This document shows, one piece after another, positions 1-64,000 of a stretch of DNA of 64,000 nucleotides. The stretch covers positions 1 through 64,000 of the forward strand of contig NZ_JAIWPR010000025.1 in NCBI RefSeq assembly GCF_021191635.1. The letters are read 5' to 3'. Source of the DNA: Alterluteimonas quercicellularis. Lineage in GTDB: Bacteria > Pseudomonadota > Gammaproteobacteria > Xanthomonadales > Xanthomonadaceae. The translations under genes were made by a program, and so were the position numbers. How positions within the stretch are numbered: the stretch's first letter is position 1; each line of letters begins with the position of its first letter. The notes below the pieces were generated by a model. It ran no database searches, was not told the DNA's origin, and worked only from the letters and a program-made list of their open reading frames with translations.

Positions 1-2
1 AC

Positions 3-551
3 CGCCTGGTGGGCGCGCTGCCCATCGCCGCCGCGCAGGCCGGCGACCGCCCGGCGCCGGCCGCGCCGCCCGCCGCGGCGCAGGGCGAGCGGGTCGCGCC
101 CGCCGGCGAATGGCGCTTCGACATGCACCAGAACGGCCGCGCGATGACCGCCGACGAGTTCGACGCCTGGATGAAGGCGCGGCAGATCCGCGTGGCCACC
201 GGCCGCCCGGGCACGCCCGAGCCGCGCGCGGGCGAGGCACCCGCCGCCGCCGCGGCCACGCCCACCGTCGAGCCGGCGCGCGCGGCGGCCGTGGCGCAGG
301 CCAGCGTGCCGGCCGCCGCCGACGCGGTGGTGCTGCAGATCGCCGCCTTCGGCGCCCGCGACAACGCCGAGCGCGCGCTGTCCATGCTGCGCGGCGCCGG
401 GCTCGCCCAGGCGCGGGTGGTGGACGGCACCGCCGGCGGCAAGCCGGTGTACCGGCTGCGGGTGGGGCCGGTGGCCACCCACCAGGTCGCGGAACTGAGC
501 GCCCGCTGCGCCGGTCTGGGATTCGGCCAGCCGCAGGTCGTCCGCGAGTAG
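3..551 (+). CDS. rlpA: RlpA septal-ring lytic transglycosylase, C-terminal part (5' truncated by window edge)
   Basis: The reading frame is already open at the first base and ends in TAG at 549-551, leaving about 182 residues of the C-terminus. The first ~100 residues are an Ala/Pro-rich linker. The last ~75 residues, beginning near VVLQIAAFGARDNAERAL and ending VYRLRVGPVATHQVAELSA, are a SPOR domain, which binds denuded glycan strands at the division septum. RlpA is a periplasmic or outer-membrane lipoprotein that cleaves such glycans; its double-psi barrel catalytic domain would lie upstream of the window. The identification rests on the SPOR domain plus the immediate neighbour dacC, the usual rlpA-dacC order in gammaproteobacteria. 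Another SPOR protein is possible in principle. Confidence 0.8.
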   Translation, partial: RLVGALPIAAAQAGDRPAPAAPPAAAQGERVAPAGEWRFDMHQNGRAMTADEFDAWMKARQIRVATGRPGTPEPRAGEAPAAAAATPTVEPARAAAVAQASVPAAADAVVLQIAAFGARDNAERALSMLRGAGLAQARVVDGTAGGKPVYRLRVGPVATHQVAELSARCAGLGFGQPQVVRE

Positions 552-658
552 AGCCTGATCGCGTGCGTGCAGGTGCATGACACGTTCTAAACTGCGCCCC
601 CATTCCTTTCCGCCGACAGCGGCCCGCCAGCGCCGCGTTGCCAGGAGCCGTTCCGCCG

Positions 659-1897
659 ATGAGATTCCACCGCTTCCGTCCCGCCGCCGTCCTCGCGACC
701 GCGTTCGCCGTTTCCGCGCTCGGCCTCGCCTTCGCCCAGGCGCCCGCGCCGACGCCCGCGCCCGCGCCCGCGCCCGCGCAGCCCGCCGGTGCCGCCGCCG
801 CCGAGCCGGTCCCGGTGCCGCCGCCGCCGGCCGTGGTCGGCAACGCCTGGGTGCTGATGGACTACGAGACCGGCCAGGTGCTGGCCGGCGAGAACATGGA
901 TGCGCGGGTGGAGCCGGCCAGCATCACCAAGGTCATGACCAGCTACGTGGTGGCCGCGGCGATCGCCTCGGGCAAGGTCAGCCCCGAAGACCAGGTCACC
1001 ATGACCGAGAACGCCTGGCGCAAGGGCGGCGCCGGCACCGACGGCAGCTACAGCGGCTTCCCGGTCAACGAGACCGCGCCGCTGCTGGAGATGGAGAAGG
1101 GCATGGCGGTGCAGTCGGGCAACGACGCCGCGATCGCCCTGGCCGAGCACGTGGCCGGCAGCGAGGACTCGTTCGCCGCCATGATGAACAGCTACGCCCA
1201 GCGCATCGGCATGAACAACAGCCATTTCGTCAACTCGCACGGGCTGTCCGAGGAGAACCACTACTCCACCGCGCGCGACCTGGCCCTGCTCGGCCGCGCG
1301 ATGATCCGCGACTATCCCGAGGAGTACGCGCACAACAGCATCCGCGAGATGACCGTCAACGGCATCACCCAGCGCAACCGCAACCGCCTGCTGTGGCGCG
1401 ACGACACTGTCGACGGCATCAAGACCGGCCATCACTCCGGCGCCGGCTACTGCCTGATGTCCTCGGCCAAGCGCGGCGACCAGCGCCTGATCGCGGTGGT
1501 CATGGGCTCGAACAGCGAGGCGCAGCGCGCCACCGACTCGCTGGCGCTGCTCAACTGGGGCTTCCGCTTCTACGAGACCCATACGCTGTACCAGGCCGGC
1601 ACCGACATCAGCACGCAACGGATCTGGAAGGGCAAGGCCAACGAACTGCGGCTGGGACTGGCCGAGCCGCTGCGGATCAGCCTGCCGCGCGGCCAGTACG
1701 AGCAGCTCAAGCCGAGCATGGACATCCCGGCCACGCTCGTCGCCCCGGTGGAGAAGGGCCAGGCCATCGGCACGGTGAAGGTGAGCCTGGACGGCAAGGT
1801 CATCGCCGAGCGGCCGCTGGTGGCGCTGGAGGCGGTGGAGGAAGCCGGCTTCTTCAAGCGCCTGTGGCACGAGTTCCTGATGTGGTGGAACGCCTAG
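659..1897 (+). CDS. dacC: D-alanyl-D-alanine carboxypeptidase (PBP5/6 family)
   Basis: This periplasmic penicillin-binding protein (412 aa) trims the terminal D-Ala from peptidoglycan pentapeptides. A signal peptide (about residues 1-27) is followed by a Pro/Ala linker. The serine-peptidase S11 triad of motifs is intact: SITK at 88-91 (Ser88 nucleophile), SGN at 153-155 and KTG at 255-257. A C-terminal PBP5 domain follows. The protein ends in an amphipathic Trp/Phe-rich helix (GFFKRLWHEFLMWWNA), the usual membrane anchor of this family. I chose ATG 659 because an AGGAG ribosome-binding site lies ~10 bases upstream and the next residues form the signal peptide; an in-frame ATG at 638 would add seven residues without a site. 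It lies 107 bp after rlpA and converges with the gene at 2035-2982. Confidence 0.93.
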   Translation: MRFHRFRPAAVLATAFAVSALGLAFAQAPAPTPAPAPAPAQPAGAAAAEPVPVPPPPAVVGNAWVLMDYETGQVLAGENMDARVEPASITKVMTSYVVAAAIASGKVSPEDQVTMTENAWRKGGAGTDGSYSGFPVNETAPLLEMEKGMAVQSGNDAAIALAEHVAGSEDSFAAMMNSYAQRIGMNNSHFVNSHGLSEENHYSTARDLALLGRAMIRDYPEEYAHNSIREMTVNGITQRNRNRLLWRDDTVDGIKTGHHSGAGYCLMSSAKRGDQRLIAVVMGSNSEAQRATDSLALLNWGFRFYETHTLYQAGTDISTQRIWKGKANELRLGLAEPLRISLPRGQYEQLKPSMDIPATLVAPVEKGQAIGTVKVSLDGKVIAERPLVALEAVEEAGFFKRLWHEFLMWWNA

Positions 1898-1952
1898 CGC
1901 GCGTTCTTCCCCGACGGTCGCCGCCGCGCAGGACGGCGACCTCGGCGGCCCC

Positions 1953-2038
1953 GTAGGAGCGCGCTCGCGCGCGATGCTCTTAGCTCTTTTCCCCGGAGCC
2001 GCAAGAAAAAGCATCGCGCGCCAGCGCGCTCCTGCTAC
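1953..2038. repeat. REP-type inverted repeat pair between convergent genes
   Basis: Two facing copies of the GTAGGAGCGCGCT...GCGCGA motif lie at ~1953-1974 and ~2012-2038, separated by ~37 bases. The second copy has a mismatch and a short insertion. The element sits between the ends of dacC and the leftward CDP-diacylglycerol synthase gene, and the right arm supplies the latter's TAG stop (2035-2037). The same family recurs at 15125 and 49570. Such GTAG-headed palindromes are known REP elements of xanthomonads and pseudomonads; a role as a bidirectional terminator or mRNA stabiliser here is inference. Confidence 0.8.
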
Positions 2039-2982
2039 ACCCACCAGTAGCGGGTGAGGTGGAAGAACACCGGCGCGGCGAAGCAGACCGAGTCGAGCCG
2101 GTCGAGCATGCCGCCGTGGCCCTCGATCATGTGGCCCCAGTCCTTGATGCCGCGGTCGCGCTTGATCGCCGACATCACCAGCCCGCCCAGGAAGCCCATC
2201 AGGTTGGCCACCAGCGCCAGCAGGCCCGCCTGCCAGGGCGTGAACGGGGTGATCCACCACAGCGCCGCGCCCAGCAGCGAGGCCGAGGCGACGCCGCCGA
2301 CGAGGCCCTCCACGGTCTTGGAGGGCGAGAGGCCGGGCGCGACGAGGCGCCGGCCCAGCAGCTTGCCCCACACGTACTGCAGCACGTCCGAGGACTGCAC
2401 CACGATCACCAGGAAGGCGATCAGCAGCAGGTTGCGGCCCTCGTAGCCCTCGATGCGCAGGTTGAGCAGCGCCGGCACGTGCGAGATGCAGAACACGCTG
2501 ATCATCAGGCCCCACTGCACCTTGGCCGTGCGTTCCAGGTAGCGCGTGGTGTCGCCGCCGGCGACGGACAGGATCGGCAGCAGCAGGAAGGCGTAGACCG
2601 GGATCAGCAGGGTGTACATGCCGTACCAGTCGGCATGCACCAGCCAGTACTGGTAGGGCAGCACCACGTAGAACGCCGCGAGCAGGGCCCAGTAGTCGCC
2701 GCGCCGGGTCGGGGTGAGGGTGATGAACTCGCGCAGCGCGAACAGCGACACCAGCGCGAACAGCACGATCACCCCGGTGCGCCCGCCCAGGAACGCCAGG
2801 CCGACGATCGCCGCCATGACCCACCATGCGCGGATGCGCGCGACCAGGTTGTCCAGCACCGCGTTCGGCGCGCCGGCGCGCCAGCGCAGGCCCTCGGCGA
2901 TCGCGGTGGCCAGCAGCAGCACGCCGCCGATGCCGGCGAACAGCAGCACGGTGTGCGGCAGGTCGCGGAGCGCGGCGATCAC
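2035..2982 (-). CDS. ynbB: CDP-diacylglycerol synthase-like protein (CdsA family, YnbB-like)
   Basis: This integral membrane protein of 315 aa has about eight hydrophobic segments. The CdsA signature is complete near the C-terminus at residues 271-297: SAIKR, then KDWG, then GHGGMLDRLDS. The family makes CDP-diacylglycerol from phosphatidate and CTP, the precursor for phospholipid head-group transfer. The long N-terminal part and the company of YnbA-, YnbC- and YnbD-like genes upstream on the same strand (5581-10424) point to the YnbB branch rather than housekeeping CdsA. Two rightward DUF4189 genes separate it from that operon, so it probably has its own promoter within 2983-3177. The stop codon lies in a REP repeat. 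Family assignment is firm; the YnbB label is inferred from context and length. Confidence 0.85.
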   Translation of the reverse strand: MIAALRDLPHTVLLFAGIGGVLLLATAIAEGLRWRAGAPNAVLDNLVARIRAWWVMAAIVGLAFLGGRTGVIVLFALVSLFALREFITLTPTRRGDYWALLAAFYVVLPYQYWLVHADWYGMYTLLIPVYAFLLLPILSVAGGDTTRYLERTAKVQWGLMISVFCISHVPALLNLRIEGYEGRNLLLIAFLVIVVQSSDVLQYVWGKLLGRRLVAPGLSPSKTVEGLVGGVASASLLGAALWWITPFTPWQAGLLALVANLMGFLGGLVMSAIKRDRGIKDWGHMIEGHGGMLDRLDSVCFAAPVFFHLTRYWWV

Positions 2983-3177
2983 CCCTGCGCTCCCGGCGCG
3001 CGAGGTCGGGCCGCGGCCGGGCGGCCCGGTCTGGGTGCATGCGTCATCGGGCCTGCTTCGCCTTCGTTCCCCGGGGTGGTCCCGGAGAGTATGACAAGGC
3101 CGCGGGGCGCGTCTGCGCCCCCGCGCCGGCTATCCGCCGTGGCGGCGCGGCGGGGCCGGCCACCCGGCATCGGGGCG

Positions 3178-3190
3178 TGACATGATCCGC
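3178..3190 (+). promoter_or_regulatory. Extended -10 promoter-like motif (TGACATGATCCGC)
   Basis: The 13-mer TGACATGATCCGC fits an extended -10 element (TGn followed by CATGAT, 4/6 to TATAAT). It lies 26 bases before the start codon of the first DUF4189 gene. The identical 13-mer precedes the second DUF4189 gene (4321) and the histidine kinase gene (44201), which supports a functional role. No convincing -35 box is visible. Confidence 0.4.
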
Positions 3191-3216
3191 ACCTTCCCCC
3201 GCTCAGGACCGATCCC

Positions 3217-4311
3217 ATGCACCGCTTTTCCCGCGCCGCGGCCCGCCCGCCGGCAATGGCGTCCGATTCCCGCTCCCGTGCGCGCCGGCGGGCGCTGGCG
3301 GCCTTGCTGGCGCTCGCGGCGTGCGCCGGTTCGGCCGGCGCGCAGGACCCCAACAGCGCGCAGGGCCGGCAGCAGGCGCACACTGCCGAAATGAACCGCC
3401 TGGGCTGGCTGCAGAGCCAGCAGGCGGCGCAATACGTCAGCGCCGAGGAGGCTGCCGCACAGCAGGCCGCGGCCGAGGCGGCCAGCCGTCGCGACGCCCG
3501 CGTCCGCCGCGACCAGCAGCGTGACTGGTGGGGCGTGGTCACGGTGAACACCGCCGACGGCAGCTGGAACATCGCCCTCAACGGCGCCGACCAGGGTGCG
3601 ATGATGCGGCAGGCCATGCGCGGTTGCGACGGTACCTGCTGGCCGGTGGTGGCGTTCGCCAATACCTGCATGGCGCCGGCCTACAGCGCGCAGGGCGGCA
3701 TGTTCTGGGCCGGTGGCGAGAGCAAGGAGGAGGCCTACGAGGCGGCGTCGCGGAAATGCAGCGCCGCCGGAGGCCGGGACTGCGCCACCGAAGACGGACA
3801 GGCCGCCTGCACCGGATGGAAGTACGCCTATTCGCGAATGGAACGTCTCAACGAACGCCTCAACCTGGTCGCGATCGGCCGCAACGGACGGCCGGCGGTG
3901 GAGTTCTATCCCGGTGCCGAGGAGTACGTGGCCAAGCCGCCGGAATCGCGCGGCGAAAGCACCGCGATCGACTTCGGCGAGAACGGACCGGGCGGCATCC
4001 GCATGGCCCAGCCCTGGACCGCGATCGCGGTCCCGCGCGGTGGCGGGATGGGGGTCGGCATGCACCTGGGCGTGAGTCGCCAGGACGCGGTCGACACCGC
4101 GGTGCAGAAGTGCGGCGAACCCAACTGCGAGCTGCTGCTCGCCTTCACCAGCGGACAGTGCGCCGCGGCGGTCATCGCCCCCGCGGCCGGCGGGTCCAAG
4201 GCGTTCGGCGCCGTGAACGCGCGCAAGGAGGTCGCCGCGCAGGAGGCGACCGCCACCTGCACCGCGAACGGCGAGACCCAGTGTCTCGCCGTGTTCAACG
4301 ATTGCATGTAG
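3217..4311 (+). CDS. Secreted DUF4189 protein, copy 1
   Basis: This 364-aa exported protein of unknown function has an Arg-rich N-terminus, a hydrophobic core and a likely signal-peptidase site after GSAGA (~residue 42). It then has a Gln/Ala-rich helical stretch and two DUF4189-like modules. The first is at ~104-195 (begins DWWGVVTVN) and the second at ~266-364 (begins PWTAIAVPRGGG). Each contains paired cysteines of the kind expected to form periplasmic disulfides. It is ~60% or more similar along its length to the next gene and clearly arose by tandem duplication. ATG 3217 was chosen because the paralogue starts with the same Met-His-Arg at the same spacing after a shared promoter-like motif. 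DUF4189 proteins are abundant in Xanthomonadaceae and functionally unassigned. Confidence 0.8.
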   Translation: MHRFSRAAARPPAMASDSRSRARRRALAALLALAACAGSAGAQDPNSAQGRQQAHTAEMNRLGWLQSQQAAQYVSAEEAAAQQAAAEAASRRDARVRRDQQRDWWGVVTVNTADGSWNIALNGADQGAMMRQAMRGCDGTCWPVVAFANTCMAPAYSAQGGMFWAGGESKEEAYEAASRKCSAAGGRDCATEDGQAACTGWKYAYSRMERLNERLNLVAIGRNGRPAVEFYPGAEEYVAKPPESRGESTAIDFGENGPGGIRMAQPWTAIAVPRGGGMGVGMHLGVSRQDAVDTAVQKCGEPNCELLLAFTSGQCAAAVIAPAAGGSKAFGAVNARKEVAAQEATATCTANGETQCLAVFNDCM

Positions 4312-4320
4312 CGCGCGCTG

Positions 4321-4333
4321 TGACATGATCCGC
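4321..4333 (+). promoter_or_regulatory. Extended -10 promoter-like motif, second copy
   Basis: The motif is identical to that at 3178-3190 and lies 27 bases before the start of the second DUF4189 gene. It begins 9 bases after the first gene's stop, so the two paralogues may be transcribed separately rather than only as one message. Confidence 0.4.
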
Positions 4334-4360
4334 GCTTTCCAGCCCCACAGGCACGATCGC

Positions 4361-5470
4361 ATGCACCGCTGTTCTCGCGTCACCGCGGGTCCGTCGCCCC
4401 GCCTCCCCGACGTCCGCTCCCGCGCCCGGCGCTGGGCGCCGGCGATCCTGCTGGCGCTGGCGGCGGCCGCCGGTTCGGCCGGCGCGCAGGACCCCAACAG
4501 CGCGCAGGGCCGGCAGCAGGCGCACACGGCCGAAATGAACCGCCTGGGCCACATGCAACAGGAGGCCGCGATGGCTCCCACGCCCGAGGAAATCGCCGCG
4601 CAGCAGGCGGCCTACGAGGCCGTCGGCCGCCGCGACGCTGCCGTGCGCAACGATCAGCAGCGCGACTGGTGGGGCGTGTTGGTGGTGAACGTCGAAGAGG
4701 GCTATTGGAACGCGACCTACGACGCGATGAGCCCGGAAGAGGCGTTGCAGCAGGCCCTGCTGGACTGCGATGGCGACTGCCGGATGGCGGTGGCCTTCGC
4801 TAATACCTGCCTGGCGCCCGCCCAGAGCGCTCAGGGCGCGCTGTTCTTCGCCGCCGGGGACGACAAGGAGGAAGCGGTCGACGCGGCGACGCGCAAATGC
4901 ACGGCCGCCGGCGGAAGCAACTGCAGCGGCCAGGAGGACAAGGCCGTCTGTACCGGCTACCGATACGCCTACTCGCGCATGGAGCGCCTCAACGAGCGCC
5001 TGAACTTCGTCGCGATCGGCCGCAACGCGCGGCCCAAGGTGGAGTTCTCGCAGGGCCTGGAGGCCTACCTGGCCAAGCCGCTGGACGCGCGCGGCGCGCC
5101 GCCGCCCGCCGACCCCGCCCTGTCCGCGGCGGCCCGCCCGGGCGGACCGTCGTCAGCCAGTGCCGACCAGCCCTGGACCGCGATCGCGGTGCCGCGCGGC
5201 GGCGGGAAAGGGGTCGGACTGCACCTGGGCACGAGTCGCCAGAACGCGATCGACACCGCGATGCAGAAGTGCGGGGAACCGAACTGCGAAGTGCTGCTGA
5301 CCTTCACCCACGGACAGTGCGGTGCGGCGGTCATCGCGCCGGCGCCCGGCGGCGCGCGTACCTTCGGTGCCGTGGGCGAGAGCGGGCAGGTCGCCGCCCA
5401 GGAAGCGACGGCGGCCTGTACCGGCAGCGGCGGGAGCAGCTGCCAGCCCGTGTTCAACCAGTGCATGTAG
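4361..5470 (+). CDS. Secreted DUF4189 protein, copy 2
   Basis: A 369-aa paralogue of the preceding gene with the same plan: signal peptide (cleavage expected after GSAGA), the shared block beginning QDPNSAQGRQQAHTAEMNRL, then two DUF4189-like modules. The second module begins PWTAIAVPRGGGKG and the protein ends in a Cys-Met tail as in copy 1. It differs by an inserted Pro/Ala-rich linker (about residues 245-265). I chose ATG 4361 by alignment with copy 1; an in-frame ATG at 4325 lies inside the promoter-like motif and would add 12 residues with no ribosome-binding site. The function is unknown. Both copies face against the flanking leftward lipid genes, so they look like an insertion into that operon. 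Confidence 0.8.
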   Translation: MHRCSRVTAGPSPRLPDVRSRARRWAPAILLALAAAAGSAGAQDPNSAQGRQQAHTAEMNRLGHMQQEAAMAPTPEEIAAQQAAYEAVGRRDAAVRNDQQRDWWGVLVVNVEEGYWNATYDAMSPEEALQQALLDCDGDCRMAVAFANTCLAPAQSAQGALFFAAGDDKEEAVDAATRKCTAAGGSNCSGQEDKAVCTGYRYAYSRMERLNERLNFVAIGRNARPKVEFSQGLEAYLAKPLDARGAPPPADPALSAAARPGGPSSASADQPWTAIAVPRGGGKGVGLHLGTSRQNAIDTAMQKCGEPNCEVLLTFTHGQCGAAVIAPAPGGARTFGAVGESGQVAAQEATAACTGSGGSSCQPVFNQCM

Positions 5471-5505
5471 CGCCCACGTTCCTGCCTACGATCCAAAAGG
5501 GATGT

Positions 5506-5530
5506 CCCTCCCCCGCTTGCGGGGGAAGGG
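5506..5530. repeat. Palindromic CCC-TTGCGGGGG intergenic repeat
   Basis: A near-perfect palindrome (CCCTCCCCCGCTTGCGGGGG followed by AAGGG) lies between the convergent ends of the second DUF4189 gene and the acyltransferase gene. It belongs to the same family as the CTTCTCCCGCAAGCGGGAG elements at 24856-24995 and 58459-58543. In this convergent position it could act as a transcription terminator hairpin, although no T-tract follows. Confidence 0.6.
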
Positions 5531-5580
5531 GCAGCTCGCCTCGCGGGTTGAATGCCGCTTGCCCTGAGCGTTAGCAGGCC

Positions 5581-6228
5581 CTAGGTCTCCGCCTGCGCGC
5601 GGGCGGCGCCGGATCCGTCGTCGGACAGCGCGAGCAGCGCATCGCGGGCGCGGTCGAGGAAGCCCTGCTTGTCCTCGCCCGCGGCCAGCCGCAGCGGCGC
5701 GCCGAAGCGCGCGGTGCACAGCAGCGGCAGCGGCACCAGCCGGCCCTTCGGCATCACCCGGTGCAGGTTGTCCAGCCACACCGGCACGAACTCCAGTTCC
5801 GGGCGCTGGCGGGCGAGGTGGTAGATGCCGCTCTTGAACGGCAGCAGGCCGTCGCCGGTGTTGCGGGTGCCCTCGGGGAACAGGATCAGCGAGGCGCCGC
5901 CGTCGACCGCCTCGCACAGCGTTTCGATCGGGTCCTGGCTGCGCTGCGCGGGGTCGCGCTCGATCAGCACCGCGTCGAACACCGCGCGGATCACGTAGCG
6001 GCGCAGGGGGTCGCGGTTCCAGTAGTCGGCGCCGGCCACCGGGCGCACGCCGCGCCGCAGCGCGGCCGGCAGCGCCGACCAGATCAGCACGAAATCGCCG
6101 TGGCTGGCGTGGTTGCCGTAGTAGACGCGGCGTTCGGCCGACGGCGCGCAGCCGTCCCACAGCGCGCGGGCGCCGGTGAGGACGCGGATGGCGCCGCTGA
6201 AGCCGCGGGCGACGAGGGCTTCGAACAT
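5581..6228 (-). CDS. 1-acyl-sn-glycerol-3-phosphate acyltransferase (PlsC family)
   Basis: This 215-aa membrane-associated acyltransferase is expected to convert lysophosphatidate to phosphatidate. The catalytic H-x4-D motif is NHASHGD (His40, Asp45) and the substrate-binding motif FPEGTRN is at ~118-124, both intact and normally spaced. It ends the five-gene leftward run that begins at 10424, starting 5 bases after the stop of the small membrane protein gene, so it is translated from the same message. An upstream GTG at 6249 is possible but would overlap the previous gene by 16 bases; ATG 6228 is simpler. In this setting it could supply phosphatidate for the YnbB-like synthase. Housekeeping plsC usually lies elsewhere, so a specialised acyl donor or acceptor is possible. 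Confidence 0.85.
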   Translation of the reverse strand: MFEALVARGFSGAIRVLTGARALWDGCAPSAERRVYYGNHASHGDFVLIWSALPAALRRGVRPVAGADYWNRDPLRRYVIRAVFDAVLIERDPAQRSQDPIETLCEAVDGGASLILFPEGTRNTGDGLLPFKSGIYHLARQRPELEFVPVWLDNLHRVMPKGRLVPLPLLCTARFGAPLRLAAGEDKQGFLDRARDALLALSDDGSGAARAQAET

Positions 6229-6233
6229 GCCGG

Positions 6234-6677
6234 TCAGCCCGCCCGCCACCAGGCGGCGACCAGCGCCAGCGCCTGCAGGCCGAGCAGCACGCCCTGGCGG
6301 CGCAGCCAGCCGCGCGCGCCGCGCCAGCGCGCGGGCCAGTCGCGGCCCGCCTTGCCCGCCGGCAGCAGGCGGAGACGCTGCAGCGCGGCGTCCAGCGTCG
6401 CCGCGGCGTCGGCGCCGTCGGCGCGCGCCTGCCGGGCGAGCGCGGCCAGCAGCTCGGCGTCGAAGCCGATGCGGATCGCGCAGTAGCCCTGCGCCAGCGC
6501 GAGGACGAGCACCGCGGCGAGCAGGGCGCGCACCGCGATGTCCAGCGGCGCGGCGGCGAGCGCGACGTCGAGCATCAGCCACAGCAGCGCCGCGGCGGCC
6601 AGCCCGCGCGAGGCGGCGTCCGGCCAGCGGCCCTGGCGCAGCAGTGCCGCCATCGCGTCGAGCTCGAACGGGCTCAT
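6234..6677 (-). CDS. Small membrane protein of the ynb-type operon
   Basis: A 147-aa protein that I do not recognise. It has two adjacent hydrophobic segments (about residues 27-65), a charged Ala/Arg-rich middle and a third short hydrophobic segment at the C-terminus (LLGLQALALVAAWW). Its ATG overlaps the stop of the phosphatase gene upstream (ATGA), and the acyltransferase gene follows 5 bases after its stop, so expression is coupled to the lipid operon. A role as a membrane scaffold or accessory subunit is only a guess from position. Confidence 0.7.
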   Translation of the reverse strand: MSPFELDAMAALLRQGRWPDAASRGLAAAALLWLMLDVALAAAPLDIAVRALLAAVLVLALAQGYCAIRIGFDAELLAALARQARADGADAAATLDAALQRLRLLPAGKAGRDWPARWRGARGWLRRQGVLLGLQALALVAAWWRAG

Positions 6678-8023
6678 CGCGCCGGCTCCGCGGCGGGCGC
6701 GGCACCGGGGCGCGCCGGCGGCGGCTCCGCGAGCGCGGCCAGCGCGCGGCGGTGCGCGGCGCGCAGCACGATCCGCGGGCGCGCCGCGCGCACCCGCGCG
6801 ACGGCCTCGTCGGGGTCCGCGGCGCGGCCGTCGAGCAGCAGCCAGGCGGCCACCGCCAGCGCGCTGCGCGAATAGCCCAGCGCGCAGCAGGCCAGCACCG
6901 GGCCGCGGCGCCGCGCCCGCGCGATGGCGGCCGCCGCCTCGCGCAGCCGCGCGGGTCCGGGCGCCACCAGGTCCAGCATCGGCACCACGCGGTCGCCGGC
7001 GCGCGCGCCGCCGGGCAGCGACAGCTCCGCGCAGACGTCCACGACGGCGAAGTCCTCGCGCGCGCCTCGGCCGGGGATGCGGCCCAGCCACACGCCGTCG
7101 GCCACCTCGACCGGCACCGGCTGGCGGCGGGTCCAGGCGCGCGAGTTGAGCCAGGCGGCGGCCAGGTAGGGCGCATAGAGCCAGCGCGCGGCCAGGCTGA
7201 GGCGGCCGTCCGCGCGCTTCTGGAAGCCGCCCGCGCCCAGCAGCGCGTAGTCCGCGGCTACCAGCGCCAGCGACAGCGCCGGCCACCACAGCCACAGCCA
7301 GACGCCGCCGCCCAGCGTGCCCAGTGCCGCGCAGGCCGCCGCGCCGGTGAGGTAGGTCGCGGCCAGCCGCCAGCGCGCCGGGTCGCGCGCCCAGCGCGCG
7401 CCGCGCCACGGCGGCGTCGCCGCGCGCGGCCACAGCCACACGCACAGCCAGCCGGCGGCCAGCCCGGTCGGGAGGTCGACGAAGTGGTGCTGCCAGGTGG
7501 TCAGCACCGAGGCGCAGACCAGCGCGAACCAGGCGTGCAGGGCGATCCGCCAGCCGCCGCGCAGGTGCCGCGCGTACAGCGTCCACAGGACCACCGTCAG
7601 CGCCACGTGCAGCGACGGCGCCTGGTTGTAGGGCCGGTCGAAGCTCTCCAGCGCGGCGAACATCGCCCCGAACGCGCCGTCCACCGGCGGGCGCTGGAAG
7701 CTGAAGGCCAGCGGCCACAGCAGGAAGCAGGCCACCGACAGCACCTGCGCGGTGAGCAGGCGGCGGGCGTGGGTGTCGAGCTCGGCGCGGTCGCGGCACA
7801 CGAACACCGAGACGGCGTAGAACAGGTTGGTGGTCCAGTACGGCAGGATCGTCCAGGCCAGGAACGGCACCGCGTGCTCCCAGCCGAAGACCACGCTCGG
7901 CACGTCGCCGCGCCGCGCGGCCATCGCGTTGGCGAAGCCGTAGCTCAGGTAGAAGAACGGCCCCAGCAGCGCCAGCCAGGCCAGCGCGCGCTTCCAGGGC
8001 CGGCCCGCGGCCGCGGCGCTCAC
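6674..8023 (-). CDS. ynbD: PAP2-like / dual-specificity phosphatase fusion (YnbD-like)
   Basis: A 449-aa two-domain protein. The N-terminal two thirds is a multi-span PAP2-like membrane region with PSLH at 136-139 and a histidine box HHFVD at 179-183, as in inositol-phosphotransferase/PAP2 enzymes. The C-terminal ~150 residues form a dual-specificity phosphatase with the C-x5-R active site loop CALGYSR (Cys380, Arg386) followed by Ser. This domain order matches E. coli YnbD (about 430 aa). The start is GTG 8023, which overlaps the stop of the preceding gene (GTGA). Dual-specificity phosphatases of the PTPMT1 type dephosphorylate phosphatidylglycerophosphate, so a lipid-phosphate phosphatase role beside a CDP-alcohol transferase is plausible but unproven. 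Confidence 0.85.
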   Translation of the reverse strand: MSAAAAGRPWKRALAWLALLGPFFYLSYGFANAMAARRGDVPSVVFGWEHAVPFLAWTILPYWTTNLFYAVSVFVCRDRAELDTHARRLLTAQVLSVACFLLWPLAFSFQRPPVDGAFGAMFAALESFDRPYNQAPSLHVALTVVLWTLYARHLRGGWRIALHAWFALVCASVLTTWQHHFVDLPTGLAAGWLCVWLWPRAATPPWRGARWARDPARWRLAATYLTGAAACAALGTLGGGVWLWLWWPALSLALVAADYALLGAGGFQKRADGRLSLAARWLYAPYLAAAWLNSRAWTRRQPVPVEVADGVWLGRIPGRGAREDFAVVDVCAELSLPGGARAGDRVVPMLDLVAPGPARLREAAAAIARARRRGPVLACCALGYSRSALAVAAWLLLDGRAADPDEAVARVRAARPRIVLRAAHRRALAALAEPPPARPGAAPAAEPAR

Positions 8024-9798
8024 GGCGCCGGGCCTTCCCGCTGCGCCAGCGACACGGTGAAGATGCCCCAGCGGTCGATCCGCTGTTCCAGCTTGCGGAA
8101 GCCGGCGGCCGCGACCAGCTGGTCCATCTCGGCCTGGGTGCGCCGTCGCATCACCCAGGCCGCGCCGCCGCGGTGGCTGGTCAGCGCGCGGGCGATGAAC
8201 TCCAGCTGCGGGTGCCAGGGCTGGCCGGTGTAGGCCAGGTAGCCGCCGGGCGGCACCGCCTCGGCCAGCCCGGCCAGCGAGGCGCGCAACAGCGCGTTGT
8301 CGGGGAACAGCTCGTACAGGCCGGACACGATCGCCAGCGTCGGCCGCGGGTCGAGCGCGGCCAGCGCGGCGCGGTCGAAGGCGTCGCCGGCCTCGAAGGC
8401 GGCGATGTCGCCGGCGCCCAGCGCCTGGATCAGCGCGCGTCCCTTCTCGACGTTGAGCGGGCTGTAGTCGCGCAGCAGGATGCGGTCGGCGCGCTCGGGG
8501 CCGCCGGCCAGCGCTTCCAGCGCGTAGCGGCCGTGGCCGGCGGCGATGTCCACCGCGTGGACCGGCAGGCCGGCCGCGCGCAGCCGCCGCACGGCCTCGC
8601 CGAGCAGCTCGCGCACGTGCTCGCGGCGCACGCGGATGCCGCGCCAGCCGATCGCGTCGAGGTAGTTGCGGTCGACGAGGCGGCCGAGCGGGCCGGCGCC
8701 GCGCGCGCGGTCCTCGTAGACGTAGTCGAGCGTGCTGCCGGAATCGAAGCCGGTCTCCAGCCCCAGGCGGATGCCCTCCGACAGCCGCCCGCCCAGCCGC
8801 AGCGAGGCCCGCGTCGCGCGCCAGCGCAGGTCCTGCGGCGACCAGCGCTGCGGCGGCCAGGCCAGCACCTGCGACTCGTCGAAGGTGGGGCCGTGGCGGT
8901 CGGCGTCGAGCAGCGCGGGGATCATGGGCGCGGCCTCGGCGAAGCGGGCCTCGAGGAAGGCGCGGATGCGCGCCACCGCGACCGCGCGGTCGCGCTCGCC
9001 CAGGGTGTCGTGGAAGAAGCCGGGCAGCAGGTGCCGTTCCTTGACCCGCGCGCCCAGGCGCTCGAAGAAGCGGTCCTGCGGCGCGCGGTGGACCACGAAG
9101 TCGGAGCCGGAGACCAGCAGCTGGGTCGGCACCACGATCGCCTGCGCGTCGGCGACGATGCGCTCGGCGGTCTCGTACAGGCCCAGCAGCACGCGCACCG
9201 AGATCGGCCGCGCGATCAGCGGGTCGGTCCGGTAGCCGGCGATGCGCTCGGGATCGTGGGTCAGGAACTGCGGCTGGACGTAGCTGTCGACGAAGAAGTT
9301 GCCGCGCAGGCGCTGCAGCAGCGCCAGCCCCGGCCGCGCGAACGGCACGTAGAGCTTGACCTTGAACGCCGGCGAGGCGAGCACCAGCGCGCGCAGGCGC
9401 GGCGCGTAGTCGTGCGCCCAGGCCGCGGCGACCACCGCGCCCACGCTCTGCGCCACCACCGCCATGCGCTCGTGGCCGATGCCGTGCTCGCGGCCGATCC
9501 AGGCGGCGAAGCGGTCGAGGTCGCGGACCAGGGCGTCGAAACCCGGCGCGTCGCCGCGCGCGCCCGGCGAGCGGCCGTTGCCGCGCGCGTCCCAGGCGAA
9601 CACGTCGTGGTCGGGCAGGCCCAGCTCGTCGGCGAGGTGGGCGATGCGCCCGGAATGCTCGTGGCCGCGGTGCAGCAGCACGATTGCACCATGGGTTGCG
9701 CCGCGCGATGCGCCGGCCGCCGGCCAGTGGCGGCAGTACAGGCGCTCGCCGTCGAAGCTCTCGAACTCGCGCTCGTGGAAGGTCCGCATGCCGCTCAT
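8020..9798 (-). CDS. ynbC: Alpha/beta hydrolase fused to SAM-dependent methyltransferase (YnbC-like)
   Basis: A 592-aa bifunctional protein. The N-terminal ~300 residues are a serine alpha/beta hydrolase of the monoacylglycerol-lipase type: LLHRGHEHSG for the oxyanion region and the nucleophile elbow AQSVGA (Ser118). The C-terminal half is a class I methyltransferase with a SAM-binding glycine motif (VDIAAGHGRYA). The arrangement matches E. coli YnbC (about 585 aa). The ATG overlaps the stop of the YnbA-like gene (ATGA), and its own stop overlaps the phosphatase start. In the operon it may remove an acyl chain from, or methylate, the lipid made by the CDP-alcohol transferase; neither reaction has been shown as far as I know. 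Confidence 0.85.
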   Translation of the reverse strand: MSGMRTFHEREFESFDGERLYCRHWPAAGASRGATHGAIVLLHRGHEHSGRIAHLADELGLPDHDVFAWDARGNGRSPGARGDAPGFDALVRDLDRFAAWIGREHGIGHERMAVVAQSVGAVVAAAWAHDYAPRLRALVLASPAFKVKLYVPFARPGLALLQRLRGNFFVDSYVQPQFLTHDPERIAGYRTDPLIARPISVRVLLGLYETAERIVADAQAIVVPTQLLVSGSDFVVHRAPQDRFFERLGARVKERHLLPGFFHDTLGERDRAVAVARIRAFLEARFAEAAPMIPALLDADRHGPTFDESQVLAWPPQRWSPQDLRWRATRASLRLGGRLSEGIRLGLETGFDSGSTLDYVYEDRARGAGPLGRLVDRNYLDAIGWRGIRVRREHVRELLGEAVRRLRAAGLPVHAVDIAAGHGRYALEALAGGPERADRILLRDYSPLNVEKGRALIQALGAGDIAAFEAGDAFDRAALAALDPRPTLAIVSGLYELFPDNALLRASLAGLAEAVPPGGYLAYTGQPWHPQLEFIARALTSHRGGAAWVMRRRTQAEMDQLVAAAGFRKLEQRIDRWGIFTVSLAQREGPAP

Positions 9799-10424
9799 GC
9801 TCCGTTCGCGCCGGCGGCGCCTCGCGTCTCGGCCAGGCCGGCGCGCACGCGGCGCCAGACGGTGACCGCGCACAGCGCCGCGACCGCCGCGGCGACCGCA
9901 TCGACCGTGCGCGGGCCGGCCCAGCCCGCGGCCAGCGCCACGCCCAGCGCGCCGACCACGAAGGCGCGGTCGCTCTTGCCCATCGGTCCCTCGTAGCGCC
10001 GCCCGGCGCCGGCCAGCGGCCCCAGCACGCCGGCGTACTCGGCCAGCGCCGCCAGCAGCGCCATCGCCCACAGCAGGTGCGGCTGCACGCCGGCCACGCC
10101 GAGCAGGCACAGGTACAGCGCGCTGTCGGAGACCACGTCGCACAGCTCGTTGAGGTAGGCGCCCAGCCGCGACTGCTGGCCGAACTCGCGCGCCAGCATG
10201 CCGTCGATGGCGTTGAGCGCCATGCGCGCGAGCATCCAGCCCGGCAGCAGCAGGTACAGCGGCGGCGCGGCCGGCGCGTAGCGGTACACCGCCCAGGCCA
10301 CGGCCAGCGACAGCGCTGCCGCGGCCACGGTCACCTGGTTGGCGGTGACGCCGCCCGCATGCAGCGCCCGCGTGGCCGGCCGCAGCAGCGACTGGAAGCG
10401 CCCCTTCAGTGCGTAGATCGACAT
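9795..10424 (-). CDS. ynbA: CDP-alcohol phosphatidyltransferase family protein (YnbA-like)
   Basis: A 209-aa membrane protein, first gene of the leftward lipid operon, with about six hydrophobic segments. The family joins CDP-diacylglycerol to an alcohol. The active-site block is NAIDGMLAREFG at 71-82 followed by GAYLNELCDVVSD at 88-100. The canonical motif is D-x2-D-G-x2-A-R-x8-G-x3-D-x3-D, so the first and third Asp are Asn here (Asn71, Asn92). The same Asn substitutions are, from memory, present in E. coli YnbA, so this marks a conserved subfamily rather than decay. It is divergent from ybeD with 123 bases between the starts. The substrate alcohol is unknown. Confidence 0.88.
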   Translation of the reverse strand: MSIYALKGRFQSLLRPATRALHAGGVTANQVTVAAAALSLAVAWAVYRYAPAAPPLYLLLPGWMLARMALNAIDGMLAREFGQQSRLGAYLNELCDVVSDSALYLCLLGVAGVQPHLLWAMALLAALAEYAGVLGPLAGAGRRYEGPMGKSDRAFVVGALGVALAAGWAGPRTVDAVAAAVAALCAVTVWRRVRAGLAETRGAAGANGA

Positions 10425-10512
10425 CGCAGCCTGGTCCGTCCCCGGGGCGGTGGTGCCCGCGCATTAAGATAGCCGCCCGCGCGCGGTCGCGCCGCGTCCC
10501 CGCGGGCCGGGC

Positions 10513-10541
10513 TTGGAAACCCCGGCGCGGGCGCCCACAAT
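10513..10541 (+). promoter_or_regulatory. Sigma-70-type promoter for ybeD, apparently leaderless
   Basis: TTGGAA at 10513-10518 and CACAAT at 10536-10541 are separated by 17 bases, each matching 4/6 of the consensus. The ATG of ybeD (10548) begins only 7 bases after the -10 box, where transcription would start, so the mRNA could be leaderless. Confidence 0.4.
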
Positions 10542-10547
10542 CGGGCG

Positions 10548-10826
10548 ATGGAGATCAAGTCCGACAACCCCGAACACGGCTTCCAGTTCCCGGGCGAGTT
10601 CGAGATCACCGCCATGGGGCCGGCCAACGCCGGGCTGGAGGCGGAGATCCCGCGCCTGCTGCAGGCCGCCGGCCTGACGGTGCTGGACGAGTCCATCCAC
10701 TGGCGCGAGTCGAGCGGCGGCAGGTTCGTCTCGGTGCGGCTGAGCTTCCGCGCGGCCTCGCGCGAGGAGTACGAGACCGCGCACACCGCGCTGCGTGAGC
10801 ATCCCGAGGTCCGCTGGACGCTGTGA
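10548..10826 (+). CDS. ybeD: YbeD family protein (DUF493)
   Basis: A 92-aa cytosolic protein of the YbeD/DUF493 family, an ACT-like alpha-beta fold of unknown biochemical role. Recognisable landmarks are the N-terminal GFQFPGEFEITAMG block and the central VSVRLSFRAASREE strand-helix, and its length is typical. It sits directly upstream of lipB and lipA, the conserved dacA/C-ybeD-lipB-lipA order in gammaproteobacteria, here separated from dacC by the leftward lipid operon. A regulatory role in lipoate or cell-wall metabolism has been suggested only from this linkage. Confidence 0.88.
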   Translation: MEIKSDNPEHGFQFPGEFEITAMGPANAGLEAEIPRLLQAAGLTVLDESIHWRESSGGRFVSVRLSFRAASREEYETAHTALREHPEVRWTL

Positions 10827-10906
10827 GCCGCGCGCGCCCCGCGCCGTGGGACACAGCGTCTTGCGCCGGCCGGCCCGCTGCGGCCGGTCCGCGGGCCGCG
10901 CCGGGC

Positions 10907-10912
10907 GATAAT
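10907..10912 (+). promoter_or_regulatory. Putative -10 box upstream of lipB
   Basis: GATAAT (5/6 to consensus) lies 29 bases before the GTG start of lipB in the 115-bp gap after ybeD. No good -35 box is visible, so the call is tentative. Confidence 0.25.
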
Positions 10913-10941
10913 CTCCGGCCCCGCCCCGCACAGGCCCGCCC

Positions 10942-11592
10942 GTGAGCGCGCTGCCCGCCCTCGTCCGCGATCTCGGCCGCCGGCCCTACGAGCCGGTCTG
11001 GCGGGCGATGCAGCGCTTCACCGACGCGCGCGGCGCCGGCACCCCCGACGAGCTGTGGGTGGTCGAGCACGACCCGGTGTTCACCCTCGGCCAGGCCGGC
11101 CGCGACGAGCACGTGCTGGCACCCGGCGACATCCCGGTGCTGCACGTGGACCGCGGCGGCCAGGTGACCTACCACGGGCCCGGCCAGGTCGTGGTCTACC
11201 CGCTGCTGGACCTGCGCCGGCTGGGGCTGGGCGTGCGCGAGTACGTCGAGCGGCTGGAGCAGGCGGTCATCGACACCCTGGCCGAGTGGAACATCGGCGC
11301 CGCCCGCCGCGAGGGCGCGCCCGGGGTCTACGTCGCCGGGGCCAAGGTCGCCTCGCTGGGCATCCGCGTGCGCCGCGGCTGCACCTTCCACGGCCTGGCC
11401 TTCAACGTGGCCATGGACCTGGAGCCGTTCGGCCGCATCAATCCCTGCGGCTACCAGGGGCTGCGGGTGACCTCGGTGCTAGACTTGGGCGGTCCGTCCG
11501 GCGTCGATGCCGTGAAGCCGGTGCTGCTGGCCGAGCTGGCGCGCCAGTTCGCGCTGCGGATCGAGACCGCCCCGCCGGCGGCCGCGGCATGA
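10942..11592 (+). CDS. lipB: Octanoyl-ACP:protein N-octanoyltransferase
   Basis: A 216-aa cytosolic enzyme that transfers octanoate from acyl carrier protein to the lipoyl domains of 2-oxoacid dehydrogenases and GcvH, the first step of lipoate synthesis. The family motif [12 protein letters not shown] is at 71-82, the catalytic lysine is in GAKVASLG (Lys135), and the acyl-thioester cysteine is in INPCGYQG (Cys169). All are present and correctly spaced, and the length is normal. It starts at GTG 10942. lipA follows 67 bases downstream, giving the next step of the pathway. Confidence 0.95.
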
Positions 11593-11659
11593 GCCGGCCC
11601 GCCGCGCGCCGGCGCCGCCCGCGCCCCTTCCCGCCTTCCCGCGGCCACACCCCCACGCC

Positions 11660-12679
11660 ATGACCGAACCCACCGCCCCCGCCCCCGCCCGCGCCATCCC
11701 GCTCGCCGTCGTCGGCGCCGAGGCGCCGTCCTCGCCGCAGCCGGGCGTCAAGCAGGTGGCCGGCGACAAGATCGCGCGCTCGCCGGTGCAGTTCGCCGAC
11801 GCGCCGGTGCTGCGCAAGCCGTCCTGGATCCGGGTGCGCATCCCGTCCAACGGCGCGGTCGCGGCGCTGAAGTCCAAGCTGCGCGCCAACCGCCTGGTCA
11901 CCGTGTGCGAGGAGGCCAGCTGCCCGAACATCCACGAGTGCTTCGGCCACGGCACCGCGACCTTCATGATCCTGGGCGAGGTCTGCACCCGCCGCTGCTC
12001 GTTCTGCGACGTCGCCCATGGCCGGCCGAAGCCGCCGGACCCGTCCGAGCCCTTCAGCCTGGCGTCCACCGTGGCCGACATGGGCCTGAAGTACGTGGTG
12101 GTGACCAGCGTCGACCGCGACGACCTGCGCGACGGCGGCGCCCAGCACTTCGTCGACTGCATCGCGGCGATCCGCGCGCGCGCGCCGGCGACCCGGATCG
12201 AGATCCTCACCCCCGACTTCCGCGGCAAGGGCCGCATGGAGCGCGCGCTGGAGATCCTGGCGCAGAACCCGCCCGACGTGTTCAACCACAACGTCGAGAC
12301 CGTGCCCGACCTCTACCGCAACGTGCGCCCGGGCGCCGACTACCAGTGGTCGCTGACCCTGCTGCAGAAGTTCAAGGCGCAGCACCCCGGCATCCCGACC
12401 AAGTCCGGCATCATGCTCGGCCTGGGCGAGACCATGGAGCAGGTGCAGGGCACCCTGCGCGACCTGCGCGCGCACGACGTGGACATGGTCACCATCGGCC
12501 AGTACCTGCAGCCCAGCCCGCACCACCACCCGGTGCTGCGCTACTGGACCCCGGAGGAGTACAAGGCCCTGGAGGTCTACGGCATGGGCCTGGGCTTCAG
12601 CCACGTGGCTTCGGGGCCGCTGGTGCGCTCGTCCTACCACGCCGACCGCCAGGCCATGGAGGCCGGCGTCGCCGCCTGA
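11660..12679 (+). CDS. lipA: Lipoyl synthase (radical SAM)
   Basis: A 339-aa radical-SAM enzyme that inserts two sulfurs into protein-bound octanoate. It has both iron-sulfur sites: the auxiliary cluster cysteines in [12 protein letters not shown] (Cys83, Cys88, Cys94) and the radical-SAM triad in CTRRCSFC (Cys109, Cys113, Cys116). The C-terminal RSSYHADRQ segment, which carries the serine ligand of the auxiliary cluster, is intact. A Pro/Ala-rich N-terminal extension of ~45 residues is usual in xanthomonads. It is expected to be co-transcribed with lipB. Confidence 0.96.
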
Positions 12680-12852
12680 GCCGACGCGCGCCGGGGCAGG
12701 GACCGTTCACGTCGGGGCCACGAGGCGCGGTTAGAGTGGAAATCGCGCGTTTCCGGATCCCGTCGTGCAACTTCCGGCGCTGGAAGCCGTCTATGGAACT
12801 CCACATACTCCGAGCGCCGGTCGCTGCCGGCGAGCCAGGAACCCGCCCCCGC

Positions 12853-15039
12853 ATGAAAGTCCATCGCCTGCTCTCCGCCTCCGTGATCGCGCTGGCCCTG
12901 TCGGTCCCGCTGGCCCTGATGGCCCGCGCCGACGGCGACGCGGCCATTCCGGCCTCGCCCAGCGTCGACCAGGTGCGCACCGCCCAGCTCGTGCACGGGC
13001 TGCTGTCCGACAGCCGCTACGCCTACCGGCCGCGGCAGCTCGACAGTGCGATGGAGCAGGACATCCTCAAGCGCTACCTGGAGTCGCTGGACCCGGGCAA
13101 GATGTTCTTCACCGCCGCCGACGTGGCGCGCTTCGAGCCGCTGGCGCCGAAGCTCGGCGACGCGGTGCGCAAGGGCCAGCTGGAGCCCTCGATCGCGATG
13201 TTCGTGCTCTACAAGGAGCGCGTGGACGAGCGCGTGGCCTACGCCCGCCAGCTCCTGAGCCAGGACATCTTCGACTTCACCACCGACGAGCGCTGGGAGT
13301 ACGACCGCGAGGAGATCCCGTGGCCGGCCGACGCCGCGGCGCTGGACGCGGTGTGGCGGCAGTCGGTGCGCAACGACTGGCTGCGCCTGAAGCTGGCCGG
13401 CCGCGAGCCGGAGCAGATCCGCGAGACCCTGGACCGCCGCTACCGCAACCTGTCCACCCGGATCGCCCAGCTCAACGGCGAGGACGCGTTCCAGTCCTTC
13501 CTCAACGCCTACACCGGCTCGATCGACCCGCACACCGACTACTTCAACCCGCGCAGCACGCAGCTGTTCAACCAGAGCATGTCGCTGTCGCTGGAGGGCA
13601 TCGGCGCGCAGCTGCAGCCGCAGGACGACGTGATCGTCATCCGCGAGCTGATCCCCGGCGGCCCGGCGGCGCTGAGCGGCAAGTTCAAGGTCGGCGACCG
13701 CATCGTCGGCGTCGGCCAGGGCGCCGACGGCGCGATCGAGGACGTGGTCGGCTGGCGCATCGACGACGTGGTCGAGAAGATCAAGGGCCCGAAGGACACC
13801 CAGGTGCGCCTGGAGGTGATCCCGGCCGGCGCCGGCCTGGACAGCGAGCCGGTGCACATCGTGCTGACCCGCGCGCGGGTGCGGCTGGAGGAGCAGGCCG
13901 CCAAGTCCGAGATCGTCGAGATGCCCGGCGTGGACGGCGACGTCGACCACCGCATCGGCGTGATCAAGCTGCCGGCGTTCTACCAGGACTTCCAGGGCCG
14001 CCGCACCCAGTCCGGCGACTACGCCTCGGCGACCCGCGACGTGGCCCGCCTGCTGGAGGGCTTCAAGGCCGACGGCGTCGACGGCGTGGTGCTCGACCTG
14101 CGCAACAACGGCGGCGGCTCGCTGAACGAGGCGGTCGAGCTGACCGGGCTGTTCATCGACACCGGCCCGGTGGTGCAGGTGCGCGAATCCGGCGGGCGCG
14201 TCAGCGTCGAGGCCGACCGCAATCCCGGCGTGGCCTGGGAGGGCCCGCTGGCGGTGCTGATCAACCGCGGCTCGGCCTCCGCCTCGGAGATCGTCGCCGG
14301 CGCCATCCAGGACTACGGCCGCGGCCTGGTGATCGGCGAGACCACCTTCGGCAAGGGCACGGTGCAGAACCTGGTCGACCTCGACCGCTGGCCGGGCAAC
14401 GAGCAGAAGCGCTTCGGCTCGGTGAAGCTGACGGTGGCGCAGTTCTTCCTGCCCGGCGGCAGCAGCACCCAGAACCGCGGCGTGGTGCCGGACATCAAGT
14501 TCCCGGTGACGGTGGACGCCAGCGAGTTCGGCGAGAGCACCTACGACAACGCGCTGCCGTGGACACGCATCGCCGCGGTCACCCACACCCGCTACGGCGA
14601 CTTCTCCCCGCTGCTGCCGCAGCTGGGCGCGCTGCACGAGACGCGCATCGCCGCCGACCCCGAGTTCCGCTGGTGGGTGGAGGACGTGGAGGAGCTGCGC
14701 GCCGAGCGCGAGAAGAAGTACGTCTCGCTCAACGAGGCCGAGCGCCGCGCCGAGCGCGAGCGCCAGGAGCAGAAGCGCCGCGACCGCCAGGCGCAGCGCC
14801 GCGAGCTGGGCCTGCCGCTCGACCCGCTGGCCGAGGACAACGACGACGGCCTGCAGGCCAACGAGCGCGACGTCGCCCTGGACACCGCGCGCGAGAAGGC
14901 GGCCGAGGAGCGTCCCGACCCGCTGCTGCGCGAGTCGGCGGCGATCCTGGCCGACGCGATGCGCCTGCTCAACGGCGACCAGCGCCTCAACGCCCAGGTG
15001 CTGCCGGAGTCCACGCGCCCCAACAGCTGGGCGCGCTGA
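12853..15039 (+). CDS. prc: Tail-specific C-terminal processing protease (Tsp/Prc, S41A)
   Basis: A 728-aa periplasmic protease that degrades proteins with nonpolar C-termini and processes envelope proteins; in relatives it acts on peptidoglycan hydrolases and their regulators. A signal peptide (MKVHRLLSASVIALAL, ends ~25) precedes the N-terminal helical domain. A PDZ domain (~245-340) and the S41 core follow, with Ser476 in GSASASEI, Asp487 in IQDYG and Lys501 in FGKGTVQ, matching the Ser/Asp/Lys spacing of E. coli Tsp. A charged coiled-coil-like C-terminal DUF3340 region ends the protein. I chose ATG 12853 because it begins the signal peptide; an ATG at 12793 would add 20 residues before it. 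A hairpin terminator follows. Confidence 0.94.
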   Translation: MKVHRLLSASVIALALSVPLALMARADGDAAIPASPSVDQVRTAQLVHGLLSDSRYAYRPRQLDSAMEQDILKRYLESLDPGKMFFTAADVARFEPLAPKLGDAVRKGQLEPSIAMFVLYKERVDERVAYARQLLSQDIFDFTTDERWEYDREEIPWPADAAALDAVWRQSVRNDWLRLKLAGREPEQIRETLDRRYRNLSTRIAQLNGEDAFQSFLNAYTGSIDPHTDYFNPRSTQLFNQSMSLSLEGIGAQLQPQDDVIVIRELIPGGPAALSGKFKVGDRIVGVGQGADGAIEDVVGWRIDDVVEKIKGPKDTQVRLEVIPAGAGLDSEPVHIVLTRARVRLEEQAAKSEIVEMPGVDGDVDHRIGVIKLPAFYQDFQGRRTQSGDYASATRDVARLLEGFKADGVDGVVLDLRNNGGGSLNEAVELTGLFIDTGPVVQVRESGGRVSVEADRNPGVAWEGPLAVLINRGSASASEIVAGAIQDYGRGLVIGETTFGKGTVQNLVDLDRWPGNEQKRFGSVKLTVAQFFLPGGSSTQNRGVVPDIKFPVTVDASEFGESTYDNALPWTRIAAVTHTRYGDFSPLLPQLGALHETRIAADPEFRWWVEDVEELRAEREKKYVSLNEAERRAERERQEQKRRDRQAQRRELGLPLDPLAEDNDDGLQANERDVALDTAREKAAEERPDPLLRESAAILADAMRLLNGDQRLNAQVLPESTRPNSWAR

Positions 15040-15066
15040 GCGGCCGAGCGCCGCCACCGCACGACA

Positions 15067-15092
15067 CGAACGCCGCCTCCGGGCGGCGTTCG
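15067..15092 (+). terminator. Hairpin after prc
   Basis: A perfect 11-bp stem (CGAACGCCGCC paired with GGCGGCGTTCG) closed by a TCCG tetraloop begins 28 bases after the prc stop. There is no T-tract, so it may act as an mRNA 3'-end stabiliser or a weak terminator. Confidence 0.5.
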
Positions 15093-15124
15093 CGCATCGG
15101 GGGTGCGTCGCCGGCGGGACGTGG

Positions 15125-15164
15125 TCGCGCGCTAGCGCGCTCCTACAGGCGAGCGCGCTCGCCT
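15125..15164. repeat. Solo REP arm plus adjacent 18-bp palindrome
   Basis: A single copy of the REP motif in reverse orientation (ending GCGCTCCTAC) occupies 15125-15146. It is followed at once by a perfect 18-bp palindrome AGGCGAGCGCGCTCGCCT at 15147-15164. The gap 15040-15395 otherwise holds the prc hairpin and a TAACAT -10-like box at 15340-15345 ahead of the next gene; I see nothing else in it. Confidence 0.65.
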
Positions 15165-15395
15165 GCGAGCGCGCCGGGCGCCACGGGACTTGCGGCGGGA
15201 GCGGAACGCGTCGCCACGCGCGGATGCGATGTCCGCGAACGGCGTGCGCGCATGCGGTGGCGCGCGGAGGATGATGCCGCCGCGCCGGGAGCGTCCCGCG
15301 CGGACCACAGTGTTCCTTCGTCCGTGCAGCCGACAGGCGTAACATGTCGCCTGCACGCTGCGCGCCTCGCGCGCCCCCTTTTCCCGGACCTTCCC

Positions 15396-16313
15396 ATGAG
15401 TGCCCCGCCGCTCGTGCCACGCCCCGTTTCACCCCTCGCCGTGCTGTTCGCGCTGGCGCTGCTGTACGTGATCTGGGGCTCGACCTACCTCGCCATCCGC
15501 TTCGCGCTCGAGGGCGGCTATCCGCCGCTGCTGCTGGGCGGGATCCGCTTCGTGCTGGCCGGCGGCCTGATGTACGCGGTGCTGCGCTGGCGCGGCGTGC
15601 CCGCGCCCACGCGGCCGCAGTGGCGCAACTGCGCGGCGATGGGCGTGCTGCTGCTGGGCCTGGGCAACGGGCTGGTGTGCATCGCCGAGCAGTCGGTGTC
15701 CTCCGGCCTGGCGGCGGTGGCGGTGGCCTCGGCACCGCTGTGGATCGGCCTGTTCTCGGCCGCGCGCGGCCAGTACCCGCGCGGGCTGGAATGGCTGGGC
15801 CTGGCGATCGGCTTCGTGGGCGTGCTGTGGCTCAACGCGGGCAGCTCGCTGACCGCCTCGCCGGTCGGCCTGGTGGCGCTGCTGATCGCGCCGGTGGCCT
15901 GGGCGTTCGGCTCGGTGTGGAGCCGCGGCCGCGACCTGCCGTCGCCGTTCATGGCCGCCGCGGCGCAGATGCTGTGCGGCGGCGTCGCCATGCTGGTGGC
16001 GGGCACGCTGCTGGGCGAGCGCTTCTCGGCGCTGCCGACGCCGCAGGCCACGCTGTCGCTGGCCTACCTGCTGACCTTCGGCTCGATCGTCGGCTTCACC
16101 GCCTATATCTGGCTGCTGCACCACGTGCGGCCGACGCTGGCCGGCAGCTACGCCTACGTCAATCCGGCGGTGGCGGTGCTGCTGGGCGCTTGGCTGGCGG
16201 CCGAGCGCTTCGGCGCGCACGACCTGGGCGCGATGGCGGTGATCCTGGCCGGCGTGGTCGCGATCAGCCTGGCGCGCGCACGGCGGCCCGCACCGGCGGC
16301 GAAACGGGGATGA
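15396..16313 (+). CDS. EamA/DMT-family exporter, YedA-like
   Basis: A 305-aa inner-membrane drug/metabolite transporter with ten hydrophobic segments arranged as two five-span EamA repeats. The N-terminal YVIWGSTYLAIRFALE and the C-terminal SYAYVNPAVAVLLG blocks closely resemble E. coli YedA. Members export amino acids, nucleobases or unknown metabolites; the substrate cannot be read from the sequence. The stop overlaps the start of the next exporter gene (ATGA), so both exporters are made together. Confidence 0.88.
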   Translation: MSAPPLVPRPVSPLAVLFALALLYVIWGSTYLAIRFALEGGYPPLLLGGIRFVLAGGLMYAVLRWRGVPAPTRPQWRNCAAMGVLLLGLGNGLVCIAEQSVSSGLAAVAVASAPLWIGLFSAARGQYPRGLEWLGLAIGFVGVLWLNAGSSLTASPVGLVALLIAPVAWAFGSVWSRGRDLPSPFMAAAAQMLCGGVAMLVAGTLLGERFSALPTPQATLSLAYLLTFGSIVGFTAYIWLLHHVRPTLAGSYAYVNPAVAVLLGAWLAAERFGAHDLGAMAVILAGVVAISLARARRPAPAAKRG

Positions 16314-17215
16314 CGAGCCCGGCGCTGGACCGCCGCGGCCTGTGGATGGCGGCCGGCGCCTTCGTGCTGTGGGGCGTGATGCCGCTGTACTGGCACCTGC
16401 TGGCCTCGGTGCCGGCGCTGCAGATCGTGCTGCACCGGGTGGTCTGGGGCGCGCTGCTGGTGGCCGGCTGGCTGTTCTGGCAGCGCGGCCGCGGCTGGCT
16501 GCGGCAGACGCTCGCGCGGCCGCGCGTGGCCGCCATGCTCGCCGCCAGCGGCTGCCTGATCGCCTTCAACTGGGGCCTGTACATCTGGGCGGTCAACAGC
16601 GGCCACGTGATCGAGACCAGCCTGGGCTACTTCATCAACCCGCTGCTCAACGTGCTGATCGGCGTGGCGGTGCTGCGCGAGCGGCTCAACCGGGTGCAGG
16701 CGGTCTCGGTGGCGATCGCCGCCGCCGGCGTGCTGTGGCTGACCTTCAACTACGGCAGCTTCCCGTGGATCGCGCTGTCGCTGGCCGCCTCGTTCGCGCT
16801 GTACGGGCTGATCCGCCGCCAGGCCGCGGTCGACGCGATCCCCGGCCTCGGCGTGGAGAGCCTGTTCCTGCTGCCGGCGGCGCTGGTGGGCCTGGCCTGG
16901 CTGGAGGCGCGCGGCCAGGGCGGCTTCTTCGGCCACTGGCCGCTGTCGGTGGACGCGCTGCTGGTCGCCGGCGGCGCGCTGACCGCGCTGCCGCTGATCG
17001 GCTTCGCCTACGGCGTGCGGCGGATCCCGTTCACCCTGGTCGGCCTGCTGCAGTACATCGCGCCCACGCTGCAGCTGCTGATCGGCGTGTTCTTCTTCGG
17101 CGAGCCCTTCGGCAGCGACCGCGCGATCGGCTTCGCGATCATCTGGGCGGCGCTGGCGCTGTTCGCGGCCGACGGGCTGGCGCGCGCGCGGCGCCGCACG
17201 GCGAAGGCCGGGTAG
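16310..17215 (+). CDS. rarD: RarD-type DMT transporter
   Basis: A 301-aa inner-membrane protein of the RarD family (EamA superfamily) with ten predicted spans. The family-typical blocks FNWGLYIWAVNSGHVIETSL and LGYFINPLLNVLIGV are present, and the C-terminal half has LQYIAPTLQLLIGVFFFGEPF. RarD is linked by name to chloramphenicol sensitivity in Pseudomonas, but its transported substrate is not established. Its ATG overlaps the preceding exporter's stop by four bases, and the FAD-binding protein gene starts one base after its stop, giving a three-gene unit. Confidence 0.9.
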   Translation: MTSPALDRRGLWMAAGAFVLWGVMPLYWHLLASVPALQIVLHRVVWGALLVAGWLFWQRGRGWLRQTLARPRVAAMLAASGCLIAFNWGLYIWAVNSGHVIETSLGYFINPLLNVLIGVAVLRERLNRVQAVSVAIAAAGVLWLTFNYGSFPWIALSLAASFALYGLIRRQAAVDAIPGLGVESLFLLPAALVGLAWLEARGQGGFFGHWPLSVDALLVAGGALTALPLIGFAYGVRRIPFTLVGLLQYIAPTLQLLIGVFFFGEPFGSDRAIGFAIIWAALALFAADGLARARRRTAKAG

Positions 17216-17216
17216 C

Positions 17217-18563
17217 ATGCGCGGCATGGAGCCGGACCACGACGTCGCGATCGCCGGCGGCGGCGCCAGCGCGGTGCTGCTGGCGCTGCAGCTGCGCCGG
17301 CGCTGGCCCGGCTGCCGCATCGGCGTAGCCGAGCCCGCGGCGCGGCTGGGCGCGGGCGCCGCCTACGCCACCCGCCAGGACGAGCACCTGCTCAACGTGC
17401 CCGCCGGCGGCATGAGCGCCGACCCCGATGCGCCGGGCGACTTCGTCGACCACCTGCGCGCGCAGGGCTTCGCCGCGGACGTGGCCGCGCGCTACGTGCC
17501 GCGCCGGCTGTACCACGACTACCTCGCCGCGCGCCTGCGCGTGCTGCCCGGCGCGGCGCCGCATCACGCGCGCGCCGAGGCGGTCGGCTACGACCCCGCG
17601 GGCTGCGCCCTGCTCCTGGCGTCGGGCGAGCGCCTGCGGGCGCGGGCGGTTGTGCTGGCCACCGGCAACCGCCCGCGCGGGCTGCCGGTCGAGGTGCCGG
17701 CGCAGGCGGCCGGGCGCGTGATCGGGGCCTGGGACCACGACGCGGTCGCCGCGCTGCCGGCCGCGGCCGACGTCGCCATCGTCGGCACCGGGCTGAGCAT
17801 GGTGGACGCGGCGCTCGGCCTGCACGCGCGCGGCCACCGCGGGCGCATCGTCGCGCTGTCGCGGCACGCGCTGCTGCCGCTGCCGCATGCCGCGCCCGGC
17901 GAGGCGGCGGTCGACCTCGACGCGCTGCTGGCGCTGCCGCTGCGCGCGCGCCTGCACGCGCTGCGCCGGGAAGCCGCCGCGCTGCGGCGCGACGGCCGGC
18001 CCTGGCAGTGGCTGATGCAGGCGCTGCGCCCGCACGGGGTGGCGCTGTGGCGCAGCCTGGGCGATGCCGACCGCGCGCGCTTCCTGCGCCACGCGGTGCG
18101 TTACTGGGACGTCCACCGGCACCGGATCGCGCCGGAGGCGGCGGCGGTCCTGGACGCGATGATCGCGCGCGGCGACCTGTCGCTGGCGCAGGCGCGGCTG
18201 GAGGCGATCGCGCCCGAGCAGGGCCGGCTGCGGCTGGACGCGCGCGCGCGCGACGGCCGCGCGCTGCAGTGGCGGGTCGATGCCGCGATCGACGCCACCG
18301 GCATCGAGACCCGGCTGGCGCACAGCGCCGATCCGCTGCTGGCCGCGCTGCGCGAGGCCGGCCTGGTCCGCGCCGGGCCCTGCGGGCTCGGGCTGGACGT
18401 GGACGCCGACGGTGCCGTGCGCGATGCCGGCGGCCGCGCCCGCGACGACCTGTACGCGATCGGCAGCCTGCGCATCGGCGCGGAATGGGAGAGCGTGGCG
18501 ATCCCGGAACTGCGCGTGCAGGCCGCGCGGATCGCGGCGCGGCTGGCCGCGCACGGCGGCTGA
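17217..18563 (+). CDS. FAD/NAD(P)-binding oxidoreductase-like protein
   Basis: A 448-aa protein with an N-terminal Rossmann dinucleotide motif (IAGGGASAVLLALQL), a second glycine-rich nucleotide site (ADVAIVGTGLSMVDAAL) near residue 185, and a C-terminal GSLRIGAEWESVAIPELR block. The HLLNVPAGGMSA segment is typical of the FAD-NAD(P)-binding (PF13454-like) family found as single proteins in proteobacteria. The reaction is unknown. Translation may start at ATG 17217 or ATG 17226, with no decisive ribosome-binding site. It converges with the alpha/beta hydrolase gene 10 bases away. Confidence 0.75.
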   Translation: MRGMEPDHDVAIAGGGASAVLLALQLRRRWPGCRIGVAEPAARLGAGAAYATRQDEHLLNVPAGGMSADPDAPGDFVDHLRAQGFAADVAARYVPRRLYHDYLAARLRVLPGAAPHHARAEAVGYDPAGCALLLASGERLRARAVVLATGNRPRGLPVEVPAQAAGRVIGAWDHDAVAALPAAADVAIVGTGLSMVDAALGLHARGHRGRIVALSRHALLPLPHAAPGEAAVDLDALLALPLRARLHALRREAAALRRDGRPWQWLMQALRPHGVALWRSLGDADRARFLRHAVRYWDVHRHRIAPEAAAVLDAMIARGDLSLAQARLEAIAPEQGRLRLDARARDGRALQWRVDAAIDATGIETRLAHSADPLLAALREAGLVRAGPCGLGLDVDADGAVRDAGGRARDDLYAIGSLRIGAEWESVAIPELRVQAARIAARLAAHGG

Positions 18564-18573
18564 GCGTGGGCGC

Positions 18574-19635
18574 TCAGCGCGCGGCGAGCGCCGTGCGTGC
18601 GCAGGGGCGATCGAACCAGTCGACGACGGTCGGCGCCAGCCGGTCCAGCCGCATCGGCAGGCTCAGGTGGTCCTCGCCGTCGAGCTCGACGTAGCGCGCG
18701 TGCGGCGCCGCGGCCGCGAGCGCGCGGCCGTGCGCGACCGGCACGTGGCGGTCGGCGGCGCCGTGGACCAGCAGCACGCAGGCCGGCGCGCGCGCCAGCG
18801 CCGCGCCGACGTCGACCTCGTCCAGCGACAGGTGCAGCGAGCGGCCGGCCTGCGCGATCGCCGCGTCGAGGGTGGAGGCGTCGGTGCGCCAGCGCACCCA
18901 GTGCTGCAGCGCCCGCCGCGCCCAGGCCTCGGGTTCCGCCTCGAGCATGTGCGGCACCATGTCGCGGATCGCGGCGCCGGCGTTGTCGAACGATTCCAGC
19001 GCCACCACCCGCTCGGCCCGCAGCGCGGGGTCGGCGGCGGCGAACAGCGCCGTCGCCGCGCCGTAGGACACGCCCATGAGGTGCAGCGGGCCCGCGATTT
19101 CGCCGCGCGCGCGCAGCGCCGCGACCACGTCGACGACGTCCGCGGCCTCGCGGGTGCCGTAGCCGGACGGCGCGTGCCCGGAACGGCCGTGGTTGCGCAG
19201 GTCGATCGCGATCGTGCGGTAGCCGGCCTCGCCCAGCCGCAGCGACCACGGCAGCAGCGAGCCGCCGTCCATCATCCAGCCGTGCAGCAGCACCACGGTG
19301 CCGCGCGGGGCGGGCGCCGGCGCGGCCGGGACGCTGAAGTCCAGCGCGAGGCGGAACTGCTCCGGGTCCGCGCCGGCGCGCTCCCAGGCGTAGCGCAGCC
19401 GGTAGTCGCCGGGATCCAGCGCGCTCCAGAACACCGCCACGCCGTCGCGCGTGCGCACGTGGCCGCGGCGATCCGGCAGGCGCGCGTAGGCCGCGTCGAT
19501 ACGCTCGCGCGGCAGCAGCGGCGACGCGCCCGACGGCGCGACCAGGTGGGTGGCCAGCGACGCCGAGCGCCCGGGCAGGGAGGTGAAGCCGGCGACGAGC
19601 AGGCAGGCGAGGATCAGGCAGGCGAGGCGCGGCAT
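18574..19635 (-). CDS. Secreted alpha/beta hydrolase
   Basis: A 353-aa exported serine hydrolase. A signal peptide (first ~25 residues) is followed by an unassigned N-terminal strand region and an alpha/beta hydrolase core. The oxyanion segment LLHGWMMDGG is at 117-126, the nucleophile elbow is GVSYGA (Ser190), the acid is in HGAADRHVPV (Asp295) and the base is in GEDHLSLP (His323), so the catalytic triad is complete. The substrate is unknown; lipase, esterase and thioesterase are all possible. The upstream gap (19636-19754) contains two direct TGACAG half-sites at about 19708-19723. Confidence 0.82.
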   Translation of the reverse strand: MPRLACLILACLLVAGFTSLPGRSASLATHLVAPSGASPLLPRERIDAAYARLPDRRGHVRTRDGVAVFWSALDPGDYRLRYAWERAGADPEQFRLALDFSVPAAPAPAPRGTVVLLHGWMMDGGSLLPWSLRLGEAGYRTIAIDLRNHGRSGHAPSGYGTREAADVVDVVAALRARGEIAGPLHLMGVSYGAATALFAAADPALRAERVVALESFDNAGAAIRDMVPHMLEAEPEAWARRALQHWVRWRTDASTLDAAIAQAGRSLHLSLDEVDVGAALARAPACVLLVHGAADRHVPVAHGRALAAAAPHARYVELDGEDHLSLPMRLDRLAPTVVDWFDRPCARTALAAR

Positions 19636-19754
19636 CCGGGCGGCCGGTGGGAAAACGGGGCCGCGCAGACTAGCCGACGGCGGGCCGGCCCTCTATCGCA
19701 TCCGGATGACAGTGCGGTGACAGGGCGCGGTCCGTTCATCGGGACCGCGCCGGC

Positions 19755-20078
19755 TCAGGCCGGCGTGCGCGCGAGCAGCCAGGCGATGGCGGCGGCGCCG
19801 AGCGCCAGCGTCGTGCCGGCGGCGATCCACCAGCGGCGCGCGCGCAGGCGCAGCCGGCGCACGCGCTCGGCGTGCAGCGCGCGGGCCCGCTCGATCAGCG
19901 GCGCGGCCTGCGCCTGGGCCTGCGCGGTCGCGGCCTCGCGGCCGAGCCGGCCGCTCTCGGCGGCGAGGTCGGCGTCCTCGTAGCAGGCGAACACCTGCCG
20001 GTGCAGTTCGGCGTAGCGGCGCTCCAGCTCGTCGCCGGACAGCGCCCGCAGCGCCGCGTCGTCCCCCTGCGCGGCCAT
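19755..20078 (-). CDS. Small single-span protein at the end of an ABC export operon
   Basis: A 107-aa protein with a helical, Ala/Glu-rich N-terminal ~75 residues (likely coiled coil) and one membrane span near the C-terminus (WWIAAGTTLALGAAAIAWLL). Its ATG shares one base with the stop of the permease gene upstream, so it is the last member of the leftward ABC operon. I do not recognise the family. It may be an assembly or coupling factor for the exporter, inferred only from position. Confidence 0.65.
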   Translation of the reverse strand: MAAQGDDAALRALSGDELERRYAELHRQVFACYEDADLAAESGRLGREAATAQAQAQAAPLIERARALHAERVRRLRLRARRWWIAAGTTLALGAAAIAWLLARTPA

Positions 20079-21421
20079 CAGGTCTCCCGCAGCGCGGCGG
20101 TGACCGGCAGCTGCGCCGCGCGCAGGGCGGGGAACAGGCCGCCGACCAGGCCGATGCCCAGCGCCCACTTCAGCCCGTTCCACAGCAGCTCCGGCGAGAC
20201 GCGGAACTGGAACACCACCTGGCTGAAGTTGCTGCCGAGCGTGGACACGCTGTAGTTGTTGAAGATCAGCCAGGCGACCAGCCCGCCCAGCGCGCCGCCG
20301 GCCAGGGCGAGCAGCATCGTCTCCAGCATGATCGCCACCACCACCGGCAGGCCTCGGAAGCCGATCGCGCGCATGGTGGCGATCTCGCGCGCGCGGGTGG
20401 CCACGGCGGCGTACATGGTGTTGAGTGCGCCGAACACCGCGCCCACCGCCATGATGGTGCCGATGACCTTGCCGAGCACGTCGATCAGCGTCGACAGCCC
20501 GCCGGCCTGGCGGCGGTAGTACTCGCGGGTGGTGGCCACGTCCAGCTTGAGCCGCAGGTCGGCCTCCACCGCGGCCTTGAAGCGCGCGTAGTCGGCGGGG
20601 CCGGCGGTGCGCACGCTGATCGACTGGAAGATGCTGTGGGCGGCGGCGGCGGCCAGGGTCTCGGCGTCGGTCCACAGCTCCGACTCGTGGGCGTCGCCGG
20701 AGGCGAAGGCGCCGACCACGGTCCAGCGCTGCTTGCCCAGCTGCAGGGTGTCGCCGACCTCCAGCCCGCGGAACTGGTTCTGCGCGCCCAGGCCGACCAC
20801 GATCTCGTTGAGGCCGGGGCGGAAGCGCCGCCCCTGCACGATGCGCACCTTCTCGTGCACCGCCCAGGCCAGCGGGCCGACGCCGCGGAACTGGGCGTTG
20901 ACGTCGAGGCCTTCCGACTTCGAGACCAGGTTGACCACCTGCGACAGCTCCGCCGACAGCAGCGGCCGGCCCTGCGCATCGCGGGCCACGCCCGGCAGGG
21001 TCGCCAGCAGCGGCACCTGCTCGCGGGTGATGACCGAGTTGGTCTCCGCCTGCGAGCCGCCGCGCAGCACGATCGCGGTGCGGTCGTCGCCGGTGCTGGC
21101 CAGGGTGGCCTCGAAGCCGCGGCCCATGGCCAGCATCGCCACCAGCACGCCGACCACGCCGGCGATGCCGACCACGATCACCGAGGAGGCGCCCCAGCGC
21201 TGCGGCAGGCTGCCCAGGCCGATGCGGGTGGCGGCCAGCGCCAGGCGGCCGCCGCGCGTGCTCCACAGCCAGGCGGCCAGCAGCAGCGCGAGCAGCAGCA
21301 CGCCGGGCCAGGGCAGGGCCACCCACACCGCCAGGCCGGCGGCGAGCAGCAGCACCGACAGCGCGGTGCGCAGCCAGCCGGGCAGGCCGCGGCGGCGAGA
21401 TGCGGAGGCGGGTGCGGCCAT
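20078..21421 (-). CDS. ABC transporter permease (MacB/FtsX-like), second permease
   Basis: A 447-aa permease. It has an extra pair of N-terminal hydrophobic segments (~17-55), then the MacB-type arrangement: one span (~78-100), a large periplasmic MacB-PCD domain (~105-300), and three C-terminal FtsX spans. The block MYAAVATRAREIATMRAIGF is the cytoplasmic coupling motif of this family. It lies 3 bases after the first permease gene. Two different permeases with one ATPase suggest a heterodimeric mechanotransmission-type exporter working with the adaptor encoded upstream. Confidence 0.85.
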   Translation of the reverse strand: MAAPASASRRRGLPGWLRTALSVLLLAAGLAVWVALPWPGVLLLALLLAAWLWSTRGGRLALAATRIGLGSLPQRWGASSVIVVGIAGVVGVLVAMLAMGRGFEATLASTGDDRTAIVLRGGSQAETNSVITREQVPLLATLPGVARDAQGRPLLSAELSQVVNLVSKSEGLDVNAQFRGVGPLAWAVHEKVRIVQGRRFRPGLNEIVVGLGAQNQFRGLEVGDTLQLGKQRWTVVGAFASGDAHESELWTDAETLAAAAAHSIFQSISVRTAGPADYARFKAAVEADLRLKLDVATTREYYRRQAGGLSTLIDVLGKVIGTIMAVGAVFGALNTMYAAVATRAREIATMRAIGFRGLPVVVAIMLETMLLALAGGALGGLVAWLIFNNYSVSTLGSNFSQVVFQFRVSPELLWNGLKWALGIGLVGGLFPALRAAQLPVTAALRET

Positions 21422-21424
21422 GCC

Positions 21425-22582
21425 CTAGCGCCCCGCCAGCGCGTCGACGATCCGCAGCCGGCGCGCGCGCAGCGCCGGCAGCAGGCCCACCACGACGCCG
21501 ATGGCGACCATCAGCCCCAGCCCGGTCAGCCAGGTCTGCGCGGGCACGCCCGGCAGGTTGATCATGCCGCCGCTGGCCGCGCTCACGCCGGGCATGACGC
21601 CGGCCGCCAGCGCCAGCCCGGCCAGCCCGCCGATCAGCACCAGCAGCACCGACTCCACCATCACCAGGGTCAGCACCGTGGTGTCGGTGAAGCCCAGCGT
21701 CTTCAGCGTCGCCAGCTCCGGGATGCGGTCGCGCACGGCCTGGGCCATGGTGTTGCCGGTGAGCAGCAGCAGGGTGAAGAACACCGCGCCCATGATCGCG
21801 GTGACGATCAGGCCGATGTCGCCGAACTGGCGCGCGAACGACTGCTGGAAGGCCGACTCGGTCTGGGACTTGGTCTCGTGGTCGGAGTTGGCCGACAGCG
21901 CGTCGATGGCCTGCGCCACCCGCGAGGCGTCGCCGGCGTCGGCGAGCTGCACGGTGAACCAGCTCACCCGGTCGCGGATGTAGTCGTTGGACTCGTTGAA
22001 GTACTTCCAGTGCATCATCAGCTGGTTCTCCGCCTGCGCCTGGCTGCGGTCGCGCATGCGGAAGATCGCCTTCAGTTCCAGCGGCCAGTCGTTGCTGCCG
22101 TTGCGCGGGAAGATCGTGGCCTGCAGCGGGATGGTGTCGCCGACCTTCCAGCCGAACTTGCGCGCCAGCGATTCGCCGACGATGGCGCCGGCCTGGGTGT
22201 CCTGGAAGGCGCGCATCTGCTCGGGCGGCACCTCGAACTCGCCGTGCACGTCGAAGTAGTTCGGCGAGACGGAGAAGTTGGGGAAGAAGTTGCGCTGGTC
22301 CTGGTAGATGCCGCCGAACCACATCGCGTAGGACACCCGGCGCACGCCGCGCACCGAGGCGATCTCGTTGGCCAGGCGCATCGGCAGCATCTCGGTGATC
22401 GACAGCCTGGATGCGACGATGAGCCGGTTGGCGCCGTCGACGCTGCCGCCGGCGCTGAAGGCCACGCGCACCGAGTCGAGCATGCCGAACAGCATGAACG
22501 CCGCCACCACCGACAGCAGCGTCAGCAGGGTCCGCGTGCGGCTGCGGAACAGCTGCGCCCACACCAGCGCGAAGTACTTCAC
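21425..22582 (-). CDS. ABC transporter permease (MacB/FtsX-like), first permease
   Basis: A 385-aa permease with the standard four-span MacB/FtsX layout: an N-terminal span (~14-32), a periplasmic MacB-PCD domain (~40-255) and three C-terminal spans carrying the coupling segment RIPELATLKTLGF. It starts at GTG 22582, 21 bases after the ATPase gene. With the second permease (20078-21421), the ATPase and the adaptor it would form an envelope-spanning export machine. The substrate is unknown; relatives move peptides, lipoproteins or antibiotics. Confidence 0.88.
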   Translation of the reverse strand: MKYFALVWAQLFRSRTRTLLTLLSVVAAFMLFGMLDSVRVAFSAGGSVDGANRLIVASRLSITEMLPMRLANEIASVRGVRRVSYAMWFGGIYQDQRNFFPNFSVSPNYFDVHGEFEVPPEQMRAFQDTQAGAIVGESLARKFGWKVGDTIPLQATIFPRNGSNDWPLELKAIFRMRDRSQAQAENQLMMHWKYFNESNDYIRDRVSWFTVQLADAGDASRVAQAIDALSANSDHETKSQTESAFQQSFARQFGDIGLIVTAIMGAVFFTLLLLTGNTMAQAVRDRIPELATLKTLGFTDTTVLTLVMVESVLLVLIGGLAGLALAAGVMPGVSAASGGMINLPGVPAQTWLTGLGLMVAIGVVVGLLPALRARRLRIVDALAGR

Positions 22583-22603
22583 CGGCGCGCCCCCGCCGGC
22601 GGC

Positions 22604-23328
<725 letters not shown>

Positions 23329-23332
<4 letters not shown>

Positions 23333-24576
23333 GGCGCCGGGCCGGCGTCGGCCGCCGGGGCCGCCACGCGCACGCGCGCGCCGTCGGCCAGCGTCGGCGG
23401 CGGGTCGAGCACCACCGTCTCGCCGGCGGCCACGCCGGAGAGCACCTGGCGGTCGCCGGCGAGGTCGGCGCCGGTCTCCACCGCGCGCTGCGCCGCCCGG
23501 CCGTCCTCGACCACGAAGGCCACCTGGGCGCCCTCGCGCTCCACCACCGCGTTGGCCGGCACGCGCACGCCCTGCGGCGCGTCCTCCCCCGCGGCCGAGG
23601 GCGGCTGCAGGAAGCTGACCCGCGCGCCCATGTCCGGCACGATCCGCGGATCGCGGACCTTGATCGCGATGCGCACGCGCACCGTGGCCTTGCCGCGGTC
23701 GGCGGCGGGGATGATGGCGATGACCTCGGCCGGGATCTTCCAGTCCGGGTAGGCGTTGAGCGTGGCCTCGACCGGCATCTTCGGCGTCACCCGGCCGATG
23801 TAGGCCTCGCCCACGTCGACCTCCACCTCCAGCGACTCCATGTCGACGATGGTGCCGATGCCGGTGCGGGTGAAGCCGCCGCCGGCCGACAGCGGCGAGA
23901 CGATCTCGCCCGGCTGCGCCGCCTTGGCGGTGACGATGCCGGCGAACGGCGCGCGCACCACGGTGTTGTCCACCCCGATGTCGGAGATCGCCAGCTGGTC
24001 CTGCGCCACCTCGGCGTTGCGCTGCGCGGTGGCCATCTCGGCGCGCAGCGCGTCGCGCTGCGCCACCGCCTGGTCGTACTGCGAGCGCGACACCAGCTGC
24101 CGGCCGACCAGGGTCTCCAGCCGGGCGGCCTCGGCCACGGCCTGGTCGAGCCGCGCGCGCACCCCGGCCAGCTGGCTGCGCGCCGCGGCGAGCTGGGAGG
24201 CCGACAGCGCGCGCTGGGCGTCGGCGTCGAGCGGGTCGAGCGTGGCCAGCACCTCGCCTTCCTCCACACGCTGGCCCTCCTCGATCATCACCTCCAGCAC
24301 GCGGCCGGTGATCTTGGCCGAGACGGTGGCGGTGCGCCGGGCCACGACGTAGCCGCTGGCGTCGAGCACCGAGGCGCTGGCGCCGCCGGGCTCGATCGCG
24401 GCCGCGACGGCGGTGCGCACCTCGGGCGCGGCGCCCAGCCGCGGCAGCAGCAGCGCCGCCAGCAGCGCCAGCACCGCCGCGCCGATGGCGTAGGGCAGCC
24501 AGCGCCGGCGCCGGGGCGGCGGCGGCGCGCCGCGGTCGATGCGCAGTTCCTTGAGCAGATCCGCTTTCGTGTTCAT
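23329..24576 (-). CDS. Periplasmic adaptor (HlyD/MacA-like) of ABC exporter
   Basis: A 415-aa membrane-fusion protein. A short cytoplasmic N-terminus and one span (~25-45) are followed by a barrel-sandwich hybrid domain, an alpha-helical hairpin (~125-190, Ala/Gln/Arg-rich) and beta-barrel and membrane-proximal domains (APFAGIVTAKAAQPGEIVSP marks the second half of the lipoyl-like domain). It would link the inner-membrane ABC permeases to an outer-membrane channel such as the TolC encoded at 54303-55670. I chose ATG 24576 (MNTKADLLKELRIDR); in-frame codons further upstream give a non-conserved extension. It is the first gene of the five-gene leftward operon. Confidence 0.88.
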
Positions 24577-24695
24577 GTGGGCCCAGATGCGGGGATGGCG
24601 CGGAGTGTGACCGGAACGGCGGCGGACGTCGCCGCCGCCGGCCGCAGGGCCGGCCAGGCGCCACAGTGTGCCTGCGGCCGCCACCCGCGGTCACG

Positions 24696-24725
24696 TGACG
24701 GCTGTCATGCGCGTTCGCTGACGCC
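24696..24725 (+). promoter_or_regulatory. 30-bp element with palindromic core TGACGGCTGTCA
   Basis: The stretch beginning TGACGGCTGTCATGCGCG and ending CGCTGACGCC is identical at 29 of 30 positions to 40460-40489, which precedes another ABC exporter operon. The core is an imperfect palindrome (TGACrGCyGTCA). Here it lies 119 bases upstream of the adaptor gene start. It is a candidate operator for a regulator shared by both operons. The rest of the 446-bp gap 24577-25022 holds only repeats. Confidence 0.5.
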
Positions 24726-24855
24726 CGCCGCTGGCGGACCGCGGGCGGCTCCCGCGGGGCGCCGCGCCTCCGGCCCGCCGGGCGCGGGCGGACAGGGCCC
24801 GGGCTGCGCCGGCATTCGACCAGCCGCCGCTCCTTGGTCGTCGGGAGCATGTCGT

Positions 24856-24995
24856 CCCTTCTCCCGCAAGCGGGCGCGTCGTTCCTTCTCCCGTTTGCGG
24901 GAGAAGGTGGCGCGCAGCGCCGGATGAGGGCGCTCTCGTGCGCCTGCGATGCGCCCCCAGCCGCCTTCGGCACCTTCCCCCGCGTGCGGGGTAGG
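24856..24995. repeat. Cluster of CTTCTCCCG-type palindromic repeats
   Basis: Three variants occur in tandem: a partial copy (CCTTCTCCCGCAAGCGGG, ~24857-24874), a full copy at 24884-24930 (palindrome followed by a GCGCGCAGCGC block and GGATGAGGG), and a degenerate copy (CACCTTCCCCCGCGTGCGGG) at 24971-24990. The same family occurs at 5506 and 58459. These match a widespread intergenic repeat of xanthomonads. Confidence 0.65.
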
Positions 24996-25022
24996 ACCAT
25001 TCCTCTCGTGCGGCGGTACAGC

Positions 25023-26378
25023 CTAGTAGCGGTCGTCGAAGGCGAAGATCGGCTTGCGCGACCGGTAGCGGCCGGCGGTGAAGTCGGGGAACTCCAGCGT
25101 CCTGAAGCCTTCCGCGATGGACTGCTCGGACAGCGGGGTGATCGCGCTCCAGGCGATCGCGTCGTAGATGTCGATCGGCATCGGCGCCTCGGCCTTCAGC
25201 GCCTCGACGAACGCGCGGACCACGAAGTAGTCCATGCCGCCGTGGCCGGCGCCGGCGGCGGCGTCGGCATGGCGTCGCCACAGCGGGTGCTCGTACTCGG
25301 CCGCGTAGGCGGTCAGGGCTTCCCATTCGTGCGCCGGGCTGCGGCCCTCGATGTGCACGGAGCGGTTGAGGTCCATCCACAGGCCGTTCGTGCCCTGCAC
25401 GCGGAAGCCCATCGAGTAGGGGCGCGGCAGCGAGGTGTCGTGCTGCAGCAGGATGGTCTCGCCGTTCTCGCAGGCCAGGGTGGTGGTTACAATGTCGCCC
25501 AGGCGGAACTGCACCCGGGTGCTGGGATGCGTGGTGCCGCCGCTCCTGGCCACGGTGTACTCGTGCAGCCCGCGCGCCTTGCTGGCGAAGCTGTTGATGT
25601 GGGTGAAGCGGTTGCCGCGGTTGATGCCCGCGTACATCGCGCAGGGGCCGATGCCGTGGCTGGGGTAGAGGTCGCCGTTGCGGCGCACGGAATGCTCGGT
25701 GCGCCAGCGCGCCTCGGACCAGCCCTTCGGGCCGAACTCCACGCCGCTGTCGTAGGGCTGCGACGGATCGCCGGAATTGAACTTCACCCCGCGCAGGTCG
25801 TGCTGGTAGCCGCCCTGCAGGTGCACCAGCTCGCCGAACAGGCCGGCGCGGACCATCTGCAGCACGGTCATCACGTCGCGGCGGTAGCAGACGTTCTCCA
25901 GCAGCATGTACGGCGTGCCGGTGCGCTCCTGCGCGGCCAGCACGTCCCAGTGCTCCTGCAGCGTGACCCCGGCCACCACTTCGCAGCCGACCGGGATGCC
26001 GGCCTCCATCGCCTCGATGGCCATCGGCGCGTGCCACTCCCAGGGCGTGGCGACGATCACCCCGTCCAGGCCGCGCTGCTGCAGCAGGCGCCGCCAGGCC
26101 TGCGCGTCGCCGTCCTCGCCGTAGGTGCGGGGCGCGCGCTTGCCGGCCTCGGCGACCATCTCCAGCGCGCGCGCCAGCATGATCGGCTCGACGTCGCACA
26201 GCGCGGCGACCTCCACGTCGTCGCGGCGCAGCAGCTCGCGCAGCAGCACCTGCCCGCGCATGCCGGTGCCGATCATGGCCAGGCGCAGGCGGCGGCGCGC
26301 GGCCCACGCCGGCGCGCCGGGCAGCAGGGCGGACGCGCCCAGCGCGGCACCGGCCAGGAGGAAGTCTCTACGCTGCAT
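25023..26378 (-). CDS. GH109-type glycosidase (alpha-N-acetylgalactosaminidase candidate), Gfo/Idh/MocA fold
   Basis: A 451-aa exported protein. The twin-arginine signal (QRRDFLLAG, then a hydrophobic stretch to ~26) suggests export already folded with bound NAD. The Rossmann motif GTGMRG is at 37-42. The region NGDLYPSHGIGP (Tyr238, His241) followed by NRGNRF corresponds to the catalytic/metal-free active site of GH109 enzymes, which remove terminal alpha-GalNAc by an NAD-dependent oxidation-elimination mechanism. The length fits GH109 better than cytosolic sugar dehydrogenases. It is third in the operon GH31-TonB receptor-GH109, facing GalNAc catabolic genes. A different Gfo/Idh/MocA oxidoreductase activity cannot be excluded from sequence alone. 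Confidence 0.82.
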   Translation of the reverse strand: MQRRDFLLAGAALGASALLPGAPAWAARRRLRLAMIGTGMRGQVLLRELLRRDDVEVAALCDVEPIMLARALEMVAEAGKRAPRTYGEDGDAQAWRRLLQQRGLDGVIVATPWEWHAPMAIEAMEAGIPVGCEVVAGVTLQEHWDVLAAQERTGTPYMLLENVCYRRDVMTVLQMVRAGLFGELVHLQGGYQHDLRGVKFNSGDPSQPYDSGVEFGPKGWSEARWRTEHSVRRNGDLYPSHGIGPCAMYAGINRGNRFTHINSFASKARGLHEYTVARSGGTTHPSTRVQFRLGDIVTTTLACENGETILLQHDTSLPRPYSMGFRVQGTNGLWMDLNRSVHIEGRSPAHEWEALTAYAAEYEHPLWRRHADAAAGAGHGGMDYFVVRAFVEALKAEAPMPIDIYDAIAWSAITPLSEQSIAEGFRTLEFPDFTAGRYRSRKPIFAFDDRY

Positions 26379-26414
26379 CGTGATGCCTCTCGTTCGTGTT
26401 GGAAGCGGGAACGG

Positions 26415-29411
26415 TCAGAACTTGTAGCCGACCGTGAGACTGTAGCTGCGGCCGAAATTGTTCGCGTAGCCGGAGAAGCTCATCCAGTCGTTCGGGTCGT
26501 AGAACGGCAGGCGATCGAACAGGTTCTTGACGGTGAAGCCGACGTTGACCCGGTCGCTGGGCTTCCAGGCCAGGCCCAGGTTGGCCGTCCACCAGGACGG
26601 CGCGCCCTCGCACTGGCCGGGCGCGACCGGCAGGTAGCCGCCGGTGCAGGTCCCGGCGTTGTTGTCCTGCTCGTCGATGCGGTCCCAGGCCCACTTGGTC
26701 GGGCCGACGTAGTTGACGAAGAGGCTGGTGGTGAACTCGCGATAGGTCCAGTCCGCGTTCAGGGTGGCGCGCAGCCTGGGGTTGTTGTAGTAGCCGACCG
26801 TGTTGCCGTAGTACCAGCCGGACTCGTCGTCGAGGTAGGTCTCGTTGCGGCGCGCGATGGTCGCGGCCAGGCCCACGTTCAAGCGGCCCCAGTCGCCCAG
26901 CGGGAAACGGCTGCGCAGGTCGACGTCGAAGCCGTCGACGAGCGTGCGCCCGCGGTTCCTGTACTGGCCGACCACGCTGGACACGTTGCCCACGCTGTAG
27001 GTCGGCAGCGTGCCCGGGCAGGTCACGCCGCTGGCCGGGTCGGCGCACATCGCCGCCAGCGCGGCCAGGTTGGCGAGGTCGGTGTCGGTGATCGGGGAGC
27101 GCGTCATCGACGCGATGTCCTCCTCGTTGCTGTAGTTCGGCGCGGCGATCTCGTTGCGGCGGTAGATGAACCAGTAGTCGGCCGAGACCGACAGCCAGTC
27201 GGCCGGCTCCAGCACGACGCCCAGGGTGGCGATCCTGGCCTTCTCCGGCTCCAGGTCCTGGTTCGGCTCGGTCCTGCGCGCCACGGTGCGGCTGCAGTCG
27301 CTGTTGAGCAGCGTCCGGCCCAGGTCGACGTCGCCAGGCCGGCCCGATTGCAGCAGCAGGTCGGCGATGGCGTTGGTCTCGTTGCAGCGGACGTCGTCGC
27401 GGTAGCCGCCGAGCTGGGCGAACACGCCGCCGGTGCCGGCCTCGGCCAGGCTCGGGGCGCGGAATCCTTCGGAGTAGGTGCCGCGCAGCATCAGTTGCGG
27501 CAACGCCTGGTACTTGAGGCCGATCTTCGGCGCGATGTTGGCGTCGAAGTTCTCGTACTTGTCCACGCGCAGCGCGGCGTCGAGCTCCAGCTTCGCGGTG
27601 ATCGGAGCGACGGCCTCGGCGAACAGCGCGTAGGTGTTGCGCGCGCCGTCGAACCAGGAGCCGCCCTGCTGGGTGATCAGGCCGTTGGCCGCATCCTCGT
27701 TGCCCGGCGTGTGGAAGGTCTCGCGGCTGGCGTTGAAGCCGAACGCCGCGCGCACCTCGCCGGCCGGCAGGGTGTGGATCGGGCCTTCGATCCTGCCGTC
27801 CAGGGTGTGCAGCCGGGTCCACGAGTGGATGTCGAAGGTCGGGTATGCCTCGCGCAGCAGCGCCGCGTTGGCTTCGCTGATCTCGCCGAACCTGTACGCC
27901 GGGTTGTCGGAGATGATCACGCGGCCCGTGCCCGGGTCGACGGTGTACGGGCCGAACGCGCGCTCGAAGCCTTCCAGGTTGACGTTGGTGGTCTGGTAGG
28001 TGACCGAGTGGGTGCCGGCGGTCGCGAAGGCGGTCTCCCAGCTCCAGTCGCCGGCGAGGCCGCGCAGGCCCGCCAGCGCGCGGTAGCTCTTGTCGGTGTT
28101 GCGCTGGCCGAAGTGGCCGTCGCCGACGTCCTGCATGAGGTACTGCAGGCCGACCACGCCGCCCATCAGCGCCTTCAGCTCCGGGCTGGCGTGGTTGTAG
28201 ACGTTGTTCGGCCCCAGGTAGGGGTAGAAGAACTGGTTGACGTTCGTGCCGGTGTTGCGCGAGAACCAGCTGGTCGGGTTGCCGGTGGTGGTGGCGAAGG
28301 CGCGCGGGGTGCCGCCGTTGGCGCGCAGGTCGATGTCGGTATAGGTCGCCTCGGCGAAGGCCTCGGTGGTCTCGCCGATCAGGAAGTGGGCGTTGACGTA
28401 GGCGGTGATGCGCTCGGACTCCGCGCCCGCGTCGACCTCGTTGTTCATCCAGGTCTGCCAGATGCAGCGGGTGCCGGCCGCCTCGGTGATCGCGTTGCGG
28501 CAACCCGGCGCGGCTTCCTGGACGCGCGCGTCGGTGACCGGATCGAACGCGAAGTAGGAGCCCGGGTTGAACACCCCCGGCGCGCTGCCGGTGCCCAGGC
28601 GCAGGTTGTCGACGTAGCTGGGGTTGTTGACGTAGTACTGGGCGGGGCGCTTGTCGTACCAGTCGCTCAGCGGGATCGCGTCGCGCCGGTACAGGTTGAC
28701 CGAGCCGTAGACGTTGTAGCGGTCCTCGTCCAGGTCGCCGAAGCCGCCGGTGAAGCTGGCCTGGTGCTCGCCGTAGGAATCGATGCGCGACGAGCGGTCG
28801 GTGGTGACGCTGAACTCGGCGCCCTGGTACTCGCGCCTGGTGATGACGTTGATCACGCCGGCGACCGCGTCGGTGCCGTACACGGCCGAGGCGCCGTCGG
28901 TCAGCACCTCCATCCGCTCGACCGCGGCGGCGGGGATCGAGTCGATGTTGACGAACTGGGTCTGGAAGCCGGCGGGGGCGCCGTAGTACGACAGGCGCCG
29001 GCCGTTCAGCAGCACCAGCGTGCCCTGCGCGCCGAGGCCGCGCAGGTTGGCCTGCGAAGCGCCGTCGGAGCCGGTGAACAGCGACTTGTAGTCCTGCTGC
29101 GCCGGGCGCGCGGCCGGCAGGTTGTCGAGCACCTGCAGCAGGGTCCGGGCGCCCATGTTCTCGATGTCCTGCCTGCTGACGATCTGCAGCGGCGACGAGG
29201 TCTCCACGTCGGTGCGCTTGATGTTGGATCCCGTCACCTGGATGCGGGCCAGCTCGGTGGTCTTGCCGGGGTCGCCGGTATCGGCCGCCTCAGGTTCGGC
29301 GTCGGCGGTCTGCGCGTGGGCCGAAGCGGTCGCGGCCAGCGCGGCGGCGAGGGCGATCGACAGGGACTTGGCGGACATGATGCGGCGGTGGCGGCAGCGG
29401 GCGGGCAACAT
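26415..29411 (-). CDS. TonB-dependent outer-membrane receptor of the GalNAc locus
   Basis: A 998-aa outer-membrane receptor. The signal peptide is MSAKSLSIALAAALAATASAHA, preceded by 11 residues from the chosen ATG 29411, which has an AGGAG site; ATG 29378 is the alternative. The plug domain begins at IQVTGSNIKRTDVETSSPLQ and contains the ANLRGLGAQGTLVLLNGRRL and DGASAVYGTDAVAGVINVIT blocks. A large beta-barrel follows and the last strand ends in aromatic Phe (SYSLTVGYKF). It is a Xanthomonas-style receptor without a SusD partner. Its place between two glycosidases suggests import of GalNAc-containing oligosaccharides, a role like that of AgaO in Shewanella. It starts 122 bases after the GH31 gene and precedes GH109 by 36. 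Confidence 0.9.
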   Translation of the reverse strand: MLPARCRHRRIMSAKSLSIALAAALAATASAHAQTADAEPEAADTGDPGKTTELARIQVTGSNIKRTDVETSSPLQIVSRQDIENMGARTLLQVLDNLPAARPAQQDYKSLFTGSDGASQANLRGLGAQGTLVLLNGRRLSYYGAPAGFQTQFVNIDSIPAAAVERMEVLTDGASAVYGTDAVAGVINVITRREYQGAEFSVTTDRSSRIDSYGEHQASFTGGFGDLDEDRYNVYGSVNLYRRDAIPLSDWYDKRPAQYYVNNPSYVDNLRLGTGSAPGVFNPGSYFAFDPVTDARVQEAAPGCRNAITEAAGTRCIWQTWMNNEVDAGAESERITAYVNAHFLIGETTEAFAEATYTDIDLRANGGTPRAFATTTGNPTSWFSRNTGTNVNQFFYPYLGPNNVYNHASPELKALMGGVVGLQYLMQDVGDGHFGQRNTDKSYRALAGLRGLAGDWSWETAFATAGTHSVTYQTTNVNLEGFERAFGPYTVDPGTGRVIISDNPAYRFGEISEANAALLREAYPTFDIHSWTRLHTLDGRIEGPIHTLPAGEVRAAFGFNASRETFHTPGNEDAANGLITQQGGSWFDGARNTYALFAEAVAPITAKLELDAALRVDKYENFDANIAPKIGLKYQALPQLMLRGTYSEGFRAPSLAEAGTGGVFAQLGGYRDDVRCNETNAIADLLLQSGRPGDVDLGRTLLNSDCSRTVARRTEPNQDLEPEKARIATLGVVLEPADWLSVSADYWFIYRRNEIAAPNYSNEEDIASMTRSPITDTDLANLAALAAMCADPASGVTCPGTLPTYSVGNVSSVVGQYRNRGRTLVDGFDVDLRSRFPLGDWGRLNVGLAATIARRNETYLDDESGWYYGNTVGYYNNPRLRATLNADWTYREFTTSLFVNYVGPTKWAWDRIDEQDNNAGTCTGGYLPVAPGQCEGAPSWWTANLGLAWKPSDRVNVGFTVKNLFDRLPFYDPNDWMSFSGYANNFGRSYSLTVGYKF

Positions 29412-29533
29412 CGGTGGCTCCTCGGGTTTCGCGGCGCAGGGGGCGCCGCGGGCGGTGAGTGGTCGGCAGGCGGCGGTGCGCGCCCGCGGCACGCGGGCCG
29501 CGGGCGTCGCAGCGGGAAGGAAGCGGGATCGGC

Positions 29534-32500
29534 TCATGGCGCGACGACGGTCGCGGCGTCGCCCTCCTGCCCGACCAGGACCGCGTTGGCCCAGTTGCCG
29601 CAGACCGCATCGGGATCGGCGCCCTGCGCACCCAGCGTGCGCAGGCTCAGGCGCGCCAGGCCGCGGACGTCGATCTCGGGCTTGACCACGGCGGGCGCGC
29701 GGACCAGGCCGCTGTCGTACAGCAGGCGGCCGTCGCCCCAGACCTGGAACCGCAGCCCGCCGGCGGCCCTGCAGCCGTCGTCGATGCCCAGGTCGGCGCG
29801 CAGCAGCCGCCAGCCGCCCTCGAGCCGCAGGTCGATGCGGCCGTCCGCGCCCATCCCGAGCCCGCGGCGGAAGTGCAGGCCGTTCATGCGCATCTCGCCG
29901 CCGCCGCGGGCGCGGTCGCGGGCCACCGTGGCCTGCAGCGCGGGCGGCAGGTCCAGTGCGGACAGGTCGCGCTGCAGCGGCGCGCGCTCGGGCGGCCGGT
30001 GCTCCAGCACGTGGAAGGTGGACAGGGCGATCGGGCGCACGTCGCGCGGCTGCAGCGCATCGTAGGCGCGCGGCGCGCCGTCCTCGGGCGCCGCGTCGTC
30101 GCCGTCGCCGCCGCGCGGGTCGTGCACGCTCAGCGCGCGGAAGCGCAGCAGGCGGCCGGCGCGCGGCGCGAACGCGATGGTCTGCGGGCCTTCCTGCAAA
30201 CGCAGGCGGCCGCTGGCGACCGGCTCGCCCCATTCGCCGTTGCTGTCGGCCAGGTACACCTCGTAGTCGCGGATCTGGCCCTGCTTCCAGTGCGCATCGC
30301 TGCGTGGCGCCAGCTCGATGCCGTCGATCAGGCGGCGCTCGCCGAAGCCCAGGGTCCACTCGTGCGCGCCGGTGCGCACCGCCTGGTTGCGCACGCTGCG
30401 GAACCAGGTGGCGGGGTCGTCGTCGAACGCGTTCTCCAGTGCGTGGCCGGGTTCCTCGGCGGGGCGGGCGACCACCATCACGCCGTCGGGCGGCAGCGCC
30501 CGGCCCAGCGCCGGCGCGTCGGGGAAGGCGTCGTCGGGTGCGCCCGCGGCGGCGGCGAAGCCCAGGCGGAACGCGAGCGGGCGGCGGATGTCGATCTCGC
30601 CGCTGCGCGCGTGCAGGGTGCCCAGGCGCTCGGCCGGGTCGAAGTACCAGCCTTCCGCGCCGGCGTCGAAGGCGGCGCGGCCCGGCAGCTCGGGCAGCGC
30701 GCGGCCGTCCAGTTCCACCGCGTCCGGGGGCGTGCGGGCGAGCACCCGCAGGGCGTAGCGGCGCTGCGGCAACTGGCCCCGGTAATGGCCCGAGACCGCG
30801 CCGATGCGCACCACGACGTCGCCGCTGCCTTCCGCGGGCGCTTCCATCTCGACGGCCTGCTCGGCGTACTCGCCCTCGGCATGCCGGCGGGTCTCGCCGT
30901 CGTCCTCGTACAGCACGTAGCGCGACGCGCCCTGCGGGTACAGGTCGAGGGTCAGCTCGTCCAGCGGCTTCTCGCCGTCGAACAGCATCGCCGGGTACAT
31001 CGGCAGGATCGCGCCGGCGCGCACGAACACCGGCAGCGTGGCCAGGTCCACCCGGCGGTCGATGCGGCGGCCCTGCGCGCCGGCCAGCACCCGGCGGCCG
31101 TCCCAGTAGTCGATCCACAAGCCCGCGGGCAGATGGATGTCGCGGCGCCAGCCGCGGCTGGCGGCCTGGCTGCGGTAGACCGGCGCCACCAGCAGTTCGC
31201 GGCCGAGCAGGAACTGGTCCTTGTAGGCCTCGGTCCAGGCGTGCGGGTCCTGCGGGTGGTCCCACATCAGCCCGCGCACGATCGGCGCGCCGCTGCGCGC
31301 GGCCTCGCGCGCCAGGCCGTACATGTACGGCGTCAGGCGCATCTTGAGCTTGAGGGTGGCGCGGTTGATGCCGCGGTAGGGCTCGTCGAACGCCCACGGG
31401 TGCTTGCGCGCGCTCGCCGACCAGCCGGACATGCCCATCAGCACCGGGGTGAAGCTCTTCCACTGCAGGTCGCGGGTGTAGGTCTCGGCGCTGCCGCCGA
31501 AGATGGCGTCGACGTCGCCGGTGGCGTACGCGATGCCCGACAGGCCCGAGCCGATCAGGGTGGGGACGTGCCAGCGGATGTAGTCCCAGCTCGCGCTCTG
31601 GTCGCCGGTCCAGGCCACGGCGTAGCGCTGGATGCCGGCCCAGCCCATCACCGTCCACAGGAACGGGCGCGCGTCCGAGTTGTCGAGGATGCCGTCGAAC
31701 GCGGACTTGTTGGCGTCCATCGCGAACTGGTAGCCCTTGCCGGTCCAGGCCACGTCGAGCTTCTGCGCGCGGCTGCCGGCGGTGCCGACCTCCCACGCGA
31801 TCTGGTCGACGCCGTCCTCGGTCCACAGCCCGGTGCGGAAGCCGAGCGCCGCCAGCCCCGCCACCACCTCGGGCAGGTCCTCGTAGCCGCAGCCGTAGCC
31901 GTCGTTGGGCAGGATCCAGCCGCCCGGCATGTCGTGCTCGCGGTAGCGGCGGGCGACGCTGTCGACCACGTCGAGGGTGGTGCCGGTGGGGCCGTCGCTC
32001 CAGCCCTCCGGCACGGTGCCCGGCTTGGCGGCGTTGTCGCCGTCGTTGTAGCAGTCGGCGTCGCCGTAGGAGAGCGCCCAGCGCGGCAGCAGGCCGGCGC
32101 GCCCGGTGAGCGCGGTGTAGCGGTCGAGCAGCGCGTGCAGGCCCGGGCCGACGAAGTAGTAGGCGTCGAAGCGGTCTTCCCGGTGCAGCAGCGTCGCCTG
32201 GTCGGCCTGGCGCAGGTCGTAGACGCCGTCGCGCCAGGTGTTGCGCAGCATGCCCCAGCCGCGGGAGCTGAGCAGCATCGGCGCCGGGCTGGGGCGGTCG
32301 CCTTCCTCCCAGCCGCCGGAATAGGAGATCTCCAGCTCGCGGCCCTTGAACTCGAAGCGGCCGTTCTGCTGCCCGCCGCCGAAGAAGCGCTCGTCGGCGT
32401 CGCTGGACAGCACCTGCACGCTCTGCCCATCGTCCAGGTCCAGCGGCTGGCGCTCCTGCCACAGGGGATGCGCCGTGCCGTCCTCAATGCGCGCCAGCGC

Positions 32501-32875
32501 CAGCCGCAGCGGCCGGCGCGCGATGCGCAGCTCCAGCGCCTCGGTGCGGATGCGCACCTCGTCCGCGTCCTCCTCGTAGGCGAATGCCGGCGCCTCGGCC
32601 GGCTGCGGCAGCACGATCGGCGCGGCCTGGTCGCCGGGCGGGCTCAGTTCGCCGTCGCGGCCCGCGCGCACGCGCAGGGTGTCGGCGCGCAGCAGGTCCA
32701 CGCGCATGCGCAGGCCGCGGTCGGTGCGCAGCTCCCAGCCGGGCGTGCCGTCGGGCGAGGCGTCGGCGACGATGCCGACGAGGTCGCCGGCGGGCTCGGC
32801 CAGGGCGGCCGGCGAGCCGGCGAGGCACAGGCACGCCAGCACGGCGGATCGCCAATGGTGCTGTCCGAATCGCAT
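29534..32875 (-). CDS. Secreted GH31 glycosidase with CBM32-like and NPCBM domains
   Basis: A 1113-aa modular glycosidase. A signal peptide (cleavage near PAALA, ~26) precedes an N-terminal beta-sandwich and the GH31 barrel (~240-620). The likely nucleophile is Asp374 in KLDVAWTG and the acid/base is Asp425 in AWTGDQSASW, about 50 residues apart as in GH31. A C-terminal beta domain follows, then an F5/8-type C (CBM32-like) module at ~800-920 and an NPCBM module at ~945-1113. GH31 includes a subfamily of alpha-N-acetylgalactosaminidases, and the operon context favours that activity; alpha-galactosidase or alpha-glucosidase remain possible. I preferred ATG 32875, with a GGGCGGGGGC site and direct entry to the signal peptide, over ATG 32899. 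Confidence 0.87.
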   Translation of the reverse strand: MRFGQHHWRSAVLACLCLAGSPAALAEPAGDLVGIVADASPDGTPGWELRTDRGLRMRVDLLRADTLRVRAGRDGELSPPGDQAAPIVLPQPAEAPAFAYEEDADEVRIRTEALELRIARRPLRLALARIEDGTAHPLWQERQPLDLDDGQSVQVLSSDADERFFGGGQQNGRFEFKGRELEISYSGGWEEGDRPSPAPMLLSSRGWGMLRNTWRDGVYDLRQADQATLLHREDRFDAYYFVGPGLHALLDRYTALTGRAGLLPRWALSYGDADCYNDGDNAAKPGTVPEGWSDGPTGTTLDVVDSVARRYREHDMPGGWILPNDGYGCGYEDLPEVVAGLAALGFRTGLWTEDGVDQIAWEVGTAGSRAQKLDVAWTGKGYQFAMDANKSAFDGILDNSDARPFLWTVMGWAGIQRYAVAWTGDQSASWDYIRWHVPTLIGSGLSGIAYATGDVDAIFGGSAETYTRDLQWKSFTPVLMGMSGWSASARKHPWAFDEPYRGINRATLKLKMRLTPYMYGLAREAARSGAPIVRGLMWDHPQDPHAWTEAYKDQFLLGRELLVAPVYRSQAASRGWRRDIHLPAGLWIDYWDGRRVLAGAQGRRIDRRVDLATLPVFVRAGAILPMYPAMLFDGEKPLDELTLDLYPQGASRYVLYEDDGETRRHAEGEYAEQAVEMEAPAEGSGDVVVRIGAVSGHYRGQLPQRRYALRVLARTPPDAVELDGRALPELPGRAAFDAGAEGWYFDPAERLGTLHARSGEIDIRRPLAFRLGFAAAAGAPDDAFPDAPALGRALPPDGVMVVARPAEEPGHALENAFDDDPATWFRSVRNQAVRTGAHEWTLGFGERRLIDGIELAPRSDAHWKQGQIRDYEVYLADSNGEWGEPVASGRLRLQEGPQTIAFAPRAGRLLRFRALSVHDPRGGDGDDAAPEDGAPRAYDALQPRDVRPIALSTFHVLEHRPPERAPLQRDLSALDLPPALQATVARDRARGGGEMRMNGLHFRRGLGMGADGRIDLRLEGGWRLLRADLGIDDGCRAAGGLRFQVWGDGRLLYDSGLVRAPAVVKPEIDVRGLARLSLRTLGAQGADPDAVCGNWANAVLVGQEGDAATVVAP

Positions 32876-32927
32876 GTCCGAAGCGCCCCCGCCCTTCATC
32901 GGATCGGTCTGGAGACCGGTGCGACCG

Positions 32928-32957
32928 ACTCTAGGGCCGGCTGTCGAAGAAAGTCAA
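32928..32957 (-). promoter_or_regulatory. Promoter of the GH31-receptor-GH109 operon
   Basis: On the minus strand TTGACT (32957-32952) and TAGAGT (32933-32928) are separated by 18 bases, 5/6 and 4/6 to consensus. The -35 box overlaps a CTTTC box (32953-32949), so a repressor bound there would block RNA polymerase. Confidence 0.5.
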
Positions 32958-33143
32958 CGGATTGGAAAGAAATTAGAAGGATATTTCATGTAGAAAAGAA
33001 AGGTCTGGTCGGCTGCATATTTCGTACAGGGCGGCGGAAGTCGCAGAGATCGCTTAGAAAAAGGGTGAATTCGCGAACGAAACCGCGCCATGGCCATTTC
33101 TTTCGATTTATGCGCTTCGAAGCTGTTTCGGTTGGTATCTTTC
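32949..33143. promoter_or_regulatory. AgaR operator region: five CTTTC boxes between divergent GalNAc operons
   Basis: The 315-bp gap between the GH31 and agaS genes is markedly AT-rich for this genome. CTTTC occurs on the minus strand at 32949-32953, 32965-32969 and 32998-33002, and on the plus strand at 33100-33104 and 33139-33143; two plus-strand copies are followed by GATTT. Published reconstructions of proteobacterial aga regulons (recalled, not searched) describe AgaR sites as multiple CTTTC repeats. The boxes face outward to the two arms, consistent with one DeoR-type repressor (36700-37476) controlling both. Confidence 0.65.
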
Positions 33144-33161
33144 GATTTGTGTTTCGATATT
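33132..33161 (+). promoter_or_regulatory. Candidate promoter of the agaS operon
   Basis: TTGGTA (33132-33137) and GATATT (33156-33161) are spaced by 18 bases, each 4/6 to consensus. A CTTTC box lies inside the spacer. The start codon of agaS is 53 bases downstream. A second -35-like TTGACT at 33161-33166 has no good -10 partner. Confidence 0.35.
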
Positions 33162-33214
33162 TGACTTTTCGCAAGTTCGCGCGCATCGTGCGCCGACGCA
33201 ACCGGAACTCCCGA

Positions 33215-34372
33215 ATGGACGCCTCCCTGCGCAACCCCGCGCCCCTCGCGCCGCCGCCGGGCGGCCACCACACCGCCGAAGAGATCGCGCAGCAGCCGGC
33301 GCTCTGGAGCGCCCTGGCCGATGCGCTGGACGGCGCGCGCGCGCAGATCGACGGCTTCCTCGGCGACTGGCTGGCGCGGCCCGACCACCGGGTGCTGTTC
33401 GCGGGGGCGGGCAGTTCGGGCTTCCTCGCCGAACTGGTGGCCGATGCGGTCCAGGCGCAGTGGCCGGCCGACGTGCGCGCGCTCCACACCACCCGCCTGC
33501 TGACGCACCCCGCGCTCTACCTGCAGCGCGAGCGTCCCACCCTGCTGGTGTCGTTCGGCCGCAGCGGGTCGAGCCCGGAAAGCGTGGCCGCGGTGGACCT
33601 GGTGCGCGAGCGGGTGGCGGTCCCGCGCTTCCTCGACATCACCTGCAACCCGGACGGCGCGCTGGCGCGGCGCGGCGCCGGCCGGGACGACACCCTGACC
33701 CTGCTGATGCCGCCGGCCAGTTGCGACCGCGGCTTCGCCATGACCAGCAGCCTGACCTGCATGCAGCTGGCCGCGCTGGCGGCGTTCGACCGCCAGCCGT
33801 GGCCGCAGCGGCTGGCGCGCCTGCGCCAGGTGGCCGAGTGCGGCCGGCGCGCGCTGGCCGAGTGGGACGACGGCATCGCCGCGCTGGCGGCCGGCGACGC
33901 GTACTCGCGCGTGGTCTACCTCGGCAGTGGGCCGCTGGAGGCGCTGGCGCGCGAGTCCGCGCTCAAGCTGCTGGAACTGAGCGCCGGCCGCGTGATCGCG
34001 CTGGCCGACACCCCGCTGGGCTTCCGCCACGGCCCCAAGTCGACCTTGAACGGGGACGCGCTGGTGGTGGTACTGCGCAGCGCCGACCCGCTGGCGCGCC
34101 TGTACGAGCGCGACCTGCTGGACGAACTGCGGCGCGAGGGCGTGGCCGGCCGCGTGCTGTCGGTGGGCCCGCGGCGGGACGACGGCGAGGACGACTTCGC
34201 GCTCGCCGTCCCCGCGCTGCCGGACCCGTGGCTCGCGCCCGTGTGGCTGACGCTGGCGCAGCGCTACGCCCTGCGCCGCTCCGCGGCGCTCGGCTTGAGC
34301 CCGGACGATCCGTTCCCGGACGGCACCGTCAACCGGGTCGTGCAGGGCGTCACCCTGCATCCGGGGCGCTGA
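33215..34372 (+). CDS. agaS: AgaS, galactosamine-6-phosphate deaminase/isomerase (SIS family)
   Basis: A 385-aa cytosolic protein with two SIS sugar-phosphate domains. The first contains FAGAGSSGFLAELV and the Ser-rich phosphate loop SFGRSGSSPES; the second contains LGSGPLEALARESALKLLELS and FRHGPKS. The length equals that of E. coli AgaS (~384). AgaS converts galactosamine-6-phosphate to tagatose-6-phosphate and ammonia, the third step of GalNAc catabolism. It heads the rightward operon; the ROK kinase gene follows 11 bases downstream. GlmS-like isomerase relatives share the fold, but the neighbouring genes make AgaS the best reading. Confidence 0.9.
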   Translation: MDASLRNPAPLAPPPGGHHTAEEIAQQPALWSALADALDGARAQIDGFLGDWLARPDHRVLFAGAGSSGFLAELVADAVQAQWPADVRALHTTRLLTHPALYLQRERPTLLVSFGRSGSSPESVAAVDLVRERVAVPRFLDITCNPDGALARRGAGRDDTLTLLMPPASCDRGFAMTSSLTCMQLAALAAFDRQPWPQRLARLRQVAECGRRALAEWDDGIAALAAGDAYSRVVYLGSGPLEALARESALKLLELSAGRVIALADTPLGFRHGPKSTLNGDALVVVLRSADPLARLYERDLLDELRREGVAGRVLSVGPRRDDGEDDFALAVPALPDPWLAPVWLTLAQRYALRRSAALGLSPDDPFPDGTVNRVVQGVTLHPGR

Positions 34373-34383
34373 GGCGAGGGCGC

Positions 34384-35307
34384 ATGCAGGCCTGCTACGG
34401 CATCGACGTCGGCGGCAGCAAGATCGAGCTGGTCGCGTTCGACGGCGCCATGGCCGAGCGCCATCGCCAGCGGGTGGAGACGCCGGCGCAGGACTATCCC
34501 GCGTTCCTCGACGCCGTCGAGGCGCTGGTGCGCGGTGCCGATGCGGCGCTCGGGCGGGCCGCCGAGGCCGTCGGCATCGGGCTGCCGGGCGTGGTCGAGC
34601 ATGACGGCGGGCGCCAGCTCAGCGCCAACGTGCCCGCGCTGACCGGCCGCACGGTGCGCGAGGACCTGCGGCGGCGGCTGGGGCGAACGCTGCGCTTCGG
34701 CAACGATCTGCAGTGCTTCGCGCTGTCGGAGGCCAACGGTGGCGCCGCCGACGGCTACCCCAGCATGTTCGGCGCCATCCTCGGCACCGGCGTCGGCGGC
34801 GGCTACTGCCTCGGCGGCCGCCTGGTGGCCGGCCACAACGGCATCGCCGGCGAATGGGGGCACTGGAGCGTGCCGGCCGAGCTGCTGGCCCGCCACGGGC
34901 TGCCGCTGCTGGACTGCCCCTGCGGCCTGCGCGGCTGCGTGGAGCGCTACGTCTCCGGCGGCGGCCTGTCGCTCATCCATCGCCACGCCGGCGGCGACGG
35001 CGCAGCGGCGCCGGAGATCGTCGCGCGCGCCGAGGCGGGCGACGCCGTCTCCGAGGCCGCGCTCGGCGTCCACCGCGAGTTCCTCGGCCACACGCTGGCG
35101 GCGCTGATCATGGCGATGGACCCGCACGTGATCGTGCTGGGCGGCGGGCTGTCGAAGACGCGGCGGCTCTACCGCGACCTGCCCGGCGCCATCGCCCCGT
35201 TCCTGTTCGCGGGCGTCCGCGTGCCGCCGATCGTGCCGCCGCGCTTCGGCGACGCCGGCGGGGCGCGCGGCGCCGCGCTGCTGTCGCGCCTGCACGCGCC
35301 GTCGTGA
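34384..35307 (+). CDS. agaK: ROK-family N-acetylgalactosamine kinase (AgaK/NagK-like)
   Basis: A 307-aa cytosolic sugar kinase of the ROK family. The ATP-binding loop GIDVGGSKIEL is at 6-16, the catalytic Asp is in FGNDLQCFALSE, the ILGTGVGGGY loop and the GEWGH substrate histidine are present, and the zinc-binding CPCGLRGCVERY motif is intact. Overall it resembles E. coli NagK. In this locus it would phosphorylate imported GalNAc at O6 to feed AgaA and AgaS, since no PTS genes are visible. The specific substrate (GalNAc rather than GlcNAc) is inferred from the neighbours. Confidence 0.87.
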   Translation: MQACYGIDVGGSKIELVAFDGAMAERHRQRVETPAQDYPAFLDAVEALVRGADAALGRAAEAVGIGLPGVVEHDGGRQLSANVPALTGRTVREDLRRRLGRTLRFGNDLQCFALSEANGGAADGYPSMFGAILGTGVGGGYCLGGRLVAGHNGIAGEWGHWSVPAELLARHGLPLLDCPCGLRGCVERYVSGGGLSLIHRHAGGDGAAAPEIVARAEAGDAVSEAALGVHREFLGHTLAALIMAMDPHVIVLGGGLSKTRRLYRDLPGAIAPFLFAGVRVPPIVPPRFGDAGGARGAALLSRLHAPS

Positions 35308-35335
35308 CCGTCCCCTTCCCCCCGGAGCCCGCGCC

Positions 35336-36664
35336 GTGTCCCTCGTCCAGTCCCTGATCGCCACCCATCGCAGCGGGGAGCGCGTCGGCCTCTACAGCGT
35401 CTGCTCCAGCAACGAGCAGGTGCTGCTGGCGGCGATGGACGTCGCGCAGCGCTACGGCACCCCGCTGCTGATCGAGGCCACCTCCAACCAGGTCGACCAG
35501 TTCGGCGGCTACACCGGCATGGACCCGGCCGGCTTCCGCGCCTGGGTCGAGGCGCTGGCGCGCGACCACGGCTTTCCCGCCGAGCGCCTGGTCCTGGGTG
35601 GCGACCACCTGGGCCCCAACGCGTGGCAGGCGCTGCCGGCCGGGGAGGCCATGGCGCACGCGCGCGACCTGGTCGCGGCCTACGCCGCGGCCGGCTTCCA
35701 CAAGATCCACCTGGACTGCAGCATGGCCTGCGCGGGCGATCCCGATCCGCTGCCGGACGAGCTGGTCGCCGCGCGTTCCGCGGAACTGGCCGCGGTCGCC
35801 GAGCGGGCCGCGGCCGCCGCCGGCCTGCCGCCGCCGGTCTACGTCATCGGCACCGAGGTCCCGGTGCCCGGCGGCGAGACCTCGCTCGAGGGCGGCCTGG
35901 CCGTCACCGCGCCCGCCGCCGCCGCGCGCACGCTGGAGATCCACCGGCAGGCGTTCGCCGCGCCGGGGCTGGCGCCGGCCTGGGAGCGGGTGATCGCGCT
36001 GGTGGTGCAGCCGGGCGTGGATTTCGACCACACCGGCGTGCACGCCTACGATCCGGCCGCGGCCGCCGCGCTGTCGGACTTCGTGGCCGCGCAACCGCGC
36101 ATCGTGTTCGAGGCGCATTCCACCGACTACCAGACCGAGGCCGCGCTGCACGCGCTGGTGCGCGACCACTACGCGATCCTCAAGGTCGGCCCCGCGGCCA
36201 CCTTCGCCTACCGCGAGGCGCTGTTCGCGCTGGCCGCGATCGAGGACGAGCTGCTGCCCGAGGGCGAGGCGCGCTCGCGCCTGCCCGACGTGCTGGACCG
36301 CTGCATGGTCGACAAGCCCAGGCACTGGCAGCGCCACTACGCCGGCGATGCGCACGCGCTGCGCCTGCTGCGCCGCTACGCGCTCAGCGACCGCTGCCGC
36401 TACTACTGGGGCGAGCCGGAGGTGAAGGCGGCGGTCGAGCGCCTGGTCGCCAACCTGCGCCGGCACCCGCCGCCGCCGTCGCTGCTCAGCCAGTTCCTGC
36501 CCGAGCAGCAGCGCGAGGTGCAGGCCGGGCGGCTGCCGGCCGATCCGCTGGCGCTGGTCCGCCACCGCATCGCGCTGCGCCTGTCCGAGTACGCGCGCGC
36601 CTGCGCGCGCAACGCCGCCGCCACCGGCCGCGGCGGGGACGCGGCGCCCGCCGCGCCGCACTAA
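35336..36664 (+). CDS. kbaZ: KbaZ/GatZ family: tagatose-1,6-bisphosphate aldolase non-catalytic subunit
   Basis: A 442-aa protein of the D-tagatose-bisphosphate aldolase class II non-catalytic subunit family. Characteristic blocks are GLYSVCSSNEQVLLAAM, LIEATSNQVDQFGGYTGM, LGGDHLGPNAWQ, HKIHLDCSMACAGD and FEAHSTDYQ. It starts at GTG 35336 with a GGAG site. In E. coli this subunit stabilises the catalytic KbaY aldolase; comparative work has also proposed that AgaZ proteins might be tagatose-6-phosphate kinases. No KbaY-like catalytic subunit and no PfkB-type tagatose kinase are encoded in this window, so the lower pathway must be completed elsewhere or by this protein. Confidence 0.9.
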   Translation: MSLVQSLIATHRSGERVGLYSVCSSNEQVLLAAMDVAQRYGTPLLIEATSNQVDQFGGYTGMDPAGFRAWVEALARDHGFPAERLVLGGDHLGPNAWQALPAGEAMAHARDLVAAYAAAGFHKIHLDCSMACAGDPDPLPDELVAARSAELAAVAERAAAAAGLPPPVYVIGTEVPVPGGETSLEGGLAVTAPAAAARTLEIHRQAFAAPGLAPAWERVIALVVQPGVDFDHTGVHAYDPAAAAALSDFVAAQPRIVFEAHSTDYQTEAALHALVRDHYAILKVGPAATFAYREALFALAAIEDELLPEGEARSRLPDVLDRCMVDKPRHWQRHYAGDAHALRLLRRYALSDRCRYYWGEPEVKAAVERLVANLRRHPPPPSLLSQFLPEQQREVQAGRLPADPLALVRHRIALRLSEYARACARNAAATGRGGDAAPAAPH

Positions 36665-36699
36665 GCTCGTCGGCATCCGACGCATCCAGGCAGCCCGAC

Positions 36700-37476
36700 A
36701 TGCGCAATACCCGACACCGCCGCCAGCAGATCCTCCAGCGCCTGATCCAGCACGGCAGCGTGCAGGTGAGCGAGCTGGCGGAGGACTTCGAGGTCTCCTC
36801 GGTCACCATCCGCGCCGACCTCAACCACATCGAGTCGCAGGGCCTGGCCACCCGCACCCACGGCGGCGCCACCCTGGTGCGCACGCCGCCGCAGGAGCAG
36901 GGCATCCACGAGAAGGATGCGCTGAACCTGCCGCTGAAGGAGCTGATCGGCGCGCGCGCGGCGCAGCTGGTGAAGCCGGGCGAGAACATCATCATCGATT
37001 CGGGCAGCACCACCATGATGCTCGCGCGCCACCTGCGGCTGCGCCGCGACGTGACGGTGATGACCAACGGCCTGAACATCGCCTGGGAACTGGCCAACGC
37101 CGACGGCATCGACGTGCTGCTGGCCGGCGGCATGCTGCGCAAGCAGTCGCTGTCGCTGCAGGGCAGTCAGGCGGAAGCCAGCCTGGCCTCGTACAGCTTC
37201 GACACCCTGTTCCTGGGCGTGGACGGGCTGGACCTGCAGTTCGGCCTGACCACCCACGACGAGGCCGAGGCGCGCCTCAACCACCGCATGGTCGAGCGCG
37301 CGCGCCGCATCGTGGTGCTGACCGATGCGTCCAAGTTCGGCTGCGTGAGCCTGCACCGCATCGCGCGCCTCGACCAGATCCACACCGTGATCACCGACGA
37401 CGGCATCGGCGCCGAGTACCGCGAGGGCCTGGAGCGGCTGGGCGTCGAAGTGATCGTCGCCGAGCCGCTGCGTTGA
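36700..37476 (+). CDS. agaR: AgaR, DeoR-family transcriptional repressor
   Basis: A 258-aa DeoR-family regulator. The N-terminal winged helix-turn-helix (residues ~5-58: RRQQILQRLIQHGSVQVSEL, then VSSVTIRADLNHIE) is followed by the sugar-phosphate-sensing domain with DSGSTTMMLARHL and the C-terminal FLGVDGLDLQFGLTTHDEAE and DASKFG blocks. DeoR proteins usually release DNA on binding a phosphorylated sugar intermediate; here GalNAc-6-P, GalN-6-P or tagatose-phosphate is likely. The gene is the fourth in the operon it probably controls, so it would be autoregulated through the CTTTC boxes at 32949-33143. Its stop overlaps the deacetylase start. Confidence 0.9.
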   Translation: MRNTRHRRQQILQRLIQHGSVQVSELAEDFEVSSVTIRADLNHIESQGLATRTHGGATLVRTPPQEQGIHEKDALNLPLKELIGARAAQLVKPGENIIIDSGSTTMMLARHLRLRRDVTVMTNGLNIAWELANADGIDVLLAGGMLRKQSLSLQGSQAEASLASYSFDTLFLGVDGLDLQFGLTTHDEAEARLNHRMVERARRIVVLTDASKFGCVSLHRIARLDQIHTVITDDGIGAEYREGLERLGVEVIVAEPLR

Positions 37477-38642
37477 CCGCGCCCCGCATCCTCGAAGGCC
37501 GGATCCTGTCCGCCGGCGGCTGGGTGCGGGGCACGCTGGCGTTCGACCGGCGCGTGCGCGCGGTCCGCGACACCGCCGCGCCCGGAGCGGCGGACGACGC
37601 CGCGCCGCTGATCCTGCCCGGCTTCGTCGACCTGCACGTCCACGGCGGCTACGGCGTGGACATCATGGAAGGCGGCGATGCCGCCCGCCGGGTCGCGCGG
37701 GCGCACGCGCGCCACGGCACCACGGCCCTGCTCGGCACCACCATGACCGCGCCGGAATCCGACATCGAGCGCGCGCTGCACGGCCTGGCGTCCGCGATCG
37801 GCGAGCGCGCCCCCGGGGCGGCGCGCGTGCTCGGCGTGCACCTGGAAGGTCCCTACATCAGCATGGAGCGGCTGGGCGCGCAGCCGCCGCTGGCGGTCGA
37901 GGCCACGCTGGCGCAGGTGCGGCGACTGCACGCCATCGCGCCCATCAAGGTGCTGACGCTGGCGCCGGAGGTCGGCCGCCACACGGCGCTGATCCCGCCA
38001 CTGGAGGCCATGGGCATCCGCGTCCAGCTCGGGCACAGCGCCGGCGACTACGAGCACGGCGTCGCCGCGCTGCGCGCCGGCGCCTCGGGCTTCACCCACC
38101 TGTTCAACGGCATGAGCGGGACCGACCACCGGCGGCCCGGGATCGCCGCGGCGGCGCTCGCCCACGCCGAGTACGCCGAGCTGATCCCCGACCTGCAGCA
38201 CGTGCACCCGGGCGTCGTCCGCGCCGCGCTGCGCGCGATCCCGCGGCTGTACTGCGTCACCGACGCAACCTCGGCCACCGGCATGCCCGACGGCGAGTAC
38301 GCGCTGGGCGCGCAGCGCGTGCACAAGTGCCTGGGCTGCGTGCGCCTGGCCGACGGCAGCTCGCTGGCCGGCAGCGTGCTGACCATGGACCAGGCGCTGC
38401 GCAACCTGGTCTCGCTGGGGCTGGACCTGCGCGACGCCTCGGATCGCGTGTCGCGCTACCCGGCCGACTACCTCGGCCTGGCCGACCGCGGGCGTCTGCA
38501 ACCCGGCGCCTGGGCGGACGTGGTGGTGCTGGACGCCGACCTGCGGGTGCGCCGGGTGTTCGTGGAAGGCGAGGAGGTGGCCGCGGCGGCGCCCGCCGCC
38601 ACGCCCGCGCCGCCGCCGATCGCCGCAGGATCGTCCCGGTGA
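37473..38642 (+). CDS. agaA: N-acetylgalactosamine-6-phosphate deacetylase (AgaA/NagA family)
   Basis: A 389-aa amidohydrolase-superfamily deacetylase. Metal and substrate motifs are DLHVHGG, HLEGPYIS, LGHSAGDY, THLFNGMSG, the HVHP block and the catalytic Asp in VTDATSATG. It hydrolyses the N-acetyl group of GalNAc-6-phosphate (or GlcNAc-6-phosphate), the step between the kinase and AgaS. It begins with TTG 37473, sharing four bases with the agaR stop (TTGA), and ends overlapping the MFS transporter start (GTGA). The sequence fits the NagA-related type of deacetylase. The Ala/Pro-rich tail is not conserved. Confidence 0.88.
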   Translation: MTAPRILEGRILSAGGWVRGTLAFDRRVRAVRDTAAPGAADDAAPLILPGFVDLHVHGGYGVDIMEGGDAARRVARAHARHGTTALLGTTMTAPESDIERALHGLASAIGERAPGAARVLGVHLEGPYISMERLGAQPPLAVEATLAQVRRLHAIAPIKVLTLAPEVGRHTALIPPLEAMGIRVQLGHSAGDYEHGVAALRAGASGFTHLFNGMSGTDHRRPGIAAAALAHAEYAELIPDLQHVHPGVVRAALRAIPRLYCVTDATSATGMPDGEYALGAQRVHKCLGCVRLADGSSLAGSVLTMDQALRNLVSLGLDLRDASDRVSRYPADYLGLADRGRLQPGAWADVVVLDADLRVRRVFVEGEEVAAAAPAATPAPPPIAAGSSR

Positions 38643-40462
38643 GCGGGATCGCCGCCGCGTCGCCGGCCGCGCGCGCCGCACACGTCTGGCACGCCCGCTA
38701 CGTGCTGTTCATCGCCGGCCTGGGCGGGCTGCTCTACGGCATCGACATCGGCATCATCGCCGGCGCGCTGCCGTACCTGGAAGCCACCGCGGTGGCGGAC
38801 TGGCACCTGACCCGCCAGCAGCTCGGCTTCGTGGTCGCGGCGGTGCTGCTGGGCAGCGTGCTGTCCTCGCTGTTCGCCGGCGCGATCGCCGAGTCGATCG
38901 GCCGGCGCGCCACGCTGTTCCTGGCCGGCGTGCTGTTCGCGCTCAGCATCCCGATGATCGCGCTGGCCTCCGGCTACGCGCCGCTGCTGACCGGGCGCCT
39001 GCTGCAGGGCGTGAGCGGCGGCCTGATCGGCGTGGTGGTGCCGCTGTACCTGGCCGAGGTGCTGCCGCCGCAGCGGCGCGGGCGCGGCACCGCGATGTTC
39101 CAGCTGCTGCTGACGATCGGGCTGGTGCTGGCGGCGGTGATCGGCCTCTACCACGCGCATGCGGTGGACGCCACCGCGGCCGAGGCGAGCGGCCTGCCTG
39201 CGGCGGAGCAGCAGGCGATCCTGTTCGCCGCCAAGGACCGCGCCTGGCGCACGATCTTCTGGAGCTGCCTGCTGCCCGGCCTGGTCTTCAGTGCCGGCGT
39301 GCTGCTGCTCGGCGAGTCGCCGCGCTGGCTGGTGCGGCGCGGCCGCGTGGACCGCGCCCGCGCCGCCCTGCGCAGGACGATGCCGGAGGACGAGGCGCTG
39401 GCGACGCTTGCGCGGATGCTGGCGCCGGCAGTCGACCCCGCCGGCCGCGCCGGGGCGCGCGACCGCCTGCTGAGCCGGCGCTACGTCTGGCCGTTCCTGC
39501 TGGCGTGCGTGATCCTCGCCTGCACCCAGGCCACCGGCATCAATTCGGTCCTCGCCTACGCGGTGAACATCCTCAACCAGGCCGGCCTGCCCGGCGCGGC
39601 GGCGAACGGGGCCGACGTGGCCATCAAGCTGCTCAACGTCGCGATGACGGTGGTGGCGCTGGTGCTGGTGGACCGCAAGGGTCGCAAGTTCCTGCTGATG
39701 GTGGGCAGCGGCGGCATCGTGCTGTCGCTGCTGGCCGCGGCGCTGCTGTTCCTGCAGGCCGAGCGCGGCCAGCGCGACGCGCGCGCGGAGCTGCAGGCGG
39801 CGGTGCAGGGCGATGCGCTGTCGCTGACGCTGGACGCGGCGGCATGGCGGCGCCTGGGCGTCGAACCCGGCGCACAGCCGCAGCAGCTGACCATCGCCTA
39901 TGGCTACGGAGAGTTCCGCGACGTGCGCGCGCTGCGCAGCGACGCGCCGGGCGCGACGGTGCTGTCGATCCGCCGCGAGGACAGCGTGCGCGCCGACAGC
40001 GTGATCGGCGCCTTCTTCCGCGGCCTGGGCCTGAACCCGTTCCCGGACCCGGCGAGCGCGGCCGGCGCGCCCCTGGTCCTCGAGCGCGCCAGCCTGGGCG
40101 AGGTGCCGTCGCGCGCCTACGGCTGGGCCGTGGCGGGGTGCATCCTGCTGTTCGTCGCGTTCTTCGCGGTCGGGCCGGGCGTCTGCGTCTGGCTGGCGCT
40201 GTCGGAGCTGATGCCCACGCGCATCCGCGCCAACGGCATGAGCATCGCGCTGCTGATCAACCAGTTCGTCTCCACCGCGATCGCGGCGATGTTCCTGCCC
40301 ATGGTGGGCCGCCACGGCTACGCCAGCATGTTCTTCTTCTGGGCCGGCTGCACGCTGGTCTACTTCCTGGTGGCGGCGTTCCTGCTGCCGGAGACCAAGG
40401 GCAAGTCGCTGGAGCAGATCGAGGCGCACTTCCGCCGGGCGTCCCCTGGGCGCGGAGCATGA
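38639..40462 (+). CDS. MFS sugar transporter with large periplasmic insert (candidate GalNAc permease)
   Basis: A 607-aa inner-membrane transporter of the sugar-porter (MFS) family with twelve spans. Family motifs include GLLYGIDIG in TM1, SIGRR in loop 2-3, ESPRWLV after TM6, VDRKGRK in loop 8-9 and PETKGKSLEQIE after TM12. It is ~130 residues longer than usual. A ~118-residue soluble segment (about 375-492) separates TM9 from TM10 and a smaller insert (~172-203) lies between TM5 and TM6; both loops face the periplasm. It starts at GTG 38639, coupled to agaA. As last gene of the operon it should import free GalNAc for the kinase, a role like AgaP in Shewanella. Confidence 0.87.
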   Translation: MSGIAAASPAARAAHVWHARYVLFIAGLGGLLYGIDIGIIAGALPYLEATAVADWHLTRQQLGFVVAAVLLGSVLSSLFAGAIAESIGRRATLFLAGVLFALSIPMIALASGYAPLLTGRLLQGVSGGLIGVVVPLYLAEVLPPQRRGRGTAMFQLLLTIGLVLAAVIGLYHAHAVDATAAEASGLPAAEQQAILFAAKDRAWRTIFWSCLLPGLVFSAGVLLLGESPRWLVRRGRVDRARAALRRTMPEDEALATLARMLAPAVDPAGRAGARDRLLSRRYVWPFLLACVILACTQATGINSVLAYAVNILNQAGLPGAAANGADVAIKLLNVAMTVVALVLVDRKGRKFLLMVGSGGIVLSLLAAALLFLQAERGQRDARAELQAAVQGDALSLTLDAAAWRRLGVEPGAQPQQLTIAYGYGEFRDVRALRSDAPGATVLSIRREDSVRADSVIGAFFRGLGLNPFPDPASAAGAPLVLERASLGEVPSRAYGWAVAGCILLFVAFFAVGPGVCVWLALSELMPTRIRANGMSIALLINQFVSTAIAAMFLPMVGRHGYASMFFFWAGCTLVYFLVAAFLLPETKGKSLEQIEAHFRRASPGRGA

Positions 40463-40489
40463 CGGCTGTCATGCGCGATCGCTGACGCC
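40458..40489 (+). promoter_or_regulatory. Palindromic operator candidate CATGACGGCTGTCATG and conserved flank
   Basis: A 16-bp near-palindrome (arms CATGAC/GTCATG) at 40458-40473 overlaps the stop codon of the MFS gene and lies ~78 bases before the ABC exporter gene. Together with the following bases it forms a block (40460-40489) repeated with one mismatch at 24696-24725. A LuxR-type regulator encoded in the same cluster (46246) is the most obvious candidate to bind it. Confidence 0.5.
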
Positions 40490-40550
40490 GGCGACTGCCG
40501 CCGCGCGGGCGCGGCGCGGAGACTGCGGGCAGTCCCCGCCGAGCGCCCCC

Positions 40551-41492
40551 ATGTCCGCGACCGCCTGCCCCGTCCCGTCCGCCCCCGCGCCCCTGGCCCG
40601 GCTGCGCGGCGTGCGCCGCCGCCGCGGCGCGGTGCAGGCGCTGGACGGCGTCGACCTCGACCTGCCGCCCGGCCGGCTGACCGCGCTGCTCGGCGTCAAC
40701 GGCGCCGGCAAGAGCACCGCGATCGAGGTGCTGCTGGGCCTGCAGCCGGCCGACGCCGGCGAGGTGGCGCTGTTCGGGCAGCCGCCGCAGGCGCAGTCCG
40801 TGCGCGAGCGCACCGGGGTGATGCTGCAGCAGGCGCAGCTGCCGGAACGGCTGACCGCGGGCGAGCTGCTGCAGCTGGTGCGCAGCTACTACCCGGCGCC
40901 GCGCAGCGTGGCCGACTGCATCGCCCTGGCCGGGCTCGACGGCCTGCTGGGGCGTCGCTACGGGCGGCTGTCGGGCGGCCAGCAGCGCCGCGTGCAGTTC
41001 GCACTGGCGCTGTGCGGCCGGCCGCGGCTGCTGTTCCTGGACGAACCCACCACCGGCCTCGACGCCGGTGCGCGCGCCCAGGTGTGGCGGGCGATCCGCG
41101 AACTGGTGGACGGCGGCGCGGCGGTGCTGCTCACCACGCACTACCTGGAAGAGGCGGAGGCGCTGGCCGACCGCGTCGTCGTCCTCGACCGCGGCCGGGT
41201 GATCGCCGCCGGCGAGCTCGCCGCGGTCCGCGGCCAGGTCTCGCAGCGGCGGGTGGCCTGCCGCTGCGCGCTGGCGCCGGAGACGGTGGCCGGCTGGCCC
41301 GGCGTGCGCCGGGCCGTGCGCGAGGGCGGCCGGCTGGTGGCCGCCTGCGACGACGCCGAGGCGCTGGTGCGGCGGCTGCTCGACGCCGATCCCGCGCTGG
41401 CCGAGCTGGAAGTGACCCGCGCCGGCCTGGCCGAGGCCTTCGCGGCGATGACGGGGCAGGACGCCGGCGCGGTGCGGGAGGAAGCGGCATGA
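40551..41492 (+). CDS. ABC-2 type exporter ATP-binding protein
   Basis: A 313-aa nucleotide-binding subunit with Walker A GVNGAGKST, signature LSGGQQRRVQFALAL, Walker B LLFLDEPTTGLD and the switch histidine in LLTTHYLEEAE. A C-terminal ~90-residue extension of the DrrA/Nod-like kind follows. It pairs with the ABC-2 permease gene overlapping its stop (ATGA). The cluster also contains an amidohydrolase and a DesK/DesR-like sensor pair; in Bacillus, DesK-type systems respond to membrane fluidity and LiaS/YvfT-type relatives control ABC exporters. The exported substrate is unknown. Confidence 0.92.
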   Translation: MSATACPVPSAPAPLARLRGVRRRRGAVQALDGVDLDLPPGRLTALLGVNGAGKSTAIEVLLGLQPADAGEVALFGQPPQAQSVRERTGVMLQQAQLPERLTAGELLQLVRSYYPAPRSVADCIALAGLDGLLGRRYGRLSGGQQRRVQFALALCGRPRLLFLDEPTTGLDAGARAQVWRAIRELVDGGAAVLLTTHYLEEAEALADRVVVLDRGRVIAAGELAAVRGQVSQRRVACRCALAPETVAGWPGVRRAVREGGRLVAACDDAEALVRRLLDADPALAELEVTRAGLAEAFAAMTGQDAGAVREEAA

Positions 41493-42262
41493 GCGCCGCG
41501 ACGATGCCGAGGCGCACGCCGGCGCGGCGCCTGCACGCCTTCGCGATGGAGGTCCGCTGCGAGGGCCTGCGGCTGTGGCGCGAGCCGATGTACGTGCTGC
41601 CGACGCTGCTGTTCCCGGTGGCCTTCTACGCGATGTTCGGCCTGCTGCTGGGCAGCCGCGGCGACGGCAGCGGCGCGCGCTACCTGCTCGCCACCTACGG
41701 CGTGTTCGGCACCATGGCCGCGTCGCTGTTCGGCTTCGGGGTGACCGTGGCGATCGACCGCGAACGCGGCTTCCTGGCCCTGCGGCGCGCGCTGCCGGCG
41801 TCGCCGGCCGGCTGGCTGCTGGCGCGCATGCTGATGGCGATGCTGTTCGCCGCGGCGATCGCGCTGCTGCTGGGGCTGCTGGCGTCCGCCTTCGGCGGGG
41901 TGCGGCTGGCGGCCTCGCAATGGCTGCTGCTGGCCGCGGTGCAGGTGCTGGGCGCGTTGCCGTTCTGCGCGATCGGCCTGTACCTGGGCGCGGTGTGCAG
42001 CGCCAACGCGGCGCCGGCGATCGTCAACCTGCTGTTCCTGCCGATGGCCTTCCTGTCCGGGCTGTGGCTGCCGCTGTCGATGCTGCCGGGCGCGCTGGAG
42101 CGCATCGCGCCGCTGTGGCCGGCCTGGCACCTGGCGCAGCTGGCGCTGGGCGCCATCGATTACGCGCCGGTGCGCGCCCTCTGGCTGCACCTGCTGGTGC
42201 TGGCCGCGGTGGCGGTGTGCTGCTTCGTGCTGGCGATGCGCCGGCTGGCGCGGGTGGGGTGA
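41489..42262 (+). CDS. ABC-2 type permease
   Basis: A 257-aa inner-membrane permease with six hydrophobic segments and no large periplasmic domain, as in ABC-2 exporters. The block VAIDRERGFLALRRALPASP forms the coupling region, and LFLPMAFLSGLWLPLSMLP is the typical ABC-2 C-terminal motif. It is translationally coupled to the ATPase gene and followed three bases later by the amidohydrolase gene. Confidence 0.88.
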   Translation: MSAATMPRRTPARRLHAFAMEVRCEGLRLWREPMYVLPTLLFPVAFYAMFGLLLGSRGDGSGARYLLATYGVFGTMAASLFGFGVTVAIDRERGFLALRRALPASPAGWLLARMLMAMLFAAAIALLLGLLASAFGGVRLAASQWLLLAAVQVLGALPFCAIGLYLGAVCSANAAPAIVNLLFLPMAFLSGLWLPLSMLPGALERIAPLWPAWHLAQLALGAIDYAPVRALWLHLLVLAAVAVCCFVLAMRRLARVG

Positions 42263-42265
42263 GCG

Positions 42266-44203
42266 ATGACGGGCGCGGACGAGGGCAGGCGAGTGCAGAC
42301 GACGGGGGACATGCGCATGACGAGCGGGATGCGGGGCTTCGGCCGCTGGCCGGAGGCGGTGGCGGCGGCGGTGCTGGTGGCGGTGCTGGGTCTGGCGGTG
42401 GCGATGCGGCCGGCGGCGACGGAGGGCGATGCGCCTGCGTCCGCCGCGCCCGCGACCGGCGCCTCGTCGTTCGCGATCCGCGACGTGCGCATCTTCGACG
42501 GCGAGGGCGTGGTCGAGCGCGGCACCGTGCTGGTCCGCGACGGACGGATCGAGGCGGCCGGCGCCGACGTACCGGTGCCCGGGGGGATGGAGACGATCGA
42601 CGGCGCCGGCGGCACGCTGCTGCCCGGCCTGATCGATGCGCACGTGCACGCCTGGGGCGACGCGCAGGCCGACGCGCTGCGCTTCGGCACGACGACCGCG
42701 CTCGACATGCACGGCATGGCCGACCGCCTGCCGGCGCTGCGCGCGCAGCGCGAGTCGCTCGCGCCGACCGCGCAGGCCGACCTGTGGGCGGCCGGCTACG
42801 CGGTCACCGCGCCGGACGGGCACGGCACCCAGTACGGCTTCCCGGTGCCGACCGTCGATGCCGGCACCGACATCCCGGCCTTCGTCGCCGAGCGCGTCGC
42901 CGAGGGCGCCGACTTCGTCAAGCTGATCGTCGAGGACCTGAGCGGCTACGGTGCCGGACAGCGGCTGCCCACGCTGTCGCCGGCGCAGGTGCGCGAGGTG
43001 GCCGCGGCCGCGCATGCGCACGGCAGGCTCGCGCTGGCGCACGTGTCCACCGCGGACAGCGCGCGCGAGGCGCTGGCCGCCGGCGTCGACGGCTTCGTGC
43101 ACGTGTTCGACGACGCCGTCGCCGACGAGGCCTTCGTGGCCGCAGCCGCTGAGCGCGGCGCGTTCGTGGTGCCGACGCTGTCGGTGATCGCCTCCGTCGC
43201 CGGCGACGACGGCGGCCGCCGGCTGGCCGCCGACCCGGCGCTGTCGCCGCTGCTGAGCCCGGGCCAGCGCGCCTCGCTGGAGGCGACGATGGCGCGGCAG
43301 CCGCGCCCGCAGCGGCTGCGCGATGCGCTGGAGAGCGTGCGCCGGCTGCATGCGGCCGGGGTGCCGATCCTGGCCGGCACCGATGCGCCCAACCCCGGCA
43401 CCGCGCACGGCGCCAGCCTGCACGGCGAGCTGGCGCTGCTGGTGCGCGCCGGCCTGAGCCCGCGCGAGGCGCTGGCCGCGGCGACCTCGCGGCCGGCCGC
43501 ACGCTTCGGCCTGCGCGACCGCGGCCGCATCGCACCGGGCCTGCGCGCGGACCTGGTGCTGGTCGAGGGCGACCCGCTGGCCGACATCGCCGCCACCCGT
43601 GCGATCCGCGGCGTGTGGAAGAACGGCCGCCGCGTGGAGCGCGATCCGCCGCCCGCGGAGACCGCGGGCGCCGCACCGCAGGCGACGCGGATCGCCGACT
43701 TCGACGGCGGGACGATCGAGGCCGCCTTCGGCGGCTGGCAGGCGACCAGCGACCGCATGGCCGGCGGCGGCTCGGACGCGCGGCTCGCGCTGGCCGAGGG
43801 CGGCGCGGCGGGCTCGCGCGGCGCGCTGGCGGTGGCCGGCGAGATCGCGCCGGGCTTCGCCTTCCCGTGGGCGGGCGCGATCTTCTTCCCCGCCTCGCAG
43901 CCGATGCAGGCGGTCGATCTCTCCGCGCGCAGCGAGCTGGTGTTCCAGGCGCGCGGCGACGGGCGCACCTACCAGGTGATGCTGTTCTCCGGCGCGTCCG
44001 AACAGGCCATGCCGAGCATGCAGCCGTTCGTCGCCGGACCGGAGTGGCGCGAGGTGCGGCTGCCGCTGTCCGCGTTCGCGGGCGCCGACCCCGCGCGGCT
44101 GCGCGGCATTGCCTTCACCGCGGGCCTGCCCGAGGGCGCGTTCGCGTTCCGCATCGACGGCGTCGAACTGCGCCGGCCGCCGCCCGCGGGCGACGGGCCG
44201 TGA
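42266..44203 (+). CDS. Amidohydrolase fused to a CIA30-like domain, membrane-anchored or exported
   Basis: A 645-aa protein. After an uncertain N-terminus (ATG 42266; ATG 42311 is an alternative) there is one hydrophobic segment (~30-47), consistent with a signal anchor. An imidazolonepropionase-like amidohydrolase domain (~68-455) follows, with the metal motif LIDAHVHAWGDA, the carboxylated-lysine region FVKLIVEDL and the Asp in ILAGTDAPNPG. The last ~165 residues (from FDGGTIEAAFGGW to AFRIDGVEL) are a CIA30/CBM11-like beta-sandwich. The domain fusion points to a periplasmic hydrolase acting on a cyclic amide, peptide or ester with an attached binding module. The substrate is unknown. It is co-transcribed with the ABC exporter and the sensor kinase. 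Confidence 0.83.
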   Translation: MTGADEGRRVQTTGDMRMTSGMRGFGRWPEAVAAAVLVAVLGLAVAMRPAATEGDAPASAAPATGASSFAIRDVRIFDGEGVVERGTVLVRDGRIEAAGADVPVPGGMETIDGAGGTLLPGLIDAHVHAWGDAQADALRFGTTTALDMHGMADRLPALRAQRESLAPTAQADLWAAGYAVTAPDGHGTQYGFPVPTVDAGTDIPAFVAERVAEGADFVKLIVEDLSGYGAGQRLPTLSPAQVREVAAAAHAHGRLALAHVSTADSAREALAAGVDGFVHVFDDAVADEAFVAAAAERGAFVVPTLSVIASVAGDDGGRRLAADPALSPLLSPGQRASLEATMARQPRPQRLRDALESVRRLHAAGVPILAGTDAPNPGTAHGASLHGELALLVRAGLSPREALAAATSRPAARFGLRDRGRIAPGLRADLVLVEGDPLADIAATRAIRGVWKNGRRVERDPPPAETAGAAPQATRIADFDGGTIEAAFGGWQATSDRMAGGGSDARLALAEGGAAGSRGALAVAGEIAPGFAFPWAGAIFFPASQPMQAVDLSARSELVFQARGDGRTYQVMLFSGASEQAMPSMQPFVAGPEWREVRLPLSAFAGADPARLRGIAFTAGLPEGAFAFRIDGVELRRPPPAGDGP

Positions 44204-44213
44204 CATGATCCGC
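44201..44213 (+). promoter_or_regulatory. Third copy of TGACATGATCCGC, at the histidine kinase gene start
   Basis: The same 13-mer that precedes the two DUF4189 genes overlaps the amidohydrolase stop and contains the first ATG of the kinase gene. If it is a promoter -10 here too, the kinase message could start internally and translation would begin at GTG 44247 instead of ATG 44205. Confidence 0.3.
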
Positions 44214-45425
44214 GCAGGCGCTCCCGCCACCGATCCAGGGCCGCAGGTGCACCGTCCGACCCTCCTGCGCCGGTTCTCGCCGGCGCCCGATTCCCGGCTC
44301 GCCGCCAGCCGGCGGCATGGGCGGCCGCCGTGGGCCGACGCCATCCACCTGCTGTGGTCGGTGTGGGTGTTCATCGTCCCGATGTTCTCCCCGCACGGCT
44401 ACGACCTGCGCTGGGCGCTGCTGACCGCGCTGTCCTACCCGGTGTTCGTGGCCCTGTTCGCCGGCACCCTGCTGGCGCCCGAGGCGCGGGTGCGGTGGTA
44501 CGCCGCGGGGATGGTCGCGCTGTGCCTGGCCCTGCTGCCGTGGTACCCGTCGGGACTGAGCTACTTCGTGTTCGGCTGCGTGATGCTGGGCGCCGCGGGC
44601 TGGCGCTCGGTCTGGGCCTACCTGGGCGCGCTGCTGCTGCTCAACGCGCTGCTGCTGCTCGTGGCGCGCGGCATCGGCTATCCCTGGTCGGCGCTGGCGT
44701 GGATGCCGGTGACCACGCTGGTCATCGGCCTGATCGTGCAGGTGGAGCGGCAGGTCGAGGAGAAGGACGCCGCGCTGCGGCTGTCGCACGACGAGGTGCG
44801 GCGGCTGGCGGCGCTGGCCGAGCGCGAGCGCATCGGCCGCGACCTGCACGACCTGCTCGGCCACACGCTGTCGATGGTCGCGCTGAAGTCCGACCTGGCC
44901 GGGCGCCTGCTGGCGCGCGACCCCGAGGCGGCCCGCCACGAGATCGCGGAGGTCAGCCGGGTGGCGCGCGATGCGCTGTCGCAGGTGCGCGGCGCGGTGA
45001 GCGGCATCCGCGCCGCGGGACTCGCCGGGGAGCTCGCCTCGGCGCGGCTGCTGCTGGAGACCAGCGGCGTCGCCTTCGACTACCGGATCGACGAGGGCTT
45101 CGCGCGGCGCCCGCTGCCGGCGGGCGTGGAGAGCGCGCTCGCGCTGACCTTGCGCGAGGCGGCCACCAACGTCCAGCGCCACGCCGGCGCGCGACGGGCC
45201 GAGGCCGCGCTGGACGTGGAAGGGGAGGAGGCGGTGCTGCGGATCGCCGACGACGGCCACGGCGGCGCCATCGTGCCGGGCAACGGACTGTCGGGCATGC
45301 GCGAGCGCATCGAGGCCCTGCGCGGCAGCCTGCGCATCGAGTCCGAGCGCGGCCGCGGCACCCGGCTGCAGGCGCGCGTGCCGCTGGGCGGTGCGCGCGA
45401 CCCTAACCGAGAAGGGAGACGTTGA
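44205..45425 (+). CDS. DesK-like sensor histidine kinase (HisKA_3)
   Basis: A 406-aa membrane sensor kinase. About five transmembrane segments (~45-180) form the sensing region, as in Bacillus DesK. A short coiled-coil linker (QVEEKDAALRLSHDEVRRLA) leads to the HisKA_3 dimerisation helix with the phospho-acceptor His215 in RIGRDLHDLLGHTLSM. The ATPase domain has N-box LREAATNVQRHA, and G-boxes ADDGHGG and GNGLSGMRERIEALRG. The cognate regulator is probably the DesR-like protein at 46246. The start is uncertain (ATG 44205 or GTG 44247). The 3' end overlaps the convergent toxin gene by 23 bases. Confidence 0.88.
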   Translation: MIRAGAPATDPGPQVHRPTLLRRFSPAPDSRLAASRRHGRPPWADAIHLLWSVWVFIVPMFSPHGYDLRWALLTALSYPVFVALFAGTLLAPEARVRWYAAGMVALCLALLPWYPSGLSYFVFGCVMLGAAGWRSVWAYLGALLLLNALLLLVARGIGYPWSALAWMPVTTLVIGLIVQVERQVEEKDAALRLSHDEVRRLAALAERERIGRDLHDLLGHTLSMVALKSDLAGRLLARDPEAARHEIAEVSRVARDALSQVRGAVSGIRAAGLAGELASARLLLETSGVAFDYRIDEGFARRPLPAGVESALALTLREAATNVQRHAGARRAEAALDVEGEEAVLRIADDGHGGAIVPGNGLSGMRERIEALRGSLRIESERGRGTRLQARVPLGGARDPNREGRR

Positions 45426-45813
45426 GGCCCTGGACCCGCTGGAACGACGCGTCGCCCGTCAGCAGCACATGCTCCGGCCCCAACTGCAGGCAGCTCGCGG
45501 CCTGCAAGGCGTCGGGCGTGCGCAGCCCGTGCCTGACGCGAATGGCGGTGGCCAGTTCCACGACGTCGCGGCTCAGCTCCACCCACACCAGGTCCGGTCG
45601 CGCGAAGAAGGCATCGAACAGCGCCAGTGTCGTGGCGTCGCCGTGCTTGAGGGGTCCCACGCGGCATTCCAGCCAGGACAGGCGGCTGACCGCGGCGCCC
45701 AGATCGGCGTGCGTCTCCGACACGGCGACGAGCTGGCTGCGCACGCGCTGTGCAAAGGGCTCGGTGCCCTCGATCAGATAGATCAGGGCGCTGGCATCGA
45801 AGAACGCGATCAC
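45403..45813 (-). CDS. PIN-domain toxin (VapC family)
   Basis: A 136-aa PIN-domain ribonuclease. The four acidic residues expected at the active site are Asp6 in AFFDASALIY, Glu49 in SWLECR, Asp101 in RTPDALQAA and Asp121 in LTGDASF. It starts at GTG 45813, overlapping the antitoxin stop (GTGA), the usual antitoxin-first order. VapC-type toxins cleave tRNA or rRNA when the antitoxin is degraded. The gene runs opposite to the surrounding two-component genes and its last 23 bases overlap the end of the histidine kinase gene. Confidence 0.88.
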   Translation of the reverse strand: MIAFFDASALIYLIEGTEPFAQRVRSQLVAVSETHADLGAAVSRLSWLECRVGPLKHGDATTLALFDAFFARPDLVWVELSRDVVELATAIRVRHGLRTPDALQAASCLQLGPEHVLLTGDASFQRVQGLNVSLLG

Positions 45814-46076
45814 CAGGTGCGCTGATCGGCGAGCGACGCGTCGATGTCCGCCTTGTCGCGGCTGCCCGTGGCGGGTTGCGCCAGCAGCCATTGCAGTGCG
45901 GTCATGCCCGGACGGCCTTGCGGCTGCTCGCCGGTGAGACGCAGGTAGTCTTCCTCGCTGAGCACGACCGCGGCCGGCTTGTTGCGCTTGACGATCCGCA
46001 GCGGGCCTCGCCGGAGGCCTTCTTCGATCGCGGCCATGCCGCGGCGTTTGATCTCGGCGACGGTCACGGTGTTCAT
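45810..46076 (-). CDS. Antitoxin of the PHD/YefM family
   Basis: An 88-aa antitoxin. The N-terminal DNA-binding part (MNTVTVAEIKRRGMAAIEEG) is of the PHD/YefM type, followed by the RNKPAAVVLSEEDYLRLTG strand-helix. The C-terminal tail (ALQWLLAQPATGSRDKADID) would wrap the PIN toxin. ATG 46076 was chosen because it begins the family domain; an upstream in-frame ATG at 46163 would place the promoter inside the coding region. It is expected to repress its own promoter together with the toxin. Confidence 0.85.
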   Translation of the reverse strand: MNTVTVAEIKRRGMAAIEEGLRRGPLRIVKRNKPAAVVLSEEDYLRLTGEQPQGRPGMTALQWLLAQPATGSRDKADIDASLADQRTW

Positions 46077-46105
46077 GGGTCCGTTCCAGTACTTTTGAGG
46101 TGTGA

Positions 46106-46134
46106 ATGATACCGGTTTCAGTACCATTTGGCAA
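46106..46134 (-). promoter_or_regulatory. Toxin-antitoxin promoter with overlapping operator
   Basis: On the minus strand, TTGCCA (46134-46129) and TATCAT (46111-46106) are separated by exactly 17 bases, each 5/6 to consensus, the best sigma-70 promoter in the window. An imperfect inverted repeat (ATGGTACTG against ATGATACCG, 7 of 9 matching) at 46106-46127 spans the spacer and the -10 box, the expected place for PHD-type autorepression. Confidence 0.6.
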
Positions 46135-46245
46135 TCGAACGGGATGACGCTGCCAGTTTCCAATGCTGCCGCGCCACGCGGGGCGGCCGGCGACGCCGGC
46201 GCGGTCTGCTAACGTCGCGCGCATGCCGACGCGCCTCGCCCGCCG

Positions 46246-46848
46246 ATGATCCGCATCCTGCTGGCCGAGGACCAGGCACTGGTGCGCGGCGCGCTGGCCG
46301 CGCTGCTGGGGCTGGAAGCGGATCTGGAGGTGGTCGCGGCCTGCGCCGACGGCGAGCGCGCCTGGGCCGAACTGCAGCGGCTGACGCCGGACGTGCTGGT
46401 CACCGACATCGAGATGCCCGGGATCACCGGCCTGGAGCTGGCGCAGCGGGTGCAGCGCCACGGGCTGCCGGTGCGGGTGGTGATCGTCACCACCTTCGCC
46501 CGCGCCGGCTACCTGCGCCGCGCGCTGGACGCCGGCGTGGCCGGCTACCTGCTCAAGGACGCGCCGGCCGAGCAGCTGGCGCAGGCGCTGCGGCAGGTGC
46601 ACCGCGGCGGCCGCGCGATCGACCCGCAGCTGGCGCTGGAAGCCTGGTCGGAGCCCGACCCGCTCAGCGACCGCGAGCGGCAGGCGCTGCGGCTGGCCGG
46701 GGAGGGCCTGTCGGCGACCGAGATCGCCGCGCGGCTGCACCTCTCGCACGGCACCGTGCGCAACTACCTGTCCGAGGCGATCGGCAAGCTCGGCGCGGGC
46801 AACCGCATCGAGGCCTACCGGCTGGCCCGGCAGAAGGGCTGGCTCTGA
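46246..46848 (+). CDS. DesR-like response regulator (NarL/LuxR type)
   Basis: A 200-aa response regulator. The receiver domain has the acidic pair in LLAEDQ, phospho-acceptor Asp54 in LVTDIEMPG and the TTFAR and LLKD signature positions. The C-terminal LuxR-type helix-turn-helix (LSDREREQ-like LSDRERQALRLAGEGLSATE and LSHGTVRNYLSEAIGKL) completes it. The resemblance to Bacillus DesR is strong across the whole length, including FARAGYLRRALDAGV and RIEAYRLARQKGWL. It is separated from its probable kinase by the toxin-antitoxin module and therefore needs its own promoter; TAACGT at 46210-46215 is a candidate -10. Likely targets are the ABC operons carrying the TGACGGCTGTCA element. Confidence 0.9.
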   Translation: MIRILLAEDQALVRGALAALLGLEADLEVVAACADGERAWAELQRLTPDVLVTDIEMPGITGLELAQRVQRHGLPVRVVIVTTFARAGYLRRALDAGVAGYLLKDAPAEQLAQALRQVHRGGRAIDPQLALEAWSEPDPLSDRERQALRLAGEGLSATEIAARLHLSHGTVRNYLSEAIGKLGAGNRIEAYRLARQKGWL

Positions 46849-46914
46849 GCGCCCGAGGCCCGGCCGCGGGCTTCCCGGTAGACTGTGGGCCCCCGTTCCG
46901 CCCGGCCTGCCGCC

Positions 46915-47112
46915 ATGTCCGCACCCGCCCAGCCCGAACAAGCCAACGCCCAGCAGCGCTACGAGGTCCACCGCAGCGACCTGCCGCTGAGCTGCCCGCT
47001 GCCGTCGATGGGGCTGTGGAACTCGCATCCGCGCGTGTACCTGCCGATCGAGGCCGAGAACGGCGAGGCCGACTGCCCGTACTGCGGCGCGCACTTCGTT
47101 CTTGTCGACTGA
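46915..47112 (+). CDS. Zinc-finger CHCC protein (complex I NDUFS6-like)
   Basis: A 65-aa protein of the zf-CHCC family. The zinc ligands are Cys27 (LSCPLP), His38 (NSHPRVYLPI), Cys54 and Cys57 (CPYCGAHF). The family is related to the mitochondrial complex I accessory subunit NDUFS6 and is common as an orphan gene in proteobacteria. It is too short to have other domains. The next gene, a glycosyltransferase, starts a few bases beyond its stop. Confidence 0.87.
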   Translation: MSAPAQPEQANAQQRYEVHRSDLPLSCPLPSMGLWNSHPRVYLPIEAENGEADCPYCGAHFVLVD

Positions 47113-47125
47113 GCGCGGCGCGACC

Positions 47126-48235
47126 GTGCGCCGGCTGCGCGTGGTCCAGCTGCTGCCGGCGCTGAACTCGGGCGGGGTCGAGCGCTCGACCCTGGAGATC
47201 GCCCGGGCGCTGGTCGCCGCCGGCCACGAGGCGGTGGTGGTGTCCGCCGGCGGCCGCCTGGTGCCCGCGCTGGAGGCGGCCGGGGCCGAGCACGTCGCCG
47301 TGGACATCGGCCGCAAGTCCCTGCTCACCCTGCGCCATGCGCGCACGCTGCGGCGGCTGTTCGCCGAGCGCGCGCCCGACATCGTCCACGCCCGCTCGCG
47401 CCTGCCGGCCTGGCTCGGCTGGCGGGCGCTGCAGAGCCTGCCGGCCGCGCGCCGGCCGCGCTTCGTCACCACCGTGCACGGGCTCAACTCGCCCTCGCGC
47501 TACAGCGCGGTCATGACCCGCGGCGAGCGCGTGATCTGCGTGTCGGAGACGGTGCGCGCCTACGTGCTCGCGCACTACCCCGGCACCGATCCGCAGCGCC
47601 TGCGGGTGATCCCGCGAGGGATCGACCCCGCCGCGTTCCCGCGCCGGCCGGCGCCCGACCGCGCCGCGCGCGGGGCGGCCGCCGCCGCGCACCCGCCGCT
47701 GGGCGGCGGCGGGCCGCTGCTGCTGCTGCCCGGGCGCGGCACCCGGCTCAAGGGCCACGGCGATGGCATCGCCCTGCTGCGCGCGCTGCGCGCCGGCGGC
47801 CTCGATGCGCGGCTGTGGATGCCCGGCGCGCGCGAGCCCGGCCGCGAACGCTACGTGGCCGAGCTGGAGGCCGAGGCCGCGGAAGCGGGCGTGGCCGGGG
47901 CGCTGGCGCTGACCGCGCCCACCGACGCCATCGCCGAGGCCTACGCCGCCGCCGACCTGGTCCTGCAGCTCTCGCGCAAGCCCGAGGCCTTCGGCCGCAC
48001 CGTGCTGGAGGCGCTGTCGGTCGGCCGGCCGGTGCTGGGCTGGGCCCACGGCGGCGTCGGCGACCTGCTGCGCGAGCGGCTGCCGGAGGGCGCCGTGCCG
48101 CCGTTCGACGCCGACGCGCTGGCCGCGCGCGCGCGCGGCCTGCTCGCCCGCCCGCCCGCGATTGCTACGATGCCCGACACCCTCGCGGCCATGCAGGCCG
48201 CCACGCTCGCCGTCTACGCCGAACTCTGCCCATGA
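47126..48235 (+). CDS. GT4-family glycosyltransferase (LPS core)
   Basis: A 369-aa retaining glycosyltransferase of the GT-B fold. The N-terminal acceptor domain begins LRVVQLLPALNSGGVERSTLEIA, and the donor domain carries the EX7E motif in EAFGRTVLE, followed by GRPVLGWAHGGVGDLL. It probably adds a sugar to the lipopolysaccharide core, as it is coupled by an ATGA overlap to the O-antigen ligase gene and lies next to lpxL- and waaA-type genes. The start is uncertain: GTG 47126 was chosen, and TTG 47102 within the preceding gene is the alternative. Confidence 0.87.
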   Translation: MRRLRVVQLLPALNSGGVERSTLEIARALVAAGHEAVVVSAGGRLVPALEAAGAEHVAVDIGRKSLLTLRHARTLRRLFAERAPDIVHARSRLPAWLGWRALQSLPAARRPRFVTTVHGLNSPSRYSAVMTRGERVICVSETVRAYVLAHYPGTDPQRLRVIPRGIDPAAFPRRPAPDRAARGAAAAAHPPLGGGGPLLLLPGRGTRLKGHGDGIALLRALRAGGLDARLWMPGAREPGRERYVAELEAEAAEAGVAGALALTAPTDAIAEAYAAADLVLQLSRKPEAFGRTVLEALSVGRPVLGWAHGGVGDLLRERLPEGAVPPFDADALAARARGLLARPPAIATMPDTLAAMQAATLAVYAELCP

Positions 48236-49566
48236 CCCCGATCCCGCCCCCCGCCGGTTCCGAGGCGCCCGGATGGCGCTGGGCGCCCCACTGGGTGCTC
48301 GCCTTCGTGGCGCTGTGGCCGATGCCCGGCTACGCCGAGGGCGTGATGGTGGTCGGCGCGCTGATCGCGATCGTGCGCCTGCTGATGGCGCGCTTCCGCG
48401 GCGGCAAGGCGCTGCTGAGCCCGCAGGCCTGGGCGCTGACCACGGTGCTGTTCGCCGCCTACTGGCTGCCCGAGGTGTTCTCGACGGTCGGCGCGGTCGA
48501 TCCCGGGCGCAGCGCCCGCGAGGCGGTGGTCGACATCCGCTACCTGCCCTTCCTGTGGCTGGTCGCCGCCTCGGTGGCCGACAGCCGCGGCCTGCGCATC
48601 ACCCTCGGCGGCATGGCCGTGATCGTGGCGGTGTGGACGCTCGACGCCCTGGTCGAGGGCCTGTTCGGCACCAGCCCGCTGTTCTGGGGCCTGGACGTCG
48701 CCAAGCAGCTGGTCAGCGGCCGGCCGATGTGCAGCGCCGAGGACGTGGCCGCGCTCGACCGCCTGGGCGGCGTGCTGGGCCCCTGCAACCTCAAGATGGG
48801 CGTGGTGCTGGCCAGCCTGTCGCCGTTCCTGCTCTACGCGGCCGGCCGCCGCTTCGGCTCGGCGGGCTGGATCGCGGCCGCGGCCGCGGTCGGCGTGATC
48901 GTGCTGCTGGCCGGGTCGCGCGCGTCCTGGGTGACCTACGCGCTGGTGCTGCTGTTCTCCGGCTGGCGGCTGCTGGGCTGGAAGCGGCTGCTGCTGGTCT
49001 TCGCCGCCGGCGCCGCGGTGCTGGCCGCGCTGACCGCGTTCTCGCCGCAGGTGCGCGAGCGCGTGGAGCGCACCGCGCAGGCGCTGACCGCCGACGAGTC
49101 CGGGGTCGACATGGCGCTGTCCGGGCGCACGCGGATCTGGGGCTCGGCGGTGTGCATGGTCGGCGAGTCGCCGGTCAACGGCGTCGGCGTGCGCGGCTTC
49201 CGCAAGGCCTTCGACGACTGCGACCCGGCCGCCGGCGAGGTGCCCGTGTGGGGCGACGGGCCGGCGCTGCACGCGCACCAGATCGTGCTGGAGGTCGCCT
49301 CCGAGACCGGCGTGCTGGGCCTGCTGCTGTGGCTGGCCGGCGCGGCCATGGCCTGGCGCGCCTGGCGCTACGCCGACGCCGCCGCCCGCGAGCGCGCGCG
49401 CCCGGCGATGCTGGCGCTGGCGGTCACGGTGTTCCCCTTCAACACCCATCTCGCCTTCTACTCGACGTTCTGGGGCGGCCTGACCCTGCTGCTGGCCGCG
49501 CTGTACGCCGGCAGCCTGCTCGGGCGGCCCGAGCGCCCGCCGGAAGCGGAACCCGCGGCGGCGTAG
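48232..49566 (+). CDS. O-antigen ligase family membrane protein (WaaL-like)
   Basis: A 444-aa polytopic inner-membrane protein with about ten to eleven spans and a large periplasmic loop (~280-360) containing SGRTRIWGSAVCMV and HAHQIVLEVASETGVLG. These are the Wzy_C/WaaL hallmarks, including the loop histidine. It would join polymerised O-antigen or a single glycan to the lipid A-core at the periplasmic face. Homologues also include polymerases, so ligase is the family-level assignment. It ends directly before an inverted REP pair and converges with the lpxL-type gene. Confidence 0.83.
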   Translation: MTPIPPPAGSEAPGWRWAPHWVLAFVALWPMPGYAEGVMVVGALIAIVRLLMARFRGGKALLSPQAWALTTVLFAAYWLPEVFSTVGAVDPGRSAREAVVDIRYLPFLWLVAASVADSRGLRITLGGMAVIVAVWTLDALVEGLFGTSPLFWGLDVAKQLVSGRPMCSAEDVAALDRLGGVLGPCNLKMGVVLASLSPFLLYAAGRRFGSAGWIAAAAAVGVIVLLAGSRASWVTYALVLLFSGWRLLGWKRLLLVFAAGAAVLAALTAFSPQVRERVERTAQALTADESGVDMALSGRTRIWGSAVCMVGESPVNGVGVRGFRKAFDDCDPAAGEVPVWGDGPALHAHQIVLEVASETGVLGLLLWLAGAAMAWRAWRYADAAARERARPAMLALAVTVFPFNTHLAFYSTFWGGLTLLLAALYAGSLLGRPERPPEAEPAAA

Positions 49567-49569
49567 CGG

Positions 49570-49645
49570 GTAGGAGCGCGCTCGCGCGCGACGCTTTTCT
49601 TGCCGCGTCGGAGGGAAGGAGCCTCGCGCGCGAGCGCGCTCCTAC
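49570..49645. repeat. Perfect REP inverted repeat pair between convergent LPS genes
   Basis: Two perfectly complementary 22-bp arms (49570-49591 and 49624-49645, starting GTAGGAGCGCGCTCGCGC) flank a 32-base spacer. The right arm ends exactly at the TAG stop codon of the leftward acyltransferase gene. This is the cleanest copy of the family seen at 1953 and 15125. Confidence 0.85.
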
Positions 49646-50586
49646 TACGGATCGCGGCCCATGTCCCCGTACACGTCGCGCCCTTCGGGCTGGCGCTTGA
49701 AGCGGCGGTGGATCCACAGGTACTGCGCCGGCGCCGCGCGCGCCATCGCCTCGATGCCGGCGATCACCCGCGCGGTGTCGTCGTGCGCGCTGGCGGAGGG
49801 GAAGCCGGCCAGCGCCGGCGACATCCGCAGCGTGTAGCCGCCGTCGGCGCGGCGCTCGTGCTGGAACAGCACCACCGCCGCGCCCGACATCCGCGCCAGC
49901 TGGTGGGTGGAGGTGAGGCTGTGCGCGGGATGGCCGAAGAACGGCACGTAGACCGCATCGCCGCGGCTGGGGTCCTGGTCGGGCGCGTACCACAGCAGGC
50001 CGCCGCGCTTGAGGTGGCGCACGGTGCCGCGCACGTCCTGCTTGGGGAACATCGCCTGCGCGTAGCGGGCGCGGCCGCGCCGCACCGCCCATTCCATCGC
50101 GCCGGCGGCATGCGGCCGGTACATGCCGGCCAGCGGCGCGTGGTCGCACATCAGCCGTCCGCAGACCTCCAGGGTGGTGAAGTGCCCGGACACCACGATC
50201 ACCCCGCGGCCGCCGGCGCGCGCCGCCTCCAGGTGCTCCAGGCCTTCCACGACCAGGCCGCGGCGCAGGGGCGCCACCGAGCCCCACCAGGCGCGCGAGA
50301 ACTCGAAGAAGCCGATGCCCAGCGCGTGGAAGTGCGCGCGCAGCAGCGCGTCGCGCGCGGCCGCGTCGAGCCCGGGAAAGCACAGGGCCAGGTTGCGCGC
50401 GGCCACCTCGCGGCGCTGGCGCAGGGCGCCGCGCAGCGCATCGCCCAGGGCCCGGCCGAGCGCGCGCTGCCACGACCAGGGCAGCCGGGCCAGCGCGGCG
50501 GCGAGGCCGATGCCCAGCCATGCGGGCCAGTGGCGCGGGCCGAGCGGGGGACGCATCTCGGCGCCGGATGGGGTGGGGGCGGACAT
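49645..50586 (-). CDS. lpxL: Lipid A biosynthesis acyltransferase (LpxL/HtrB family)
   Basis: A 313-aa inner-membrane acyltransferase that adds a secondary acyl chain to Kdo2-lipid A precursor. One N-terminal span (~20-40) is followed by the catalytic H-x4-E motif SGHFTTLE (His135, Glu140), the YRPH substrate motif and the DQDPSRGDAVYVPFFG block typical of the LpxL/M family. ATG 50586 gives the usual length of ~310; further in-frame ATGs lie at 50595 and 50553. It is transcribed divergently from waaA across only ~49 bases. Whether it acts as LpxL or LpxM cannot be decided by reading. Confidence 0.9.
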   Translation of the reverse strand: MSAPTPSGAEMRPPLGPRHWPAWLGIGLAAALARLPWSWQRALGRALGDALRGALRQRREVAARNLALCFPGLDAAARDALLRAHFHALGIGFFEFSRAWWGSVAPLRRGLVVEGLEHLEAARAGGRGVIVVSGHFTTLEVCGRLMCDHAPLAGMYRPHAAGAMEWAVRRGRARYAQAMFPKQDVRGTVRHLKRGGLLWYAPDQDPSRGDAVYVPFFGHPAHSLTSTHQLARMSGAAVVLFQHERRADGGYTLRMSPALAGFPSASAHDDTARVIAGIEAMARAAPAQYLWIHRRFKRQPEGRDVYGDMGRDP

Positions 50587-50595
50587 CGGGGGCAT

Positions 50596-50628
50596 TTTAC
50601 CGGCCCCGTCCGCGGGCGCGGTTATCCT
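50596..50628. promoter_or_regulatory. Overlapping divergent -10 boxes for lpxL and waaA
   Basis: On the minus strand TAAAAT (50601-50596) lies 9 bases before the lpxL start at 50586. On the plus strand TATCCT (50623-50628) lies 7 bases before the waaA ATG at 50636. Both would give transcripts with almost no 5' leader. No clear -35 boxes are present. Confidence 0.35.
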
Positions 50629-50635
50629 TCGCCCC

Positions 50636-51964
50636 ATGTCGATCCTCCGCACCGAGCGCGTGCTGCGCGCCCTGTACTCCGCGCTGCTCTACGTGCTCGT
50701 GCCGGTGACCGTGTACCACCTGATCTGGCGCGGTTTCCGCCAGGCCGACTACCTGCACCGCTGGAGCGAGCGCTACGCGGTCTACACGAGCGAGGCGCTG
50801 GCGGCCACGGTGTGGGTGCACGCGGTCTCGGTGGGCGAGGTCAACGCCGCGGCGCCCTTGATCGACGCGCTGCTGCGCGAGCATCCCCACCACCGGCTCC
50901 TGGTCACCACGATCACGCCGACCGGCTCGGCCCGGGTGCGCGCGCTGTGGGGCGACCGGGTCGAGCACGTCTACCTGCCCTACGACCTCACCGGCGCGGT
51001 GCGGCGCTTCCTCGACCACTACCGCCCGCGGCTGGGGCTGATCGTGGAGACCGAGCTGTGGCCGAACCTGCTGTTCTGCTGCCGCGACCACGGCATCCCG
51101 GTCTACATCGTCAACGCGCGCCTGTCGGCGCGTTCGCTGCGCGGCTACCGCACCCTGCGCCCGCTGCTGGGGCGCGCGCTGCGCACGCTGCACGGGGTCG
51201 CGGCGCAGTCGCCGGAGGACGGCCGCCGCTTCGTGCGCCTGGGCGCGCGCGGGGAACAGGTCACGGTCACCGGCAACCTCAAGTTCGACATGTACGTCGA
51301 CCCGGCCTGGGCCGCCTTCGTCGAGGACTTCCGCGCCCGCGTCGGCCCGCGGCCGGTGTGGATCGCGGCCAGCACCCACCCCGAGGAAGAAGCCGCCGTG
51401 GTCGCGCTGCACCGGCGCCTGCGCGCGCGCTGGCCGGACCTGCTGCTGCTGTGGGCGCCGCGCCACCCCGAGCGCTTCCGCGCCGCGGTGCAGGCCGCGC
51501 TCGACGCCGGCTTCGGCACCGCCACCCGCACCCTGACCCGCTGGCCCGACGCCGGCGACGCGGTCTTCGTGATCGACACCCTCGGCGAGCTGCTGCGCTA
51601 CTACGGCTGCGCGCAGGCGGCGTTCGTCGGCGGCAGCCTGCAGGACATCGGCGGCCACAACCTGCTCGAACCCGCCGCCACCCGCACCGCCATCGTCACC
51701 GGCCCGCACCTGCACAACTTCGCCGACATCGCCCGCCAGCTGCAGCGCGCCGATGCGATGCGCGTCGGCCAGGACGCCGACGGCGTGGGCGACGCGCTGG
51801 ACGCGCTGCTCGCCGACCCCGCCGAGCGCGCCCGCATGACCGATGCCGCCGCCGCGCTGGTGGAGCAGGGGCGCGGCGCGCTGCGGCGCACGCTGGCGCT
51901 GGTGGAGGCGGACCTGGCGGCGATCGACGCGGCGCCGGCCGCCGTCGCGCTCGCGCCCCATTGA
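50636..51964 (+). CDS. waaA: 3-deoxy-D-manno-octulosonic acid (Kdo) transferase
   Basis: A 442-aa inner-membrane-anchored GT-B glycosyltransferase that attaches Kdo to lipid IVA. An N-terminal anchor (~10-27) precedes the conserved WVHAVSVGEVNAA block with the catalytic Glu, VETELWPNLL, the IAASTHPEEE donor-domain motif and FVGGSLQDIGGHNLLEPAA near the C-terminus. Length and motif order are those of WaaA/KdtA. It is divergent from the acyltransferase gene that acts on its product, so the two LPS steps share a promoter region. Confidence 0.95.
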   Translation: MSILRTERVLRALYSALLYVLVPVTVYHLIWRGFRQADYLHRWSERYAVYTSEALAATVWVHAVSVGEVNAAAPLIDALLREHPHHRLLVTTITPTGSARVRALWGDRVEHVYLPYDLTGAVRRFLDHYRPRLGLIVETELWPNLLFCCRDHGIPVYIVNARLSARSLRGYRTLRPLLGRALRTLHGVAAQSPEDGRRFVRLGARGEQVTVTGNLKFDMYVDPAWAAFVEDFRARVGPRPVWIAASTHPEEEAAVVALHRRLRARWPDLLLLWAPRHPERFRAAVQAALDAGFGTATRTLTRWPDAGDAVFVIDTLGELLRYYGCAQAAFVGGSLQDIGGHNLLEPAATRTAIVTGPHLHNFADIARQLQRADAMRVGQDADGVGDALDALLADPAERARMTDAAAALVEQGRGALRRTLALVEADLAAIDAAPAAVALAPH

Positions 51965-52049
51965 CGGCAGGTCCTCGGGACGCTGGGATACGGGACGCCG
52001 CTCCATCTCCACCGCACCGCCGTCCACGCGACGGCGGCAGGAACGCCGC

Positions 52050-53375
52050 ATGACCCCTGTCAACCGCAAGACACGCCGTGCCCGCCCGCCCGCCGCGGGG
52101 AATCGCACGCCGGGGCCGGCGCCCGCTCGCCGGGCGCCGTGGCGCAGGTGCGCCGTGCTCGCCCTGCTGGCCGCGGCGGCCTGTTCGGCGCCGCCGCCGG
52201 CGGCGGCCGCCGGGCCCGCGCACGCCGGTGCCCTGCGGCCCGGCGAGTACGTCACGGAGAAGGGCTGGGGGCGGCTCCTGCTCGTCGAGCGATCCGGTGC
52301 GCTGGCGTTCTCCATCGAGAGCGTGACCGGCGAGGACTACTGCATGCTCGATGGCACCGTGCGCGGGACGGTGGGGGTCGCGAATGGCGAAGACGGCGCG
52401 TCCGCCTGTGCGGTGGAGTTCTCCGCCGTCCCGCAGGGCCTCGAGGTCGCGACCGACACCCCGGTCGAATGCAAGGCGTTCTGCGGCTACAACGGCGGCT
52501 TCGTGGGCGCCTACCTCCAGGTCGCGTCCGGCTGCGGCCGCAGCGATCTGGACCGGGCGCTCGGCGAGTCCGAGCGCCTCCACGAGGTCGGCGACGACGC
52601 GGCCGCCCTGGCGACGCTGGCGCCGGTGCTGGCCGATTGCCTGCCGACCCTGGAATGGGGCGAGGAGGGCGAGATCCGGAACCGGGTGGCGTTCGCCCAA
52701 TACGCGAACCGCCTCTACGCGGAGTGCCTGGCCACGCTCGAGCCCTACGCCGCGGACGCCGCGGAGGACGACGACGCGGTGGCCGAGCGGTGGCCGCCGG
52801 TGCTCGGCGACCGCTACCTGGCGATCGTCCGCGAGGCGAGAACGACCCTCGATGCGTGCCGCCTGGGGCGCCCGGGCGCGTCCGCGGCGCCGCCCGCTGC
52901 GCCGCCGCCGGCCGTCGCGGAGCCGGCGACGCCGGGCGATGCGCCGTTCACGGGGGCGTGGTCGGTCCGGTGGTGCGACGGGCCGGACGCCCCGGGCCGG
53001 CCCTGCGGCGGATTCCAGGCCTACCTGTTCCAGGCCGGGGACCGGATCTGCGGAACGTACAGCGGCCTGGATCCGCGGGCGAACCGGCTCGACGCGGGCG
53101 AGCCGCGCTCGGTCGTGGGCGTCGTGCTGGACCGGGTCGCGGTGCTCGCCGTCACCAGCGAGCGGAGCGGCGGGACCTACCTGGCGACGGCGCGCCTCGA
53201 CGGCGACGCGCTCGGGTGGGACATCGCCGGCACGGTGAAGGAAGGCGCCGGGGGCGAGCCCGCCCTGATCGCCGACGGCGATCGCCTGGTCAGGAGCGCA
53301 TCGGACGAGGAGTCGCGATACCTGGACCGCGCGATCCGCGATTGCGCTCCGGCGGCCGCCGAAGGCGAGGGATGA
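52050..53375 (+). CDS. Exported protein of unknown function
   Basis: A 441-aa protein that I do not recognise. An Arg-rich N-terminus and hydrophobic core end in LLAAAACSAPPP, so it is secreted and may be a lipoprotein, although the lipobox is poor. The mature part has a Cys-rich N-terminal region (GEDYCMLDG, VECKAFCGYNGG), a helical middle with a repeat-like YAECLATLEPYA segment, a Pro/Ala linker (~285-310) and a C-terminal domain starting FTGAWSVRWCDG that contains CGTYSGLDPRANRLD. An AGGA site precedes ATG 52050. The unlinked next gene is also a secreted unknown, convergent with it. Confidence 0.7.
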   Translation: MTPVNRKTRRARPPAAGNRTPGPAPARRAPWRRCAVLALLAAAACSAPPPAAAAGPAHAGALRPGEYVTEKGWGRLLLVERSGALAFSIESVTGEDYCMLDGTVRGTVGVANGEDGASACAVEFSAVPQGLEVATDTPVECKAFCGYNGGFVGAYLQVASGCGRSDLDRALGESERLHEVGDDAAALATLAPVLADCLPTLEWGEEGEIRNRVAFAQYANRLYAECLATLEPYAADAAEDDDAVAERWPPVLGDRYLAIVREARTTLDACRLGRPGASAAPPAAPPPAVAEPATPGDAPFTGAWSVRWCDGPDAPGRPCGGFQAYLFQAGDRICGTYSGLDPRANRLDAGEPRSVVGVVLDRVAVLAVTSERSGGTYLATARLDGDALGWDIAGTVKEGAGGEPALIADGDRLVRSASDEESRYLDRAIRDCAPAAAEGEG

Positions 53376-53427
53376 CCGGAACGGGCACGCTCCGCGCAAG
53401 GCGGACCGGGCCCGACCGGCGGCCGCG

Positions 53428-54048
53428 CTACGGGGACGGGCCCGCCGCCCGATACAGGTCGGTCCGCACGTTCGCGCACCTGAAGTAGCCCGCGGCGGGC
53501 TCGCCGCCGGTGCCCTGGGGCGACCAGCGCAGCCGTTCCCGCCGAAGCGCCAGCAGGAAGGTGCCGGTTTCCTCATCGTCGTCCGGCATGGCGTCGGTGC
53601 CGACCCGGGCGTCGATCCGCCACGCGCCCTCGCCCAGGCGCTCGATGTCCTCGACGACGTTGAAGCCGCCTTCGCCGTACTCCGCATACTCGTGGACCAG
53701 TCCCGGCGTGATCACGAGGCTGCCGACCATCGACATCCATCCCGCGTCGCCTTCGCCGATGTCTTCGGGCAGCGCACGGTGTCGGTCGCACTGGGCACGG
53801 CCCGCGGCATCGTCCCGATGCCAGACCCCGTGCAGCACGGCCGGCAGGTCGTGCGAACCGAGGGAGGCGGCGCGGGCTCCCGCCTGCGCCGGCGGTCGGA
53901 CGTCGCGGGCGCAGCCGGCGCCGCACAGGGCGAGGGCCAGCAGCGCCGCAAGCGCCGCCGCGCGTGCGTCCGGTCGGACCGGCCGCGGCGCGGGCCGGCG
54001 GTCGGGGCCGGGCCGACAGGGGCCGGAACGGAAAGCGGTTACGGCCAT
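53428..54048 (-). CDS. Small exported protein of unknown function
   Basis: A 206-aa protein with an Arg/Pro-rich N-terminus and a hydrophobic segment ending LALCGAGCARD, a possible lipoprotein signal. The mature domain contains the strand-rich segment WMSMVGSLVITPGLVHEYAE and EETGTFLLALRRERLRWSPQ, suggesting a small beta-barrel or lipocalin-like fold. I do not recognise the family. It converges with the gene ending at 53375, and the 254-bp gap to its right (54049-54302) contains only the tolC terminator. Confidence 0.65.
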   Translation of the reverse strand: MAVTAFRSGPCRPGPDRRPAPRPVRPDARAAALAALLALALCGAGCARDVRPPAQAGARAASLGSHDLPAVLHGVWHRDDAAGRAQCDRHRALPEDIGEGDAGWMSMVGSLVITPGLVHEYAEYGEGGFNVVEDIERLGEGAWRIDARVGTDAMPDDDEETGTFLLALRRERLRWSPQGTGGEPAAGYFRCANVRTDLYRAAGPSP

Positions 54049-54243
54049 TGGCGGTTCCTGGTCGTCTTCGATGCTTGCTGAGCCTAGCCGGCAAGGATGC
54101 GGGCATTGATGGCCCGGGTGGATCTGCCGTCGACCGCGGATTCAGGCCGTGCCGGCGGGACACGCCCTTGTGGCACGCGTGCGTGATTTCGCGCCTTGCG
54201 GGATGTGCCTTGTGGTGCTTGCAGGCTTCCGTGCTTTCGCTCC

Positions 54244-54277
54244 GGGAAAAACAGAAGCCCCCGCGAACGGGGGCTTC
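54244..54277 (-). terminator. Rho-independent terminator of tolC
   Basis: On the minus strand a perfect 10-bp stem (GAAGCCCCCG/CGGGGGCTTC, 54277-54254) with a TTCG loop is followed by a T-rich tract (TGTTTTTC). It begins 25 bases after the tolC stop and is the only classical intrinsic terminator with a T-tract that I found here. Confidence 0.92.
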
Positions 54278-54302
54278 CGGTGCCGGTGCGGGCGTGCGGA
54301 CG

Positions 54303-55670
54303 CTACTGCTGGGTGCCGGTCGGCGCGGTCGGGGCGGTGGCCGGGGTCTGGGCGTCGACGGTCAGCAGGCGGTTGATCTCCTGCAGGTCGGCGATGTCCA
54401 GGGTGCCCACGGCCTGCTCGAGCAGCAGGCGGTTCTGCAGGAAGTTGTAGCGCGCCAGCGCGTACTGCTGCTCGGCGCTGAGCAGGTTCTGCTGGTTGAT
54501 CAGCACGTCGACCACGGTGCGGGTGCCGACTTCCAGGCCGACCTCGGAGGCCTCGTAGGCGGCACGGGCCGAGATCACCGCCTGGCGGCGGGCCTCGACC
54601 TCGGTGACGCCGGCGACGACGGTCTGGTAGGCGTTGCGGGCGTTGCGCTCCAGCGCGCGGCGGGTCTGCACCAGCTGGTCCTCGGCGATGTCGCGGCTGG
54701 CGATGGCCTGGCGCACGCCCGACTGGGTGGCGCCGCCGGCGAAGATCGGCACGGTCAGGGTCAGGCCGATGCTGTGGCCTTCCGAGCGCCGCGCGCCGGT
54801 CGGATTCTCCGCAGTGACGTTCAGGTCGCCCCAGTAGCTGTTGTTGTTGTAGCCGGCGCCCAGCGCCAGCCGCGGCAGGTGGCCGGCCTTGGCGCCGGTA
54901 ACGTTGTGCTCGGCGGCGCGCACGGCGTACTCGGCGGCGCGCAGGGACGGGTTCTGCTCCAGCGCGGCGGCCACCCAGGCGTCGGCGTCGCCGCCGGCGG
55001 GCACCTCGGGCTGGAAGTCCTCGGGCAGCGCGCGCAGGTTGCGCACCTGCACCCCGGTCAGCTCGGCCAGGGCCTGGTAGGCGTCCTCCAGCGCGTTGCG
55101 GCTGGTGATCACCTGGGCGCGCGCGTCGTCGAACTGGGCGCGGGTCTCGTGGACGTCGGTGATCGGCGCCAGGCCGACCTCGAGGCGCCGGCTGGCGAAG
55201 TCGAACTGCTTCTGCAGCGCCTCCTGCGCGGCCTCGGCGGCGGCCAGGGTCTCGATCGCGACCAGCACGTTGAAGTAGGCCTGCGAGGTCCGGGTGAACA
55301 GGTTCTGGTTCTCGGCCTCCAGGTCGAGCCCGGCGGCGACGTTGAGCTGGCGCTGGGCGCGGTAGCTGGAGATCAGGCCGAGGTCGAACACGGTCTGGTT
55401 CAGGCTGGCGCCAAGCGTGCGCGTGCGGGCGTCGCCGTCCTCGCCGGCGACGTACTGGCGGTTCAGGCCCACGCTGCCGTTGAGTTGCGGCAGCAGCTGC
55501 GCGCGCGCCTGCACCTCGCCTTCGCGGGAGATGGCGCGGTTGGATTCGGCGATCGAGAGCTGGGGGTCGCCGCCGCGGGCCAGTTCGTAGGTCTGCACCA
55601 GGTCCTGGGCGAAGGCCGACGCGGGCAGCAGGGCGAGGGTCAGGGCGAAAGCGAGGGGGCGGCGCAGCAT
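54303..55670 (-). CDS. tolC: TolC family outer-membrane channel
   Basis: A 455-aa outer-membrane efflux protein. The signal peptide (cleavage after SAFA, ~22) is followed by two OEP repeats: helices from LVQTYELARGGDPQLSIAES, beta segments around GSVGLNRQYV, then ALEQNPSLRAAEYAVRAAEH and LGLTLTVPIF-like strands. The family-typical equator helices are present (ARRQAVISARAAYEASEVGL). It is the exit duct for type I secretion and for RND and MacAB pumps; both kinds of inner-membrane partner are encoded in this window. The start ATG 55670 has an AGGA site. It follows pcm (90 bases) and ends in an intrinsic terminator. Confidence 0.94.
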   Translation of the reverse strand: MLRRPLAFALTLALLPASAFAQDLVQTYELARGGDPQLSIAESNRAISREGEVQARAQLLPQLNGSVGLNRQYVAGEDGDARTRTLGASLNQTVFDLGLISSYRAQRQLNVAAGLDLEAENQNLFTRTSQAYFNVLVAIETLAAAEAAQEALQKQFDFASRRLEVGLAPITDVHETRAQFDDARAQVITSRNALEDAYQALAELTGVQVRNLRALPEDFQPEVPAGGDADAWVAAALEQNPSLRAAEYAVRAAEHNVTGAKAGHLPRLALGAGYNNNSYWGDLNVTAENPTGARRSEGHSIGLTLTVPIFAGGATQSGVRQAIASRDIAEDQLVQTRRALERNARNAYQTVVAGVTEVEARRQAVISARAAYEASEVGLEVGTRTVVDVLINQQNLLSAEQQYALARYNFLQNRLLLEQAVGTLDIADLQEINRLLTVDAQTPATAPTAPTGTQQ

Positions 55671-55759
55671 GGAGGGTCCTTGGCTTCGGTGGAACGACCG
55701 CGCCGGCGCGGGCGCGGAGGCTGCGGGGGGCGAGCCCCGCGTGGATCGGAACGCACGGA

Positions 55760-56422
55760 TCAGAACTGGAACTCCGCGGACGGTTCGGCGCCCGCGAGAT
55801 AGGCCAGCTCGGTCTCGAACAACGATTCGACGCGCACGGCGTTGACATCCTCGCCGCTGCGATGGACCAGCACGGCCTCCATCGCCGGCGCCCGGCCGCG
55901 CACCGCGAACAGGCGTCCACCCGGACGCAGCCACTCGAGGAAACGTGACGGCACCCGGTCGACCGCGGCGTTCACGCAGATCGCGTCGAAGCGGCGCGTG
56001 GTCTGCCAGACCAGCGCGTCGGCATGCTCGACGGCGACGTTGAGCGCGCCGGTCTCGCGCAGGCGCGCGGCGGCGGCCGAGGCCAGGTCGGCGTGGCGCT
56101 CGAGCGAGACCACGTCGCGGCCCAGGCGGCCCAGGCACGCGCTGACGTAGCCGCTGCCGGTGCCGATCTCCAGCACGTCCTCGCCGTCCTGCACGAGCAG
56201 GGCCTGCAGCAGGCGCCCGGCGACGACCGGCTTGAGCGTGCGCTCGCCGTGGGCCAGCGGGATCTCGATGTCGGCGTAGGCCACCGCCTGGTAGGGCGGG
56301 GCGACGAAGCGCTCGCGCGGCACTTCGGCCAGCGCGCCGAGCACGCGCAGGTCGAGCACGTCCCAGGGCCTCACCTGCTGTTCGACCATGGCTTCGCGGG
56401 CGGCGGCGTAATCGATCGTCAT
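55760..56422 (-). CDS. pcm: Protein-L-isoaspartate O-methyltransferase family protein
   Basis: A 220-aa class I methyltransferase of the PCMT family. The SAM-binding motif VLEIGTGSGYVSACLG is at ~82-97, preceded by the VAYADIEIPLAHG block and followed by FDAICVNAAVDRVP. PCMT enzymes repair isoaspartyl residues in aged proteins. Here the usual Ser/Thr of the pre-SAM motif region is altered (GERTLKPVVAGRL), as in many proteobacterial copies placed next to tolC, so true repair activity is likely but not certain. It lies between tetR and tolC on the same strand. Confidence 0.87.
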   Translation of the reverse strand: MTIDYAAAREAMVEQQVRPWDVLDLRVLGALAEVPRERFVAPPYQAVAYADIEIPLAHGERTLKPVVAGRLLQALLVQDGEDVLEIGTGSGYVSACLGRLGRDVVSLERHADLASAAAARLRETGALNVAVEHADALVWQTTRRFDAICVNAAVDRVPSRFLEWLRPGGRLFAVRGRAPAMEAVLVHRSGEDVNAVRVESLFETELAYLAGAEPSAEFQF

Positions 56423-56543
56423 CGTGCGGTCTCGGGCGCGGGAAGCGCGATTTTACCGGGCCGGGCCGGTGGGGGCAGCATGGAGCGGGGGACGGCGGGG
56501 GCTGAGTGCCAGAAGTCACCGCGACCGCGGTCATGGGACGCGC

Positions 56544-57197
56544 TCATCGCGGCCTGCCGTAGGCGCGCAGGAACATGTCCACCGACGCTGCGATGTGCGC
56601 TTCCTGCGCCTCCTGGCCGAACTCGGAACGCTCGCAGCAGCCGAATACCAGGCGCTGGTGCGTCTCGCCCTTGAGCAGGGCGAAGAACTGGGAGGAGGCC
56701 AGCGGGATGTCGTCGATCGCCAGCTCCCCGGCACCGACGCGGCGCTCCAGCATGGCGGCGAACTTGGCCTGCACCCGCTGCGGGCCGCTCTCCCAGAACA
56801 GCTGGGCCAGGCGCTTCTCGACCATCTGCGGGGTGCACAGCATGCGGTGGCCGGCGATGGCCTGCGGCGAGCTGATCATCGTGAAGAACGCCCGGCCGAC
56901 GCTCATCAGGCGCTCGCGCAGCGGCACCGCGGGGTCGGGATCGAAGGCCGAGGTCGGCATCTGCTTCTCGCAGTGCCCGCGCGCGGCTTCGGCGAACAGG
57001 GCCTCCTTGTCGCCGAAATGGCTGTAGACCGTCAGCTTGGAAACGCCCGCCTCGGCGGCGATCTGGTCCATGCTGACGCCTTCGTAGCCGTGGCCCAGGA
57101 ACATGCGCTCGGCGGCGCTCAGGATGGCCGCGCGCTTGGCCATGTCCTTGGGGCGACCGGGGCTGGCCGTGGGCTTGCTGGAGGCTTGCTGACGCAT
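56544..57197 (-). CDS. TetR-family repressor of the RND efflux genes
   Basis: A 217-aa TetR-type regulator. The N-terminal helix-turn-helix is at ~20-65 (RAAILSAAERMFLGHGYEGV followed by VSKLTVYSHFGDKEALF). The C-terminal ligand and dimerisation domain resembles the AcrR C-terminal family (PQAIAGHRMLCTPQMVEKRL, then VDMFLRAYG). It is divergent from the adaptor-pump operon with 67 bases between starts, so it most likely represses that operon and itself until an effector binds. Confidence 0.9.
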   Translation of the reverse strand: MRQQASSKPTASPGRPKDMAKRAAILSAAERMFLGHGYEGVSMDQIAAEAGVSKLTVYSHFGDKEALFAEAARGHCEKQMPTSAFDPDPAVPLRERLMSVGRAFFTMISSPQAIAGHRMLCTPQMVEKRLAQLFWESGPQRVQAKFAAMLERRVGAGELAIDDIPLASSQFFALLKGETHQRLVFGCCERSEFGQEAQEAHIAASVDMFLRAYGRPR

Positions 57198-57203
57198 CCG
57201 ACA

Positions 57204-57234
57204 ATACTAGACCAATCAGTTTGATATTTATACT
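57204..57234. promoter_or_regulatory. Divergent promoter/operator between tetR and the RND operon
   Basis: The gap 57198-57264 is AT-rich. TATACT at 57229-57234 is a good rightward -10 box (5/6), and TAGTAT on the minus strand (57209-57204) is a leftward -10 candidate. Between them the imperfect palindrome TAGACCAATCAGTTTGA (57208-57224) resembles TetR-type operators of efflux loci. A repressor there would block both promoters. Confidence 0.45.
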
Positions 57235-57264
57235 CTACGCCCCGGCTCATTCATCGCCTGCTGC

Positions 57265-58404
57265 ATGAACGCCCCTCGCTTCCTGTTCCGGACCGCCGTG
57301 CTGGCCGCGGCGCTGCTGACGGCCGCCTGCGGCCGCGACCCGGCCGCGCCCGAGACGCCGCGGCCGGTGCTGGTGGACCCGGCGCCGGCGGGCGCGGCGG
57401 CCGCGGCCGTCGCCGTGGCCCTGCCCGGCGAGATCCGCGCGCGCGAGGAGAGCCCGCTGTCGTTCCGGGTGGGCGGCCAGCTGGTGCGCCGCCACGTCGA
57501 CGCCGGGGCCGCGGTCCGCCGCGGCCAGGTGCTGGCCGAGCTCGATCCCGGCGACCTGCGGCTGCAGGCGCAGTCGGCGCAGGCGCAGTACGGCGCCGCG
57601 GAGGCGGAACTGGTGCGCGCCCGCGCCGAGCAGGCCCGCTATGCCGAGCTGGCGCGCGAGCAGCTGGTCAGCGCCTCGGCGCTGGAGGCGCAGACCACGG
57701 CGCTGCGCGCGGCCGAGGGGCAGGCCCGCGCCGCCCGGGCCCAGCTCGACGTGGCCCGCAACCAGTCCGGCTACACCGAACTGCGCGCGCCCGAGGACGG
57801 CGTGATCGCCAGCCGCGAGGCCGAGGCCGGGCAGGTGGTCGGCGCCGGCCAGACCGTGTACGTGCTCGCCGCCGACGGCGCCCGCGAGGTCGCCATCGCG
57901 CTGCCCGAGGCGCGGATCCGCGAGTTCTCGCTGGGCCAGCCGGTGGAGGTGGAGCTGTGGAGCGCGCCGGGCCGCCGCCTGCCCGGCCGGATCCGCGAGA
58001 TCGCGCCGGCCGCCGATGCGCAGGCGCGCACCTACGCCGCGCGGGTGGCGCTGGACGGCGCCGCGCCCGGCGAGGTCGAGCTGGGCCAGAGCGCGCGGGT
58101 CTACCTGCCGCAGGGCGCGAACGCCGGGCGCAGCGTGCCGCTGTCGGCGGTGCAGCGCGGCGAGGACGGCGCGCCGGCGGTGTGGGTCGTGGCCGGGGAC
58201 GGCACCGCGCAGCCGCGCGCGGTGGTGCTGGGCGACTACGGCGAGGAGCGGGTGCCGGTGCGCTCGGGCCTGCCGGACGGCGCGCTGGTGATCGCCGCCG
58301 GTGCGCACCTGCTGCGGCCCGGGCAGCGGGTGACGCCCGTCGACCGCGACAACCGTCCCATCGAACCGGACGCCCCGAAGCCCGGCCCGGACACCAGCCC
58401 GTGA
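57265..58404 (+). CDS. RND efflux periplasmic adaptor lipoprotein
   Basis: A 379-aa membrane-fusion lipoprotein. The signal peptide ends in a lipobox (LLTAAC, Cys at ~23), so it is anchored by acylation. The lipoyl-like domain halves (ESPLSFRVGGQLVRRHVDAG and LRAPEDGVIASREAEAGQVV) flank an Ala/Gln-rich helical hairpin (~90-160), and beta-barrel and membrane-proximal domains follow. It links the RND pump encoded 184 bases downstream to a TolC-type channel, plausibly the one at 54303. Transcription is probably controlled by the TetR repressor encoded divergently. Confidence 0.92.
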   Translation: MNAPRFLFRTAVLAAALLTAACGRDPAAPETPRPVLVDPAPAGAAAAAVAVALPGEIRAREESPLSFRVGGQLVRRHVDAGAAVRRGQVLAELDPGDLRLQAQSAQAQYGAAEAELVRARAEQARYAELAREQLVSASALEAQTTALRAAEGQARAARAQLDVARNQSGYTELRAPEDGVIASREAEAGQVVGAGQTVYVLAADGAREVAIALPEARIREFSLGQPVEVELWSAPGRRLPGRIREIAPAADAQARTYAARVALDGAAPGEVELGQSARVYLPQGANAGRSVPLSAVQRGEDGAPAVWVVAGDGTAQPRAVVLGDYGEERVPVRSGLPDGALVIAAGAHLLRPGQRVTPVDRDNRPIEPDAPKPGPDTSP

Positions 58405-58458
58405 CCGGCCCGAAGCGAATCCCGCCCGACGCCTTCGCCCTTCCCTGGGCCCGAAAAG

Positions 58459-58543
58459 CGCCCTCGTCCGGCGCTGCGCGCCACCTTCTCCCGCAAGCGG
58501 GGGATTTGCACCACCTTCTCCCGCAAGCGGGAGAAGGGCCGGT
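58459..58543. repeat. Two CTTCTCCCG-type palindromic repeats within the RND operon
   Basis: Two direct copies of CCACCTTCTCCCGCAAGCGG lie at 58481-58500 and 58511-58530. The first is preceded by the GTCCGGCGCTGCGCG arm and the second is followed by GAGAAGG. They occupy the gap between the adaptor and pump genes and may modulate relative expression. The family also occurs at 5506 and 24856. Confidence 0.65.
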
Positions 58544-58588
58544 TGCCCCCTTCCTTTCCGCTGACGACTACCGCATCCCTCCCGCCCG

Positions 58589-61500
58589 ATGAGCCGCTTC
58601 AACCTCTCCGAATGGGCGCTCGGCAACCGCGGCCTGGTGCTCTACGCGATGCTGGTGGTGGCGATCGTGGGCACCTGGTCGTACATGCGCCTGGGGCAGT
58701 CGGAGGACCCGCCGTTCACCTTCAAGGCGATGGTGATCCGCACGGTCTGGCCCGGCGCGACCGCGCAGGAGGTCTCGCGCCAGGTCACCGAGCGCATCGA
58801 GAAGAAGCTGATGGAGACCGGCGACTACGAGTTCATCCGCTCGTACTCCCGGCCGGGCGAGTCGCAGATCATCTTCATGGCGCGCGACTCGATGCGCTCG
58901 CGCGACATCCCCGAGCTCTGGTACCAGGTGCGCAAGAAGGTCGGCGACATCCGCGCGACGCTGCCGCAGGACGTGGTGGGGCCGTTCTTCAACGACGAGT
59001 TCGGCGACACCTTCGGCAACATCTACGCGCTCACCGGCGCCGGCTTCGACTACGCGGTGCTCAAGGACTACGCCGACCGCCTGCAGCTGCAGCTGCAGCG
59101 CGTGCCCGACGTGGGCAAGGTCGAGCTGGTCGGGCTGCAGGACGAGAAGATCTGGATCGAGGTCAGCAACACCCGGCTGGCCACGCTGGGGATCCCGCTG
59201 GCGACGGTGCAGGAGGCGCTGGCGCAGCAGAACGCGGTGACGCCGGCGGGCTTCTTCGAGACCGGCGAGGAACGCGTGCAGCTGCGCGTGGACGGCGCGT
59301 TCGATTCGGTCGAGGCGATCCGCGCCTTCCCGATCCGCGCCGGCGACCGCACCATCCGCCTGGGCGACATCGCCACCGTCCGCCGCGGCTTCGCCGACCC
59401 GGCCGCGCCGCGCATGCGCTTCATGGGCGAGGACGCGATCGGCATCGCGGTGTCGATGCACGAGGGCGGCGACATCCTGCGCCTGGGCCGCACGCTGGAG
59501 GCGGAATTCGCGCGCCTGCAGGAGACCCTGCCGGCCGGCATGCAGCTGCGCAAGGTGGCCGACCAGCCGCAGGCGGTGGACGACTCGGTGGGCGAGTTCG
59601 TCAAGGTGCTGGCCGAGGCGGTGATCATCGTGCTGCTGGTGAGCTTCTTCTCGCTCGGCTTCCGCACCGGGCTGGTGGTGGCGGTGTCGATCCCGCTGGT
59701 GCTGGCGATGACCTTCGCGGCGATGCACTACTTCGGCATCGGCCTGCACAAGATCTCGCTGGGCGCGCTGGTGCTGGCGCTGGGCCTGCTGGTGGACGAC
59801 GCGATCATCGCGGTGGAGATGATGGCCATCAAGATGGAGCAGGGCTTCAGCCGGCTGAAGGCGGCCAGCTACGCCTGGGACCACACCGCGTTCCCGATGC
59901 TCACCGGCACCCTGGTCACCGCCGCCGGCTTCCTGCCGATCGCCACCGCCGCGTCCTCGACCGGCGAGTACACGCGCTCGCTGTTCGAGGTGGTGACGAT
60001 CGCGCTGGTGGTGTCGTGGATCGCGGCGGTGCTGTTCATTCCCTGGCTGGGCGACAGGATGCTGCCCGACCTCGCCAACCCGCGGCCGCCGCGCGCCGGC
60101 TCGCCGGCCGCGCGCTGGCGGGCCTGGCGCCAGCGCATGGCCGACCGCCACCCGGCGCTGGCCGACGCGATCGCCCCGCGCCCGCTCGGCGCGCACGACC
60201 ACGATCCCTACCAGCGCCCGTTCTACCGCCGCTTCCGCCGCTGGCTGGACTGGTCGCTGACCCACCGCTGGCTGGTGATCGGCCTGACCGCGGGCGCGCT
60301 GGTCGCCTCGGTGCTGCTGTTCCGCTTCGTGCCGCAGCAGTTCTTCCCCGATTCCACCCGCCTGGAGCTGATGGTCGACCTGGAGCTGGCCGAGGGCAGC
60401 TCGCTGCGCGCCACCCACGCCCAGGCGCTGCGGCTGGAGGCGATGCTGCACGACCGGCCGGGGGTGGAGAACTACGTCGCCTACGTGGGCACCGGCTCGC
60501 CGCGCTTCTACCTGCCGCTCGACCAGCAGCTGCCGGCGGCGAACTTCGCCCAGTTCGTGGTGATGACCACCGACACCGGGGCGCGCGAGCGCGTGCGCGC
60601 CTGGCTGATCGACGAGGCGGCGCCCAGGTTCCCCGAGCTGCAGCTGCGCGTGACCCGGCTCGAGACCGGGCCGCCGGTGGGCTACCCGATCCAGCTGCGC
60701 GTGTCCGGCGAGCACATCGACCGCGTGCGCGAGATCGCGCGCCGGGTGGCCGAGCGCGTGCGCGCCAACCCGCACGCGGCCAACGTCGGCCTGGACTGGG
60801 ACGAGCCCAGCAAGGTCGTGCGCCTGCGCATCGACCAGGACCGCGCGCGCGCGCTGGGCGTGAGCTCGCAGCACGTGGCCAACTTCCTGGCCGGCTCGCT
60901 GTCGGGGCTGACGGTGAGCGTCTACCGCGAGGACAACGAGCTGATCGAGATGCTCATGCGCGGCCCCGCCGACGAGCGCACCGGGCTGGAGCTGCTGGGC
61001 AGCCTGGCGGTGCCCACCGCCGGCGGCCAGTCCGTGCCGATCTCGCAGATCGCCACCCTGGAGTACGCGTTCGAGGACGGCATCGTCTGGCACCGCGACC
61101 GCCTGCCCACGGTGACCGTGCGCGCCGACATCCGCGACGCCACCACGCCGCCGACGGTGGTCGCGCAGATCCTGCCCACGCTCGAGGACATCCGCCAGGC
61201 GCTGCCGCAGGGCTACCTGCTGGAGACCGGCGGCACGCTGGAGGACTCGCAGCGCGGGCAGGACTCGATCCGGGCCGGCATGCCGCTGTTCCTGTTCGTG
61301 GTGATGACCCTGCTGATGCTGCAGCTGCGCAGCCTCTCGCGCAGCCTGCTGGTGCTGCTGACCGCGCCGCTGGGCCTGATCGGGGTGACCCTGTTCCTGC
61401 TGCTGTTCCGGGTGCCGTTCGGCTTCGTCGCCATGCTCGGCACCATCGCGCTGGCGGGCATGATCATGCGCAACTCGATCATCCTGGTGGACCAGATCGA

Positions 61501-61765
61501 GCAGGACATCCGCGCCGGGCACGCGCGCTGGGACGCGATCGTGGAGGCGACGGTGCGCCGCTTCCGCCCGATCGTGCTGACCGCGCTGGCGGCGATCCTG
61601 GCGATGATCCCGCTGTCGCGCAGCGTGTTCTTCGGGCCGATGGCGGTGGCGATCATGGGCGGGCTCACCGTCGCCACGGTGCTGACGCTGATCTTCCTGC
61701 CGGCCCTCTACGCCGCCTGGTTCCGGGTGCGGCGCGACGAGGCGCCGGCGGTGGCCGATGGCTGA
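58589..61765 (+). CDS. RND multidrug efflux pump (AcrB/HAE1-like permease)
   Basis: A 1058-aa inner-membrane proton-driven pump with twelve spans, two large periplasmic loops and the internal duplication typical of the family. The TM4 proton-relay aspartates are Asp403-Asp404 in LGLLVDDAIIAVEMM. The first TM follows NLSEWALGNRGLVLY, and the TM10-11 region contains MLGTIALAGMIMRNSIILVD. The substrate range cannot be read. Together with the adaptor lipoprotein and TolC it would form a tripartite efflux complex. The ATG of the next gene lies inside its 3' end (8-base overlap). Confidence 0.94.
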   Translation: MSRFNLSEWALGNRGLVLYAMLVVAIVGTWSYMRLGQSEDPPFTFKAMVIRTVWPGATAQEVSRQVTERIEKKLMETGDYEFIRSYSRPGESQIIFMARDSMRSRDIPELWYQVRKKVGDIRATLPQDVVGPFFNDEFGDTFGNIYALTGAGFDYAVLKDYADRLQLQLQRVPDVGKVELVGLQDEKIWIEVSNTRLATLGIPLATVQEALAQQNAVTPAGFFETGEERVQLRVDGAFDSVEAIRAFPIRAGDRTIRLGDIATVRRGFADPAAPRMRFMGEDAIGIAVSMHEGGDILRLGRTLEAEFARLQETLPAGMQLRKVADQPQAVDDSVGEFVKVLAEAVIIVLLVSFFSLGFRTGLVVAVSIPLVLAMTFAAMHYFGIGLHKISLGALVLALGLLVDDAIIAVEMMAIKMEQGFSRLKAASYAWDHTAFPMLTGTLVTAAGFLPIATAASSTGEYTRSLFEVVTIALVVSWIAAVLFIPWLGDRMLPDLANPRPPRAGSPAARWRAWRQRMADRHPALADAIAPRPLGAHDHDPYQRPFYRRFRRWLDWSLTHRWLVIGLTAGALVASVLLFRFVPQQFFPDSTRLELMVDLELAEGSSLRATHAQALRLEAMLHDRPGVENYVAYVGTGSPRFYLPLDQQLPAANFAQFVVMTTDTGARERVRAWLIDEAAPRFPELQLRVTRLETGPPVGYPIQLRVSGEHIDRVREIARRVAERVRANPHAANVGLDWDEPSKVVRLRIDQDRARALGVSSQHVANFLAGSLSGLTVSVYREDNELIEMLMRGPADERTGLELLGSLAVPTAGGQSVPISQIATLEYAFEDGIVWHRDRLPTVTVRADIRDATTPPTVVAQILPTLEDIRQALPQGYLLETGGTLEDSQRGQDSIRAGMPLFLFVVMTLLMLQLRSLSRSLLVLLTAPLGLIGVTLFLLLFRVPFGFVAMLGTIALAGMIMRNSIILVDQIEQDIRAGHARWDAIVEATVRRFRPIVLTALAAILAMIPLSRSVFFGPMAVAIMGGLTVATVLTLIFLPALYAAWFRVRRDEAPAVADG

Positions 61766-64000
61766 GGCGCGCCGCGCCCGGCCCGGCCGCCTGCTCGCGG
61801 CCTGCCTGGCGCTGGCGGGCGCCGCGGCGCCGGCGGCCGAGCCGCCGCAGGCCAACACCCTGCGCGCCTATTCCTACGAGCAGGGGCTGCCGCAGGCGAG
61901 CGTCAACGCCATGCTGCAGTCGCGCGACCGCTTCCTCTGGATCGGCACCTTCGGCGGCCTGGCGCGCTTCGACGGGCGCGAGTTCCGCGTCTACGGCCCG
62001 GACGACGCGGACGGCGGCGGCCCCGGCAGCGCGCGCATCCTCGCGCTGCACGAGGACGGGCTCGGCCGGCTGTGGGTCGGCACCCAGGAGGCCGGCATCA
62101 GCCTGTTCGAGCGCGGCCGCTTCCGGCAGCTGCCGGTCTGCGGCGGCGCCTGCCAGGTCAACCAGTTCGTCGCCCTCGACGAGCGCGAGCTGTGGGTGCT
62201 GAGCACGCAGGGCGTGTACCGCGTCGACCTGCAGACCCTCCAGGCCACGCGCGAGCTCGACGAGTACAACGCCTTCGACTGGGCCGTGGCCCACGGCGGC
62301 GCGCTCTACGCCGGCGGGCGCGCCGGGCTGTGGCGGCTGTCGCCGCGCGGCAGCGAGCGCCTGCCGCTGCCGGACGGCCACGGCACCGTGCGCCGGCTGG
62401 AAGCGAACGCGGACGCGGTGTGGGTCATCGTCGAAAGCGGCACGCTGTACCGCTACGCGCCGTCGTCGGGCGCCTGGACGCGGATCCGCGGCGGGCTGCC
62501 CTCGGAGACCCAGCTGGCGATGTCCGGCGACGGCCGGCTCTACATCTCCGACGAGACCGCCGGCCTGCGCGAGCTGGCGGCCGACGGGCGCGAGTCCCCG
62601 GTCGACGGCGCGCAGTCGCTGCATGCGCGGCTCGTGCTGCGCGACGACGAGGGCAATGCCTGGATCGGCACCACCGGCCAGGGCCTGTGGCGGCTGCGGC
62701 CGTCGACGGTGGCGATGGTGCACGGGCCGCAGGCGCGCGCGCCGGGGCGCTCGGTGGCCGGCGACGGCCGCGGCGGGCTGTGGCTCGGCTTCGGCTGCTC
62801 GGGCCTGTGGCACCGGGCCGCCGACGGCACGACGACCCCCGCCCCGGCCCACGCCATGCTGTCGACCGCCTGCATCTCCGGCCTGCTGTCCGACCCCGCC
62901 GACGGCGCGCTGTGGATCGGCACCTCGACCGCCGCGCTGGGCCGGCTGCACGACGGCCGGCTGGAGGAAGCGTGGTCGTGGCCGCGCGAGGGCATGCTGG
63001 GCGTGTGGCGTGCGGCGGACGGCGGCTACTGGGCGGTCACGCTGCGCCACGTCTACCGCCTCGACGTCGCCGGCGGCCGGGTGCTCGGCGCGCACAAGCT
63101 CGAGGCGCTGGCCGGCGCGGGCATCGCCAAGATGGTGGACGCCCGCGCGGGCGGGGTCTGGTTCGTCGGCGAGCGCGGCGTCTTCCGCGTGGCCGGCGAC
63201 CGCGTGGTCGAGCGCTGGACCGCCGAGCACGGCCTGCCGGCGTTCTCGCGCGACCTGCACGAGGACGCCGACGGCGGCCTGTGGGTGGGCAGCTACGGCG
63301 GCGGGCTGACGCACGTGCGCGACGGCCGCGTGCACCGCTACACGACCGCCGACGGCCTGTTCGACGACACCGTCTCGTGCATCCTCCCCGACCGCCGCGG
63401 CCGCCTGTGGCTGGCCGGCAACCACGGCCTGTCGGTGCTGCTGGAGCGGCCGGCGGCGGGCGCGCCGCCGCGGCTGCGGACGCTCGGCGCAAGCGACGGC
63501 CTGGACCCGCCCGAGTTCAACGGCGGCACCGTCTCGGCCTGCCACGCCGAGGTGGACGGGCGCATGTGGTTCGCGATGATCCGCGGCTTCGCCTCCGTGG
63601 ATCCCGAGCGCCTGGACCCCGCGCGCCGGCCGCCGCCGACCGCCTACCTCGACCGGGTGAGCGTGTCCGGGCGCGAGATCGACCCCTTCGACCCGCCCCC
63701 GCTCGGCGTGGACGCGTCCAACCTCGAGATCGACGCCGGCGCGATCAGCTTCACCGATGCGCAGCGCCTGCGCTTCCGCTACCGGGTCGGCGGCGAGGCG
63801 GGGACCTGGGTCGAGACCAGCGACAGCCGCAGCATCCTGCTGCCGGCGCTGCCCTGGGGGCGGTTGCGGTTCGAGGTGCAGGCGCGCCACCTGGACGGCG
63901 ACTGGTCGCCCTCGGCGGAACTGCGCCTCGACCGCCCGGTGCCCTGGTACCGCCGCGAATGGATCTGGCTGGCGGCCAGCCTGGCCGCGCTGATCTGCGT
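61758..64000 (+). CDS. Beta-propeller (Reg_prop) / Y_Y_Y ligand sensor, 3' truncated by window edge
   Basis: The frame is open from ATG 61758 to the window end (747 codons). After a signal peptide (~1-27) come two seven-bladed-propeller-like arrays of Reg_prop repeats, recognised by recurring motifs such as RFLWIGTFGGLARFDG, GRLWVGTQEAGISLF, GNAWIGTTGQGLWRL, GGLWVGSYGGGLTHV and GRLWLAGNHGLSVL. A Y_Y_Y domain (~635-735) follows, and a transmembrane segment begins at WIWLAASLAALI just before the edge. Such sensors end in a diguanylate cyclase or histidine kinase output domain, which would lie beyond the window. The 8-base overlap with the pump gene couples it to the efflux operon, suggesting it senses a periplasmic ligand related to transport. 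Confidence 0.85.
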   Translation, partial: MAEARRARPGRLLAACLALAGAAAPAAEPPQANTLRAYSYEQGLPQASVNAMLQSRDRFLWIGTFGGLARFDGREFRVYGPDDADGGGPGSARILALHEDGLGRLWVGTQEAGISLFERGRFRQLPVCGGACQVNQFVALDERELWVLSTQGVYRVDLQTLQATRELDEYNAFDWAVAHGGALYAGGRAGLWRLSPRGSERLPLPDGHGTVRRLEANADAVWVIVESGTLYRYAPSSGAWTRIRGGLPSETQLAMSGDGRLYISDETAGLRELAADGRESPVDGAQSLHARLVLRDDEGNAWIGTTGQGLWRLRPSTVAMVHGPQARAPGRSVAGDGRGGLWLGFGCSGLWHRAADGTTTPAPAHAMLSTACISGLLSDPADGALWIGTSTAALGRLHDGRLEEAWSWPREGMLGVWRAADGGYWAVTLRHVYRLDVAGGRVLGAHKLEALAGAGIAKMVDARAGGVWFVGERGVFRVAGDRVVERWTAEHGLPAFSRDLHEDADGGLWVGSYGGGLTHVRDGRVHRYTTADGLFDDTVSCILPDRRGRLWLAGNHGLSVLLERPAAGAPPRLRTLGASDGLDPPEFNGGTVSACHAEVDGRMWFAMIRGFASVDPERLDPARRPPPTAYLDRVSVSGREIDPFDPPPLGVDASNLEIDAGAISFTDAQRLRFRYRVGGEAGTWVETSDSRSILLPALPWGRLRFEVQARHLDGDWSPSAELRLDRPVPWYRREWIWLAASLAALIC

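What the first reader, a model, noticed from the sequence alone, without database searches (positions are those of the whole stretch)
25023..40462. A complete-looking GalNAc acquisition and catabolism locus in a xanthomonad
Seen: TonB receptor, two secreted glycosidases, MFS permease, ROK kinase, deacetylase, AgaS and KbaZ plus an AgaR-type repressor in two divergent operons. Known: AgaK, AgaA and AgaS are the validated GalNAc steps in Shewanella. Inference: the organism scavenges alpha-GalNAc from mucin-like, blood-group-like or bacterial glycans, with periplasmic release and no PTS.
Basis: partly seen in the sequence, partly recalled or inferred. Interest (0 to 1): 0.72.

Follow-up and report, generated by a model that had tools for sequence, protein, structure and literature searches.

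The report
Aldolase-free GalNAc scavenging cassette
A bacterium of the Xanthomonas family carries a nine-gene cassette, kept in the same order in many relatives, that is predicted to cut the sugar GalNAc off glycans, import it, and likely feed it into central metabolism through one stand-alone enzyme (KbaZ) instead of the textbook kinase-plus-aldolase route, whose dedicated genes were not found in its genome.

Summary
The order recurs in relatives: of 80 KbaZ loci fetched (Xanthomonadaceae and kin, Burkholderiales), 76 hold AgaS-ROK-KbaZ in line, and all 67 with GH31 and AgaS have GH31 divergent; KbaZ is in 31 of 149 sampled family genomes. A GalNAc pathway is well supported. (1) "Complete" holds only if KbaZ is the last enzyme. 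Annotation makes it a helper of tagatose-bisphosphate aldolase, but this genome has no class II aldolase, no LacD and no LacC-like kinase, and none of the 31 KbaZ genomes has a class II aldolase over cut-off. E. coli GatZ/KbaZ act as tagatose-6-P/fructose-6-P epimerases (PMC11907403); the seven residues named there are invariant in 81 of 81 sequences. I infer a stand-alone 4-epimerase. (2) The permease carries a conserved insert of about 120 residues between TM9 and TM10, predicted periplasmic, without Pfam or confident PDB match. The source of alpha-GalNAc is open. New variant of a known kind.

The parts
25023..26378 (-). GH109 alpha-N-acetylgalactosaminidase homologue, 451 aa, twin-arginine leader
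   Evidence: PF21252 E 3e-80, PF10518 TAT signal 20.9 bits (cut-off 22.7); PDB 2ixa alpha-N-acetylgalactosaminidase E 1e-145
26415..29378 (-). TonB-dependent receptor, 987 aa (start 29378, or 29411)
   Evidence: PF00593 and PF07715; candidate starts
29534..32899 (-). GH31 alpha-N-acetylgalactosaminidase homologue with F5/8C and NPCBM modules, 1121 aa; signal peptide by eye only
   Evidence: Best PDB matches 6m76/7f7r/7f7q (two of them titled GH31 alpha-N-acetylgalactosaminidase), E 5e-108 to 6e-107; D382 and D433 invariant in 67 of 67
32928..32957 (-). sigma-70-like promoter of the GH31 operon, TTGACT-18-TAGAGT
   Evidence: 1 found, 0.2 expected; motif CTCTAGG-N12-24-GTCAA in 59 of 77 AgaS upstream regions (window included) and nowhere else in the same loci
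33152..33171 (+). likely AgaR operator overlapping the -35 box of the agaS operon
   Evidence: TTTCG-N2-8-TTTGAC-N-TTTCG in 56 of 77 AgaS upstream regions (window included), none elsewhere in the same loci
33215..34372 (+). AgaS, predicted galactosamine-6-phosphate deaminase/isomerase
   Evidence: TIGR02815 382.7 bits, below cut-off 529.2; 41.5% identity to E. coli AgaS; PDB 3c3j E 1e-78
34384..35307 (+). ROK-family hexosamine kinase, predicted GalNAc 6-kinase
   Evidence: PF00480; best NCBIfam model GlcNAc kinase NF009835, 287 bits, cut-off 380; PDB GlcNAc kinase 7p7i E 7e-73
35336..36664 (+). KbaZ/GatZ-like, predicted stand-alone tagatose-6-phosphate 4-epimerase
   Evidence: TIGR02810 over cut-off; the narrower KbaZ and GatZ models are below theirs; 55% identity to E. 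coli KbaZ; seven active-site residues conserved; no aldolase partner
36700..37476 (+). AgaR, DeoR-family repressor
   Evidence: NF040755 333.7 bits, cut-off 260
37473..38642 (+). NagA/AgaA-like hexosamine-6-phosphate deacetylase
   Evidence: TIGR00221 just under cut-off; a second NagA, over cut-off, lies elsewhere in the genome
38639..40462 (+). sugar-porter MFS permease, 607 aa, predicted GalNAc importer
39755..40117 (+). inserted domain of the permease (residues 373-493) between TM9 and TM10

Best explanation
The locus is predicted to be a PTS-free alpha-GalNAc scavenging cassette whose last step is likely a stand-alone KbaZ acting as tagatose-6-phosphate 4-epimerase. Steps: a TonB receptor brings in alpha-GalNAc glycans (inferred); GH31 and the Tat-leader GH109 release GalNAc in the periplasm (predicted from homology); the sugar porter imports it (predicted); the ROK kinase makes GalNAc-6-P, the NagA-like enzyme deacetylates it, AgaS deaminates and isomerises it to tagatose-6-P (predicted from families with members assayed elsewhere); [quoted passage not shown] AgaR represses both divergent promoters from operators at the -35 boxes (inferred from conserved motifs).
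For: Nine intact genes with matching families. Of 80 fetched KbaZ loci: ROK 79, AgaR 78, AgaS 76, GH31 67, NagA 63, TBDR 62, MFS 57, GH109 49; AgaS-ROK-KbaZ collinear in 76; GH31 divergent in 67 of 67 with both; KbaY or GatY in 0 of 80 (tblastn, E<=1e-8; 13 loci are under 19 kb, so counts are lower bounds). Own genome: class II aldolase PF01116 none, LacD none, eight PfkB-type hits of which none matches a LacC model at E<=1e-10. Of 149 sampled family genomes 31 carry KbaZ and 3 carry PF01116 over cut-off, without overlap. The seven GatZ residues of PMC11907403 are invariant in 81 of 81. That paper (parts 1-3 of 6) reports, in living E. coli, that of the candidate deletions only gatZ abolished tagatose formation, and that GatZ or KbaZ with the phosphatase HxpA restored it while FbaA, GatY or KbaY with HxpA did not. 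GH31 is nearest to solved GH31 alpha-GalNAcases; the position that reads D, N and A in 6m76, 7f7r and 7f7q is D382 here. Promoter motifs occur only upstream of AgaS.
Against: No assay or growth test exists for this organism. In E. coli the aga pathway is described as running through tagatose-1,6-bisphosphate and KbaY, with KbaZ as a subunit for activity and stability (PMC3668189 passages). In PMC11907403 gatZ alone, without the phosphatase, did not restore tagatose; the work was in cells, and the active-site model is computed, not tested by mutation. This genome holds one PFK and one class I FBA, which could by side activity carry tagatose-6-P without KbaZ. Five of the eight PfkB-type proteins score below the cut-off of their best model, so their substrates are open and a tagatose-6-P kinase among them is not excluded. 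The E. coli AgaR consensus (recalled) has 0 matches with up to 3 mismatches in the window. AgaS, NagA and the ROK kinase score below their curated cut-offs. KbaZ is patchy: 31 of 149 family genomes. 12 of 67 loci of at least 19 kb lack both NagA and MFS within the stretch, so those two are not obligate members.
Confidence: 0.66

Rival explanations
1. KbaZ is a tagatose-6-phosphate kinase (the older AgaZ assignment) and a promiscuous class I aldolase cleaves the product.
For: AgaZ was proposed as a Tag6P kinase (PMC12118421, passage); the two PDB relatives are titled putative or probable tagatose 6-phosphate kinase; a class I FBA is present.
Against: KbaZ matches only GatZ/KbaZ family models, no kinase family, in Pfam and NCBIfam at E<=0.001; its residues match an aldolase-like zinc site; PMC11907403 reports epimerase behaviour of E. 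coli GatZ and KbaZ and relates them to class II aldolases.
Confidence: 0.08
2. Tagatose-6-P is phosphorylated by the housekeeping PFK or an uncharacterised PfkB-type kinase and cleaved by class I FBA; KbaZ is a helper or relic.
For: One PFK, one class I FBA and five PfkB-type proteins of open specificity in the genome.
Against: 76 of 80 loci chosen by KbaZ keep it collinear with AgaS and ROK, and all seven catalytic residues are fixed in 81 of 81, which a relic would not need. No LacC match and no LacD.
Confidence: 0.13
3. The locus serves another galactose-type amino sugar or derivative, for instance free galactosamine or beta-linked GalNAc, and the glycosidases act on other linkages.
For: ROK and deacetylase specificity cannot be read from sequence; the kinase's best named model is GlcNAc kinase.
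Against: AgaR and AgaS types, GH31 and GH109 nearest to solved alpha-GalNAcases, and a second NagA, over cut-off, elsewhere in the genome that could serve GlcNAc.
Confidence: 0.1

Closest known systems
Shewanella PTS-independent GalNAc pathway (AgaK, AgaA-II, AgaS, AgaP, Omp-Aga)
   Same: Outer-membrane receptor, permease, kinase, deacetylase and AgaS are listed instead of a PTS (PMC2996990 table passage)
   Different: Not compared gene by gene: the JBC 2012 paper is not held. Whether Shewanella has KbaY or these glycosidases in the locus was not checked.
E. coli aga/kba cluster
   Same: KbaZ 55%, AgaS 41.5%, AgaR 50% identity
   Different: The E. coli K-12 cluster holds PTS genes and KbaY with KbaZ; here neither is in the locus, and no class II aldolase was found in the genome.
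B. theta BT4240-50 locus (GH2, GH109, MFS, GalNAc kinase) plus BT3169-GH31
   Same: GH109 and GH31 alpha-GalNAcases, periplasmic release, MFS in the locus (PMC11992087 passages)
   Different: There the GH31 is encoded at another locus and import is SusCD-type; here both glycosidases share an operon with a TonB receptor.
Agrobacterium/Sinorhizobium galactitol pathways with a GatZ-type 4-epimerase
   Same: Tagatose-6-P to fructose-6-P by a GatZ-like protein, as cited in PMC11907403
   Different: Entry sugar is galactitol, not GalNAc; one primary paper was not held, the others were not read.
Sugar porter MFS (XylE, GLUT3)
   Different: About 120 extra residues between TM9 and TM10. Some sources name such proteins myo-inositol transporter-like 13; from memory, some eukaryotic inositol transporters and class III GLUTs also enlarge loop 9, which was not tested.

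Membership tests
GalNAc (aga) catabolic pathway, PTS-independent type | sugar kinase, hexosamine-6-P deacetylase and AgaS-type isomerase in one operon with AgaR | tested here: met
   AgaR over cut-off, AgaS 41.5% to E. coli AgaS; AgaS, NagA and ROK below their curated cut-offs
GalNAc (aga) catabolic pathway, PTS-independent type | enzyme activities on GalNAc, GalNAc-6-P, GalN-6-P | not testable with these tools
   needs assays
Class II tagatose-bisphosphate aldolase, non-catalytic subunit (name of TIGR02810) | sequence family | tested here: met
   595 bits, cut-off 568.8
Class II tagatose-bisphosphate aldolase, non-catalytic subunit (name of TIGR02810) | a KbaY/GatY catalytic partner in the genome | tested here: not met
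   PF01116 none in own genome, control rings in 11 of 14; none over cut-off in any of 31 KbaZ genomes, two of which have sub-cut-off fragments of 20-22 bits
Tagatose-6-phosphate 4-epimerase (GatZ/KbaZ type) | metal and substrate residues C20, E44, D87, H88, E171, H257, K279 of GatZ | tested here: met
   C23, E47, D90, H91, E174, H261, K283; 81 of 81 identical
Tagatose-6-phosphate 4-epimerase (GatZ/KbaZ type) | epimerase activity | not testable with these tools
   needs purified protein
LacC/LacD tagatose-6-P route | LacC kinase and LacD aldolase | tested here: not met
   LacD none, control Lactococcus rings; none of 8 PfkB-type proteins matches a LacC model at E<=1e-10; hexose-kinase model TIGR03168 at most 59 bits, cut-off 216
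GH31 alpha-N-acetylgalactosaminidase | closest solved relative and catalytic pair | tested here: met
   E 5e-108 to 6m76, next other GH31 E 6e-50; D382, D433 in 67 of 67
GH31 alpha-N-acetylgalactosaminidase | activity on alpha-GalNAc | not testable with these tools
   needs assay
GH109 | GH109 C-terminal domain on a Gfo/Idh/MocA fold | tested here: met
   PF21252 and PF01408 over cut-off; 2ixa E 1e-145
Sugar porter MFS | TIGR00879 and the 12-helix fold | tested here: met
AgaR operator of E. coli type | match to TTTCRTTTYRYTTTYKTT (recalled) | tested here: inconclusive
   0 in window at up to 3 mismatches; 52 of 76 relative loci have one within 420 bases upstream of AgaS, against 9 hits elsewhere in those loci; E. 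coli control 10 against 0.63 expected

The most novel reading that the evidence does not exclude
Bacteria of two orders run GalNAc catabolism without ever making tagatose-1,6-bisphosphate: KbaZ, long filed as a helper subunit, is the terminal enzyme, and the dedicated importer has built in a periplasmic domain of unrecognised fold that receives GalNAc from the neighbouring glycosidases.
Probability: 0.25. Interest if true: 0.72.

Novelty: new variant of a known kind. Interest (0 to 1): 0.52.

Why it matters
NCBIfam's TIGR02810 names KbaZ proteins as a non-catalytic aldolase subunit. A lineage that keeps KbaZ, with its active site, in genomes where no class II aldolase was found is a natural experiment saying the protein has its own catalysis, and it puts that catalysis in a physiological pathway rather than in an engineered tagatose strain. 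It also predicts that GalNAc carbon enters at fructose-6-P. The permease insert offers a compact system to ask whether a sugar porter can carry its own periplasmic capture or docking domain.

Tried and rejected
Fungal galactosaminogalactan or bacterial Pel as substrate: GH114 is in 4 of 149 family genomes and only 1 of these (G114) is among the 31 KbaZ carriers; none in the own genome. No support, not excluded. Mucin specialism: peptidase M60 in 0 of 149; sialidases and other mucin enzymes were not searched. A paper on Verticillium galactosaminogalactan (find only) does not mention the four genus or group names asked for.

AgaR regulon outside the locus: the recalled E. coli consensus gave 4 matches in the own genome with up to 3 mismatches, as many as its reversed control; two lie about 3 kb from the second NagA, which I do not interpret.

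Extra genes in flanks of relatives: a home-made gene finder gave 506 unmatched frames, many of the printed ones spurious by eye; five were scanned (GH3, GH92, two TonB-receptor-like, one POT transporter) and showed no common substrate clue.

Papers: judged by titles and abstract starts in the listings, several of them capped below the number of papers found, none describes this cassette in xanthomonads or a KbaZ-epimerase GalNAc pathway. That is one open library, so the absence is weak.

Full report
What is there. The finding's coordinates hold nine intact genes in two divergent operons. Minus strand: GH109 (25023-26378), TonB receptor (26415-29378), GH31 (29534-32899). Plus strand: AgaS (33215-34372), ROK kinase (34384-35307), KbaZ (35336-36664), AgaR (36700-37476), NagA-like deacetylase (37473-38642), sugar-porter permease (38639-40462). 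Spacings of 11, 28, 35, -4 and -4 bases on the plus strand fit one transcript. Families are those; KbaZ, AgaR and the sugar porter exceed NCBIfam cut-offs (TIGR02810, NF040755, TIGR00879), while AgaS, NagA and every kinase model fall below theirs, and the narrower KbaZ and GatZ models (NF012002, NF011626) are also below theirs.

It is a conserved but patchy cassette. By record title they come from Pseudoxanthomonas, Luteimonas, Lysobacter, Stenotrophomonas, Vulcaniibacterium and Dokdonella, from MAGs, and from Burkholderiales (Paucibacter, Massilia, Duganella, Rugamonas, Pelomonas, Pseudoduganella); one species, Massilia eburnea, gave two loci. Of the 80, ROK is found in 79, AgaR 78, AgaS 76, GH31 67, NagA 63, TonB receptor 62, permease 57, GH109 49. 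Of the 12 loci that I took for Burkholderiales, 12 have NagA, 11 the permease, 8 GH31, 6 the receptor and 5 GH109. 13 loci are shorter than 19 kb and GH109 often lies at the edge of the fetched stretch, so these are lower bounds. AgaS-ROK-KbaZ are collinear in 76, and GH31 is divergent upstream of AgaS in all 67 loci that have both. Twelve of the 67 loci of at least 19 kb lack both NagA and the permease. Because loci were chosen by KbaZ, its own count says nothing. Within the family, 31 of 149 sampled genomes have KbaZ.

The missing step. GalNAc catabolism yields tagatose-6-P after AgaS. In E. coli this goes on to tagatose-1,6-bisphosphate and KbaY cleavage, KbaZ being described as a subunit for activity and stability (PMC3668189, passages). 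A review still lists KbaZ as aldolase subunit or proposed kinase (PMC12118421, passages). The window's genome (4.5 Mb, 109 contigs, 100% complete, 4.4% contamination) has no class II aldolase (PF01116; the search rings in 11 of 14 controls) and no LacD. Its eight PfkB-type hits look most like two ribokinases, a fructokinase, a KDG kinase, a nucleoside kinase, a pyridoxal kinase and two HMP-P kinases; only the last three exceed a cut-off, so the substrates of the other five are open, but none matches a LacC model. Across 149 family genomes, 31 have KbaZ and three have PF01116 over cut-off, none of them among the 31. Two KbaZ genomes (G016, G091) have 20-22 bit fragments below cut-off, which I do not count. 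E. coli KbaY or GatY found nothing in the 80 loci (tblastn, E<=1e-8).

Why an epimerase. PMC11907403 (parts 1-3 of 6 read) reports that in E. coli, of the candidate genes deleted, only gatZ abolished tagatose formation (fbaA could not be deleted); gatZ alone did not restore it, but GatZ or KbaZ with the phosphatase HxpA did, while KbaY, GatY or FbaA with HxpA did not. It proposes a zinc retro-aldol/aldol site with residues that set the family apart from aldolases. All seven are present in the window's KbaZ and in 81 of 81 sequences including it; E. coli KbaZ has them too. The window's KbaZ is 55% identical to E. coli KbaZ. Hence the simplest reading: KbaZ turns tagatose-6-P into fructose-6-P. 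This step is inferred. The genome does have a PFK and a class I FBA, so a side-activity route is not excluded.

Glycosidases. The GH31 is far closer to solved GH31 alpha-N-acetylgalactosaminidases (6m76, 7f7r, 7f7q; E 5e-108 to 6e-107) than to any other solved GH31 (next E 6e-50). The position that differs between these three PDB sequences (D, N, A) is D382 here; it and D433 are invariant in 67 of 67. The GH109 matches 2ixa at E 1e-145 and has a twin-arginine leader (TAT model 20.9 bits, cut-off 22.7); since GH109 enzymes carry NAD (recalled), export of a folded protein makes sense (inference). In B. theta a GH109 preferred blood group A and also cut Tn, while a GH31 acted only on the desialylated mucin of three substrates tested (PMC11992087, passages), so the pair here may be complementary, not redundant.

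Regulation. The divergent region has a sigma-70-like promoter for GH31 and a TTTCG-TTTGAC-TTTCG block in front of AgaS. These motifs occur in 59 and 56 of 77 AgaS upstream regions (window included) and nowhere else in the same loci; the patterns were drawn from these sequences, so the contrast shows position-specific conservation, not an independent discovery. The recalled E. coli AgaR consensus does not match in the window, nor near AgaS in 24 of 76 relatives; it does in 52 of 76.

Verdict. The contribution here is the aldolase-free ending, supported by absence data and residue conservation, and the permease insert.

Noticed in passing
window 24376-24470 (-): ARAGORN calls a tRNA-Pro (ggg) of 95 bases inside the HlyD-type frame 23329-24684 on the same strand; probably a false call.
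   Followed up: no
window 20078-24684 and 40551-42262: The cassette sits between two transporter sets: two MacB/FtsX-type proteins with an ABC ATPase and HlyD protein on the left, and an ABC ATPase on the right, followed by what looks by eye like an ABC-2 permease.
   Followed up: partly
window 42266-44203: Amidohydrolase fused to a CIA30-like domain.
   Followed up: no
L008 and L009 (own genome, contigs C3 and C109): Two HMP-P kinases with identical scores on two contigs, suggesting a duplicated stretch in the assembly.
   Followed up: no
L030: A record titled Bacillus subtilis SK7B5 holds all nine genes with identities to the window like those of the Stenotrophomonas loci; probably a mislabelled or contaminated record.
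   Followed up: no
L013, L041, L064: Variants without a GH31 match in which the TonB receptor gene lies next to AgaS.
   Followed up: partly
own genome C37:33309-33425 and C37:36549-37673: Two weak matches to the AgaR consensus about 3 kb from a second NagA gene; the reversed control pattern gave as many hits in the genome.
   Followed up: no
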